Positions 1 to 64,000 of a DNA stretch of 64,000 nt are shown here, piece by piece; position 1 is the stretch's first letter, and each line of letters begins with the position of its first letter. Below the pieces are notes generated by a model. That model saw only the letters and a list, made by a program, of their open reading frames with translations. It was not told the DNA's origin and searched no databases. Source of the stretch: Mesostigma viride (taxonomy: Eukaryota; Streptophyta; Mesostigmatophyceae; Mesostigmatales; Mesostigmataceae); assembly GCA_009746045.1 (NCBI GenBank), contig RPFO01000312.1:4402976-4466975 (forward strand), written 5' to 3'. Position numbers and translations under genes: made by a program.

Positions 1-2100
1 GGTTTTGCAAATTGAAGCGTGCCTGGCCAGCTGCAGGAAAGCAGCTCCACTATGTGAAATAAGCCCGTCATCCCGGATGCGGCCGAAAAACGGGGGTTTA
101 AACACCTCCCAATACATCACTGATGCCGGTCTTATTTCGCACTTGAAATGTGGGCTGGAGTTGAGCCGGGTGGCTCAGGATGGCCAAGTTAGTACAAACT
201 AATACAACGCTGAAAGAACTACTATCGGCCAATAAATGATAGTACAACAAGCAAAGATCTGTAGCAGCCAACCAGCTACTAAGGATCCGAGCTGTATATA
301 TTATCCTTGGTAGTATCTACGCTTGTGGCGCGGCGCCATGAGGTTGAGCGCCGGACAGGCATGATGCGGAAGCAAGGTCCTGTGTGCATCAAGTATCCGC
401 AGTGCTGAGTACATAGTTGGTTGCTGCAATGAGCTTCTAGAAGGGTCCATAGTACAGATGTTTGACGTGGATCCGACGTACTGGATTTGTTGACGCAAAT
501 GGTTGCTGACTTGCGTTGACGGACGGAAAGTGGATGCGAAAAGCATTATATGGAATTACTGCGCAAGGCAGTGGTATCTATCTGATTTGAGTCCATCGGA
601 TGAATTGGACCGACAAGGTTGTTGAACTCATTCATGGTCAACGCAACCTAAGAGCCAGTATTATTGTTGTCCATGAATAAAGACAATCATGATGAATTAT
701 GAACCTAATGGTCGCATCAGAAAGCTGAGCACACGCAAGTGTGTCCAGCTTAACTGATTTCGTTTCTCAGACGCCGCAAGCGGCTCGAGAAGACTCCCTT
801 CACCGTGGACGATGACTTGACCCTGGCGTAGCAACAACGGCGACGGGAGCTATGGCCGACCTACCTCCAGCTCTGGCAGACCGCGGCGGGGAAGCCCACA
901 ACACCGCGAGCCCCGCCAAATTTTTACATAAATTATTGTCCGGAATTCGTCCGAGATTTAGATTTTTCCCGCGCCACGACTGACGAAAACGACGAAAACA
1001 CCCATGGCGGTCGAGCATGAGCTAGCGTTCTGAAACTTGCGTCATTGCAGCCGCTCGAGGTGTCAAAACGAAGCTTACATCACGGTTAATCCATGGAATA
1101 ATTTTGGACTTATATACGCTGCTATTGCGACGCGGGCATTGAACGGGACAAAAAGTTTTTTTCACAGCGGACCAGTTTTTCGCGTAAACCGGATTTCTCG
1201 GTGGTACGTGTCTCAAGGTCCTGGATACGGGAGGAAACGAAAATCCCGGCACAATAGCTCAGCTCGTTTGTTATAATATTCCCGAAAACGTTAGTGTTTT
1301 CGTTTTTTCATGAGTTTCGCTTTTAATTGTCCGGCATTGGCGTGAATAAATACGGGGGTTCGAAATCCGTCTGTTTCTTGCTTCATGCAATGCATATCTT
1401 TGTCGTCAGATGATGTCAGAGCTCTTTATTAGGCTATGCCCGACCTCACTATACTGCCAGCCTGCGGCAATGAGCCAGCAGAAGATATGGCGTGCCCAAG
1501 ATTCCGCGCTAAGGCCGCTAATGGTCTTCCGGATGTGCAGTAAGTGCGGTAAAAGCTTCGAAAATTGCTTATAATGCCTGTAGGAAGCTCAGTTTGCGAC
1601 AGTGTTTTCCAAGCGAGTTCATTGTTCTTTTGACGCCAGATACAAAAGGCAGAGGGGGGCATCGTTTTTATTAGTCGGCAGTGCGGTTTTGAGATGTGAT
1701 GAGTCGGGCAGACGACTTTGCCACGACACGCTCGGCCCAAGCTTCGCATATCCCGGCAGCCATAAAGAAGCGCAGATTAAGCGAGGTGAGCGAGCCAGAG
1801 GGCCCAGAATCGTTGCTAACGCAAGGCAGCTTCTAAAAGGGTAGAAAGCCGGATTGTTAAGGCTTTCTCAAGAGCATGGTGCAGTGGTTATTGCCACAGG
1901 ACCTTGTCCAGAGATTTGCCCAAGGTTGTCTTTCTGATTGAAAGACTGTTTTACAGAGAGATGGGAGAACGTTTCCAACGTTGTTGCTTATTCATTACTG
2001 TGAAGAAAGAGCCTTTTCAGTTGCTAACAATGAGATGGAAGCTGTCTCATGCAAATTAACCAGGCAATGCAAGTGATGCAAGGTGAGGCCATGCATGGCT
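1..2100. other. Gene-poor flank with no recognisable intact gene
   Basis: Short open frames occur on both strands but none has a recognisable domain or a plausible chain of exons. The only interpretable piece is a decayed LINE ORF1 fragment near 780-1015, listed separately. The rest is mixed-composition sequence in which I see no tandem repeat, inverted repeat or RNA gene. Confidence 0.5.
780..1015 (+). pseudogene. Relic of a LINE ORF1 C-terminal region
   Basis: The plus-strand reading contains the motif VDDDLTLA followed, after an in-frame stop, by QQRRRELWPTY and then a short conserved-looking stretch ending near 1015. It resembles the C-terminal part of LINE ORF1 proteins, where a DDDLTP.Q..RR motif follows the RRM-like domain. 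The intact LINE in this window has the equivalent SLDDDLTPAQLRARRDRL at about 5850-5905. The stop and the absence of any start or upstream domain mark it as dead. Family membership beyond 'ORF1-like' is inference. Confidence 0.4.
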
Positions 2101-2109
2101 GATATTGCC

Positions 2110-3350
2110 TTCATGCGTGAGTTGGGCAGGAGACTGGCTGGGTGCGTGGCTGGCTAGGCGTGTATGGGGTGTTGCAATGGTGAGGGCATGCGAGGCGGGC
2201 ACATGCCTGGCTGGTTTGGGTGTTGGGTAGTGAGGAGGTTCGGTGATTGTGTTGTTGAGTGGTTAGGTGGTCAGGTGGTTGTGTAGCTGGGTGATTGGTT
2301 GTTTGGTTGTTTGATTGCCCAGAGAGCCTTGGGTGGGAGGCTTGGGCTATAGATGCTTCAAGGGATGCCTAGGCGTGGGTGGGTTCAATGGCAGGTGGGT
2401 GGCTGATAGGTGGATGCCTTGGTAAATTGGCTTGCTGCGTAAGTGGGAACACAGGCAGTTGGAGAGGGTGGGTGGGTGGCTGGCTGGTCATGGTGGGTGG
2501 ATGAGTGCAAGGGCGGTCGGTTCTTGGCAGATGGGCAGGTGGCTGGGTGATGATAGGCTTTGGGGACTTTGAAGTGGGTGGGTTGTTGGATGCATGAGTG
2601 AAACAACTGCACGGTTTTGAGGGTGGTGGGTTGGTGGTTGGTTGGTTAGGGATGTGTGTGTGTGGGTGGGTTTGTGGGTGGGCCATTTGTGGTTGGTGGC
2701 TGGTGGATGTGTAGATGACTAGATGTGGGTGGGTGGGCGAAGGGACGGGTAGATCGACGGGTGGGCGCACAGATATGGATGCGTGGATGGGTTTATGGTT
2801 GGGACCGACTCACGTACCTATCGCGGGTGAAGGGCTGTGCAGGTTTGGGGTGAGGTAGGTGCCGGGGTGCTGGCTAGCTGAGAAAATGCATGTGTGGGTG
2901 GGTCAGTGGGTGGGTCAGTGGGTATAATAAGGGTGTGGGGGCAGTGAGTGGTTGAGTGGGTAGGTGCGTGGGTGGGTCAACTGTGGGTGGCCGGACGGGT
3001 GCATATGGGGCCAGCTGGCTGGGTGTTTAGGTGGTTGGGTGGTTGGGTGGTTGGCTCATTGGATGCATGGGGGAATGCCTGCTTATTACCTAGTTGGTGT
3101 GTGGGTTGCGCAGGTGCCTTGGTGGGTGGGTGGATGTCCAAGTGGGTTGGTAGGTGGTTGAGTGCCTAGGTGCACGCATGGTTGTATAAGTTGGGTAAGC
3201 ACGTGCGCGGCTGGCTTGGTGGGTGGGTCACTGGGTGGGAGGACAGGTGGCTGTCTGGGTGCACGGGCGCTCGAGTGTGTGAGCAGTTGTGTGGGTGGGT
3301 GGCCAGGTGGCTGCATGGGTGGACGACTGCATGGGTGGCTTGGTGCGCAC
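2110..3350. repeat. Degenerate G/T-rich (GGGTGG / TGGTTGG) simple repeat region
   Basis: About 1.2 kb is dominated by imperfect runs of TGGGTGG, TGGTTGG and related words, so open frames on both strands read as W/G/V-rich or P/T/H-rich peptides. Those frames are products of the repeat, not genes. No exact unit length holds for long, so this looks like an old, diverged (GGGT)n-type tract related in composition to the fresh (CACC)n arrays at 35 kb. Confidence 0.75.
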
Positions 3351-3856
3351 AAAGTGCAAGAGATGGAGACATGGGATATGCCAATGCCATATCATGTGAG
3401 CATACGTGGATGCCAGGTGACATGTGCCAGCGTGGGGGTCACTGCACCTTGATGTGCTCGTTCGGCATATTCTCGACATGTATTTTACTGTACACGTAGT
3501 GCATATCATGCATGGTGCATGTTGGTAGCATTCAAATGGCTGTGTTAGTGATGTGGCATGTATTATTCACCTTTCCTTCCCATTTTGCAATGTGCCAAGT
3601 AGTTTAGAGGCATGGCGTCATGGGGTATACATGTGGACATGCACTGCACATCACAGCTTTGTGGCATACTGGCAATGCCTACCTTACATGATGGATTCTG
3701 CTAGCAATGGTCACCACTCAGGCATTCACATGCACCAAGTTTTTGCACACTGTTTGTACTAGTCATCCTTGAGTTGCCTGCAAAGATTTAAATGATGTGC
3801 CCCAGCTTGGAGAATGTTTTGGTGGTTAATGTTGTTAAAATTGTGAGTAAAAAAGC

Positions 3857-4108
3857 AAAAAATGGTGACAATTGCTGGCAAATGTCACCATTTTGGGCTC
3901 TGCATGATCTGAATTTTTGCTCATGACTTGTTGAGACCTTGCATCAGGTGCTGGCATGATGGCAATAAGTTTTGGTGGCATTCTGACATTATTTGGGTTA
4001 AATATTGATTTAAAATGGCCATTAATGACAAATGCTAGCAAAATTTTGCTAGCATTTGTCACCAACCAGGGCTCCAAATGGCGTAGAACTTTGTGCAAGG
4101 TCAGAACA
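3857..4108. repeat. AT-rich patch with nested palindromes
   Basis: Three inverted pairs are visible. TGGTGACA/TGTCACCA arms flank a short loop near 3860-3894. Arms at 3927-3942 and 4093-4108 pair with about two mismatches in 16. Positions 4026-4061 form a perfect 36-bp palindrome centred on AAAATTTT. The nesting suggests a small non-autonomous DNA element, but no clean terminal repeat with target duplication could be defined. Confidence 0.55.
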
Positions 4109-4869
4109 ATTATTATTCATCACCACTGCAAAGTTACAGCATAATCTGAGATCATCTATTGTTTCTATGCAAGTGCAAGTGGTTTAGGTGGCCAGTTTTG
4201 GCCTTGGATCTGGAGTTAACTTAAGAAGGGAGTACCATGTAAACTTAACATTTTGACTCAACTACTCCACCACTAGCCAGACACATCCCGGGGAGTGGTG
4301 GGATCCAATCCTAGGTCAATCTGACATTAAAGTTGCCATGGGCCATAATTTATGTAAAAAAAAGGCCATTTCAAGGTGTTGTGCCGGTGTACTGGACTGG
4401 GGGCAACCATCTACGTCAGCCACAAGCCCTGGCCCGCGACCCCCGCGACCCCCGCAACCCCCGCGACTCCAGACGCCCCAGCTTAGGGGAATACAGCAGT
4501 AGTACTATAGTATAAGTGTAAAATAGTCGGCAGGCCTAGTAGCAGTGGCCTTGTACATGTACGCCTACAGGCACTATACCAGCTGATGCCTTAGCATTTT
4601 TGTAGTCATGTACATGTGTGCCTATGATGTGCCATACTCCAGATGATGCCTAGCTTTATTTAATTATGCTGTGCCCATGCAGGGAGTTCTCTCTCTGCTG
4701 AGAAGCCATGCCCTAGCTAGCCTTTGTATAGCCATGCTGATCTTCCACCCTATATGCCAGCACCTTTCGTTAGGTGCTAGGATAGTGGTGTGCAGGTGCA
4801 CTTTGTGCACCCAGAGCAGGTGTAGTTTACACCCTACCCTTGCAGGAAGTAGCCCAGAGTGTATTATTA

Positions 4870-4930
4870 TAGGTCATATACCCCTTCTCAGTGATATATG
4901 CTACATATACTCCCAACGGAGTTATGTTAC
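4870..4930 (+). mobile_element. Probable LINE 3' tail remnant (terminal hairpin)
   Basis: The segment ends in ACATATACTCCCAACGGAG followed by TTATGT, which folds as a short hairpin with a CCAAC-type loop, and then runs directly into the (AATTC)n tract. Very similar text (CCCCTTCTCAG, then TACATATACT, then CCCACGGAG) recurs just after the second (AATTC)n tract at 10,390-10,437. I read it as the 3' end of a 5'-truncated LINE copy whose tail is the pentanucleotide repeat. Confidence 0.45.
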
Positions 4931-5100
4931 AATTCAATTCAATTCAATTCAATTCAATTCAATTCAATTCAATTCAATTCAATTCAATTCAATTCAATTC
5001 AATTCAATTCAATTCAATTCAATTCAATTCAATTCAATTCAATTCAATTCAATTCAATTCAATTCAATTCAATTCAATTCAATTCAATTCAATTCAATTC
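4930..5100. repeat. (AATTC)n pentanucleotide microsatellite, about 34 copies
   Basis: A perfect run of the 5-bp unit reads in all frames as FNSIQ-type peptide and artificially extends the ORF1 frame upstream. It abuts the 5' end of the LINE. A matching tract lies at the LINE's 3' end. Confidence 0.97.
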
Positions 5101-5109
5101 ACCGAGATT

Positions 5110-6138
5110 ATGCAACAAGGCCGGCCCCTACTCTGGCCTCAGCCACCGCCTGGGCTCACCGCCATTACCCCGGTTACCGACCCCAAGGACTTGACCTCAC
5201 TCAAGAAAAGTGAGTTGCGCGTCGTTGCCACGACGACGCTGCTGGGAAATTCGGAACTGCTGCCAGTATCCGGATCTGCAGCAGCAGCAGCCCTTGCCGG
5301 TACGGTGGCGCAGAAGCTTGCCACGGAGCTGATAAATTCTGATCTCGCAGGCCACTTGGCTGCGGCGATCGAGGACAACGTGGCGGACAAGGTGGCGGCC
5401 CAGGTCGTCGGCACGCTGACAGAGGCGGTTGCCGGCACCCTCGCGGCGCAGGTGGCCGGCAATTTAGCGGACAACGTGGAGGCGCAGGTGGCGAAGGTGG
5501 CCCCGTCCTACGCGACTATGGCCAGCACAGCCATCCAAGAAATAGCCACTAGCACTGCTCAGGCGGTCTCTAGGACCTTTGCCGACCGGGACAACAAAGA
5601 GCGGCGCGGCCGCACCATAATTATTCGTAATGTGGCGGCCCTCCCCCGGGAGACGGGGCTGAGCCTCCGCCTCAAGGTGGAGAAGGAACTCATCACCAAC
5701 TTCCGCCTAGAGGACAGTGTCACAATTGACACCGTCCGCCGCCTACCGGGGCGCGCGGATGCGCCGGTGGCGCTCGTGCTTACGCGCCCCATCGGCAAGC
5801 ACTATATTCTCCAACACCGCACCAAGCTACCACGAGGCTTGGGTTGGAGTCTCGACGACGATCTGACCCCGGCGCAGCTTCGCGCCCGCAGGGACCGGCT
5901 GGCACAAGAGGACGCGAAGGAGGCCCTCGCTGACCGCACGAAGAAGGTGCGGCTGCGGTGGAAGGACGACGCATGGCACATGGAGGTTACCTCACGGGAG
6001 GTTACCACGCCGAGGGGAGACGCGCGGGGGGTAGGGAGTAGGCCCTCCCCGCCCCCTCACACCGCGAGCAGCTACCGGGGGTTAGCTAGAACCCACCCCC
6101 CACACCCGTCGTCCGATGGCCGAGCGTGTCTTGGATAG
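5110..6138 (+). CDS. LINE ORF1 protein (RNA-binding, RRM-like)
   Basis: About 342 residues are predicted from the first ATG after the microsatellite; the frame is also open through the repeat upstream, which is not likely to be translated sequence. Residues roughly 45-150 form an Ala/Val-rich stretch of repeated amphipathic segments (LAGHLAAAIEDNVADKV and similar), a probable oligomerisation helix. RTIIIRNV near residue 175 looks like an RRM-type first strand. VALVLTRPIGKHYIL and SLDDDLTPAQLRARRDRL follow, as in the C-terminal domain of LINE ORF1 proteins. The known role of this family is binding the element RNA as a chaperone. Its stop overlaps the ORF2 start by 23 nt in another frame, which suggests coupled translation. 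Confidence 0.75.
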   Translation: MQQGRPLLWPQPPPGLTAITPVTDPKDLTSLKKSELRVVATTTLLGNSELLPVSGSAAAAALAGTVAQKLATELINSDLAGHLAAAIEDNVADKVAAQVVGTLTEAVAGTLAAQVAGNLADNVEAQVAKVAPSYATMASTAIQEIATSTAQAVSRTFADRDNKERRGRTIIIRNVAALPRETGLSLRLKVEKELITNFRLEDSVTIDTVRRLPGRADAPVALVLTRPIGKHYILQHRTKLPRGLGWSLDDDLTPAQLRARRDRLAQEDAKEALADRTKKVRLRWKDDAWHMEVTSREVTTPRGDARGVGSRPSPPPHTASSYRGLARTHPPHPSSDGRACLG

Positions 6139-9100
6139 TCCAATCTCACGGACGACGCAACGGAGTCAAAGCCGCGACCTTCATCGCCAACTTCGCAACA
6201 AGGAGCGCCTGCTGGCTTTCGCAACCCGGCACTCCCAACGGTATGCTGCATTCTTTGACCCCAAGACCAGGCGAGCAAGTCGCGCCGCCCGCCTGGAGGG
6301 TGCCCTATGCGCGTTGAAAAGTACTATGTTATCTCACGCCGCACACACGTCCCCGCCAGCCTCCCCCCAACCCCCTGCCGACACCGCGGGTCCCCGGCGC
6401 CCCCTGCTGGGCCAACGCCGGCACCACTCGCTGCGCATCGCAACCTACAATGTCCGCACCCTGCCCGGGGGAGATGCCCCCCCGCGGGCCAACGAGCTTG
6501 TCCACTACTGCCGCCTATATGGCATTGATGTGCTTGGGGTCCAAGAGCACCGACGCTCCTTTGAGGGCCCCGTTCAGCGTGTCACCCTCGCACTACAATG
6601 GCAACTGCTGTGCGGCCCGGCGCATGCACCGGGTCAGGGAGGAGTGGGCCTGCTGTGCTCCCCCACCGCTGCCGCCCAGCTCGTGGACCACAAACTTTGC
6701 TCGAATCGGATCCTTCAGTGCACTTTCCGCTCCCTTGAAGGACGGACCCCCATTATGCTCTCGGTAATTGTCGGATATGCCCCACATGCTGGGCACCCGG
6801 CCGAGGACCGCGCAGCGTTCTTCAACCAGTTGCTCGACATAGAGAAACAGATCCCACGTCAATACATCGTTGCCATCTTGGTGGATGCCAACGCGACCCT
6901 GCCCGTGGGCCGCGGGGGCTGCATGTATGCGCCGCGCCTAACCGATAGCAATGCCAACACCCCCCTACTTGAGCAACTGCTCACTGAGGGGGACTTGACT
7001 GCTGCCAATACGCTGTTTGCTAAACCGCCTGATGCACTAGTGACCTTTGTGGGCCCCATGCGCAGGGCGGCTGGCTCGATGCTCCCTCGGCGGCGATGTG
7101 TATGCTTGGACTACATACTTGTGCGCAAGTGCTGGCGCTCTTCCGTCATCGATGCCCGTACGCTGACCACCCCCAGTGTCGCATCGGATCATCGCATGGT
7201 CACCGCAACCTTGCGCCTACGTCTTCAGGCCCCTGCGCGCCGCCGCCCCCGGCCCCGCCCTGACTGGACCTGCTTACGCCCCGTCCGTGGGCGCAGGGAG
7301 AAGTGGTCAGCGGATGAGATACGCCGCGATGCAATCAGGTCTGCCTTCGTGGACGCGCAACCTTTGATGTACCTGGACGCAGATCGCGGTGTAGATCTCA
7401 CGCCACCCTACGAACTGTTCATGCGATCGGTGGAGCTTGGCTCTAAGCTTCTCCCCGAGCAACCCCGCGCCCGACCAGCCCCGCTCTACCTGCGCGACGC
7501 CCGGGTGGTTGCCGCCCGGCTGGCGCTAGCGCAGGCCCGCCGCCGCGGGGAGGACCTGTACCCGTACCAGGAACGGCTTACTCAAGCATATACTGCCGCA
7601 CATGCGGAGGAGGTGGAGACACTTGCCGCCGAAATCAATCGCCACACGGCCGCCAACCAGCACAAGGCGGCCTGGCGCTCTCTCGACCGTCTCACCGGAC
7701 GCCGGGAAACGCAACGGGCTGACATCCCAGGCACCCCCAGTGAACGCCTTGAGATTTGGTTCAGCTCCCAGGCCAAACTATCAGGGGCCCCTGGCCCGCC
7801 CCCCCCGCCTGACCCCGCTGCAGCTGCACGCCCTGCGGCCAGCCGAGGCGGCCCCATTGAGCCCCCGCAGGCGCCCACCAGCGAGACGGACTACCTGGTC
7901 CCACCGCTCTCCGGCCCCTTGGTGGACGGCCCCCACGACGAGTGGACTCCCCAGGAATGGGCTGCTGCCATCTCCACCCTCCGCAATGATGCTGCCATGG
8001 GAGTGGACAATATTTCACCGGAGGTGGTTAAGATGCCTGAGCTTGAGCCTTTCCTCCGGGGTGTTTGCAACCGGATTCTACGAGATGGCCTCCCCCCGCC
8101 GACGTATTGGCAGACCGCTGTCCGGGTCATGCTGTACAAGGGCAAGGGGTCTGCCGCGGATACCGGCAACTACCGCGGCGTATGCCTCCAAAGCTGCGTG
8201 CTGAAAGTCTTCATGCGTCTCCTGCTGAACCGCATGCGCGCCAGCCTCGATCCCCACCTAGGCGATCCCCACCTAGGTGAGTCCCAGATGGGCTTCCCTG
8301 TTGGTCGCAATTGTGTTATGGTCACTATTACCGCGCGCCGCCTGATCGAGGAAGTGGGCCGCCTGGCCCCCGGCCTCTTGCCATTGCTATTGATCTTCGT
8401 GGATTACACCAAGGCATTCGATACGGTTATATGGGACGCCCTGTGGGTGGTCCTTCACCTGTTCCGTGTCCCATCGTACATCGTTGAGATCATCCGCCAG
8501 TTCTATGAAGGGTCCCAAGCCCAGGTCCGTACCGCCGACGGCGTCACTCCGGCGTTTCCCCTGCACACCGGGGTGTGGCAGGGCTGTGTGCTCTCCCCAT
8601 ATCTATTCATCATTATGGTGGACTATATTATGCGGCGTGCACAAGCCGCTTCGCCCGGGTGGAGGGGCGCCCGCCGGGGATCGAGGTCACGGAGTACGCC
8701 AGCTACGGCGGGGTTGACCCACCCTACCGCCTGAGCGATCTGATCTACGCTGATGACACGACACTCGTGGAAACCCCAGAGTCAGCCCAACTGTGGCTAG
8801 ACAGCTTATCACTGGAAGCGCGGGCGGTGGGGCTTATGATCAGCAAGAAAACGGAGGTCATGGCCATCGGCTTCCCTGCTGGGATAGCCCCACCCACCCT
8901 CCTCTTGCTAGACGGCAGCCCCGTCCCCCCGGCGACTCGCTTCAAGCTCCTTGGCAGCTGGCTTCCCTCCACGGCCGACGACATCAACACCCGCATTGGC
9001 CAGGCCTGGGCGGCCCTCCGCCGCCTCGACAGGTTCTGGACCTGTCGCTACCTGAGTGAGCGACGCAAGCGCATTCTGTTCAAGGCCCTTGTCCTCAGCA

Positions 9101-9728
9101 TCCTCCTTTATGGCTGCGAGGCGTGGACCCTGGACCAGGCGCTGAGCCAGCAGCTTGACGGCACCGTCACTCGAATGCTCCGTCATATCCTCGGCGTCCG
9201 CTACCAAGAACGCCGCACCCGGGCCGAGCTCTACTGCGAGCTCCCCTTGTCACCCATACCATCCGACACCGCCGCCTCCTCTTTGCCGGCCATCTTGCCC
9301 GCACAGACCAGGTGAATACCGATGTGGGCCCTGCCGGGGGGCTTAAGACGGGCCAACCAGGTAGACACCTCCTCCTATGGCAGGGTCCCCTTGTCCCATC
9401 GCAACCCACTGGCAAACTTGCGCGCGCCGGGCACCGGCGCGGCGCGACCCGGACCTATGTGACACAACTGCTTGAAGATGCAGGGCTTCTGGGACTATCC
9501 GTACTCCGCGCCCGCATGATTGACAAGGAGAAATGGGCTGCCATCTGCGATAAGCACCTCCCCGAGGGGTATGCTCCTGTTTTCTCCCCACGGGCCCCGC
9601 GGCCCGTTGCTAGCCAGGGTAGAAGTGCGCAGGTGGAGGTTATTGGTCCTGAGGATAGCCGCTACACTACCGCCTCGTCTGCCATTACAGTAGAGGACAG
9701 CTCGGATGAGGATTACATCCCCATCTAG
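6116..9728 (+). pseudogene. LINE ORF2: APE endonuclease plus reverse transcriptase, two frameshifts
   Basis: The endonuclease comes first: TYNVRTL near residue 110, GVQEHR near 141, then VIVGYAPH, VDANA, LDYILVRK and the catalytic SDHRMV near 357. Reverse transcriptase motifs follow: YRGVCLQS, FVDYTKAFD (first catalytic Asp), GVWQGCVLSPYLF, and the catalytic YADD at about 8745-8756. LFKALVLSILLYGCEAWTL and IRHRRLLFAGHLAR follow. The frame changes from 2 to 1 near 8640-8670, just before the YADD region, and from 1 to 0 near 9240-9255, just before IRHRRLLF. Both changes fit single-base losses. The last reading ends at 9728 after an acidic, Ser-rich tail. In the known mechanism the enzyme nicks the target and primes reverse transcription there; this copy cannot make full-length protein without correction of the frames. 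No RNase H domain is seen. Confidence 0.9.
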
Positions 9729-10196
9729 TGCTTAACGGTTGGGGGATGATGCAGACGATATTTGTTTAAACTTTTGTGTAATTATTTTTCTAATGAGATT
9801 AGCATAGTACTCCGTGGCATGCCTTTGCGCCGCCAACGCACGGTAGTCACGTGCCGCCAACGCACGGTACACAACCAGCCATAGCCTAGTCCTAGTACAG
9901 CCATGCTACGCCCTGGCTATGTTCAGATTACTTGCCCACGCTCCTTGCTATGATATGCTCACATGGGTCTTATTGCACCCACAGTTTGCCGGATCGTTAG
10001 CCTGTCCTTTTAGCTAGCCGCGCCCGATTGCAGCTGTGGCATGCCTTTGGCATGAAGGAGACTGGGGGTCTCTGCCCTTTCTCCTGTAGTGCACACACAG
10101 GGATTAAAAGCACTTCGGTGCTCCGTGACTCCCCAACGGGAGCACGAGTTTAATTAATTAATTAATTTGCGCATGACACGCAAGTACTTACTTACT
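9729..10196 (+). other. LINE 3' untranslated region with terminal hairpin at 10118-10145
   Basis: There is no coding signal. Near the end GTGCTCC and GGGAGCAC pair around a loop containing CCCCAAC, followed by repeated TTAA. The same loop sequence in a hairpin context recurs near 57,815, 57,990 and 58,245, and in altered form near 4,915 and 10,470. Some LINE reverse transcriptases are known to recognise a 3' stem-loop of their own RNA, so this is a candidate recognition element. Confidence 0.55.
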
Positions 10197-10388
10197 TAAT
10201 TCAATTCAATTCAATTCAATTCAATTCAATTCAATTCAATTCAATTCAATTCAATTCAATTCAATTCAATTCAATTCAATTCAATTCAATTCAATTCAAT
10301 TCAATTCAATTCAATTCAATTCAATTCAATTCAATTCTGACAATTCAATTCAATTCAATTCAATTCAATTCAATTCAATTCAATTCAA
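10197..10388. repeat. (AATTC)n pentanucleotide microsatellite, about 38 copies
   Basis: The same unit and phase type as at 4930-5100, interrupted once near 10,337 by a short TGA-containing variant. It immediately follows the LINE 3' tail. Confidence 0.96.
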
Positions 10389-10439
10389 TGCCCCTTCTCA
10401 GGGATATGTGAAGTGAGTGTTACATATACTACCCACGGA

Positions 10440-10687
10440 GAAATTAAAATTAAATGATAACATGACTCCGTACGTTGGGAGATCATGTAGCACCGATTTC
10501 ATGGACGTGTGGAGCGGGGGGAGCCGCGAAAAAGAACCACCTAACGAACTCTAAGCTAAGCTAAGCTACAATATCCTAGCTACTCTACTCAGCAGAGCGC
10601 CCCTTCCTCTTGGGGGGGGGGGGGGGCTTGCCCACAGGGGCTGGCGTGTGGGCCTGGACAATGACAGTGAGACAACTAATAAATAAA

Positions 10688-10735
<48 letters not shown>

Positions 10736-11010
10736 GTAATGGGACAAAAACAAATAATGAACACTACTATGAGAAGTACGCCGGTGCTCATGGACGGCTG
10801 CCCCCACGCCATGCCGATCCGGGTTGTCATGTCGTCCTCGCAGTCGGGGAGCCAGCTGCCGAGCAGCTTGAAGCGGCCTGAAGTAGGGTAGTTTACCTTG
10901 GTGTCGTCTCAGAGGCGGAGTGGGGGCGGGGGCCCGGCCAGGCCGAGGGCCATGGCCTCGGTTTTAGGGCTGATTTCTAGACTGACAGCGCCAGGCAGTC
11001 CAGGTAAACC
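10440..11010 (-). pseudogene. Fragment of a second LINE family (RT C-terminal part and 3' tail)
   Basis: On the minus strand, 11,005-10,785 encodes a broken but clear match to the region after the YADD motif. ISPKTEAMALGLAG, then TKVNYPTS, then KLLGSWLPDCEDDMTTRIGMAWG can be read with one internal stop. It aligns closely with 62,390-62,640. Microsatellite (ATAA)n/(AAT)n lies at 10,676-10,735 and a G-run at 10,612-10,626. Toward 10,440 comes a hairpin resembling the other LINE tails (ACATGAT...GGAGTCATGT). It is a 5'-truncated, mutated copy. Confidence 0.75.
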
Positions 11011-13226
11011 TTAGACTTCAATGTTAACAATGAAGCGGAAATTGCTGAGCTTTGCTCATTTTATATATCATTGACGCGTGGACGGGCTCAAAGGGGACCG
11101 ACCTGCCGTAGGTAGCGTAAGACTAGCGCTTGTCACGAGGGTACTGCACCGGCCGGCCCTTTTTGTGGCGAGGCTGAGTGTGGTTCCGGAGTGCACTGAG
11201 GCCTAGGTAGCTTCTAACGTATGTCACTAGACCTTGTTACCTGCGCCAGCCGCCAGGCGTGGCGCAACTGTGATTTTCAGTCAGTACACCATGTACATGC
11301 GCCAGCCGGCAGGCCTGCGTGGCGCAATGTGAATGATAGTCGATCAGTACTTAGAGTGGTGTAGGGGACGTAGGGAGGCCTCTTTTCAGCTTCGCAACTT
11401 GATCCCAGCATTTGCTGGCAAGGTCGGCTGGCCGCTATGGCGGCTGCGCTGAATGTAAGACGATGCTATCGGCCTCTCCAGGCGTGAAGAGGCCTGGAAT
11501 AAATTTCTTTGTGTTCTCCACCAACCGTTACAGGCCACGGTAATGATTGTTGGGTGGGGGGCTCTACGATTTGAGTAAAAGGGTGTGATTTCCGGCGCTG
11601 GGCCCACTGACGATTCCCCTCTACCCCTGGGTGCGGCAAGCAGCTTCCTGACACTGGGGAAGCTGCGTTTCAAGTCGGACAGCGTCAGGGAAGGAGCCAT
11701 ACAGGCCAGGGCCAGCGGCTACGGTGGAAAGAATCACAGGTGGAGGCGAATCTGCCTTAAACGTGGGGATGGCTAGCGCGGGGTGCCAGGGTAGCCCATA
11801 ACTGCCAGGAGCCTGACAGCGGACCCGATCTTTCGGCCTGTGGCCAGACGTACGGGAGTTTCGGGGAGGATGCGGGGCTGGAGCAAATCTTGGTGGGAGG
11901 AGCGCGCTCTTCATCACTGCCCAGTTTTTTCAGCAAAGAATGCTCGCCTGGCGAGGCTGCAATTCTGGCTGTTTTACCGCCTTTGTTTTTATCCTGTATG
12001 ATGCATTATAGGAAAAGCAATAAAGAGTTCGGTTCAGCCAGGGGGGCATATCTATGCCATAAAAATTTCCTACAAAAACACAAGCCCTGGTCGGGGCCTT
12101 GGCTAAGCAGTTTCCAAGCCAAGGCCTTGGTAGGGTAGAGGGCCTATCGCCACAAAGGTTTCAATGCCGGGAAATCCCAGCCTCGGGGGTGGGGCTGGTG
12201 ATGGGTCCTGGGCTTGTGAGAGACGGTCCGGGAGCGTAAGGCCTAATGAGCAGCCGCTGGAAACCGCCCCCCTAACGGGGGGAACGACATGGGTGCCGCC
12301 CTGCGTCCGCCGGGAAACCGTAGCGGCCACACGGGGGCGGCAGTACAGCCGTGGCAGCGTGCAGGAGGGGGGCCATGGGCGGAAAGAAACTCGGCACCAA
12401 GGTTGGCGACAGCCTTGGTGGCCAGGAAGGAGGTGTGGGGGCAACACCTTGTGTTCGAGTATGCTGGGCCCCCAGCATGGTGCTACAATAACCAACTTGA
12501 TAATGATGTGCACTGAGTTTGAAGGTGTGGTATAGGCTGTCCGTATAAAGCCTAGCACACAAAAATGTAAAATAAATGTTTCTCTTGGTGGGAAGGAATG
12601 TACTCCAATGGACCAAGAACAAGAAATGTATACATCATTATATTCTGTCACAGTATCCCTACTGACCGTTAGGACCATTTTGATTTGGCACCAAAATTGA
12701 TGTTCATCATGCCCCTGTCTGAATTGAATACACTGAGCCTATAAACATGAAGTCGATAGTTGACTATAATTAACCCAGTTAATTGATTAAATTATTATTT
12801 ATCACTCAGTCCCGTTGGCTAATAAAGTGAAAACAGATAGCACCTGCAGCCACCAGTAGCAGCTTGTCTAACATTGCTAATTCAATGCAGAGTGACAAAC
12901 GCAAGTGTGGTGCTGAGTCTGGCACAATGTTCCATAGGCAATTGGTTTCAAACGACAATCGTACTACACCTTGGATCATCCCATGCCGGCGCGATCCTGC
13001 CACCTTTGTTCCCTCATCAGCCTCCAAGGCCAGCACCACAGCGTTTACAGCCTCTCCCGGGGACACGCCTCTTGCCACCTTGGAGATGTCCAGCAGCTGG
13101 TTGGAAAGTGGGCTTCCCGCTGGGCTGCATGTGGAGGTGCATGCGGTGGGGCAGGGTCAGGGTATCCTCCGTAACTAGCCTCATCCTAACCAGCCCCCCT
13201 GCCAGCAGGAGTGCCCACGAGCATGT
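11011..13226. other. Intergenic; no assigned gene, candidate extra HDAC exon at 12806-13124
   Basis: Open frames of up to about 190 codons occur on both strands at 12.1-12.7 kb without recognisable motifs. The only stretch with coding character is 13,124-12,806 on the minus strand, where LLDISKVARGVSPGEAV and VVLALEADEGTKV read in a phase that would fit splicing from the deacetylase gene (see findings). No tandem repeats are seen. Confidence 0.4.
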
Positions 13227-16200
13227 CTACCCAGCGCATGCCTTGCGCCTGCGAAGTAGAAGCCGCGACATGTCCGAGTGGCAGTGGCGCTCCACGTACG
13301 CAACCGCTAGCTTCTCTATCATGCACCCCGAGGTGACAAGGCCTCGCACCACGACCTCCCTGTAGGGCATGGAGGGAGGGTTCAGTGGGAGGCGTCCATG
13401 GCGGAAGTCCTCCATGTCCTGTGGGCCACACCTGTGCACGCAAATCAGCACAAAGTACAAGCACAACACAGAGTCACCAGGGCAAGAAAAGAACAGTGTC
13501 AGGCAGCGCGCAAGGGAAGATGGAAGGTGTGCTTGCCACCCAAGTGATGTAAAGACGCCAGCGCTTGATTGGCTAGTGACTTTGCTTGCATGGAGAAAAT
13601 ACATGTGTTGCTGACGTAGAAGCGCATCGTAGACAGGATGCGCACACATACATCTGCACGCTTATGCCCTGCAATTACAACTCATTAAGGTGGACCCTTC
13701 TGCACTTACAAGTGGCAAACACCACAAGGCATGAGCCTAGATCCAGACCAGCAAGGACAACAAGCACGCGCCAACGGCCCATCTCGATGCCCGCCCCACC
13801 TATCGCTTTGCAAATGAAACCACCCCTCAGGTGGGAGTCGCCCGCCCCCCCCCCCCCTTACGTACGTGATGGTGAGCCCCCCCCTCCCCCCCCCCTTACG
13901 TACGTGATGGTGAGCGCCCCACCCACCCATTACGTACGTGATGGTGAGCACCCCCACCCCCCTTACGTACATGATGCTGAGCGCCCCACCCGCCCCTTAC
14001 GAACGTGATGGTGCCCCCCCCCCCCCCCTTACGTACGTGATGGTGAGCACCCCCACCCCTTACGTACGTGATGGTGAGCACCCCCACCCCCCCTTACGTA
14101 CGTGATGGTGAGCACCGGATCGCCCTGCCGCTCTCCCAGGCACAGAACGGTGCTGTACCAGCCCTGCATGCCATCACATGTCCACAGGCCACCGGTCGAC
14201 AGCAGCAACAAGGCGTGACGCACATGACACATGAGATACCATTGCAAGGACTGCACGTGACATCATTTGCAGACACCGGCCGGCAACCCATGGCGGTTGC
14301 CAGCGTGGGTTTTCAAACCTCTCACAAGAACGGAGGTCATGGTGACAGGGGACGCAAGCTCTATCCACGCTCGGCATGCCCGAGGTGCCCCAACATTGCC
14401 AGCTACTGCCATGACCTGGAGTCACCCTGCCGGATGATGAGCATACGTTGAGGAGAGCATGGCCACCCTCCCCATCCCCTGATCTGTGCGAATGCTCCTT
14501 CTCCGACTCACTCTCACCACGCCCCCCTCATTCTCATAACGCCCCCTCACTCTCATATGGCGCACCCGATGTGCCCACAAAAAACGCCCATGTTTGCCAA
14601 CATGTGCTCATCCATGCGTGCGCCTCCACCACGGCAGACCGGGGCCGCGGGCGGCACCCCCACATCACCGCCCGTCCGAGGGTCTGCCACCCGCACATCA
14701 CCGCCCGTCCGAGGTCAGCCACCGGTATCCCACCCGAGGGCCATCGTTCTGGCAGCCGCACCTTGTTCCTACCAAGCAGGAAGAGCATCGATGCTGTGGG
14801 GATGGCAGAAACACACATCGGCCCTCCCTCACCATCCACGGGCACCCAACTGGGCCACCAAGCCAGACTCCTATTCCTTGTTCACTGCAGCTCCTGTTCC
14901 TTTGCACACCGTCGTGAGACTGGCCCCCCTACGTGACCACCCCTGCGATTTCACCCCACACGCAGGCCCCACCAGCCACAGCCCGCACACTGCATTGCTC
15001 ACATCCAGCAGCTTCACGCTGCAGTGCTCCGGCGCATCCACCTCCGTGCTGGCATCCACAGGAACGGGGGAGGAGGAGGCAGCGGGCCCCGTGGACGACG
15101 GGTGACTGTTAGGTGACGTTGGCGAGCGAGCGGCCGATGGTGATGATGTCGATGGCTGCGGTGAGGCGGAGGAGGGGCCCACCGCGCGGGGGCCGCTCGC
15201 GGGCCCTGCTCCCCTGGCCACCTCGAGGCGTGCGCGGTGCTGGCGCCGCAGCTGCAGGTGCCAGAAGAGCTGCTGCAGCTGCGCGCACCCCTGCGGCGTC
15301 ATGTACGGCGGCGCGTCGCCTGGCTGGTCGTTTTCTTGATGCAGGAGTGCGTTGAACTGCCTGAGCCTGCGGCAGGGACAAGGGGCGCAGCAGGGAGCCA
15401 TACGTCGGTCATCCGGTCAACCAGGGCGCGTAGAATGCCTGGCAGCGGCCACAGCCACCCTACGCGTGGAAGGACTTGCAGGAACTGTCAACGGTGGCCT
15501 TGCCACTGGAATCATCAAATTGGTTGCCCGTAGGGTTTAGAATACGCCCCCACGCAGGGTCAAGGGTGTCCCATCCATACCATCTTCGTCACCGTGCTCC
15601 TATGGGTTCAACCCATGCTACACGCATCTTCTGCACACATCTTCTACACACATCTTCTACACACATCTTCTGCACACATCTTCTACACACATCTTCTGCA
15701 CACATCTTCTACACACATCTTCTGCACACATCTTCTACACACATCTTCTACACACATCTTCTGCACACATCTTCTGCACACATCTTCTACACACATCTTC
15801 TGCACGCATCTTCTACACACATCTTCTACACACATCTTCTGCACACATCCTCTACACACATCTTCTGCACACATCTTCTACACACATCTTCTACACACAT
15901 CTTCTGCACGCATCTTCTACACACATCCTCTACACACATCTTCTGCACGCATCTTCTACACACATCTTCTACACACATCTTCCACACACATCTTCTACAC
16001 ACATCTTCTACACACATCTTCTACACACATCTTCTACACACATCTTCTGCACGCATCTTCTACACACATCTTCTACACACATCTTCTACACACATCTTCC
16101 ACACACATCTTCTACACACATCTTCTACACACATCTTTTACACACATCTTCTACACACATCTTCTGCACACATCTTCTACACACATCTTCTACACACATC

Positions 16201-19200
16201 TTCTACACACATCTTCTGCACACATCTTCTACACACATCTTCTACACACATCTTCTACACACATCTTCTACACACATCTTCTACACACATCTTCTGCACG
16301 CATCTTCTACACACATCTTCTACACACATCTTCTGCACACATCTTCTGCACGCATCTTCTACACGCATCTTCTACACACATCTTCTACACACATCTTCTA
16401 CACACATCTTCTGCACACATCTTCTACACACATCTTCTACACGCATCTTCTGCACACATCTTCTGCACACATCTTCTACACACATCTTCTACACACATCT
16501 TCTACACACATCTTCTACACACATCTTCTGCACACATCTTCTGCACACATCTTCTACACACATCTTCTACACACATCTTCTACACACATCTTCTGCACAC
16601 GTCTTCTACACACATCTTCTACACACATCTTCTACACACATCTTCTGCACACATCTTCTACACACATCTTCTACACACATCTTCTACACACATCTTCTAC
16701 ACACATCTTCTACACACATCTTCTACACACATCTTCTGCACGCATCTTCTACACACATCTTCTATCGGTTTTCTCTGAATATAGTTTAACGCATGCGGGA
16801 AAGATAGGGCCGCTATGCCTTGGCCTGGATGTGGAAGGCTGTCTGCGACATGGGCTGACTAATTCGATCTGTACAAAGGGTTTCCTGTTCGCCCGAATTT
16901 TCCTTGGATGACCCGGTTGTTTATAAGGGTCGGTGGCTATTTATTAGTGGTCCGAGAAAATTAATTGTAGGTTTTATACGACTTGCTTGCAAAGATTGGT
17001 GTTTGGTTGCACCAGCTGAGGTTAGGTGGGGACCTGTAGGGTCGGCTGGTTGCTTAACGGATCTTTGGCTGATTTGGGTTCTTTAGTGAGTCGTGATTAA
17101 TTATTGTATAGTGGATTCGGACCGGCCCAAGGGGTCGATGGGCGAGTTTTATGTTTGTCAGTCTTGGGAACCTTGTACAACTACCTGTACGGTTAACGCA
17201 CTAGCCTGGGGGTGCGTGGCCACGTTGTTTGTAGTGGCGTTTTCAGCACTGTTCAGGCCAGCGTGTGACGCATGCCGGTGTTACTTAATTTAGGATGATG
17301 TCAGCTTGTGTGTTGGCGGGCCATGCCTTAAAGCAAGCTAGGCAGGCAATGATCCGCAATTGTTTCTTTCCCCTCCCTCCCATTGCTTCTTGCTTCCGCG
17401 TGCGGATTGAGAAACCTTAAGGCCACTGTTAACTGCTGCATTTGTGGCAGGGCTCCACTTATTGTATTCAATCAAATGCTGGTCTTCTTGGGAGCTCAGT
17501 GAACTTAACACACATCTTCTACACGCATCTTCTACACACATCTTCTACACACATCTTCTACACACATCTTCTACACACATCTTCTACACACATCTTCTGC
17601 ACACATCTTCTACACACATCTTCTACACACATCTTCTACACACATCTTCTACACACATCTTCTGCACACATCTTCTGCACACATCTTCTGCACACATCTT
17701 CTACACACATCCTCTACACACATCTATAAAACTTCGATACCATGTTCCATACCACCCTCAACAACATGTTTTGTCTAGTACGGTGATCAGCTCGTGACTT
17801 GCTCACGTGCGCTTAGTTGTGCGCTCACGTGCGCTTGGCTGTGCGCTCGCTGCACAGCGTTCAGCGCATGTCTCCTGCCCCTTCCCGTGTCTGACGGCCA
17901 TTTGCGTCTACATGGCCACCCGCTACTCCCCGATCCCCTGTGCCCCCCATTGCCCCCCCCCTGTGCCCCGTGCGCCCCCCCCTGTGCCCCCCCTGTGCCC
18001 CCCTGTGCCCCCCTGTGCCTCCCCTGGCCCCCCCTGGCCGCGGCTCACGTGATCTTGTATAGCACCACGCAGGTGCGCGCCTCCTCTCGGTGCTCCAGGT
18101 CCAGGAAGCAGACGCCGCCCTCCCCCCACGCGCGCGACCATCGGCCGAAGAAGAGCAGGTGCTTCACCCACGCGTGAGCCACCGCGATGGGAGGGGAGGG
18201 ATCCTGCGAGCCCCTGTTGGCGTGGGTCATGCCAGCCACCTGAGGACACCGCGCCGCGCATGCCAGGGGTGGGAGTCGCAAGCAAGAAGGTCAGGTGCAT
18301 GAATTTCAACAGCAAGGCCATACCAATGTCGCTCCTATCACGATCACTGGGATATACTAGGATAGTTACTAGGATGACTACTAGGATTAGCTTACTAGGA
18401 TAATGTTTGAGATGCTTTGGCCAATTCGAGCAGGGATGGGTGAACTGGAGCCCCTCTACCTCTGAGGGCCCTGCCTCCTCCCCTCGAGGAACTGACCGGA
18501 CAACAACCGAGGAGACATGGCCCAAGGATCCACAAGGCAAGACCAACAAGTAACAAACAGTGGCGAGTGTGCTGCGTACCTGCCCGCCCTGCAGGTAGCA
18601 CAGGAACCGGTCTCGCCACATATTGCTGCCGTACGCCGCGTACCAGACATACATTGATTCGCCCTCACTGGCACCCAGGCCGCCGCCGCCCTCGTAGCTA
18701 CAGGTGCCATCGCCCTGTAGCTGCGATGACACAGGTGACATGCCGGCAAAGCTGTCCATGCCAGAAATTGCGTCTCCCCCGTTCCCATTCGGGGACGTGG
18801 TTTGTGCGCCTCTGCTGGCGCTGGGTGACGCTTGCCCCTCCAGGCGCGTGGCAGATGTGCTCGCGTCAGGGTGGTCCGCCGCCCTGGCTGCTGCGTGCAG
18901 GGATGAGGATCCGGACCGTGAGGCTGGGGAGTCATCACCGGGACTCCCCTCCGCCACCGCGCGAGGCACAGGGCGCGCGTTCGCCGACGAGGACGCGGAC
19001 GCGCGTGAGGATGCGGACACCGACGAGGGCGCCTGCGCTTCATCCGCGCCCACACCCTGCTGCGCAGGGGACGTGCAGGGCGCGGGGACGGGGGGCGATG
19101 GTCGCACGGGGGGGGAGGCAACACGGCCGCGCCCCCGCCCTGCGGCTGCCGCTGCTGCTGCCAGGCTACTTGCCGGTGTCGGTTGTGCGCCGGTCATATC

Positions 19201-22200
19201 CACCAAGCAGCCGCCAGAACGTGGGTTGGATGGCTCAGAAGACGGCCCAATCAGGGCGGCCCGGCGGGCGGCCTTTTGCTCCGCGAAGAGCGTGCCCAGG
19301 AACGGCCCACGGTCACTGTGGTGCCCGCAGCCGCCACCGCCGCCACCACGACCGCCACCGCCACCACCTTGCGTACACAATAGGGGCTCGGCGGTGCTGG
19401 AGTTGGCCCCCAGCGCCGCCGCCAGCTGGGCTGCCAGTTTGGACAGCATCGCCCAGCCAGGCGCCGCCAGGGAGGCCAGGTCGAGGCCTGGCCCTTCCCC
19501 ATCTGCGCACGTTGTGGGCGGCGGGGGCAGCGGGGCACACGCGCGGGACCAGCACGCCAGCTGGGCGTGGGCGCTGTCCTCGCCCCAGCTGGGCGGCAGC
19601 AGGCACCCTGGGGCCGCGGCCTCTAGCAGGATGGACAACACCTGGCCGCACCACGGACACCACACAAGGGCACACAGCGCCATCGCCGTGGATACACAAG
19701 GAAGTGCATGCAGGGTTAGAGCACTGGGTGCCAGGGACACCCAGGCATGGCAACAGGCATTTAGATCAGAAGTATGCCCGCACACCATGTGGCGCAGTCC
19801 TGTGGGAGACTACGTGCGCGGGGTGTGCACGCACGCGCAAGGGGGGAGTTTGCGGCGGAGGACCAGCGCGTGGTGCTCACGCGGGTGGTCTACGCATGTT
19901 TATGGGAGCGCAGGGACGGCGCCGGCAGAAGAGGAGGGTGGGGAACGGTGGCTAGCAAGCGTCACGGGCAGAAGAGGAGGGTGGGGAACGGTGGCTAGCA
20001 AGCGTCACGGGCAGAAGAGGAGGGCGGGGAACGGTGGCTAGCAAGCGTCACGGGCAGAAGAGGAGGGTGGGGAACGGTGGCTAGCAAGCGTCATGGGCAG
20101 AAGAGGAGGGTGGGGAACGGTGGCTAGCAAGCATCACGGGCAGAAGAGCAGGGTGGGGAGCGGTGGCTAGCAAGCGTCACGGGCAGAAGAGGAGGGTGGG
20201 GAACGGTGGCTAGCAAGCGTCACGGGCAGAAGAGGAGGGTGGGGAACGGTGGCTAGCAAGCGTCACGGGCAGAAGAGGAGGGTGGGGAACGGTGGCTAGC
20301 AAGCTTCACGGGCAGAAGAGGAGGGTGGGGAACGGTGGCTAGCAAGCGTCACGGGCAGAAGAGGAGGGTGGGGAACGGTGGCTAGCAAGCGTCACGGGCA
20401 GAAGAGGAGGGTGGGGAGCGGTGGCTAGCAAGCGTCACGGGCAGAAGAGGAGGGTGGGGAACGGTGGCTAGCAAGCGTCACGGGCAGAAGAGGAGGGTGG
20501 GGAACGGTGGCTAGCAAGCGTCACGGGCAGAAGAGGAGGGCGGGGAACGGTGGCTAGCAAGCGTCACGGGCAGAAGAGGAGGGTGGGGAACGGTGGCTAG
20601 CAAGCGTCATGGGCAGAAGAGGAGGGTGGGGAACGGTGGCTAGCAAGCATCACGGGCAGAAGAGCAGGGTGGGGAGCGGTGGCTAGCAAGCGTCACGGGC
20701 AGAAGAGGAGGGTGGGGAACGGTGGCTAGCAAGCGTCACGGGCAGAAGAGGAGGGTGGGGAACGGTGGCTAGCAAGCGTCACGGGCAGAAGAGGAGGGTG
20801 GGGAACGGTGGCTAGCAAGCTTCACGGGCAGAAGAGGAGGGTGGGGAACGGTGGCTAGCAAGCGTCACGGGCAGAAGAGGAGGGTGGGGAACGGTGGCTA
20901 GCAAGCGTCACGGGCAGAAGAGGAGGGTGGGGAGCGGTGGCTAGCAAGCGTCACGGGCAGAAGAGGAGGGTGGGGAACGGTGGCTAGCAAGCGTCACGGG
21001 CAGAAGAGGAGGGTGGGGAACGGTGGCTAGCAAGCGTCACGGGCAGAAGAGGAGGGTGGGGAGCGGTGGCTAGCAAGCGTCACGGGCAGAAGAGGAGGGC
21101 GGGGAGCGGTGGCTAGCAAGCGTCATGGGCAGAAGAGGAGGGTGGGGAACGGTGGCTAGCAAGCGTCACGGGCAGAAGAGGAGGGTGGGGAACGGTGGCT
21201 AGCAAGCGTCACGGGCAGAAGAGGAGGGCGGGGAGCGGTGGCTAGCAAGCGTCATGGGCAGAAGAGGAGGGTGGGGAACGGTGGCTAGCAAGCATCACGG
21301 GAGCGCGGGAAGAAGCACCAGGTCTCCGCAGGTACGGGGATACGAAGGGAGGGGACAGCGGACATGATGACACAGACATTCGCGCCTTAAGATGGGTGCG
21401 AGGTTTTCGAGGAGTCAACCCAACTTAAGGCGTGAACCCAACGTAAAGCGTGAATGGCTCTACTAAAATTTACTAATTTGAACCAAAGATACTACACAAA
21501 CTCTTATGAACTACTTTGAACTTGGATGCCGAAATCCTATGCGACCCAACTTAAGGCGTGAACAAAACTTTAGCCAATCCAACTTAAGGCGCGAATGACT
21601 GTACAAAACAGGAGTGGCAGGCTGGCTGCCCGCGTAACATGAACCTTCCCACCCACCCACCCACCGCTACCCAGGTGTGGCCCCCTAGCCCCCCCGTATC
21701 CCCCCCCCCAGCACACACACTCGCCACGTTGCGCGCTTCAACACCCACCCTAAGCGCCGACCCGCCGTGCTCGGCCATCTTCTTGTCGATCCAGTCAGGG
21801 ACCGCGCGCGCGTACGCCAGGGGGGGCCAGAAGCGCGCGTGCTCTATCACCGCCTGCAGCCGCCATCGCACGAGGGGCACACGCCCAGTGACCAGCATAC
21901 ATGCACGTGGGTGTCACTTGCCCATGGCTGCCGCGGCACGGCAGCCATGGGGTATATGCACAGGGCCTCGTGTTGGTGTGGAGGATTCCCTGTATTGGCA
22001 TAAGGGTGCGGCGGATTCCCTCATGGCCTTGCGGGGGGAAAACCTTGGCACACAGAAAAACCTTCATTCAGTGCACAATGTCCACACCGCCCCCCCCGAC
22101 ACCCCTGCGAGGTGCTGGAGAGCCTGGCAGTGCGCCCACCATCGCGCAGCGCAGCGTGCCAACGTGCCGCGGTTGGTGAGCCGACCATGTGGCAGGGTAC

Positions 22201-25200
22201 ACGGCACCCATTGCTGTCACGTGGCAACCCCTAGGTTCATCCCCTAGCTTCATCCGTCCACTTCCCAGCCACCACGCGTGCGCACGGGGAGGAGGCCGGA
22301 GGGCCAAGGCGGCGTGCGCCACCTGGAGGGGCCCACCCAGTGGTGATGGGCCACATCAAGAAGAGTGCTTCCCGCAAAGCCCAACAGGGCGTGCCCCACA
22401 AGGAGCAGGCCGCAAGCACTGGGCCCAACCACGAGTGTGAGGGGACGTGTGTGTGTGGCGACAAGGGGACATACCGCCTGGATGGCAGCACATGCCAGTG
22501 CAGAGGGTGCGACAGGTCCCAGCAGGGGCGGCGGGTCGCCCAGCATGACGGCCACGCACGCCGCGTACGAGCACGCGATGGCATCCAGGTTGTAGCCACC
22601 CTCCAGCGCCAGCACCAGCCGCCCGCCTGCCAACGCAAGCAGCTGGTGCCGCAGCCAAGCACGGCCCATAGTGCGGTACGGTTTGGCCGGCCACAAGGGC
22701 GTTTGCGTGTGAGTGTTTGCACATGAGCATTTGCGTGTGAGTACGTGCACGCCGGACTTGTGGGACAAGGCCACGACCGTCGCAACAACGCCCCTGTGTT
22801 GCTCATCCAGTCATCTCAGCAGCTTGGCCAGCCACAAAGATGGAGCAGCCAGGTGGCCAGCCTACCAAGTCATACAACCCACCAGCGAAATGCGCGCGAC
22901 CTTACTGCCGCCACATGAGCAATCCTGATGTGCTCGAAACGGCGGCTGCAGAGAGTGAGGGCAGCCTTGGTAGCCCCTGCCTGGGTCTTGATCCGCCTCG
23001 TAGACTTCTAGGGAACTGGGCAGGCATGCTGCGAAAGGAAGCTAAGCACGCGCCGCCTACGAGAGAACTGGGCAGGCGCTTTAAGCTGGGCCTGCACGTG
23101 CGCTCTGACAGCAGGCAGGCACACAACCGCGGCGGCACCTACCTGGTGCAGCAGGTGGGCGTACCCTGCAGGGGTCACGCAGCACCCCCCAAGGGGGTCG
23201 CCCCGCGCCGCATCGAACCCCGCCGAGACCAGCACCAGGTCGGGTGCGAACGCGTGCGCGACCGGCATCACTAGCCGATGCCACGCGGCCAGGTAGTCCC
23301 CGTCGCCGAAACCGCCACAGGGCCAGGGCACGTTCACGTTGCAGCCGGCTGCGGCGGGTCCCCCTGTGAAGCCCTCGGCCGCGTCCTCCTTGCCAGGGAA
23401 GAAGGAGCCGTTGTCGTACCTGCGAACCGCGCGCGCGCATGGGGGGAGGGTTCGGGAGGGCATGCAGGGGTTGGTCATGCACGGACACGGCGGCATGCAT
23501 GGCGTGCTGGGGGAAACGCGGCGCAACACCGACACCCGTGGGGGCGAGAACCCAGCCCCTGGCAGTGGCTGAGTGCGCTGCATGCCCGCGCGAGCGGCCA
23601 ACGGGCCATGAGCAGACAGTGCCCACACAGAGGTCAAGGTTGCAGTCGAGCAAGGAAAATGTGTGTGGGGGGGGAGGATAGGGGGGTAGAGGGAAGAGGA
23701 GAAGGGGACAGAGGAGCGCGAGGCACCACAGAAGCAGCCAGGCAGGCCGCGCAGGGATGCCTCTCTCTGTGTGTGCCGTGCGTACGTACCTTCGTGGGTG
23801 TCTCCGTGCTTGCGGCAGAAGGGGACAGACAGAGAGGAACAGAGAGATAGACGCCAGCATGCACGTGTGCGCGATGAGCAACCGCAACGGTGATGACAAC
23901 CAGTGGCTGCGTGCCCCGCCAGCCATGACGGTGTTCTCTCGCCCGCATGCCTTGCCCCACTCTGGTCCTAATGCGGGTCCCACTCGGGTCCCGTCCCCAT
24001 GTGCGGCCCGCCTCGTGCGCTTACACGGACCCACTGCAACACCCAACACCAACCCCCAACCCCCAACCCCCAACCCCCAACCCCCGACCCCCGACCCCCG
24101 ACCCCCGACCCCCGACCCCCGACCCCCGACCCCCGACCCCCGACCCCCGACCCCCGACCCCCGACCCCGACCCCGACCCCCGACCCCCGACCCCCGACCC
24201 CGACCCCGACCCCGACCCCCGACCCCGACCCCGACCCCCGACCCCGACCCCCGACCCCGACCCCCGACCCCCGACCCCCAACCCCAACCCCCAACCCCCA
24301 ACCCCCAACCCCCAACCCCCAACACAGAACACAGCACAGCACATCCCCCCCCCGCGCGCGCCCCTCACCGGTGGAGCGACACGTATAGTGCACGGGGGTC
24401 GTCGTAGAACATGTGCTGCGTGGCGTTGCCGTGGTGGACGTCCCAGTCCACGATGAGGATGCGGCACGCCAGCTGGCAAGGGCGGGGGGGGGCACGTCGC
24501 CCAGAAGGGACACACACAGGCAAGCAGCAGAGGGCACACACCCACACATGAAAACACATGCCCGTGTCAGACACCTGTCAGCCCTTGGACCCTGTGGGTA
24601 GCAGCGTAGACGTCCGTTGCGCCGCTCATCACTCATTGCATTCGCCACCACATCACAGCATCACAGCGCGCGTCCCTGCCACGCCCCTGCCACGCCCCAC
24701 CCGATGGACGCGGTGCCCAAGGTGAGGCATGCGCGCAGCGAGGGGTGCCCGACCACACAACCAGCAGGGCCGCGCGCGTCGCCTTGTTCATGCATGGCCC
24801 ATCCTCCCCCCCCCTTGCTCTACGTTGAGCCCGGTGGCCCTACCGAAGGCCCATTCCCGGGTCCTGCAACCCCTCGCAGACCCGTCTTCTAGCGGCACCG
24901 TGCGCATGCCTGTGCCGTCGACGCGCACGAACGTTGTTTTTCGACGCGCACATGCCTGTGCTGTCACCACGCGCACACCCTGCCTGGCAAGCATGTGCGC
25001 GTGCGTGAGCCTTGTTGCGGTTAACCATGCCTGCACCCCCCCCCCATTTCCACCCCCCCACACCTGCGCCTGCAGCAGATAGCCCGCCGCCACCGCCACG
25101 TTGTTGAGCAGGCAGAAGCCCATCGGCTCCGAGGCCTCCGCGTGGTGGCCTGGCGGGCGCACAATGGCGGCGGCTCGCGCCAGCTGTCCCTTGGCGACGC

Positions 25201-27519
25201 GTGTGGCTAGCTCCACCACGCTGCCGGCCGACAGCAGCGCCGCCTGTGAGCAGGTGGGGGGCCAGGTGTGTAGAGTGGGCACGAGGGGTGTTCAGGATGC
25301 AGGGCGTGTGCCTGTAAGGCGCCCCCCTCCCCCCCCCCCCTGCATGGTTGCGCTGTGTGTGGAACGCTAGCAACTAGGCAACCGACCCCCGGGCGAGGCA
25401 CTGTTGAGGCACTACTGAGGTCACTCGGGTACTTTCTAGCGGCTAGTCTCTCGCGGTGCGTGGGCGCCCACGTGCGTGGCAACATCAGTATGGGCACATC
25501 AAGGGGGGCATGCAAAGGGCGTGCTGCAAGTCAAGCAAATGTGGGTTGCTGGTATCCCTATGCAAATAGCGAATTGAAGTGTCTAGATAGAAAATACGTT
25601 TTGAGAGTTTTTCTAATATATAACAAATCTGTAGGATTGGTTTTTATATTTCTACCTATTAGTTTTATAAAATATTTAGAATAACTTAATTGGTTTGAAA
25701 AAATTGTTTTTATGGTAAGTTTTTGGTTACAAACGGCAATAAGACCATCGATACCTTTTCGGAAATCAATATGTATGGTTGCAACAAATATGGTTGATTG
25801 AGGCGTTAATTGGAGCATAAAGACACGCTGATGCGCCCACATGCGCACATGCCCACATGCGCACATGCGCACATGCGCACATGCGCACATGCGCACATGC
25901 GCACATGCGCACATGCGCACATGCGCACATGCGCACATGCGCACATGCGCACATGCCCACATGCCCACATGCCCACATGCCCACATGCCCACATGCCCAC
26001 ATGCCCACATGCCCACATGCCCACATGCCCACATGCCCACATGCCCACATGCCCACATGCCCACATGCCCACATGCCCACATGCCCACATGCCCACATGC
26101 CCACATGCCCACATGCCCACATGCCCACATGCCCACATGCCCACATGCCCACATGCCCACATGCCCACATGCCCACATGCCCACATGCCCACATGCCCAC
26201 ATGCCCACATGCCCACATGCCCACATGCCCACATGCCCACATGCCCACATGCCCACATGCCCACATGCCCACATGCCCACATGCCCACATGCCCACACGC
26301 CCACACGCCCACACGCCCACACGCCCACATGCCCACATGCCCACATGCCCACATGCCCACATGCCCACATGCCCACATGCCCACATGCCCACATGCCCAC
26401 ATGCCCACATGCCCACATGCCCACATGCCCACATGCCCACATGCCCACATGCCCACATGCCCACATGCCCACATGCCCACATGCCCACATGCCCACATGC
26501 CCACATGCCCACATGCCCACATGCCCACATGCCCACATGCCCACATGCCCACATGCCCACATGCCCACATGCCCACATGCCCACATGCCCACATGCCCAC
26601 ATGCCCACATGCGAGCGTCCCTCAGGAATGCCAGCATGTCATACGCATAACCTCCTCCCAATATGGCCCCTTTGCCGCCAACGAAAACCAGGCACCGGGC
26701 AATGAGCCAGTGGGCCATGCACCGCACTAGCCGGGACCCAGGCACGTGCGCCTGCCACGACCTGCCCCCGCAACGTCCGCTGGGACCGCTGCGGCCCACG
26801 GTGCCGCGCTACAAGCCGTACTTGCACAGCAGCGGGCTGTGAAGCAGTGGCGGCAAGTCACATGTGCGTGCAAGGGATGGGCCAACGTGCACGCATGCCG
26901 GGCACCTGCGTGGACCCCTTGTTGAAGAAGACGGAGTCGTACTTGCTGGCCAGCGCCGCGCGGCCCGCGTTGCCGTACTGCCGGCTGCTGATGTTGCGCA
27001 CCAGCTCGATGTGCGGCCGCGAGTGGACCGCTGCCAGGGGGATGCGAGCACGCCAGGTGGCAAGCCGCAGCGGGGTGGGAGCAGAGAAACCTCGCCGTTA
27101 GGCATACCGTGGTAGAAACTGGCGCAAGAGAGCTCCGCGCATCCGTTGACTAAGCGAGGAGGCAACAGATCAGACGTAGGCGCGGTCCTTGTTAGATTCA
27201 GAGCATTGTCGTTGCTTCAGATGGGTGTCGTACTTTTCATCTCGTCGTCGGTCACCTCTCGAGCAGGGATGCGCTCGCACCGTTGGGCGAGGCCGAGCCT
27301 CTCCAGTTCGTTGAAGATGCGCTGTATGCGCTCCGGCCTTTCGGGGTGATCCTCATCGTCCGGGTCTTGGTGCGCCATCATGCGGGCGTCATACACTAAC
27401 CCAACCCTTCTTAATGGAGTTTGTGCATCCTCTGTCCCTAAAATATTGAGCGCTTGCACCTCAGAGCTTAACGCGTCAATTTGTTCTTGGAGTCTTAACC
27501 TAAAAAAATGCGACGCCAT
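13227..27519 (-). CDS. HDA5: Class II (HDA1/HDA5-type) histone deacetylase fused to a GGCT-like YGSN domain
   Basis: This is a zinc-dependent protein lysine deacetylase, presumably acting on histones. Twelve exons join with matching phases: 27519-27234, 27030-26906, 25243-25064, 24472-24369, 23419-23143, 22642-22475, 21853-21749, 19641-18580, 18239-18049, 15366-15003, 14163-14102, 13431-13227 (about 1,042 aa). Catalytic-domain landmarks are [19 protein letters not shown] (His170/171), VDWDVHHGN (Asp208, His210), [10 protein letters not shown] (Asp301) and LEGGYNL (Tyr341), so the zinc and proton-relay residues are present. Exon 8 adds about 300 residues of Ala/Ser/Pro/Gly-rich linker, then [14 protein letters not shown] (YGSN 752-755). 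[22 protein letters not shown] and [11 protein letters not shown] follow, then [11 protein letters not shown] and the C-terminal CGPQDMEDF segment. This order matches plant HDA5-type proteins as I know them. The start is the ATG at MASHFFRL; the frame is open further upstream. A 13th exon (13,124-12,806) is possible. Confidence 0.9.
13855..14112 (-). repeat. Splice-donor satellite after HDAC exon 11, about 8 copies
   Basis: On the gene's strand the exon 11 end (GTGCTCACCATCAC) and its donor GTACGTAAG are repeated at roughly 31-39 bp spacing. The copies are separated by G-runs of varying length. The real junction is at 14,102/14,101. Copies lie near 14,068, 14,036, 14,003, 13,971, 13,939, 13,905 and 13,866, some with one or two changes. 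The copies contain perfect donor consensus, so they are potential decoy 5' splice sites. Confidence 0.85.
15617..16765. repeat. 13-bp minisatellite (CATCTTCTRCACA), about 88 copies
   Basis: It lies in HDAC intron 9. Because 13 is not a multiple of 3 and the unit lacks stops, long open frames run through it in two plus-strand frames ([13 protein letters not shown] peptides). Variants alternate A/G at one position and occasionally CATCC or CACG. I find no exon edge in the unit. Confidence 0.97.
17510..17727. repeat. Second block of the same 13-bp minisatellite, about 17 copies
   Basis: The unit and variants are the same as at 15.6-16.8 kb, separated from it by about 750 bp of unique sequence in the same intron. 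It ends near ACATCTATAAAACTTCG. The split suggests one ancestral array interrupted or partly transposed. Confidence 0.95.
19930..21305. repeat. 43-bp minisatellite, about 32 copies, with 516-bp higher-order period
   Basis: The unit begins AACGGTGGCTAGCAAGCGTC and ends GAGGAGGGTGGGG. It lies in HDAC intron 7. Marker variants recur exactly 516 bp (12 units) apart: AAGCTTCAC at 20,301 and 20,817, and GTCATGGG near 20,092 and 20,608. This shows duplication of a 12-unit block. A further near-repeat of markers appears toward 21,120-21,260. Confidence 0.96.
21378..21596. mobile_element. Candidate MITE with 14-bp perfect terminal inverted repeats
   Basis: The ends read ATTCGCGCCTTAAG and its reverse complement CTTAAGGCGCGAAT, flanked on both sides by GAC, a possible 3-bp target duplication. 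The inside carries three further copies of a CCAACTTAAGGCGTGAA-type word and is AT-richer than its surroundings. The element is 219 bp, non-coding, and lies in HDAC intron 7 beside the 43-bp array. A related AACTTAAGGCG word occurs in cpSRP54 intron 8 near 49,250-49,500. Confidence 0.6.
24038..24326. repeat. ACCCCCA / ACCCC(C)G array, G-rich on the HDAC sense strand
   Basis: Runs of ACCCCCA give way to ACCCCCG, then mixed 6- and 7-bp ACCCCG variants, then ACCCCCA again. The array lies in HDAC intron 4. The sense pre-mRNA would carry dozens of G5 runs, a strong G-quadruplex candidate. It resembles some telomere repeats in composition but is internal and irregular. Confidence 0.95.
25838..26612. 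repeat. 8-bp minisatellite ACATGC(C/G)C, about 96 copies
   Basis: It lies in HDAC intron 2. The variants are blocked: ACATGCGC at about 25,848-25,950, then ACATGCCC, four ACACGCCC units near 26,293-26,325, then ACATGCCC to the end. All six frames are open for 260-400 codons through it, which explains the large spurious MPTCPHAH and GHVGMWAC frames. Confidence 0.97.
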
Positions 27520-27603
27520 GGAGAAAATGACCGGCCGGGATTGTGGATCGTTCAATGTGCTAATAGCGCGGCTAGACTGCTCAGAGGCAGCGTAGCTGAA
27601 CAC

Positions 27604-30038
27604 CCATGCAATCTCTGGTAGGAATTAAGCACGGATATGGCAGGAAATTCCTTACAATTTCAACAAAATTCAGCTGCTACACTAGAGTCCCCTAATAACC
27701 TGAGGTACTGCGGTATTCCGGAATTAGTGGGCCCATTGACTACGGCGTCGGCGAGCAATTATTGTATGAGCGGTTATTTCGAAAGCCGGCGTCCTTGCTC
27801 CGCCAAAATGGAGAAAGGGTCCTGCAGGGGGGGTGTCCAAAAACAAGAAAATTTACACGACGCTGGATTCGAGTAGATCTCGCGAAAACAAGCATGTTTG
27901 CCACTGGTCGCAACCCCAGGGGGTCTCTAGGTTAGAAGTTACAGAGCCTCAAAAACCGTTAACTTAAAGGGTAGGTAGGTAGGGTGCCGGGCCGATATGG
28001 GGTTTTTACAACAAAACACTTGGATTTCTGCTAGCTCCCTGTATGGTCGGAATTTTGAAACGGTTTGACGGACAAACTGATAGCACTTGGCGAGCTGAAC
28101 CCAAATCTGCAGTCAAAATTTTGGTAGGTACCATAGAGGGGGGGGTGTTGCCCGCAAGATGGTGCTGCCCCTAGGCACGTATGCTGCCGTCTGCCACCAC
28201 TACAAGGCTTCGGCTATCCAGCGCCTTGCCGTGCCAGTATCGCGTCGCGCCGGCCAATCATGACCCATTTTAGAAAACCGGAATTTTCCCATACACCAAT
28301 ATGCTCAAACGGTAGAGCTCGCGGAGCTGATCATTTTGCTCCCTAGGTCGACCCCTATAACCCTTGGGACCTCACGGTTTTGCTAGGTATAGCGCCTACG
28401 TGCTAGGTAGGTAGGGTCCAAGGGCCAACTTTTGGAAAATTTCAGCGTATGTGTCTGATATTTTTGTTTCGGACACCCCCCCTGGGGTCCTGTACATTTT
28501 TTTGCCCGTGTAAAATGCGAATGTTCGTGTTCCGCCCGTCTAATTGCAGCGCTATTGACTGTTTATAATTAGCAATTCTTGCCGCGCCATTATGGGTTGC
28601 AATCATCTCCCGCGCAATTTTCTATTCTGCAACGTACACCAGATCATCCACGTATACCTACTTGCGACAGGGGCCCGAAGGTGCAAGCAATGCGCGCCAC
28701 GTGTTAAACTCATGGTCACGCCGGAACGATGCAGACTTCGGGCCACCTGGATATGGCTGCCACCTGCGGATGACACTTGCGGCTGCGAAGTGCCAACCCA
28801 CGGACTTATTTGCACCACCGTTTGCAGCTTTCGCCTCTAACCTATAATTGAATACCTTGCGATCAATGCAATTAAGGCCAGCATCCAATCTCATTTGATT
28901 TGCGGCCCTGCTATCGTAGCGGCATGAACGTGACTGTGAAAGTTGGTTATGCATAATGTCGTCCTTCCTAAGACTCCTCTCAAAATCCCGACGGAATTGC
29001 TGTCATTTGGATGGAAATGAATCGATTGGTCTTTCTAACTTTATGTCCACAAGACGACGTTTTGATCAATCAAGTTCACAATGCCGATGGATTATCGGGC
29101 CCGCCGTCAGCCCTTCTGAACCCCAACAATCCTCCGCGAAGCCAGAGACGAGAGTTGGCGAATATTTTGCAAAGCTAAAGGACAGGGCATCCCGTCACCT
29201 CCAGCGCCCCCGCTTACTGAGATCCTTGCTTCCGGCGCCACGGCGTTCGGGGCCATGGCAGCATTGTCATGCCTGCATTTCGGGATCACCTCCGGCTCCG
29301 ACCTAACGCTGATTCTGGGATCAATGGGGGCAACCGTAGTGCTTGTCTACGGCGCGCCGCATGTGAGGATATATGTAATACCGTACCGTTGGTTTGGGAG
29401 TATGGCAAATCGCCTACGCTGGCTTGGAGGTTGCTTCCCGGGCTGGCCCGGGAAGTTTTCCACGTCTGTAGCCTTCGCTCCTTTGCAACTGGTTCATTAG
29501 TGCAGCGTTAGCACAGTTTCAAGCAAGTAGTGCGGTCCGGCTCCTGGCTGGTGTTTTCTATGCCTGGGCGTTGCCTTCCGCACAAGGCCACAGAGTCTGT
29601 CATCGCATGATGAATGCCGTGAGAGGGCATGCGCCAGGTCCCTGCACCGTCTAGGAGAGGGTTCATGCCCCCCCGATAAGCTTCCCAACAGACACAGTTG
29701 GACAGCCCCCACATGCCCTTACGCCGTGAATAGCTCGACTAGCGCGTGTTTTTCTTCTCTTCTAAGTAAATCATTACCTTATATTTTAATTGCAAAAAAT
29801 CGTCGCACGTTACCAAAGTCATCCGATTAGAGGCTGCCAACACAGGCGGGCTTGATTACTGAATTAGTTATTTACACGCGGTCATGTCATCGTGCACCAG
29901 TTGGCGTCCCAAACGTGAACTCAGAATTCCGTAACATTTTCGCATGTGAGATGCTCTTACTGGCTAGATAGTGCAGACCTGAAAGCGCAACTAGCTCAGG
30001 TTCATGATTACAGAAAGCTCGATTGCCTGCACGCTAGT
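27604..30038. other. Intergenic; no gene, one weak RT-like relic
   Basis: This is low-coding, mixed AT/GC sequence upstream of the deacetylase start. Repeated AGGTAGGTAGGGT words occur near 27,970 and 28,410. On the minus strand near 28,640-28,670 the words VYVDDLVYVAE appear between stops (see findings). No other feature can be supported. Confidence 0.45.
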
Positions 30039-30040
30039 TA

Positions 30041-30422
30041 TGAAGTGAGACAACCATGCCTGGACGCATGGCGATCCAACGCCGTGGAAGGACTAGGGTA
30101 ATTGTCTGAGAGGAAAGATGCGAAGGCCCCGTGGCTATCTCTAGGAAGACCTGCATGCAGGGAGACAGAGGGTAACAAGAAAGGTTGTATCTGGTGGGCC
30201 CCAGCTGCAAAATTTTGATGACACGTGGGCACCATGCATTCCACACATGCTGGTTGTCTCCTTGACACTTGGTGGTTGCTATGGACGATCATCATCCATT
30301 TCATTGTGGATTTATGCTCACATGATGCAGTCACGTGCTTTCATTGAACTGAGTGGATTATCACAGAGTTTACAAACTGCCCAGCATTCATACTACTGTC
30401 CAGGCATAGTTGTCTCACTTCA
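30041..30422. mobile_element. MITE with 25-bp terminal inverted repeats and TA target duplication
   Basis: The left end TGAAGTGAGACAACCATGCC and its continuation to 30,065 pair with 30,398-30,422 at 24 of 25 positions. TA flanks both ends (30,039-30,040 and 30,423-30,424), as expected for Tc1/mariner-type insertion. The 382-bp interior has no coding potential. It lies about 90 bp beyond the XPO4 stop codon, so it may sit in that gene's 3' UTR. Confidence 0.75.
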
Positions 30423-30515
30423 TATGACACATGTCAGTCTACATTATATGCCAACTATCTAATGGAAAGACATGACAATTGTTGATCCTTTGTGCTTTTG
30501 CCCGCTCTGCGTGAA

Positions 30516-33500
30516 TTACCTAGCTCTCCTTTGCACCAAGCTCCAGTTTTCTGATATAACCTTTCGTAAGCAGGCCCGAAACTTGTCTAATGCTGCCCTC
30601 CGACCGCGGAACTTGCTCATACTTGTCTGCCGCTGTGCATTGCTGGACTGCAGGTACTCCTCTTTAAGCGAGGCGGCCGCTGACATTAGCGACTCCATGG
30701 ATGTGCACATCCACGTTTGTACCTCGTTGAGATCCCCCGTGAGGGGCATGCCTGAGTGCGCAAAATGCTGCGGCGATGCTGCACTCGCCACCCCATGCTC
30801 TATACAAAGGGCCCTGACAAACCCAGGGAAGGACACGCCTTGGTCCCACAACAGCAGCGGCAGCAGCGCGTAGCACGCTGGCTCCAACAGCCCTTGCGTG
30901 TTTTCCTCGAGGAAGAGCATTTGAAGCAACACGCGCAGGAAGTGGCGCAGGACCTCCGCATCCACGCTGCTGCCCGACGTACCCCCAGCAGGTCCCTGCT
31001 GGCCTGCGCAGTGCATCCCCTTGGTCGCCTGTACAGTCGCCAGTGTACCGAGCGCCTCCAATGAGGGGCGCGCCACGTTGGCGTCCGTGTGCCGGATGCC
31101 ATACTCAAGCGACTGCACCAATGTGGCCAGGGTGGGACCAGGGAGGCGGTCCAGGTGGCTGGCAAACGCCTGCATGAGCGCGCCCACGAGACGGAAGTAG
31201 AGGCTGCACACCTTGGGATACAGCAGCACTTCCGGCGTGATAAGGGGGGCGACCGCCTGCACGCCCTCCGACACTACATGCGGTAGGTCCCCTGCAGAAG
31301 TCGCCCAGGGACTCAGTGCACGGCCGCATTAGCAACGAAATACGGCAGCGTTAGCAGTCCCACACTGTATCCACTACCAGTCACACACAGCAGCGTTACC
31401 ACCAGGTTATCGCGAAGAATGCCCATATCACACTGGTACCAGTGGAAAACCCAAATGTATCGGCTCAAACACCAACCTCCCTGCCACAGGCCCGCGCTGG
31501 CCAACGCCATTGCTGAGGTCCACAGGCATGTCTGTTCGCAGTCCACACACGGCGCCGACCTGGCACCCTACGCCTATCTGGCACCCACCTGATGCACCTT
31601 GGAATGCCAACAGCAACGGCGCTTGCATGCTTGCCCAAGGCCACTACGCATTAGTGCAGATAGTGGCCAATACCAGCCCAGCATATCATGCGGCCACCAC
31701 CCACATTTCACACTCACCTGACAAGCCTGCCTGCCGGGCCTGAGCATCTTCCAGGGACGACGCCCACCCCTCCACGCTGATGTGCGCGACCAAGTGACCC
31801 AGCAGGCGCAGCAGCGAGCACAGGTGCCGCGAGGCCTCTGACCGTTGCTCCGTGCCCAGCGCCCCCGCGCCCCGCTGGGTACCTCTGGTTGACGGCCGTG
31901 TGCCCGCGTGCTGCCCGCCTTTGCCCGGTTCGGCCGAGGCATGCCGCGCATGTCCTGTGACCACCTGCGCGGCAAAGTGCAGGAGCAGCGCGCGCGTGTG
32001 GCGGTAGGCGTGTGCGTGTGCGTGGTCCACCCCCTCCTCGTGCATCACCTGCAGGCGGCCAAGGCAGGCCTCGACCAGCCGCTCGCTTGCCTTGAGGAAG
32101 AGGCGGGTGACGAGGGAGGAGTGGCGGTAGGCAGTCCCCAGCTGCAGCAGCGCCGCCAGCACATCCTCCTTGGCGCAGGTGGCCAGCGCGGCGCCGGGGA
32201 CACCTGGCAGCGGCACAGAGACGCCACCACGCAGTGCCTCAAGCATGTACCTGGGGATGGAAGCAAGCAAATAGGACATACGGTAAGTCCAAACAAGTGC
32301 ATTGGAGTGAGGGGGCACAACGGCCCAGTGAGCATAGGGGCATACCTGGGTAAGAGCGGATGAATGTTTGTATGTGTGTATGTACATGTGTGTATGCGTG
32401 GGGAAAATGCACAGGACAAGCCGTAGCAAGGTATAAACATCAAACCCCGTGCACATGACAGCATGGTGGCGAGTAACTCGGGCACATCCAGTGTTGGGAA
32501 ACTTGCAATGCTGCTCAGCATAAGAACCGCAGGACACCCCACCAAAATGGCACACGTGCGCCCATGCCCCAAATCCCCCATATCCCAAATCAACCTGCCC
32601 CTGCATGCCACCCTCCCCATGCACGCACCCTGCCATGTGGATACGGTCCACGCGGTGTGCGGCCGTGGTCAAATCGGGCATCGCCGCCAGCTGTACCAGC
32701 GACAATGCGACCGGCTGCAGCAACGAGGTGACATACGCCAGCCGCGAGGGCAAGCCAGCCGAGGGGCCATTCCCTCCCATGCCTGTGGTCGCGTGGGTCG
32801 ATGATTCATCGGAGGGCAGCCCCGCAGCCGCTTGCACGAGGCATTCCATGAGTGCGCGCTGGACACGCGCAGCCAGGGACGCCAGGGACCCTTCGCAGCT
32901 GCACACTGGTGGGGGGTGGCACGGCGGGGGAGGCCCATGGTGTTGGCGGGGGGCACCGGGGGGGAGGCAGCAGCGTCCGACTGGTTACCTGACCGGGTAG
33001 CTTATTTAGCAGGGTAGTTGAGCAGAGAAAGCTGGGAGGGGTAAATGAGAGGTGGGGGGAGGGTCATGCACCGCCATGCAAGACAAACAGGGGGTTGGCA
33101 AACGCTGCGGAGAGAAAGACAGGCTGAAACATGGGTGCTGCGCAGTATGACACAGCGGCAGGTAGCAGCAGGGGGCAGGGAAGCATTTCGACGATCATGG
33201 CCCACCAGCCAGCTTCCCACTTCAGTGGCCAGCAACGTTGCTAGCGAAGGGAAACCCGTACGCCCACCTGCCCGAAACCCCGGCGTCACCTCACCCCGCA
33301 CGCATGCATGGACAGACACAGCCCATCGTGCACGCTCGACAAGAAAACAATGGAGAACCAGGGCAGTCACGTGCTGCCACGACCCCAGCGCAGGGAAGCA
33401 TCGTGTAGAGATAGACCACCACACGCCTCGTTTATACAGTCCACCACGTGATTCGCTTCAGACAGGCCACCAAGCGCCTCGCTTCTGCTGCCCCACTGAG

Positions 33501-36500
33501 GCTCCTGGACACAGCACGGCGTCAGCGTCGTCGTATCCCATGATGCCGTATCCCTCCCCCTTTCCCCCCCTCCTCCCCTTCCTTCTTCTAGTTATCCACC
33601 ACCAATGACTAGAAGAGCTGCTCTTGCCACGTACCCGCGCGGCGTTCTCATTTCTAATAACTACTTTCTGCGACCACCACCCGCCACGTACCCGCGCGGC
33701 ACAACTGCTGCCATAGGTCGGTGCGCAGAAGGCACACGCACACGGGGGGGCGTCGCACCAGCGCGCGCAACAAGCCGCCGCACGCCGCCATGTGCAGGTC
33801 CGTCTCGCCCGGCCACGCCGTCAGCGACGTCAGCACAACTGATGTCAGGCTGTGCAGCAGCTGCTCCCCCTCGGCACCCCCCAGGCGCGACACCAGCAAG
33901 GGAGGGTAACCGGCTGATGGCGCCTCGCCAGCTGTCTCTGCATCGGTTGCCCCCAGCATGAGGAACGTGTCGGCCCACCGCGCGGCCAGCCACACCGCCG
34001 CTTCCATGATGCGGGGGCTGAGCGCGTGCGCGCGTGCGCCAGAATCCAAGCACAGGAATGTGACGGCCAGCGCCGCATGCGACAGGTTTAGCAGCTGCTC
34101 CGCGACCTCGTTCGCCTCCTCAGAGGAACAGGGAGCCTGCAAGGGAGAGGGCAGGAGGTCGCCTGATGGCCCCCGCAAGACAGCCCCCGAAGCCCCGATA
34201 CTGTTGTGCTGGCCCAGCGTCCCCATGCCCGCCCCCATGGCAGTGTGGCCCTGTTTGCTGCCGAAGAACTCTTCCGGCACGCACGGCAGCTCCCCTCCAC
34301 CCGCATCCGCCAGCACATGCCCCACAATGAGCAGCAGCCAGTGGAGCTCTTCTAAACACTGCACGTGCTTCTCAATGTCCGCACCGCTGGCATCTGCCCC
34401 TCGGGACGCGGCCGCCTGCCTGTGGCCACAGAACCATCCACAAGGGTGCGCCAACGTTAGCAATCACCATTGGTGTGGCCAGGAACATGCCAACGTTCAA
34501 CAAGACCATATGCGTGTTGATGAGAGTAATAGCCGTAGACGTGCAAACGTTCGGTATGACCGTAGAATGCGCCAGTAATATCAACGATAAAGGTGCCGTG
34601 ATTTATAGTAGTATAAGCGTTAAGTGCCAAGATCAATGATGAGCATACACGTGGCAACGTTGTTAATGGCCAGGGCAGCCGCCACCTCAAGGCAACCGCA
34701 CTGTTCATGACATGGGCAGCAACCAGCGCACCCCAATAGACGAGCCCGGAGCCAGTACACGGGTGCACAAGTCCGCACACATACAACCACGCCACAGCAG
34801 TGAACAACACGCCAGTGGCGCATAAATAACCCAGCCTTCCGCAACCCATGCAGCAGGCGTGCCGGCGCCCAGCATATCAAAATGGACAAACATGAGCAAA
34901 TGTGTGCTCTGCCAACCACCGCATTAGCGTGCCCACACTGCCACATACCCACCGTGCATGTGTCCCCTACCAGCCATCGCGCGGCCCCCCCCCGCCCCCC
35001 CCCACCCCCGCCACCCCCCACCCCCACCCCACCCACCCATCCACCCACCCGCCCGCCCGCCCGCCCGCCCGCCCGCCCACCCACGCACCCACCCACCCAC
35101 CCACCCACCCATCCACCCACCCACCCACCCACCCACCCACCCACCCACCCACCCACCCACCCACCCACCCACCCACCCACCCACCCACCCACCCACCCAC
35201 CCACCCACCCACCCACCCACCCACCCACCCACCCACCCACCCACCCACCCACCCACCCACCCACCCACCCACCCACCCACCCACCCACCACCCACCCACC
35301 CACCCACCCACCCACCCACCCACCCACCGCGCGTGCAGCGAGAGCATGCCCCTCCTCTGGTCTACCAGCGCCAGCAGGAACCGCAGCGAGGGCAGCGGCG
35401 TGGCGCGCGCCAGTGCGGCCGCCAGCGCAAAGCACTCATCACGGGCCTCCACCGCGGCCGCGCAGCGTTCCTGCTCTCCCTCATCCTCGGCAAGCGCGCC
35501 GGCCGCCGCTGCGGAGGGTGTAGGGCATTACATAGCAGGAGAGGGAGGGTGAGAGACGTGGCGCGCCCGCCGCCGCTGTGGAGGGTGTAGGGCATGACAT
35601 AGCAGGAGAGGGAGGGTGAGAGACGTGGCGCGCCCGCCGCTGCTGACGTACGCAAGCAACCGGCCACCCACCCACCCACCCACCCACCCACCCACCCACC
35701 CACCCACCACCCACCCACCCACCCACCCACCCACCCACCCACCCACCCACCCACCCACCCACCCACCCACCCACCCACCCACCCACCCACACCCACCCAC
35801 CCACCCACCCACCCACCCACCCACCCACCCACCCACCCACCCACCCACCCACCCACCCACCCACCCACATATGGCAGTGCATGTTAGGAGAAGCGTGGTG
35901 AGGTACGTGGCGCGCCCGCCGCTGCTGGGCATGGCTAGCGCACGTAGCATGCTGATGGTACACGGACGCAACCCGCACAAATCATGCTGGGAGAAAGAAA
36001 GGTACACACGCCCATTGAGTCATATACCCATGGAGCCATATGCCCATGGCGTCACATGCCGATGGCGTCACATGCCCATGGCGTCATATGCCCATGGCGC
36101 CACACATGCATGCAATGAGCGTTCTGCATGGGCATGGACCGGCGCCCATACGCTACAAGAACGACACACGCGGCGGGCAAGCAAAGGACATGTTTGCTTC
36201 ACAAGTCTGCACGTGTGCGTTCGGCCCATCGCACGTACCTGCGCCCATCTGCGATGACACGAACGTGTGGAACACCGCCTGCACCGCACGCAGCAGGCGG
36301 CCCTCCGGATGCTGACCTGGGGACAACGGCATGCCACCCAAAGGGCCCTCCTGCTGCCACACGCCCGCCCTGGCCGCTGCCAGCAGCGACAGCAGTGTGC
36401 CACCGATGACTGCAAACCCTTCCTCAGCCCAGCTGTTGTCTCCACAGCTTGCAGCGCCGCCGCCACCCCCCGCCGCCAGCACCTCCTGGGCCATCTCTGC

Positions 36501-39500
36501 CAGCAGTGCAAAATAGTCGGCATTGCTCCCCCCCTCGCCGGCCAGTGCCCCCCACGTGGCGGGACAAGTGGCCGCGGTCGCTTGCCACATGGACAGCACA
36601 TCGACCAGCTCGCCCTCTCCATGCTCGCTCTCCCTCGCGCGCTGCACCGCCGCGGTGACAGGTGACAGCCACGAGGCCGATGCGCGCAGCAACAGGCCAG
36701 CATGCGCGCGTATGTGGCTGGGGGAGGAGCTGGGGTCCTGCTGTGTGGGGGCGACGCCATTGATGGTGTGCACCATTTAGGTAGGACACCGTTGATGCCA
36801 TAACGTCAGCGGGGGACGCAGCCAAGAGCACACAGCAGGACACGGCCAAGGAGTGAGTGATGGATAAGTTGATAATGCGACTGAAGAGTGTTACCAATGG
36901 CATCGCAAAGGTTTGCCAGCTCACAACGGGCGGTAGCAGGAACCCTGTGCTGCTGGGATACGAGCCACACCCACAGGTGTGGATTACGATATTCTGTTTT
37001 AGCCGATAGCCTGGCCCGCCGCAGTGGAAAGGGCCCACAGAGCACAGCTTGCAGGTGCATACGCGGCATGCAGGCCGCGACGAACATCGCCTGTTTCTCA
37101 TCATCTGTCTTCATCCCCTGCTTCCTAGCAACCCTAGAGGGGGCCTGTCTCCCGGCATAGAGAGGGGACAAGGTACCCCCCCAGAACGTACGGAGCTTGC
37201 CCGGCTGTGCCCCTCGTAGGCACGGACACCATGCCCCGCCATCCGCCAATGGCACATCGCTGCGTAGCCACTCGCATGCACACGCGCAACAACCTGCCGA
37301 CAGGAACAAGGCGCGGCTGATGCACAACCACAACATACAAAAATGCGAACACGATATGCAACCGGGCTCCCAGCCAGCAGGAGAGCACTGGCATTCCCGT
37401 CCAGCTGCTTTCCACACACCCCACACACCCCAGCTGTTCCCACCCCAACACCACAGGCGTGGGCAAGCGCATGCACATACAGCAACGCACATCCCAGGTA
37501 AGCTCCCAGGAGAACAACGCCTGGCCCCATCCCGCCTGCTTAGTGCACATGCGCCGCAAAGGGCCACGACTGTGCCATCCCGCAAACACTCGTCCTTTCC
37601 CCACGCACCTGCAGGGTCTCGGGAGCAAACACCGTTCCGGTCAGCGAGGCCAGCTGGATGAGCAGGTGGCGGACGGCAGCCGCAAGCGCCAGCAGCACAG
37701 GGCGCGCGGGCCCCACCCCCCCTTTCCCTTGCTGCACCACGCTGCGCACGAGCGCATAGAGGTCGACGGCCCAGCTGATGCGTGCGGGGCCGGCCAGAAG
37801 CTCCCGCCACGCCTCACCCGGTCGGATCAGCGTGACCTGCCATATGTGCAGCAAGCCACCGGAAACAGCATTGATGCGCCAGGAGTGGAGCAGGGGCAGG
37901 CATGTGTAGCTGGTGTCACTAGACCCGAGTGGGACCAGCGCTTTGTGGTCACGAGGGCCGACTTGTAGTCATGAGGACCGCATGGCCCGAGTGACTTCAA
38001 GTCGTCCCGAGTGGCCACACAGCGCTGCGTCCCACGAGTGGACAGTGAAACAAGCGGCTTGACCCCCAATGGGACAAGTGCGGTACTTGAAGCACTGCAG
38101 TGGGGCAGGTACGAACTGGTAGATTTGGTCAGATTCGGTGGCCTTTAAGCACTTGTCCCCGAGTGATTTGGTCAGGCTGGTAGATTTGGTCAGATTCGGT
38201 GCCCAAGAGGAACTACTAATTTCTCGTACCATCGTGTCCGTAGATGGACATGCCGTAAAGACGCTACGGAATCTACACCATACACGTGCCCCGACTGCGT
38301 CGGGAAGGGTTCAGGTTCCAGGGAGGCGGGGAAGTCACTTTTTGAACCAGGGTGCAGTACCTACATGTTGTTTGTCCGCGTGCAAAGTTAAGTGATCCGC
38401 TGGAATAACCCACTGTATACTGCAGGCCTATGGCTATCGCCAGCGTGGGATCTGACTGACTGACTGACTGACTGACTGCAGGCCTACTGGTGTAATAAAG
38501 CAGACTGAGACAAGTTGTCGGCTGATGACCAGCTGGAAAAGTTCAAGCCAGCAGTATGTCCAGGTCTGGACAAATCCGCCTCGCGGTAATAAAAAAGGAA
38601 GAATCCACCATGTAACTTCCGGAGCCGTGATAGAATATTCAGGCTGACATTTAGTAGCGGTGGTCTCACGGAACCAGAGTGGCCAGACAATGCAGATTCC
38701 AACACAAAACCTAGAAAGTGTCCAGGACCGGACAAGTCCGATGAGTAAAAAAGCAGGCTGCCGGTAGAATATTCTTTCGGAATGGCAACTGGTCCAGGCT
38801 GTCAAGTCCAGACCATATGCCAACGCCGCGCGGTAGAAGAAAAGGGCGCACCAGTTTCCAAGGCACCAGTGTTGACAGGGCGTGGGACAAGTAGCGCGCC
38901 GTAGTGCCACCTCTCCACCCCCACCCTGCCTCCCACAGCTTTCAGCGCTGAATACATGGTTTCCCCCGACCGACCTCTCGTTCTGGGTTTCCGCTCATAA
39001 GGCCTACCGTCCTATCATTGATCTACAGCCACGAATACGACCGCGCAAGTGCGCCAGCTTTTCAACAGTTTCCCAAAAACTTCCGCACATTTCAAAAGTG
39101 TCATACTTTGTTTCGGGACTATGATCGTATGGCTCAGTTTGCCGGGCCAAATATCTGACGGTCATATGTGCGAGTGGGACCAGGCAATATGCAACCACCG
39201 TGATCACATGAGCATTGGCTGGGCACTTGTCCCACGCTGGGGACAAGTGCCATGTGTCAGCTGCTAGGATGAAATAGAGCTATTCATGAGCTCGCCTCCT
39301 TTGCCGTGTGTTTGCCGTGGCGACACGTCGATTGCTGCCGATGAGCAAGCTATACATCACGATAAAAAGGAGACTGCTCCCACACAGCACCCCTGGCAGG
39401 CTCCAGCAGCAAGGGGAGACAGGAGATGACCGCATGCGGGAGCTTGCCATCCACCCATGGTGACTGGGAGAGCATTGCCACGACTTGACCTTTGAAGCAA

Positions 39501-40750
39501 CGGGCCTTCTAAGCAAGCCATCCCGTAGTTTGCCAATCACCTTACACCAACAACACCCATGGATCCGCCAGGTCGATGTGCTGCCCTCTACCAAAGCAAT
39601 ACACCAACATTCACCATACATACTTGTGGATTGATCCACAAGAAAAGATGACATCATCCAGGGAGGAGTGGATGGGTTGCTGCACGAACGCCCCTGCCGT
39701 GACCACCCGCCGCGTCATGGCAATTGCAAGAGAAATGTGTCATGACCATCAACTGCTGAAGCCAAAACGACCAGCTCCCCTGCATCCAACCACCGCACTT
39801 CACATCATGTCCACCTACCCTTCCACATCATGCTATACTACCAAATTACGCTCGCTCACGTTTACTGTGCCACCAGCGGTCCACAAGCAGCCCCACCCCC
39901 AGCATGGGGCCAGCCCTACCTGGTGCTCTGCTGCCGCCGTCACTGGGGCCCCACCGGTGTCCCTGGCGCCTCCCCACTCCCTGCGCTCCGTGCCAAAGCC
40001 TCGTGCGCTGGCCTCTGCGCCCACATCATAGTCGAAGTCCCAAGCCAGGACCTGAGACACCAATTTAATGCCTTCCAGGCACACGCGGGCGCTGCCGGCC
40101 ACCAGGCCGCCGCCGCTGCTGTCACCCGGTCCCGCCAGCACGCCCGCGACCTGCCCCGCCGCGTCCCGGCCCGCCACGAAGAAGTGGCGCAGCAGGCCTG
40201 ACTGCTCCAAGCCGGCCTTGCACCGCATGTGGAAGTCGGCAGGGAGGCCCAAGGGGCTGGCGCTGGACCCTGCAAACTCCACCACGATGGAGCGCAGCAA
40301 GGAGAGGCAGGCCGCCTGTCCCCCAAGGCCGTGCTGACCACGCAACGCCGCCTCGAGGCCCGTGAACAAAGCGTGGCGTTGTTCCGGCGGGTCGTCCTCC
40401 CAGCCCCGCTTAATCATGACGGCCACCACGTCCACCAGCTTGCCCAGCACGTGGCCCTCCGCCTCGGGATTCAACATGATGGCAAACTGGATAACCGTGC
40501 TACGCATGACGTTGTGTTCCTCAGCAGAGAACTTGGACCAATCACGGATGCATGCCTCCCGGAGAATGGAGGCTGCGTGGAAGCGTGCCATGTAGTGCTT
40601 GCTATGCTGCAGCACGTACAAACATGGACGGACCATTCCTGGGGTGTGGCGCAAGCCCGTGAGCATTTTCTCGGCGTTTGATCGTTGTGCCGCATCTTGG
40701 AAAGCGTCACAAGCCCTCTCCAAGGTCAACAGGAACGCGGGGTCGTCCAT
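30516..40750 (-). CDS. XPO4: Exportin-4 (importin-beta family nuclear export receptor)
   Basis: This is a Ran-dependent karyopherin; known cargoes of the family include eIF5A. Eight exons join in phase: 40750-39920, 37836-37609, 36740-36239, 35508-35328, 34419-33692, 32905-32629, 32250-31718, 31291-30516, giving about 1,351 aa. That is longer than animal XPO4 (about 1,150) because of Ala/Gly-rich insertions. Landmarks are the N-terminal HEAT region (FHAASILREACIRDWSKF, VDVVAVMIKRGW), QVLAWDFDYD, RPGEAWRELL, HLLIQLASLTGTVF, LEELHWLLLIVGHVLADAG near residue 605, and TPEVLLYPKVCSLYFRLVG. The LEELHWLL and PGEAWRELL segments are diagnostic of exportin-4 as against other exportins. The start is the ATG of MDDPAFLL; the frame is open five codons upstream without another ATG. 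Introns 3, 4 and 5 carry repeats tied to splice sites. The gene is divergent from cpSRP54 across 1.8 kb. Confidence 0.9.
33628..33704 (-). repeat. Duplicated XPO4 exon 5 donor junction
   Basis: On the gene strand the sequence GCCGCGCGGGTACGTGG, which is the exon 5 end plus donor (junction at 33,692/33,691), recurs 57 bp downstream (decoy GT at 33,634-33,633). Using the decoy would add 57 nt but meets a stop in the retained sequence. Confidence 0.75.
34985..35327. repeat. (CACC)n tetranucleotide array starting at the XPO4 exon 4 donor
   Basis: The array is about 300 bp of near-perfect CACC with a CCCG-rich variant block near 35,047-35,085. On the gene strand it reads GTGGGTGGG and begins at the 5' splice site of exon 4 (exon end 35,328), so the donor GTGGGT is itself the first repeat unit. 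Every unit looks like the donor. The sense strand is a strong G-quadruplex former. Confidence 0.95.
35501..35930 (-). repeat. Splice-acceptor duplications before XPO4 exon 4, four copies
   Basis: On the gene strand AG followed by CGGCGG(C)GGGCGCGC occurs with boundaries at 35,508 (real exon start), 35,575, 35,639 and 35,921. The first three are spaced 67 and 64 bp and share the polypyrimidine stretch CACCCTCCCTCTCCTG. The fourth lies on the far side of a (CACC)n array, so the array is bracketed by copies of the same acceptor segment. Confidence 0.85.
35661..35868. repeat. (CACC)n array in XPO4 intron 3, about 51 copies
   Basis: This is a near-perfect tetranucleotide run with two single-base phase slips (near 35,707 and 35,788). 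It is G-rich on the XPO4 sense strand and lies between two copies of the acceptor segment described above. Confidence 0.96.
36018..36112. repeat. Short 20-bp repeat (ATGCCCATGGCGTCACAT-type), about 4-5 copies
   Basis: This is an imperfect tandem repeat in XPO4 intron 3 with CATATG/CACATG alternation. I do not see an exon edge in it. Confidence 0.7.
37837..39919. other. XPO4 intron 1 with scattered duplications and a hairpin
   Basis: GGTAGATTTGGTCAGATTCG occurs twice about 70 bp apart (near 38,118 and 38,188). Two variants of TGTCCAGG..GGACAA.TCCG lie near 38,557 and 38,718. A (CTGA)n run lies at 38,454-38,478. GGCACTTGTCCC pairs with GGGACAAGTGCC at 39,222-39,251 around a 6-nt loop. Several GGGACAAGTGC-like words recur through 38-39.2 kb. 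No coding potential is seen; a decayed small transposon is possible. Confidence 0.5.
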
Positions 40751-42555
40751 TCGGTTTAGTAGCACTTACAACGCCGATACGGTTCCTTCATTGAACTGCG
40801 AAATTCAAGCCTGGCAAGACGTTCAAGATCAATATCTCCTAACGGACAGAGGCGCGATAAGTACAACATTGCGGAATGCATGGTCCACAATGCCTAGAAA
40901 ATTAAGGCTTCTTTCCTATTTTTTCATATTACAAACCATTCTAAGGAAGAACCGTGTCGGGAGTTGGTACATGTCGCCCCAATTAAACTCCGCAAGGATT
41001 GGGGAAAAATAAGACTAGTCAGATGCAGACGAATGTCTGCATCCAAAGACTGCAATTATCGTGCAAAAAATCTTGTCCGCAGCATGCGCGGCCCTGACAT
41101 AAAGGTAGCTTGCACGTAGGAATGTCCAGGAACGGTTTATAATGGCGTGCTCAGTTGCTTGATACTGCAGCCTGTGATGGTTTGCCAGTTCGGAAATGCT
41201 GCCCCGCGCACGTGACGAGAACGACCGAGCGCCGCGCCGCCTCGTGCGCATCTTGAGGCAAGCCGCAAGAGCCAAGGCCCAAGAGGCCGCAAGCCCGTCT
41301 TGGCTACACTGTAGAAGGCAGGTCGCACGGGCATTATTCTGCTCCCCTTATCTCTCCTGTACGGCCTCCTACAACCTCCTGTGCATAACCTCGTCCACGT
41401 ATCTTAGTGCCTATAGGCCAACATCAGCAATTCAGCAGCCATCAGCACTTTCGGCACCATCAACACAGTAGCCCATCTGTACGATACGTACGTAATTTGT
41501 ACGGTTACGACGGTAGCGTCACCAGTCACTCACGAGAGGCTGACCAGTGACCAGTAACCAGTGAGTATTATTACATAGTGAATAGTGACCAGGTAATCCT
41601 TTCTGACTGCATGCAATTTTTTCTGGCGAACGTGCGGGAACATCGCACTAGGCAGCAATCTGCTCGTGGGTAAGGCTATAATCTCGCTGCCATATCCTCG
41701 GATATAGCGGGCGCAGTATTAGCTGTGTTCGGGGAAGGTCCGCATGGTATGCTTGAAGTTGCTTTGTGAATAAGCAGGTAACAATACTGTGGACACCGGC
41801 GTACTGGTGCTCTGCAGGGCAGGAATTTTTTCAACGTTCTCGGGGCTCCCAAGTGTAACACCCTGGTTTCTGAATAACAGGATAGGTGTATGGTTTATAC
41901 ACCGCTTATTTCACGAGCAACTCAGGATAAACATCCAGGCACCGATAATTTAATATTCTAGTACAGTCAGATTTCATGATAGGCCACATGGCGAGCTGCA
42001 GAGTATTTGTCCCTTCTAGCTGCTCGACTCTAGCTAACGAGGGTATTCGGCAAAGGGTTACTGTAGCAGGGAATGCCTCCAAATCTGGGCTCCCGTGCAT
42101 GTCGTTAAACCTGCGGCCACGTGGAAATAGCCAACTTGGCTTTCTCTCGGCAAGTGCATTCAAGGTCAGCGCAAGAAGGCGTAGTTCCTACGGCGATACC
42201 TCGGCTTTGTGCTGCTATGCGTGGCTTTCAACGGAGTTGTTGAATCTTAGCGTTGAACTCGGCGAGCTGTTCATTAGTAGCTCGTGTGCATACTTTTGGT
42301 AGTGCTCCGTACTGCCAACGCCTGATAGGCAATGCGTATGTACCTGTTGGTCTGTCTCGCGTAATGCTGGCGAATTGTTGCAGAAAACTTGGCATGCGTT
42401 TGCTCATGCCGCTTAAAGCCACTCCTTCAACGTGCCCCGTTCGACCCAAACAGCCTGTCGACCTAGTTTATATATACATAAATATATATATGCCAAACGC
42501 TAGTCATTGCTGAGTATCCCTCCTGTGCTCACCTTCTCATTCGCCAAGTCCCTAG
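40751..42555. other. Divergent intergenic region between XPO4 and cpSRP54
   Basis: About 1.8 kb has no coding signal on either strand. It should hold both promoters. The only conspicuous element is an AT-rich TATATA block at 42,466-42,492. Short CAGTGACC-type words repeat near 41,520-41,590. Confidence 0.5.
42466..42492 (+). promoter_or_regulatory. Possible TATA region of cpSRP54
   Basis: TTTATATATACATAAATATA and further TATATA sit 64-90 bp upstream of the chosen ATG in otherwise GC-richer sequence. The position fits a core promoter, but algal promoters are variable, so this is inference. Confidence 0.35.
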
Positions 42556-44645
42556 ATGCGTCCCATGCATGTATGTGGCTCCCTTGCATCCGGCATCCAC
42601 GGCGTTGCCCAACAGAATGCGCTGCAGAGCCACGTGGCTCAGCATGCCGCGTCGTTGTCCTCGGCAGATCATGCGCCCAGCTGGTACGAGCGGCGGCAGT
42701 ACCGGCTGACCACCACCAACGACATGTTTGACTCGCTCACTAAGCGCATCAACGAAGCGCGCGTCAAGCTCATCGGGGCAGGTACGCAGCAAGGTGCCTG
42801 CCAGAGGGTGGCCAGGGGCATGCAGCACGCCGTGCTTGTTCTGGTGACGAGGCCTGACGAGGGAGGGTTGGCGACTCAGCGTGGGAGCACCCGTGGTTAT
42901 CCAACCTACTATTACCGTATGGATATTCAATTATTACTACATTTCTACTACTATCATAACTACCTCTTGTTAGACGTGTTCTTTAATGACCATCAAAGGT
43001 TTGTCGTAGTTATTTTGGCACGATTGTCTTTACGCTATGCTCTTTGCCTGCCCCGCCACTCGCCTGCTGGCCTAGATCTACTCTCAGTCATGGATATGTC
43101 AACCCACTTATCATCTCACCCTGTTCCTGGAAGGCTGCCTTGTTGCATAGGATCCTCACTGGCCATACTGTCATGCTGGGAGATGTGTCCCGGAACACCC
43201 TGGTGGCCTCGCCCTGTGTTTTGCCTCCGCATGGTCCAAGTAGCACCCATGGCGCTGCCCACACGAGTAGGGGTGGTGGCTACTGGCAACCTGCGCACGT
43301 GCTTGTGGCAACGCTGTGCAAGGGCATGCATGCAGACACCGGATGCGAACGAACACATGTATAGTCTTATGCTGTCACCGCCCCAAATCCATCAAGCCAC
43401 ACATTTAGATGCTGATAAGTCCTTGTACGTGGCGGTGTTTGCTTGCTTGCGTGCACGCTTGCTTGCTTGCGTGTGTCCACATGTGCGCAGACAAGCTGAC
43501 GGAGGAGAACATGAAGGAGTCCCTAAAGGAGATCCGGCGCGCGCTGCTGGAGGCCGACGTGCGTATAGGGTGGACACTACAAATAGTTTAGTGTGTACTG
43601 TGTAGCTGGTAGGATGTACCGTATATCTTATTCGGTGGACACTATTGCTGTGCATGGCAATTGCTTCGTGGTGCACCGTCGAGGCGTGGGGGGGATGGGG
43701 GCGCCTATCCAATGGCACAGAGGCATGGGCATGCGCTGGGGTGGTGCCGACAGCTAGCATGAGCAACCGTTTTGCGTGCATGACTCGTGGCTAGGTCGCA
43801 CGCATGGCCCACCACACACGGCCCGACTGCATGCCACAAACATTTAGCACGTCCTTTGTACTTGCCATGTCTGCTGCCTAAAACGGGACACATTTAAGAG
43901 CGGGCTTCCAACTCTAGCTGCAGAGCCAGCAGCCATTGGACTGGCGATCGCTCCACGGTGATGGTCCCACGTACGGTGTGACGCGTGGGCGTGCACCCTG
44001 GGCACCCTGGCCTAGGGTGGCCTCGCGGCATCCTTTCTAGGTAATCACCGTGCATAGGCGAGGCAGGCAGGCAAGTTCAAGGGAATCTTGGTGGTGTTGC
44101 TTTGGGTAGGTGTGCACCCTATTGCAGTCAAGTTGGTTACCGGGAGATCATACAGCGGGTGGTCTGCCGTGGAGCCTCCTTCGTGTCAGAGTAGTATGGA
44201 CATGCGCTGGATCCGCTGCTGGTGGCGGGCATGGCATCATGTGCTGCCGTTGTCACCCGCAGCGTTCCAACCCCCCCCCTGCCCAGTCCTAATACGGCTG
44301 CCTTCCTCACTGTTGTGTCGGAGGCATGGTCCACATATGTCACAGTGTGCGACCCAACCTCACTCCCCATGTCGCTGCCCTGCTGCGCTTGGTGTCATGC
44401 CTGACCCTGCCAGGTGAGCTTGCCTGTCGTGCGCGGGTTCATCAGCCGAGTATCCGAGAAGGCCGTGGGGACACCTGTCATCGCGGGAGTGACTCCTGAC
44501 AAGCAGCTGGTCAAGGTTTGTGTAGTGAGCATCGTTACCTCGCTCTTCTCTTTCTTGTGGCCTCTCCCATACCAGCCAGAGTGCTGGCCATGGCGCGGCC
44601 CGATCATTTCGTAATTAAGGCCCTGCTCCGTGTGCAGGAAAGAGG

Positions 44646-44679
<34 letters not shown>

Positions 44680-47600
44680 GCCCCCCGTTCCTTCCTCCCT
44701 GCCTCCTGGCTACTCCCTGCCTCTTGGCTACTCCCTGCCCTTTCTCCTTTCCAATTCAACCAACCACCCAAAGATGCAGCACCTGAGCCCCTCCTTCCCC
44801 CATGGCCCCCTCTCGCCCCCCCACCCCCCCCACCCACCCCATCCCCTCACCCCACCTTAAGCATCCCCTCAACCCCTCCCGCTATTCTGTGGGTCTGTGC
44901 CCTTTTGACCCACCATCCGTTCACACGATGACAGTGGCATACGCACAATGTCCCCGCCTCGCCATGCGCCATGATGGCCCCGCCTCCAAGGTGGCATGCC
45001 TTGGAATGCAAGCAAGGGCAAGGGCCAGGGTGGGCCAGCGTGTGGGCCAGCACATTTAGGCACCAAACTTCTTCTGGCCACCCATGCGCGACTGATGGCG
45101 AGTGCTAGTGGTGGCATGCGCTGTGTCATGCATGCGCAGGTGGTGCTTATGGGCTGGTCGTGTCATGCCACCTGTCACGTGCATGTTCGCAGGTGGTGTA
45201 TGATGAGCTGATGGGCTGGTCGTGTCATGCCACCTGTCACGTGCATGTTCGCAGGTGGTGTATGATGAGCTGATGGGCTGGTCGTGTCATGCCACCTGTC
45301 ACGTGCATGTTCGCAGGTGGTGTATGATGAGCTGATGGGCTGGTCGTGTCATGCCACCTGTCGCGTGCATGTTCGCAGGTGGTGTATGATGAGCTGATGG
45401 GCTGGTCGTGTCATGCCAACTGTCACGTGCATGTTCGCAGGTGGTGTATGATGAGCTGGCGGCGCTCATGGGGGGCTCCATGTCGCCCATCGCCACCGCG
45501 GAGCAGGGACCCACCATCATCCTCATGGCGGGGCTGCAGGGTGTCGGCAAGACCACGGCATGCGGCAAGCTGGCGCTGTACCTGCAGGAACAGGTGATGC
45601 GAATAGGCATGCCTTTTGATGTGATGGGTTCACATCTTGGTGTGACGGGCACACCTCTTGATGCGCCGTTGTTTGCACCCTGCATAGGCTTCCTCATGCA
45701 TGACTCGATGGCGCTGGCATGCGCTGTCTCTGTGTGTGCCTTCCTATCAATTCTAGAGTAATATGACACTTGGTGCCACTCTGCTGCATCGCTTACTTGG
45801 CAGTGCCGCTTGTGCTGCCACAAGGGGGGCCTCCCTTCCTGTTCAGACAAGCAGCCATCCTTCATGCCATGTTTGCGTTCTTGTTAAAACAAGCCGCCAG
45901 CGCCCGGCCATCGTGCTGCAATGTGTCAGCATCCGTGTTGTTGTGGGGCAGTGACCAGCCATGGACCCGCCGACAGGACTTGTCAGGGGCCCCCTGATGG
46001 CGTGTCCGATGGCACTGAAGGCATGCCTTGCAGCGTGTCGTGGAGGCGTTCTGATCCATGCAAGCCCTGTTGCGGCTGGGCACGCCCCCACACTCCCTTG
46101 CTGGCTCTTGCCCATCTCTTGCAGCCGTGCACGTGTCTGTGTTGCCCTGGGTGGACCCGTGCCAGCTGCTGGAAGTGCAACGAGGGGCAGGGCCCAGCGG
46201 ACAGTGCTGGCTCGTTGCGTGCATCGCTGTCACGGATATGTGCAATCAGTGGCATCCCCAGATCTGTTCGCCCGTGACCGTACCTGACCCATGGCACCCC
46301 ACCACGTTTTGGCATCCATCCACCCAACCCTGTGCACCCCGTCCCTGGGCACAAATGGTGCGACCCCTGGCGTGTGAGTGCAGGGCAAGAAGGTTTCCAT
46401 GGTGGCCACCGACGTGCAGCGCCCCGCAGCCATTGAGCAACTGGTCAAGCTGGGCGAGAAGGTGGGCAGGTTTCGGTGGTGGGAAGGCGGTGGGTGCTCC
46501 TTATAACAAGGGTAGTTGTCAAGCTGGGCGAGACGGTGGGTGGGTTTCGGTGGTGGGGAGGTGGTGGCTGCTCCTTATAACAAGGGTAGGTGTCAAGCGG
46601 GGCGAGACGGTGGGTGGGTTTCGGTGGTGGGGAGGTGGTGGCTGCTCCTTATAACAAGGGTAGGTGTCAAGCGGGGCGAGACGGTGGTTGGGTTTTGGTG
46701 GTGGGGAGGTGGTGGGTGCTCCTTATAACAATGGTAGGTGTCAAGCGGGGGGAGAAGGTGGGCGGTGTATTGACAAGGTTGGAGACACGGTGTTTGGTGA
46801 TTAGCATGAGAAGGTGGTAAGTGACGACCCTGTTTGACATGGCATCGCGTATGGCTTTGTCTGGGCACGCTAGTGTGCGTGTGTGCCAGTGCGTCTGCAA
46901 AGTAGGTCAATGCAGCTTAAGACAAGGTGGTGGCTGTGAGCTGCTTCTGGGTTCCTGAGCACCCGCTCAGTAATGGATGCCAATCACCGCCATCATGGCT
47001 ATGTGCACCAACGGCACGCACTGTTGCATGACTTGCACAGGTATATCATTGGATGGATCACGCAAAGCCTTGTGCTGTGTGGGCCACAGGAGCACGGTCG
47101 CGAGGGCTGGCTGCTAGCACCCGGCTGCACAGGGGGCCAAAGTGGGCTGCGGGTAGCGGTGTACAAGCTGTGGCCGCGCACGCAGCAAGGTCCTCAGTAC
47201 AGGCCTATCACAAATGCTTGCGTGTGCGCCCTCGTTATCCCGCTGCCCCCCTCCCCCTCCATTGCCACCCCAATGCCCGCACCTGTCCCCTGCCCTATGC
47301 CGTGCTCATGCAACGCGGCTGTGCAGCTGAACGTGCCTGTGTTTGAGATGGGCACCGACGCGGTTCCAGCCGATATCGCTGCCAAGGGCGTGGCCGCGGC
47401 CAAGGAGCGCGGCGACGACGTGATCATCATCGACACGTCGGGGCGACTGCAGGTAAGAGGGAGGGGGGTGCATAGAAATGGGTGCAGAGACAGGAGGGGG
47501 GGGGGGCTGCAGGAAAGGGGAGGAGGACGTCAGAATTGGGGGGTAGAGAGCGAGGGGGGGGGAGAGACAGGGGTCCAGCATGATGGGGTACATAAGGGTC

Positions 47601-50600
47601 AGCGCCCAAGTCATCAAGGCAGTATGTGTCATGTGGTATGCTTGTTGGAATGCGGTGGTAAAGGAATGTGTAGCGGGTGTTTCTGGGGACCCTGAGGCAT
47701 CTGTGCGGACCCAGTCAGACGGCTGGGTGGCTGCTCTGCTTTTAGGGAAATGCTAGGGGGCATATCTTACAGTGAATCAGCAAGTTCTTGGCATGGTCGT
47801 CATATCTAGTTGGGTAAAGCCAATTGTGCTGCTGTGATCAGAAAAGCAAGCCAAACTCCCTGCCTCTGCCACACATAAACCCAGTCAGTTGTATGGATGA
47901 TTGTTGCCTACGCCAAATGCGATCTGCGTCACAACCAGCGCAGCTGCCTGCCGTGTGGCGATTGCTACCACTCTTACCCTCGCTGCTGCCCCGCGGTTAA
48001 GTACACAGCCAGCCAACACCCACTTTTTGACGTTGAGCGTGCCCCATCGCTGCACAGACTCCAAGCATTCCGGCTGCGTCCGTTATTGATTCCCCTTGCG
48101 CGTGCCCCTTGTTGCTGCCCCTTTTTCCTGCGCGTCGTTGTCGCCAGATCGACGTAAAGATGATGGGCGAGCTCAAGGCGATCAAGGATGTGGTGAACCC
48201 GACTGAGACGCTGCTCGTGGTGGACGCGATGACGGGGCAGACGGCCGCATGTAGGCAACCACAACTTCTTCCCCACCCCCCACCCTTCCCCCCCGCTGGC
48301 ATCCCCTGCCCTGGTCGCTAGTAGCGCACGTGCCACCAAGGAGGTTGATAGTGCACGCCGTGTGCGGCATATCGGGTCATGACGGCACACATCTCCCTGC
48401 ATGATCTCCCTGCATGATGCCGCCTTCGTGTGGAGTCCGACTTCCGTATCGCTGGACCACTTGCAGCGCCGTCCATGCGTTAGCCTCCCTTCTATTACGC
48501 GATGGAATTCTTTTCGTTTAAATATTTTGTCGCTGCTGGGTTTTCTGCTGCTGCTGTTGCGGCCACCTTTTCACCACTCTGGCCCTCTTGCCAGTCTTCC
48601 ACCGCTCTGGCCCCTCTCGGCTTGCCTTGCCCGCCTCCAAGGAGCCCATGGGCATGCCTTGACCTGTTCCTGTGCCCCTGTCGCCGCATCGCTTGCCTTG
48701 CCCAGCGCTGGTGGCCGCCTTCAATGATGAGATCGGCATCACAGGCGCTATCCTGGCCAAGCTGGACGGTGACTCGCGCGGAGGTGCCGCTCTCTCCGTG
48801 TACGAGGTGGGCGGCGGCGGTGTCTACAGGTGGCAGTTGCTAGAATACGGCAGGCCCGCGCCGCTAGGATGGCGGTGGCACTGGCTGGAGTAGGATGCAA
48901 TGCTGCACGCTCTTCATCTACAGGGTGGGGCAGTGTGGGCGCGGCCAGTGGTAGCGGCTCCGATGAGGCTTCGCTCCATTGTCGCAGGACAGAGAGAGCA
49001 CGCGCGCACCGTGCGCTTGTGGTCGCAGGATTGCATCCTTGACCATGCTGTTGCACACGGCAAGGCAGCGTGGTGCCGCATTCGTGTCATCGCCTGAGGG
49101 CCTGGTCCCATCGCCTGTGTGTAGATTGGTCGCCATCGCTGGTGGATGCCCCACTGCACTGCCGCCCGCGAAACCCCTTCTGTGTGCAGGTATCTGGCAG
49201 GCCCATCAGGCACAGTAATCCCCACGTTAAGTTATTGCCGCCAAATTCTCGGCGTCGTAACTTAACGCGGGGACGTAACCTTAGCGGTTGAATTAGGCTA
49301 GCAGCCCACCCCCTCCTCCTCTGATGGACTTCTATACGGCAATAGACAGCTCTCGTCAAGCCCAATCCAGCTGCAGCATCGAAGTCGCCCAATATCCATT
49401 TTTCCGGCCAGATAGTTCGCGAAAGGTGGTTGGTGAGGTATACGCTGCCACAACCTTAAGGCCTCGTAACTTAAGGCGCAGGGCCGTACCCTTAAGAATC
49501 GTAACTTCACTCGCTCACTCGCTCACTCGCTCACTCACTCACTCACTCACTCACTCACTCACTCACTCACTCACTCACTCACTCACTCACTCACTCGCTC
49601 ACTCACTCGCTCGCTCGCTCGCGCACTCACTCACTCACTCACTCACTCACTCACTCACTCACTCACTCACTCACTCACTCACTCACTCACTCACTCACTC
49701 ACTCACTCACTCACTCACTCACTCACTCACTCACTCACTCACTCACTCACTCACTCACTCACTCACTCACTCACTCACTCACTCACTCACTCACTCACTT
49801 ACTCACTCACTCACTCACTCACTCACGCATACACATACATTGCATGCAGGTGTCTGGCAAGCCCATCAAGCTGACGGGCGTGGGCGAGAAGCTGACGGCG
49901 CTGGAGCCCTTCTACCCCGACCGCATGGCACAGCGTATCCTGGGCATGGGCGACGTGCTCACCTTCGTGGACAAGGCGCAGAAGGCGGTGCGTGGGCAGG
50001 AGTGGGCACGCAGAAAAGATCGTGTGCGGTGGTGGTGGTGAAGGAAGGGAAGGGGTAATGGGTCGGCAAATCACAGAAGAGGGTGCCTGGGGGGAGGGGG
50101 GGGGTGACGAGGGTAAATTCATAGAGGCAGCAAAAGGCTGCGTGGATAACTTGTGGGTAAGTTCCGGGGGGCGGGGCATATTGAGAAGGGAAAGGGGGGG
50201 AGAGTAACGGGGGATAAGGTTGTATAAAGGGTGCGCAACGCAAGTTGTAAGTACCATGCATGGGGTACTTCAGATGGGGTGCCTCAGAGCCAACCACGCT
50301 TGCAGGTGTTGATAACAGGGCAGGGCAGGCGGAGGCGGGGGGTGGGGAGATGGTGCTGGGCTCCTCTTGGGAGGAGTTTCTCTTGCATCCGCGCTATGGC
50401 CCTTGTATTGGCACGGATGGCTATTTTCCTGGAATGCGCAGAAGCAGTCATGGAGCAAGCCTTTAATGATTCCCTGAAGAGTTTGCAAGAGGAATAGGTT
50501 TGGGGGGACGTTTAGGGGCATATTGAGGTATGGCTGAGAAGGCAGGAGTGTGCAAGATGGAGATAGCGGGAGAGAAGAGGAGGAAGAGAGGGACGGAGCG

Positions 50601-53600
50601 GCAACGACCAGGGGGTTGCTCCACTGGACAACGACCCGACATCGTTGAGCCAAGGTGGACCGAGGTTGAGCCAGGAAGCCAAGGCTGAATCATGAACAGA
50701 GTCGTGTCGTGTTGTCATCAACTGCGATTGCCTTGTCACCTCCTGTTCTACTCCCATGGCAGTGACTGTTGCAGCAAAGGATTGATCTTGCCATGTCAGA
50801 CTCTCATGATTGGTATGCTCGACTCTGTCATCGTCCCCTTGCCTGTGCACTTGCCCTTGTATGCCATCGTTGGGCGCCATCCGTGTGCACGCGTCGCATG
50901 CGCCACCATAACGAGCGATACCATCCTCCCACGTGCCATCCTTGCGTGCACCTATTATTGTCCACCATGGCCGCGGCCGCCAGATCAAGCTGGACGAGGC
51001 TAAGGAGATCCAGGCCAAGATCCTGGCCGCCAAGTTTGACTTCAACGACTTTCTGAAGCAGACCAAGATGATGAAAGACATGGGGCCGATGGGCGCCGTG
51101 CTCAAGCTGCTGCCGGGCATGAACCAGGTAGGACGCATAGACCTTTGCAATGTGTGCATGAGCCAGGTCTGGCCGTGGACCAGGTGGTGCGTGAATCCGG
51201 TATGATGCGTGGACCAGGTGAGCTTGAACCAAGGTCTTCCTGCTCAAGCTGCTGCCGGGTATGAACCAGGTATGATACCGGGAGCAGCTGTTGTGCATGA
51301 ATCAGGTGGTCTACATGGACCAGGTATGATACCGGGAGCAGCTGTTGTGCATGAATCAGGTCGTCTACATGGACCAGGTATGATACCGGAAGCAGCTGTT
51401 GTGCATGAATCAGGTGGTCTACATGGACCAGGTATGATACCGGAAGCAGCTGTTGTGCATGAATCAGGTAGTCTACATGGACCAGGTATGATACCGGAAG
51501 CAGCTGTTGTGCATGAATCAGGTGGTCTACATGGACCAGGTATGATACCGGAAGCAGCTGTTGTGCATGAATCAGGTCGTCTACATGGACCAGGTATGAT
51601 ACCGGAAGCAGCTGTTGTGCATGAATCAGGTCGTCTACATGGACCAGGTATGATACCGGAAGCAGCTGTTGTGCATGAATCAGGTCGTCTACATGGACCA
51701 GGTATGATACCGGAAGCAGCTGTTGTGCATGAATCAGGTGGTCTACATGGACCAGGTATGATACCGGAAGCAGCTGTTGTGCATGAATCAGGTCGTCTAC
51801 ATGGACCAGGTATGATACCGGAAGCAGCTGTTGTGCATGAATCAGGTCGTCTACATGGACCAGGTATGATACCGGAAGCAGCTGTTGTGCATGAATCAGG
51901 TCGTCTACATGGACCAGGTATGATACCGGAAGCAGCTGTTGTGCATGAATCAGGTGGTCTACATGGACCAGGTATGATACTGGAAGCAGCTGTTGTGCAT
52001 GAATCAGGTCGTCTACATGGACCAGGTATGCTTCAACCAGGTGTGATACATGAACCAGGTATGCATGCTGGTCTCGTTCAACAAGGTTATCCTGCTCAAG
52101 CTGCTGCCAGGCATGGATCGGGTATGCATGGCTGGTTCAAGCTGCTGCCAGGCATGGATCGGGTATGCATGGCTGGTTCAAGCTGCTGCCAGGCATGGAT
52201 CGGGTATGCATGGCTGGTTCAAGCTGCTGCCAGGCATGGATCGGGTATGCATGGCTGGTTCAAGCAACTGCCAGGCATGGATCGGGTATGCATGGCTGGT
52301 TCAAGCTGCTGCCAGGCATGGATCGGGTATGCATGGCTGGTTCAAGCAACTGCCAGGCATGGATCGGGTATGCATGGCTGGTTCAAGCTGCTGCCAGGCA
52401 TGGATCGGGTATGCATGGCTGGTTCAAGCAACTGCCAGGCATGGATCGGGTATGCATGGCTGGTTCAAGCTACTGCCAGGCATGGATCGGGTATGCATGG
52501 CTGGTTCAAGCTGCTGCCAGGCATGGATCGGGTATGCATGGCTGGTTCAAGCTGCTGCCAGGCATGGATCGGGTATGCATGGCTGGTTCAAGCTACTGCC
52601 AGGCATGGATCGGGTATGCATGGCTGGTTCAAGGATGCCTGGCGGCGCGTGCAGCGGCTCATTGCGATCGCGCGTCGGATGTACCCATCCCACGGCCAGC
52701 ATCAGCATGGCCACGTGGTAGTCCTCGGCCTGGTCTTGCCAGTATGTGGTGCAGTGTCACGGCAATAATGATTTGAGTTGATAGTTTGAATGATCATTGG
52801 AGTTGCCATCCCTGGCAGAGTTGCGGGCTGTGTGCAAAGATGCCACCTGTTGCTATTAATAGGGGCGTGCAACGTTTTTCTTGTGACAACTGGAGATGTA
52901 CGGCCCTTTGGTCTCAGTGTGGCCCCACCTGTTGCCGTTGCTGTTTGTCACGGCTACCTCATGGTGCGCATGGCAAAGTGCCCTGCTTGTAATCGTGTCT
53001 CGCGGGCTGCCCAGGTCTTTGTGGCTGGTTGTCGTGCCGTTCATGTCCACACCTTGTGTGTGGTCCCTACCGGATGCAGTGCACGCATCGTCGGTCACGT
53101 GTGCACGCATCGTCGGTCACGTGTGCACGCATCGTCGGTCACGTGTGCACGCATCGTCGGTCACGTGTGCACGCATCATCGGTCACGTGTGCACGCATCA
53201 TCGGTCACGTGTGCACGCATCATCGGTCACGTGTGCACGCATCATCGGTCACGTGTGCACGCATCATCGGTCACGTGTGCACGCATCATCGGTCACGTGT
53301 GCACGCATCATCGGTCACGTGTGCACGCATCGTCGGTCACATGTGCACGCATCATCGGTCACGTGTGCACGCATCGTCGGTCACATGTGCACGCATCATC
53401 GGTCACGTGTGCACGCATCATCGGTCACGTGTGCACGCATCATCGGTCACGTGTGCACGCATCATCGGTCACGTGTGCACGCATCATCGGTCACGTGTGC
53501 ACGCATCATCGGTCACGTGTGCACGCATCATCGGTCACGTGTGCACGCATCATCGGTCACGTGTGCACGCATCGTCGGGCACGTGTGCACGCATGATCGG

Positions 53601-56600
53601 TCACGTGCGCCGCCATCACCGCCCTCGGTGCCACGTCCTTGCATCAGCTGCCACGCAAATTTCTGTTTACAATTGTCAATTCTCTCTTTCCTGTCCCCCT
53701 CCCCACCCCTCCCATGGCCAGATGACACCTGCGGAGATGCGCGACTGGGAGAAGAGCATGGCGCAGATGGAAGCCATGATTGGGTCGATGACCGCAAGTA
53801 AGTCACGATATGCATTCCCGTTGCTTGCGCGCACGCTGCATGTAGAAGCGGTCACACTGCACCCTAAACAGGTGGGGGCGAGGATTGGCTCGGCGGCTGA
53901 CCGTGCGTCGCCCGTGCTGCATGTCCCAAGCATGTCGTCTCTCCCATGCCACCCCGCCCTTTGTGCGCATTGCTTCCACGCAGCGCAAGCCATCCTTGCC
54001 TCGCGACGCCACCGCTGCTGCCTGCAAGTAGAACGTCGTCGTCGAGAACACATTTGTCATGGATTTTGGTGGAGATGGCCATTTTGGCCGCTTGGGGGGC
54101 ACTGTTGGTGGGGCGTTGGGAGGCCGTTGGGGCCTGTGGTGGGGGCACAAGAGCTGGCCAGGCGCGGGCAATTGCGCTTCGCATTTGATCTTCCTCTGCA
54201 GGTGCCCTGTACAGGTATGCTAGCGCGGTAGCAAGTATAACCGTGTAGACCGTCCTCCTCTTGTTCTCGGCTTCCTCTAGTGGCCACAGGTCCCAGCTGC
54301 CATCTCTCTTCCTTCCTGCCCCTAGTAGTCGCTCCTGGTTGAGGTCCTTGTTGAGGTCCTGGCGGTGTGGTGCTTAGTCTCTTGTGGTCAAGCTGGCGTC
54401 CCCTTAGTGTCCTCATACGATCCCTTTGTGCCCCTCGCCCCAACCCCCGCCCCCCACCCCCACCCCCCACCCCCACCCAACCCCTGCCCAATCCCTGCCC
54501 AATCCCTGCCCAATCCCCGCCGAACCCCCACCCTCTCGACCGCAACCCATGCAGAGGAGCGCGCCAACCCAGACCTGCTTGCTGAGTCGGCCTCACGTCG
54601 CCAGCGCGTCGCCAAGGGTGCCGGCACCAGCGAGGCTGAGGTACGTGCGCAAGTGTTGTGGAAATTGGTGGGGGGGGCACTAGTGAGGATGTGCTAGCGA
54701 TGCAACGCGATGCCAGCTGTCCCCCCGTATCGTGCTCACCTTGCTGCCCCTGTGCCGGCTCTGGGGATGCCTGCACCTGGTGTGTGGAGAACAGCAGGGC
54801 GCAGGGTGCACTTGCAAGGGCACTGTGAGGGAAAAAGTTGAATATCTGAAGCTTGGACCCGCGGGGGTCGGCAAGCGCAGGTCTGTGGGTAGACACGGAA
54901 TCCCTCCTCTGCTATCGATGGACTTGGTGGTGTGCCACTGCAGCCATGGCTACATTGAGCGCCACCAGTCTCGACCCTAGCGCAGTTGTGCAGCAGGTAG
55001 GTGGGAGCGCAGCAACGTGCATACTGAACATACGGCATGGGTGCGCTGTTATGCATCTAGGGGAAGCATTGTGGGAGGCACATAGGGCGGCTTCCTAGGG
55101 AAGCACGGCGTGCCATGTGCGGCGTGGCAGCTACGCGCGTAGGGTGGTATACGGATCGCGTGCACCAGCAAGCTATTGGAGTGTGTGCGGCGTGGCAGCT
55201 ACGCGCGTAGGGTGGTATACGGATCGCGTGCACCAGCAAGCTATTGGAGTGTGTGCGGCGTGGCAGCTACGCGCGTAGGGTGGTATACGGATCGCGTGCA
55301 CCAGCAAGCTATTGGAGTGTGTGCGGCGTGGCAGCTACGCGCGTAGGGTGGTATACGGATCGCGTGCACCAGCAAGCTATTGGAGTGTGTGCGGCGTGGC
55401 AGCTACGCGCGTAGGGTGGTATACGGATCGCGTGCACCCGCAAGCTATTGGAGTGTGTGCGGCGTGGCAGCTACGCGCGTAGGGTGGTATACGGATCGCG
55501 TGCACCCGCAAGCTATTGGAGTGTGTGCGGCGTGGCAGCTACGCGCGTAGGGTGGTATACGGATCGCGTGCACCCGCAAGCTATTGGAGTGTGTGCGGCG
55601 TGGCAGCTACGCGCGTAGGGTGGTATACGGATCGCGTGCACCCGCAAGCTATTGGAGTGTGTGCGGCGTGGCAGCTACGCGCGTAGGGTGGTATACGGAT
55701 CGCGTGCACCAGCAAGCTATTTGAGTGCAAAAATCGGGTAGACCGACCGTTACTTCGTCATTAGTGGAAATGCTGCCGTGGTTGACATCACGACGGCGGG
55801 GTACCTTGTGCCTTCCGCGGCGATGCCTGCACCATTCGTTTACAGGTCCTAGGTAGCCGGTCTTCCCCTGGGGCAGGTGTCACCCTTGTATTCCACACAA
55901 CCCTCGCCATGGCCGGCTCCTGTCCAACCTTTCCCCTTACCCTTTGGTGTGTTTCGCTCAGCGCAGCTTCCTCCCTCGTCACCCCTCCCTCGCCGCACGC
56001 AAAGCCTCCCTCCCTTCCCCATCCTCATTCGTTACCCTCCTCAACCCTCCGCGCCCCTATTCCTCCCCCCGCCCCCCCCCCTTGTTCTTCCTAACCACTA
56101 CCCTTTCCTCTCGCAGGTGGCCAGCCTGCTCGCCCAGTTTGCAGACGTGCGCGTGCGCCTGCAGAACATGGCGCGCGTGCTGGCGGCGGGCGGCAAGGGC
56201 GTGGTGCCGGGCATGGGCGACATGCCCGACACCGAGTCGGCGCTCATGGTCTCGCGCCGGGTACGTGCGCGCGATGGGTGGGGTTTGTAGCCCTCAGGCT
56301 GCTGCGTGCATGTGACGCAGTCACGTGCTCATTAATTTATTAATGGTGCCGCACTGAGTGGGTGAGGGGTAAGGTGACGGACTAGATGCGCCGGGTACGT
56401 GGGCATAGAGGTAGTGTGTGCGTTGAGGTAGTGCGATGTAGCTTATGGGAACTGCACAGTGGTTGTGCGGCCATATGCCGCCGCGTATATGTGATCCAGC
56501 AGCTAAGCCGCGCCGCACCTGGGACACCTTGCTTCCATATGCGTGCCGCGCCGCACAGCGGGGGGGTGCCTGTTTCTCGCGGCGAAGAGTGGTTTACTTG

Positions 56601-57294
56601 GTGCGCCTGTCTCTTGGCTGGTTGCCTTCAGAAAAGCTGTCCCAATGCCGCCCTGTGGACCGTTACATGCATGAGCTTACATTGCAATTGTGCTGCCAGG
56701 CGTGAGGCAGGCATGTGGCCGCCATCAGGCATGCCTATGATAGTTAATGCCCTGAGAAGTTGTCCAGTTTCAAAGGCCAGGCTGTTGCTTTCTAACGTAA
56801 CCTTGCTGTGGTACCTGTCAATGGCTAGCCTGGCATAGTTTGGGTGGGCATATTCTTTGTCCACCACTGCGTCTCCTTGATATTCTTTCTCCACTTGTCT
56901 CCTTGATATTCTTTGTCCACCACTGCGTCTTATGTGGGATGCAAATGCTGTGGTGTGCATGCTTTGGTTGGAGACGTGAGCGGTCACCAGGGGGATTGAT
57001 GCTTGCCGTCCAGATGGCTCTGGGGGGCACCTGACTACGGGTTTGCAAGGCAACTCCAGTTTGTCTTTTCTGTGCCCTGCCTTGGAAAATCAGCTCACAT
57101 TTCTGTGCCATCCTGCCAATGTGTGTGGCAGCTGTTTGCAGCGTTAATGAATGGTTCGTGGTGCGTGGATGTATGTCTCCTGCGCATTGCTGTATCCCTG
57201 GCTACAGCCGTCGCCAGGGACTGCCAAGAGAAAGAAGCTGGTGGTGGCCCAGAAGGAGAAGAAGACGGGTGGCTTGGCAGGAATGTTCTCTTGA
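42556..57294 (+). CDS. cpSRP54: Chloroplast signal recognition particle 54 kDa GTPase (cpSRP54)
   Basis: This GTPase of the plastid SRP targets thylakoid proteins, including LHC proteins together with cpSRP43 and cpFtsY. Fourteen exons join in phase: 42556-42781, 43491-43558, 44414-44515, 45441-45593, 46384-46461, 47327-47452, 48148-48250, 48706-48806, 49850-49987, 50984-51127, 53722-53797, 54555-54640, 56117-56260, 57208-57294 (543 aa). Residues 1-56 are His/Ala/Ser/Gln-rich, a plausible transit peptide. MFDSLTKRI (57) opens the N domain. GLQGVGKTT (163-171), DVQRPAA, DTSGR (245-249; Ser replaces the usual Ala) and [11 protein letters not shown] (303-) are the GTPase motifs. [18 protein letters not shown] links to the M domain ([14 protein letters not shown]). 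The tail TAKRKKL (520-526) resembles the basic plant motif that binds cpSRP43, supporting the plastid assignment. A stop directly precedes the ATG. Introns 3, 5, 8, 10 and 12 hold arrays. Confidence 0.93.
44648..44679. repeat. (CA)n dinucleotide run
   Basis: About 16 CA units in cpSRP54 intron 3. This is an ordinary microsatellite. Confidence 0.95.
45137..45458 (+). repeat. Splice-acceptor satellite before cpSRP54 exon 4 (62-bp unit, five acceptors)
   Basis: Each 62-bp unit ends ATGTTCGCAG and is followed by GTGGTGTATGATGAGCTG, which is the first 18 nt of exon 4 (VVYDEL). Junction copies start at 45,193, 45,255, 45,317, 45,379 and 45,441, exactly 62 bp apart. Only the last continues into exon 4. 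A diverged partial copy precedes at 45,137. Since 62 is not a multiple of 3, use of an upstream acceptor shifts the frame and soon meets a stop. Confidence 0.95.
46444..46770 (+). repeat. Splice-donor satellite after cpSRP54 exon 5 (74-bp unit, five donors)
   Basis: The end of exon 5 (GTCAAGCTGGGCGAGAAG, VKLGEK) and its donor GTGGGC are repeated with 74-bp spacing at 46,444 (real), 46,518, 46,592, 46,666 and 46,740. The unit also contains CTCCTTATAACAAGGGTAG. Later copies carry one to three changes (GCGGGGCGAGAC) but keep GGTGGG. Confidence 0.95.
49187..49271 (+). repeat. Decoy copy of cpSRP54 exon 9 start, followed by an inverted repeat
   Basis: At 49,191, after GTGTGCAG, the sequence GTATCTGGCAGGCCCATCA matches the true exon 9 start at 49,850 (VSGKPIK) with only a few differences in 21 nt, reading VSGRPIRHS before a stop. 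It is 659 bp upstream of the real exon. Directly after it CCCCACGTTAAGTTA (49,221-49,235) pairs with TAACTTAACGCGGGG (49,257-49,271). Confidence 0.75.
49507..49826. repeat. (CACT)n tetranucleotide array, about 80 copies
   Basis: It lies in cpSRP54 intron 8 and ends about 24 bp before the exon 9 acceptor. There are CGCT variants at the left edge and near 49,596-49,622. Together with the CT-rich sense strand it forms an extended polypyrimidine-like tract ahead of the 3' splice site. Confidence 0.96.
51128..52027 (+). repeat. Donor-derived 54-bp minisatellite in cpSRP54 intron 10, 14 copies
   Basis: It is preceded by a second copy of the exon 10 end (CTCAAGCTGCTGCCGGGTAT, then GAACCAG) at about 51,243-51,269. 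From 51,270 the 54-bp unit GTATGATACCGG(A/G)AGCAGC... runs 14 times. Each unit contains both ATGAATCAG|GTGGT and ATGGACCAG|GTATGA, variants of the true exon 10 junction ATGAACCAG|GTAGGA at 51,127. 54 bp equals 18 codons without stops, so a 500-codon open frame runs through it. Confidence 0.93.
52096..52636 (+). repeat. Donor-derived 41-bp minisatellite in cpSRP54 intron 10, 13 donor copies
   Basis: The unit GTATGCATGGCTGGTTCAAG continues CTGCTGCCAGGCATGGATCGG. The second half matches the end of exon 10 (TCAAGCTGCTGCCGGGCATG, then AACCAG) with few differences, and the following GTATGC is a donor. Donor copies run from 52,122 to 52,614 at exact 41-bp spacing. Some units have AACTGCC or CTACTGCC in place of CTGCTGCC. 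Confidence 0.94.
53081..53605. repeat. 20-bp minisatellite (GTGCACGCATCATCGGTCAC), about 26 copies
   Basis: It lies in cpSRP54 intron 10, before exon 11. CATCGTC and CATCATC versions are clustered. Open frames through it are spurious. There is no spacer diversity and no exon edge in the unit. Confidence 0.96.
55115..55727. repeat. 68-bp minisatellite, nine copies
   Basis: It lies in cpSRP54 intron 12. The unit starts GTGCGGCGTGGCAGCTACGC and includes GGTATACGGATCGCGTGCAC. Copies begin at 55,117 and every 68 bp to 55,661. Inner copies share CACCCGCAAG where outer copies have CACCAGCAAG, indicating block duplication. I see no exon edge in the unit. Confidence 0.96.
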
Positions 57295-57802
57295 TAGCAC
57301 CCTCCTGTAGTTTTTGTTTATGCCAAGCCTTGTATGGACTTGCCGTTTTAAGGTCGTATTCTATAGAGATCCTTTTTTCAATGCAATAAAGTGCTTACAA
57401 CGGAAAGCTCAGGTTTAAACATGCTTCACGATCTGTGGTTCCCAAAGATTTGAATGCGCTAGAAGGACCGTCTTCATTATTGCGTAACTTATGCTGTCAC
57501 AGCCGCTGTTAAAAGGGTGCATCCTTGCTTATGAGGCCTAACTTGTTGGTGGCTGTAATTAGCGAGTTGGTGAAGCCAGGGTGAATCAGAGGTGCAGGCC
57601 CCTTGATGGCGCATGTTTCTCGTGATGTACTAATCATGTCATCGCTGGCATGATGTGCCAATTCTTCAGTAAGCTAAAAGGGGTTTGGTTCAATCGTCAT
57701 ACTTTTCTCATTTACCTACACGGGACAGGCAGTGGTAAGAAATAAAAATATGGAAGAGTTGGGCCGTGGGGGGCAGCTGGCGCAGCAGCATTAAGTAACG
57801 AA

Positions 57803-58020
57803 TTAATTAGACTCGTGCTCCCGTTGGGGAGTCGGCAGTAGCATTAAATATTACGTGCATTGCGGTGATTGCTAGCATGCCCATGGCCAGGGGCACGGCT
57901 AGGAGCGGCTGCACGCTTCTTTTTAGACGGACACACCTTGATGGCGTGGTCTCGAAGGAAACGTGTGCGGGAGTCAATACTCTGTGACTCCCCAACGGGA
58001 GTACGTCTTCAATTAATTAA
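57803..58020. mobile_element. Short element with inverted LINE-tail-like ends
   Basis: The left arm, read on the minus strand, is GACTCCCCAACGGGAGCACG, then AGTCTAATTAA. The right arm on the plus strand is GACTCCCCAACGGGAGTACG, then TCTTCAATTAA. Both match the 3' hairpin and TTAA tail of the LINE at 10,130-10,165. It is either two 5'-truncated LINE tails head to head or a 218-bp fold-back element built from them. Confidence 0.55.
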
Positions 58021-58194
58021 CTAATTAATCATTAATAGCAGTTACATCGATAGAGGAAATGATGTTACTTCGCACGATGGCGCATGCATCATCAATATCG
58101 ACTACAGATGAGGGTAAAAAAGCATTCCACATTGATTTCCGATTATTATAACTGGCCAACATAAAGGATTCTCCCGATTTCTGGCCTGCGCTGG

Positions 58195-58282
58195 TTGTCT
58201 CCTTGATAACAAACCCACCCACCAATGGAATACGTGCTACATGATCCCCCCACCGGAGTCATGTTATAACTTTTTTTTTTTT
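58195..58282 (+). mobile_element. LINE 3' tail remnant with hairpin and poly-T/A end
   Basis: GTGCTACATGATCCCCCCAC is followed by CGGAGTCATGTTATAAC and a run of T. It matches the reverse complement of 10,455-10,492, the tail of the second LINE family fragment. ACATGA...TCATGT arms form a hairpin. Confidence 0.5.
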
Positions 58283-58695
58283 AACATAACAAAATCCAGC
58301 ACGACTTGCCAATGGGGTGGTTTCTGGCCAAGCACCATGATTGGCCGCAAGTCTCAACATCAAGAGAGAATCCAAGTCTCAACATGTGCACAGAATACTA
58401 TACTGAATCATATCCATGCAAATGGCCACTGAAATTGGGTCCCTGAATGACCAACTGAGCTCATAAGAGCAGATGTAAGTTGCTGCAAGTAACAGCCTGC
58501 TGTCCCATAGTATTAGTTGGCCCTTCCCACCTCATGCACACTCCAGCCCAATGGAAAATCAGGGTTACTCTACAGAGAGCTTCCCCGCACCATCCACATG
58601 TCCCAGCCATTTCTGGCCACGCCAGCTGCCAAGCTCGCTGGCGATAATCATACATCATGCAGCGGCCGCAGCTGCCACAAACCCAACGACACCCT

Positions 58696-58725
58696 CACAC
58701 AAGAAGGCAGAAGCCTTCTTGTGTG
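58696..58725. repeat. Perfect 13-bp-stem hairpin
   Basis: CACACAAGAAGGC and GCCTTCTTGTGTG are separated by four bases. It lies in the convergent interval, where a transcript-end structure for either gene would be possible; function is unknown. Confidence 0.6.
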
Positions 58726-59039
58726 ATAGTCTGATGAGAATTGGGGTGGCCACGCAAAAGAAGTGACCTGGAGCATTTATGCGTTGTGAAACCCCACCAT
58801 TGCTCCAATGCACCACCACATCACACTTTCATGTGATAGCCGGGTAGGACGAACACATCAGGCGAGTCCAGGAGAGCCAAGGCACGCACGGGCACCTTGG
58901 CGGGAGAGGGGCATGCCTGCGTGCTCCAGAAACACAGAGGCACGTCCTGAGGCCGCATCATTCCCAGAGCGCCCCCTGCGCGCCTGCCCCCACCCCCACC
59001 CCTATTTTCCAATCCCCCCTAGTGGTGCCATCCCTCAAG

Positions 59040-59140
59040 AGTGATGGCGCCCCTTGCTCTCATCAAACCCCTCAGTGGGTAGTGGTGCCCCTTGCTTTCA
59101 TCACACTCCTCAGTGGTGGTGGTGGCCCTTGCTCGTGTAC
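59040..59140 (-). repeat. Triplicated NDUFS6 stop-codon region (about 40-bp unit)
   Basis: On the gene strand AGCAAGGG(C/G)CACCAC..CACTGAGG, containing the last codons and the TGA stop, is followed by two further diverged copies. Their AGCAAGGGG starts lie near 59,096 and 59,058. The first copy is the real end of the reading frame. Confidence 0.75.
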
Positions 59141-60379
59141 CGCAGGCCGCAGTACTTGCAGATGGCCTCCCTGCCAGGGAACACGGCGATGTACTCCACA
59201 GGGTGGCCCAGCTCCGGATGGCCTGCGCTAGCATTGTGGGGGGGGGGGACATCAGTGCACGACATGACATAGCAGGGAACAAGTAATGAGGGGAGCAGCA
59301 AGGGCAGCCACTCAAGTCCACGTGTGGTAGGGGAGCAGGCAAGCACGCAGGGGGCAAAGACCAGTCTTCATACGTCTGTCACCAGAGCACGTGCTAGTCA
59401 GTTCTGTGGAGCCATTTGGTTGGCACAGTTCCCCCCCCCCCCCCCCCCTTTACACACAGGTGGAACGTGACACAGCCTGGCCAGCAAACCCTGGTACAAG
59501 GTATGCGCACCCGAACAGTCTACGAGAGCATGCCTGCGGAGGATGCATGTCGCCAAGTAACACCATCTCAATGCCACTTGGCAGAACCGGCGAATGAGGA
59601 ACAACGCAGGAGGAGGGGGACCATCATTGTGCCCGGCATGGCCTGCCACGTGGGTCAAGGGATGACTGTGGAACAACAAACAAGGAATTCCTTGCCTATT
59701 CCGCAGAGTCCCATCCTTGCATTCAAGGAGTCCCATGCATCCCTAACCAACCCACCGCACGCAATACCTGTATTTTGGGAAATGGGAAGCATACAAAACT
59801 GCTAGGGCTACAGTCAGCCGGCAAGAACTCAAGGCATGTCAGTACAGCAGCAATCTACTTCCAAGAGCGGTGTAGCGAGCAGGCCATGACCAACGCTGCC
59901 TCGCAACATCGAACCACTTGATATGCGGTATGTGCCTGCCAATTACAAAGCCAGCATCGGCGCAACAACTTACCACCGTCGCAGGCGGCGATGGACTTCG
60001 TGACTTCAATCGGCGGCTCCTCCCATACTAGTTCGATTGGAGCTTTCAAGTCGTCAGCCTGCAGCAGTAACAACGACAAAACAGAAGTAGCGGGTAATCG
60101 CCACTCAGTCAACCACCAAATTATGGGTAATGCGCCCCTTCAACAACAGGAAAGTCTGCCGGCGTTGAGTGTTTTGCAAGAGCAAAGAGCAGACCAGGGC
60201 GTTACCTGCATCCATTTTGCCGTATGACTGTCTTTGGTGTGCGTTACTGCGGGAGGCGCTGCCGGTATGCCGAAGTTGGAGGCAGCACGGATGCATGTTG
60301 GCATTGCCCTTGCATAACGTTCTCCGAAGGAGGACGACGAGGCAGCCAGCAGGCGAAACAAGGAGCGCCTGGCAATCAT
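59110..60379 (-). CDS. NDUFS6: NADH:ubiquinone oxidoreductase subunit NDUFS6 (complex I zinc-binding 13 kDa subunit)
   Basis: This small matrix-side accessory subunit of mitochondrial complex I is needed for late assembly. Three exons join in phase: 60379-60206, 60058-59974, 59222-59110, giving 123 aa, close to the family's usual length. Residues 1-45 (MIARRSLFRLLAASSSSFGE...) are Arg/Ser/Ala-rich without acidic residues at the start, a typical mitochondrial presequence. DSHTAKWMQ, then PIELVWEEPPIEV and CDGGHPELGHPVEYI, lead to AICKYCGLRYTSKG. C84, H93, C108 and C111 fit the known Cys-His-Cys-Cys zinc site. The protein ends in four His codons directly before TGA, at a triplicated repeat, so that tail may be recent. 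The gene is convergent with cpSRP54. Confidence 0.92.
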
Positions 60380-60835
60380 CGGTGACGCTCTTTGACCCGC
60401 GAAACCTAAACGAGTACCTTTTTCTACTTACACAAAAACAGGCCAAACAACGCTGGTTGCTTCAATAGAGAAATGACCAGGCGGGGAGGAGTGTGGCTTG
60501 CCTCGATATTGTAGGTAATCCGCCAACCTTGCATTCGCATGAAAATGGCAATGGCTGTTATGTGCATGCTGATTGCTGGACCAGCAGACCCGCGACGTCC
60601 TACATCATACATGTACCCAGCAAGTAGCTGTTGTTGCTGTTGTTGCTGTTACCCACGCCGCACATGGGCAGCAGAGAATCTTTAGTAGTGGCCGAGGTCC
60701 AGAACAATGAGCAGAAGAATGCCTTACATACATACTGTAGAAAGAAACGAAGGTAAGCTTCTTACGCAGCGGAGACATGTACGGTTGCAACATCGGATAC
60801 ACCCGCGTTGATACCAGTGTTGGGCGTAAATGGGT

Positions 60836-60972
60836 TACGTGAAATCCACACGTAAATTTAGGTCGCAATTTACGCTAAATTTACGTTTAATTAAGTCCAT
60901 TTAGTAAACAAGGGCACGCTAAATTTACGCATGGGATTTAAGTCGTAAATATGACGTAAGCGCGTAAAATAA
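60836..60972. repeat. AT-rich cluster of CGTAAATTTA-type words
   Basis: CGTAAATTTA, GCTAAATTTACG (twice) and CGTAAAT recur on both strands within about 135 bp. The context is otherwise GC-richer, about 450 bp upstream of the NDUFS6 start. It could be a regulatory cluster or an old inverted element; there is no coding signal. Confidence 0.45.
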
Positions 60973-61239
60973 AGACGTGCAGGCGTGCGCTTCTCGAGCT
61001 GACAGTACCGCTAGGCGCATGAGGACTGAAGCTGCCAGTGAGTCATCGTCAGGAAGACCTCCCATGTCCGCGAGTACTTCGCCCACCTCAAGGACCAGCA
61101 CGGCAATAAAGCATAGCAAAAAAAAAAAAACATCTTTAGAAAAATTTATACATCACAGCCTGATCACGCCTGGACCCGGGTGCGTCACGCCCAACGGCCT
61201 GAGCCGGTGGCGCGCAGCCGGCGCCGCGGACGCTCTCTT

Positions 61240-62870
61240 GCTCACCGCATCAGCTGCTTGACCAGTGGTATTCCTCCCAGTCCCGGCTGCTCGGCGCCCC
61301 CCCGCCGCCTCCGCCGCTTGCATGGCCCTCTGGCGGCCGGCCGGCCGCGCGCCTGGCGCATGCGGGCGCCCCTGCGCCGCCCACGCCGCCCGCCGCTGAG
61401 CAGGACTACACGTACCCGGCCCTGACGGAACCCCTGGCCGACCCCAACGAGCTACCGCCGTTCAGTACCGAGCTCGAGCTGAGCACCGCCGCCAAGCAAC
61501 TCCGCTTCTATACGCCCGGCCGTTGGCGGGACCTGCCTGACCAGCTCCCCGCCCCGGTGATTTGAAGCTGACGGCGCTCACGGGGTTCCTCCTTGACGTC
61601 TGCAACTGGATCCTGCTTGCCGACTCACCGCCGATTCCTGAGTGGCAACACAGCTATACCGTATTATGTTGTACAAAAACAAAGGTTCCCCTGTCAACGA
61701 CCCCGCCAACTACCGCGGAGTCTGCATCCAGAGCGCCGCACTTCAAGTTGTTCATGCGCATGATCCTCAACCGCCTTCGTTCTGCTCTCGACCGTCACCT
61801 ATAGGGGAGAGTCAATCAAATGGGCTTTCGTCTTGGGCGGCAACACCGTCATGGCCATCTTGGTCGCGCGCCGCGCCTCTTCGAGGAAATCGCTCTCCTG
61901 CAACCTCAGTCAGTGGTGAGTTTCCCGCCATCCTGATCTTCGTCGACTACATCAAGGCTCTTGATTCTGACATCCCTTGGGCCGCTCTATGGGCTGTCCC
62001 GTTGCTCGCGCTCGCGTCCCCACTCCCCTGGTTGCCGTCATCCGCACGCTCGGCTGTATATATGAGGGGTCGACCATGCACTTCGGTGCGCACTCATCAA
62101 CACGGCTTTACCCCGCCATGTCCACTGCAGACCGGCGTTTGGCAGGGTTGCGTCCCGGCCGCCGTATACCTGTTTATTATTGTAGTGGATTATGTTATTA
62201 TGCGCCAGGCACGTGCCCGCTTTGCTAGCTGCTAGCATTGCAGGCTGTGCCCCTGGCCTAGTGATCACGAACGAGCTTGGGGATCGAAGCCCTTGGGACT
62301 GACTAATAACTAACAACAAGCAGAATTTACTAGCTGCCCTCAAATTTATGCCGACGACGTCACGCTCATCGAGAAGCCGGAGTCTGCCCAACTTTGGCTG
62401 GACTGCCTGCATGGCCGCTGGCGCTCGAGGCTCGGGCGGTTGGTCTAGAAATCAGCCCCAAAACGGAGGCCCTGGCCCTCGGCATGGCAGGGCCGCCCCC
62501 GCCCACACTCCGCCTCTTAGGCGACACTGAAGTCAACTACCCTACTTCACGCCGCTTCCAGCTGCTCGGCAGTTGGCTTCCGGACTGCGAGGACGACCTG
62601 ACGACATGGATCGGCATGGCATGGGCGCAACTCCATGACCACCGCCGCTGGTGGAGCAACCCCGCCCTACTCCGGATCGTCAAGCGTGACGACCTCTTCA
62701 AGGTCGTCATTCTGACGATCCTGACCTACGGCGCCGAGACCTGGACACTGACGCAGGAGCTGTCCAGAGCAATGACTCGACGGCAACGTCACTCAGATGC
62801 TACGCAACCAGGTTGGCAAATACGGTACCTACGCGAGTCTATCTATACTTTGGGCTCAACCTGGCATTTA
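61240..62870 (+). pseudogene. Decayed LINE reverse transcriptase (second family)
   Basis: Homology to the intact LINE ORF2 continues across many frame changes and stops. A Pro/Ala-rich linker near 61,270 comes first, followed by LYKNKGSPVNDPANYRGVCIQS (61,672-61,735), LFMRMILNRLRSALDRHL, ILIFVDYIKAL near 61,935, and the TGVWQGCV region near 62,130-62,160. YADDVTLIEKPESAQLWLDC near 62,347 and LLGSWLPDCEDDLTTWIGMA at 62,560-62,620 come next, then LTYGAETWTL. It differs throughout from the 6-9.7 kb copy, so it is a separate family. The RT segment corresponding to GVDNISPEVVK is missing. It is certainly inactive. Confidence 0.88.
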
Positions 62871-62879
62871 AAATAAGAG

Positions 62880-64000
62880 TATTTACTTTGGGCTCCAAAA
62901 TACGCGGGGCCAAAATACGCGTGTGTTTCTTAGGGGGTTTAGTAGGGTGTGCATCCGCGTGGAAAACACTAGCATGGATAGTTATGATCAAAGCCTGTTA
63001 TTTCCCCATGTTTTCAAAATAATTGTAGTCACCCAAATATCATGTAGCATGCATGCTCACTTATGATGTTCAGCCCTACTATTGGTTGAGATTTGGTATG
63101 CATGTATGCAATTATTTGTTAACATATATAATCTTTTTGTGATGTAGTTAGTTGTACCTTGTGCGGCTAGCGTGATCCTTGGATGTCCGCGTCAGATTCC
63201 TATTAATAACTTCTTCAGGGTTCTTCTTCTTTTCCGGGTTTTTCTTATGTTGCATGCCCCTCTCACCTCCGTAACTTATCATTCTCAATGAATATATATA
63301 TCTGACATCTATTATGATTCGCTAAATGCAGTAGGGCTTGCAGCAGCAAACAAGGTTCAAGCCATCCATTGTAATGCATGATGAGGGAATAAAACACAAT
63401 GACCTTGCATGCTATACATATAGGGTCCCACAAGCTCCTGACCAGCATCCACGCCCATTCAAATATGTATATGCGTCACGTCCGGGGCCACACAGCCTGA
63501 TTACGTCTCTTTATAGGAGAAAGGCCACAGTAACTTGTTGTGACATGAAGTACTATAAGCTAGCGGTAATAAAACATTAAAACACGCCAAAGAAGCTCTG
63601 GCCCTTCTTACTTCGTGATCAGCTGCTGGCCCTTGTCGACAGGACTGAGCCGACGACGAGGCAGCCGCAGGCACAGCTCCCATTTTCGCCACCGCTCTGC
63701 TAAAAGCGTGCTGCTTCTTGGCATCCGCCTTCTGCGCCTTCTTGTTGGCGATCGTGTGAAATTGCTTTCGTACGTCGCCCGGAACCTTGTCGCAGGGCGC
63801 CGCCCCTTCCCCTGAGATGCCGGCAAAGTGTGCTCGGACACGGCTTGCGCTGATGGGCCCGCTCTAATTGGAGTATACAAGTTCTTGTTGCAAAATGAGC
63901 AGTACTGCTGTGTCACAGCTGGAGATCAATTTCCCAGCAGGATTCATCAACTCTATACCACCTTCTCCTTCACATATTCTTATTCTGGACCCCTCTTGGG
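62880..64000. other. AT-rich end of window; one unassigned minus-strand frame at 63,608-63,916
   Basis: 62,880-63,600 shows nothing beyond AT-rich sequence. At 63,916-63,608 (minus) a 102-codon frame starts TQQYCSFCNKNLYT, a CxxC pair, and becomes Arg-rich. An overlapping frame reads KQFHTIANKKAQKADAKKQH, equally plausible as a Lys-rich exon. The evidence does not decide between them, and either could continue beyond the window. Confidence 0.3.

Follow-up and report, generated by a model that had tools for sequence, protein, structure and literature searches.

Exon edges and their splice sites appear to recur within tandem repeats in the introns of three genes of Mesostigma viride, a streptophyte green alga, which raises the question of whether exon boundaries in this genome are copied into their own introns more often than chance allows and, if so, how. 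The window examined is a stretch of 64,000 nucleotides carrying the HDAC, exportin-4, and cpSRP54 genes, and its gene edges were set by mapping the M. viride database proteins P0122, P0242, and P0002, respectively. This gave 31 introns, to which 104 introns from 20 other loci (72 CCT/Cpn60 and 32 kinesin introns) were added, for a total of 135 from three conserved gene groups. Gene models outside the window were our own predictions from sequence. The CCT/Cpn60 count covers 72 introns out of 80 predicted; those excluded were six introns of L044, an allele of L045 (the L044 donors at 508 and 2023 gave scores of 16 and 24), the last L045 intron (donor score of 14, a would-be positive), and one L036 intron following a simple-sequence exon (score of 12, below its null of 16). 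For the kinesins 32 of 38 introns were counted, six being dropped as unreliable, including that at L054 5441 (donor score of 14), while at least one doubtful simple-sequence exon predicted in L042 was retained in the counts.

Boundary arrays in the window

Six arrays of interest were reported by TRF. In four of them, with units of 62, 74, 67, and 31 to 39 bp, protein mapping placed the real boundary at the outermost copy, with 15 to 18 nt of exon sequence inside the array. The HDAC exon at 14102 to 14163 (minus strand) ends at 14102 with CAC/GTACGT (the slash marks the exon edge), the outermost copy of a 34/67-bp array at 13843 to 14116; this donor-spanning array (unit of 31 to 39 bp, approximately eight copies, 15 nt of exon) extends from -15 to 257 relative to the donor. 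The exportin-4 exon at 35328 to 35508 (minus strand) starts at 35508 (CCGCAG/CGG) inside an acceptor-spanning 67-bp array at 35494 to 35645 (2.3 copies, 15 nt of exon). In cpSRP54 (plus strand), the start of the exon at 45441 to 45593 is the last copy of an acceptor-spanning 62-bp array at 45145 to 45458 (5.1 copies, 18 nt of exon), such that VVYDEL is encoded four extra times upstream of 45441. The end of the exon at 46384 to 46461 (...QLVKLGEK, AAG/GTGGGC) is the first copy of a donor-spanning 74-bp array at 46444 to 46762 (4.3 copies, 18 nt of exon). The database proteins of all three genes skip the arrays.

The fifth array-bearing intron follows the cpSRP54 exon at 50984 to 51127 (plus strand; P0002 mapped), which ends in LKLLPGMNQ with the real donor CAG/GTAGGA. 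A copy of this exon end, followed by GTATGA, lies within the intron at 51243 to 51269 and overlaps the beginning of a 54-bp array at 51261 to 52030 (14.3 copies), each unit of which holds two diverged copies of CATGAACCAG followed by GT. A 41-bp array at 52096 to 52633 (13.1 copies) carries a diverged exon end (KLLPGM) with GTATGC. Both arrays contain derivatives of the copy at 51243 to 51269; since they begin 133 and 968 nt into the intron, neither has the real boundary as its outermost copy, and the original statement that this is always so holds for the other four arrays only. Allowing up to two mismatches, CATGAACCAGGT matched the window 40 times (chance level, mean of 8.17 and largest value of 15), with 35 matches within 51118 to 52060. 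One of these is the real donor, leaving 34 decoys, each an exon end with GT, downstream of it. A genome search, which passes over highly frequent words and could overlook short copies, reported the copy at 51243 to 51269 only beside its own source (94% identity over 35 bp, E value of 2.4e-6); this copy is one of two segments of a single intron that were searched for, each reported at its own locus only, with one candidate place scored in either case.

The initial description gave at least six introns with such arrays. Five were found, and a sixth requires weaker cases: a TGGG microsatellite beginning at the exportin-4 donor, exon end 35328 on the minus strand (reported by TRF as a (CCCA)n array); one weak copy each for the donors 49987 and 33692 (22/30 and 23/30 matches); and the acceptor edge of the cpSRP54 exon at 49850 to 49987 (VSGKPIK..., plus strand), which has one diverged, dispersed copy 660 bp upstream at approximately 49178 to 49207 (fit score of 18 of a possible 30, null maximum of 12). 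The observation of boundary arrays thus largely holds, while neither the original number nor the original parity of donors and acceptors (see below) was borne out. Within the window alone, 2 of 11 arrays touch donors (0.56 expected, P = 0.11) and 2 of 11 touch acceptors (0.57 expected, P = 0.11), neither of which is significant.

Donor copies in other loci

A donor was scored as copied when an ungapped match in a 30-nt comparison lay 30 to 300 bp downstream. The swapped-intron null used 130 introns in five rounds, 26 of them from the window (26 of the 27 in earlier window models). The tests were not prespecified, having been shaped after the CCT/Cpn60 set was viewed and, in the ungapped version, after the kinesin scores. 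Copies were found for 29 of 104 donors in the other loci, compared with 3 of 650 swapped introns, and for 6 of 104 acceptors (0 of 650). By family, 21 of 72 CCT/Cpn60 and 8 of 32 kinesin donors had a copy, as did 6 of 72 and 0 of 32 acceptors, and a gapped version on the CCT/Cpn60 set agreed (22/64 donors, 6/64 acceptors). Points 45 nt into exons, used as an exon-interior control, gave 1 of 101. With the window included (copies at 6/31 donors and 2/31 acceptors), 35 of the 135 sampled introns carry a decoy copy of their own donor; the pattern therefore extends well beyond the window loci.

Overlap of tandem repeats with boundaries was also compared with permuted positions in the sampled loci, using two tests, one for arrays touching a boundary and one in which an array had to include 6 nt of exon or more. 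In the other loci, 10 of 34 long-unit arrays (at least 25 bp) touched donors, compared with 2.05 expected (0 of 5,000 permutations), and 2 of 34 touched acceptors (2.03 expected). Short-unit arrays (up to 24 bp) touched donors in 0 of 78 cases there and in 1 of 25 in the window. The stricter test gave 7 of 35 (2.14 expected, P = 0.006) at a score of at least 50 and 7 of 29 (1.80 expected, P = 0.001) at a score of at least 100. Overlap above chance, as originally claimed, is therefore seen at donors in the other loci and is absent at acceptors. Both the copies (29 versus 6 of 104, Fisher P = 2.6e-5) and the array touches (10/34 versus 2/34) show that the duplication effect is donor biased, contrary to the similar recurrence at donors and acceptors first described. 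Arrays away from junctions lay toward the 5' half of the intron in 21 of 33 cases (P = 0.16, not significant).

Alternative explanations

Tandem duplication might instead occur evenly within introns, with no donor hotspot; junction-spanning copies would persist at donors, where they are tolerated, but be removed at acceptors, and those derived from exons would stay visible longer because only one side decays. The ratio of copies at donors to those at intron-interior points was 2.45-fold at 22/30 and 1.52-fold at 26/30, and the slower, one-sided decay of exon-derived copies alone predicts 1.7- to 1.8-fold; moreover, interior points carry copies in 7 to 16% of cases at 22/30. Much of the pairwise excess could thus be decay. 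The array test argues against this reading, as the excess at donors persists when the expectation is doubled for decay (Poisson P = 0.0095). It is only this test that supports a donor hotspot, the pairwise excess lying near the decay expectation; boundaries may be duplication prone, as originally suggested. We regard even duplication as a possibility to be taken seriously, if somewhat doubtful.

That ordinary minisatellites happen to overlap boundaries by chance is suggested by how array rich the genome is, all TRF arrays covering 16.5 to 31% of intron bases, and by the nonsignificant result for the window. The excess of copies over swapped introns and of long-unit arrays at donors in the other loci makes it improbable in the extreme.

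Slightly less credible still is the notion that selection maintains the copies for a function, as decoy donors or as regulatory elements. GT is kept in 29 of 34 copies, 19 of 34 equal or exceed the real donor in score, and mismatch is 0.07 at GT compared with 0.22 over the last 18 exon nt. However, low mismatch spans several nucleotides on both sides of GT, as expected of a GT-centered window, and several copies are recent. Mismatches are alike across codon positions (0.196, 0.201, and 0.250), copy shifts modulo 3 (10, 13, and 11 for 0, 1, and 2) show no frame preference, and use of 29 of the 34 copy donors would cause a frameshift or stop.

A potato RdRp gene is said to be a case of intron gain by tandem duplication. 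The model of Rogers, as cited through PMC3087553, derives new introns from tandem duplication of exon segments containing AGGT, and the part of that paper on amphioxus proposes a route to intron birth from its arrays. M. viride shares with this model the tandem duplication of a segment bearing a splice signal, and GT directly follows 41 of 135 acceptors. In contrast to what the model as cited there describes, existing introns grow here: the donor region of an intron and its acceptor region should, under the model, be copies of one segment, but only 1 of 135 introns showed a resemblance beyond the 99th percentile of the null, and the best copies (34 cases) sit 31 to 292 nt past the donor. The sampled introns hence bear no sign of such a birth, the intron-gain-like process at first envisaged was not upheld, and we consider this origin exceedingly improbable. 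An artefact of gene models, with the true exon boundaries elsewhere, is just as hard to credit: the CCT/Cpn60 and kinesin models were predicted without RNA and include the simple-sequence L042 exon, but in the window the exon edges of all three genes agree with M. viride database proteins.

Proposed mechanism and related systems

Local tandem duplications that straddle donors and lengthen introns, forming minisatellites of the amphioxus "mirage" type, are probably the best explanation. A segment, mostly of 30 to 175 bp, would be duplicated across the donor or, less often, the acceptor, perhaps by replication slippage or template switching. The spliceosome would presumably stay with the first, exon-proximal donor, so that the exon is unchanged and the extra copy lands in the intron, where it could decay as neutral DNA or seed further copies into an array; successive rounds would extend the intron from its 5' end. 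Acceptor duplications may be selected against because many would insert sequence into the mRNA. In keeping with this scheme, the copies decay with no sign of coding constraint, and the young cases have their intron half duplicated in register (59/59, 48/50, and 44/47 nt). In that comparison the null could sample the tested intron, so any null maximum identical to the score cannot be taken as a true null. In several older cases (L038 1435, L042 2699, and L042 6366) the exon copy is 88 to 92% identical, yet alignment of the intron part stays within the null, and simple tandem duplication is therefore not demonstrated throughout. Mirage-type arrays would be expected to differ in copy number between haplotypes; in the only useful allelic pair, L044/L045, both alleles carry the 40-bp duplication, and thus no copy-number change is seen there, while L058 and L059 are 99.95% identical.

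R-loops had been put forward as a driver. Intron starts are G rich (skew of +0.40, falling to +0.08 by +300), and over the first 100 nt donor-copy introns are no more skewed than the others (0.334, n = 35, versus 0.268, n = 100; P = 0.26), leaving this driver unsupported.

Introner elements are splice-site-carrying sequences inside introns. The intronic sequences of M. viride likewise carry splice sites; a possible difference from introners is that the units described here vary between genes and that the two segments of one intron searched for genome-wide were reported at their own locus only, by a search that could overlook short copies. The closest known system is the mirages. In the portions of PMC3087553 and PMC3902484 that describe them, in the amphioxus globins BflGb6 and BflGb9, Adh3, TnC, and PGBD5, these are minisatellite-like tandem duplications that cross intron-exon boundaries on the 5' as well as the 3' side, with varied unit lengths; splicing is reported as undisturbed, and the cases are single genes of a chordate. 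As in those accounts, the M. viride unit spans the boundary and copies occur at both edges, with donors predominating (29 and 6 of 104; 6 and 2 of 31). In contrast to them, M. viride is a streptophyte alga with 35 of 135 sampled donors affected, a strong donor bias, and many single diverged copies besides arrays. What is new relative to those descriptions is the lineage and the commonness among sampled introns, which extends a structure previously described in a handful of lancelet genes to the plant lineage, where it is measurable genome-wide. The sizeable share of donors copied into their own intron forms a countable record of splice-site duplication, and splicing must ignore the decoys. More tentatively, donor duplication may be a pervasive, continuing, and directional process that lengthens introns at their 5' end, with the spliceosome choosing the exon-proximal one among up to 35 near-identical donors; were this so, the genome would be a natural experiment in how 5' splice sites are chosen and how introns grow.

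Intron lengthening is mostly credited to transposons. That boundary duplication explains the bloated introns, as initially proposed, holds at most in part: a donor copy goes with greater intron length (median of 799 bp, n = 29, versus 575 bp in introns lacking one, n = 75; P = 0.018), but arrays with a period of at least 25 make up only 11 to 16% of intron bases.

Boundary arrays in the window

The assembly holding the window comprises 439.9 Mb in 2243 contigs; the published M. viride NIES-296 genome has 441.8 Mb in 2363 scaffolds, with an intron length of 1141.9 bp and repeats occupying 30.1% of intron space (PMC6947507). The cpSRP54 translation (362 aa) was 100% identical to the M. viride protein EukProt jgi/Mesvir1 Mv08862-RA.1, and the exportin-4 (823 aa) and HDAC (842 aa) queries gave matches of 100% to Mv08861-RA.1 and 98% to Mv00570-RA.1, respectively. 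The source species is therefore M. viride, and NIES-296 is the probable strain. Mapping of the three proteins yielded 14, 12, and 8 exons. All residues of cpSRP54 (567/567) and exportin-4 (1350/1350) were placed, each model having one extra residue (the first at its start, the second where a CAGCAG acceptor is ambiguous). In the HDAC model, 996/1039 residues were identical; this model omits the protein's first 27 residues, and one donor was moved 30 nt to fit the protein.

Protein mapping identified the real boundary as the outermost copy in four arrays, at HDAC donor 14102, exportin-4 acceptor 35508, cpSRP54 acceptor 45441 (upstream of which VVYDEL is encoded four further times), and cpSRP54 donor 46461. 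The cpSRP54 intron after 51127 contains a copy of the exon end (51243-51269) along with two arrays (54- and 41-bp units) and, allowing ≤2 mismatches, 34 decoy sites matching CATGAACCAG/GT; with the real donor included, 35 of the window's 40 matches to this sequence lie at 51118-52060. An ungapped test found copies at 6/31 donors and 2/31 acceptors in the window. The original prediction of boundary-derived arrays in at least six introns held in that the arrays are real, but the count is five introns with long-unit (≥25-bp) arrays, because among the six donors the copies at 49987 and 33692 are weak and the one at 35328 consists of a simple TGGG run. The exportin-4 donor GCG/GTGGGTGGGTGGG marks the precise start of a (CCCA)n microsatellite (34997-35328, minus strand), which looks as though it had been seeded by the donor hexamer.

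Junction copies in other loci

Exons were predicted with a codon and splice-site model in 10 kinesin loci (PF00225) and 11 CCT/Cpn60 loci (Pfam PF00118), one of which was excluded as an allele of another. Using 30-nt windows over each junction and requiring recurrence at ≥22/30 matches within 300 bp of the adjoining intron, donor copies were found in 21/72 CCT/Cpn60 and 8/32 kinesin introns and acceptor copies in 6/72 and 0/32. When introns were exchanged between genes, 3/650 donors and 0/650 acceptors scored. In an additional kinesin gene, fetched for another purpose, 1/4 introns contained a strong copy of its donor, with a fit score of 28. One CCT gene (L042, G000:C1407:77600-87599) carried donor copies in 6/9 predicted introns, far above the mean; its model includes one doubtful exon. 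Locus L005 (G000:C2011:1347332-1348840) gave an uninterrupted full-length Cpn60-family match despite the intron-rich genome, and would represent either a gene that lacks introns or a contig of foreign origin.

Enrichment at donors

Across the 104 CCT/Cpn60 and kinesin introns, copies were detected at 29/104 donors, 28/104 positions at +10, and 19/103 at +20, falling to 12 to 16% at +30 to +130 and 7 to 10% from +160 onward. Points 45 nt inside the exon had copies in 1/101 cases, acceptors in 6/104, and the acceptor's intron side in 4 to 14%. Copies derived from an exon remain recognizable for longer, as their original changes little; in a simple simulation, such one-sided drift gave an expected excess of 1.7 to 1.8x, and the observed donor ratios at the two match thresholds were 2.45x and 1.52x. 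Arrays are less exposed to this bias than pairwise copies. Of 34 long-unit arrays, 10 touched a donor versus 2.05 expected, a value reached in 0/5000 permutations, and with the expectation doubled the Poisson P value was 0.0095; a stricter test requiring ≥6 nt of exon gave 7/35 arrays versus 2.14 expected. None of 78 short-unit (≤24-bp) arrays touched a donor. There is thus moderate evidence that the donor is a hotspot of long-unit duplication. Of the 34 long-unit arrays, 2 touched an acceptor versus 2.03 expected, with no excess and no evidence of an acceptor hotspot, so that boundary overlap above chance, as originally proposed for both junctions, was borne out for donors alone.

Structure and fate of the copies

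In young cases the intron half of the unit is duplicated in register (59/59 nt at donor 4113 of CCT/Cpn60 locus L038, 48/50 at donor 6385 of L043, and 44/47 at cpSRP54 46461). As both halves are copied in register, the event in these cases is local tandem duplication of a unit across the donor. In several old cases the exon half alone is still recognizable. Copies are not under coding constraint: mismatch by codon position was 0.196, 0.201, and 0.250, and the copy shift had no frame preference. GT is kept in 29/34 copies, 19/34 score at least as high as the real donor, and 29/34 would yield a frameshift or stop if used. Since the window-gene proteins skip the copies, splicing would have to choose the exon-proximal donor. 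Acceptor duplications may be purged, perhaps because splicing would often halt at the first copy.

The boundary arrays have the same structure as mirages, the amphioxus minisatellites spanning intron-exon boundaries. As far as the open-licence literature shows, chiefly through titles and the openings of abstracts, the lineage, prevalence, and donor bias are new.

Other features

Most of a 4.5-kb intron in L043 (G000:C1468:8077300-8085000) consists of 56 repeats of a 53-bp unit, which end 9 nt short of the predicted acceptor. Over 90 introns (window and CCT/Cpn60 loci), GC skew was +0.40 right after donors, declining to +0.08 by +300, with a mirror image before acceptors (-0.36 to -0.39, about zero by -200). 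One HDAC intron has two arrays of one 13-bp unit (15618-16764 and 17508-17725) around approximately 740 bp of different composition, which resembles an insertion into a single array. Judged from the ORF list, long open frames at 4873-9315, adjoining a (CAATT)n array, and 61203-62876 (plus strand) resemble a putative non-LTR retroelement, with its endonuclease and reverse transcriptase.
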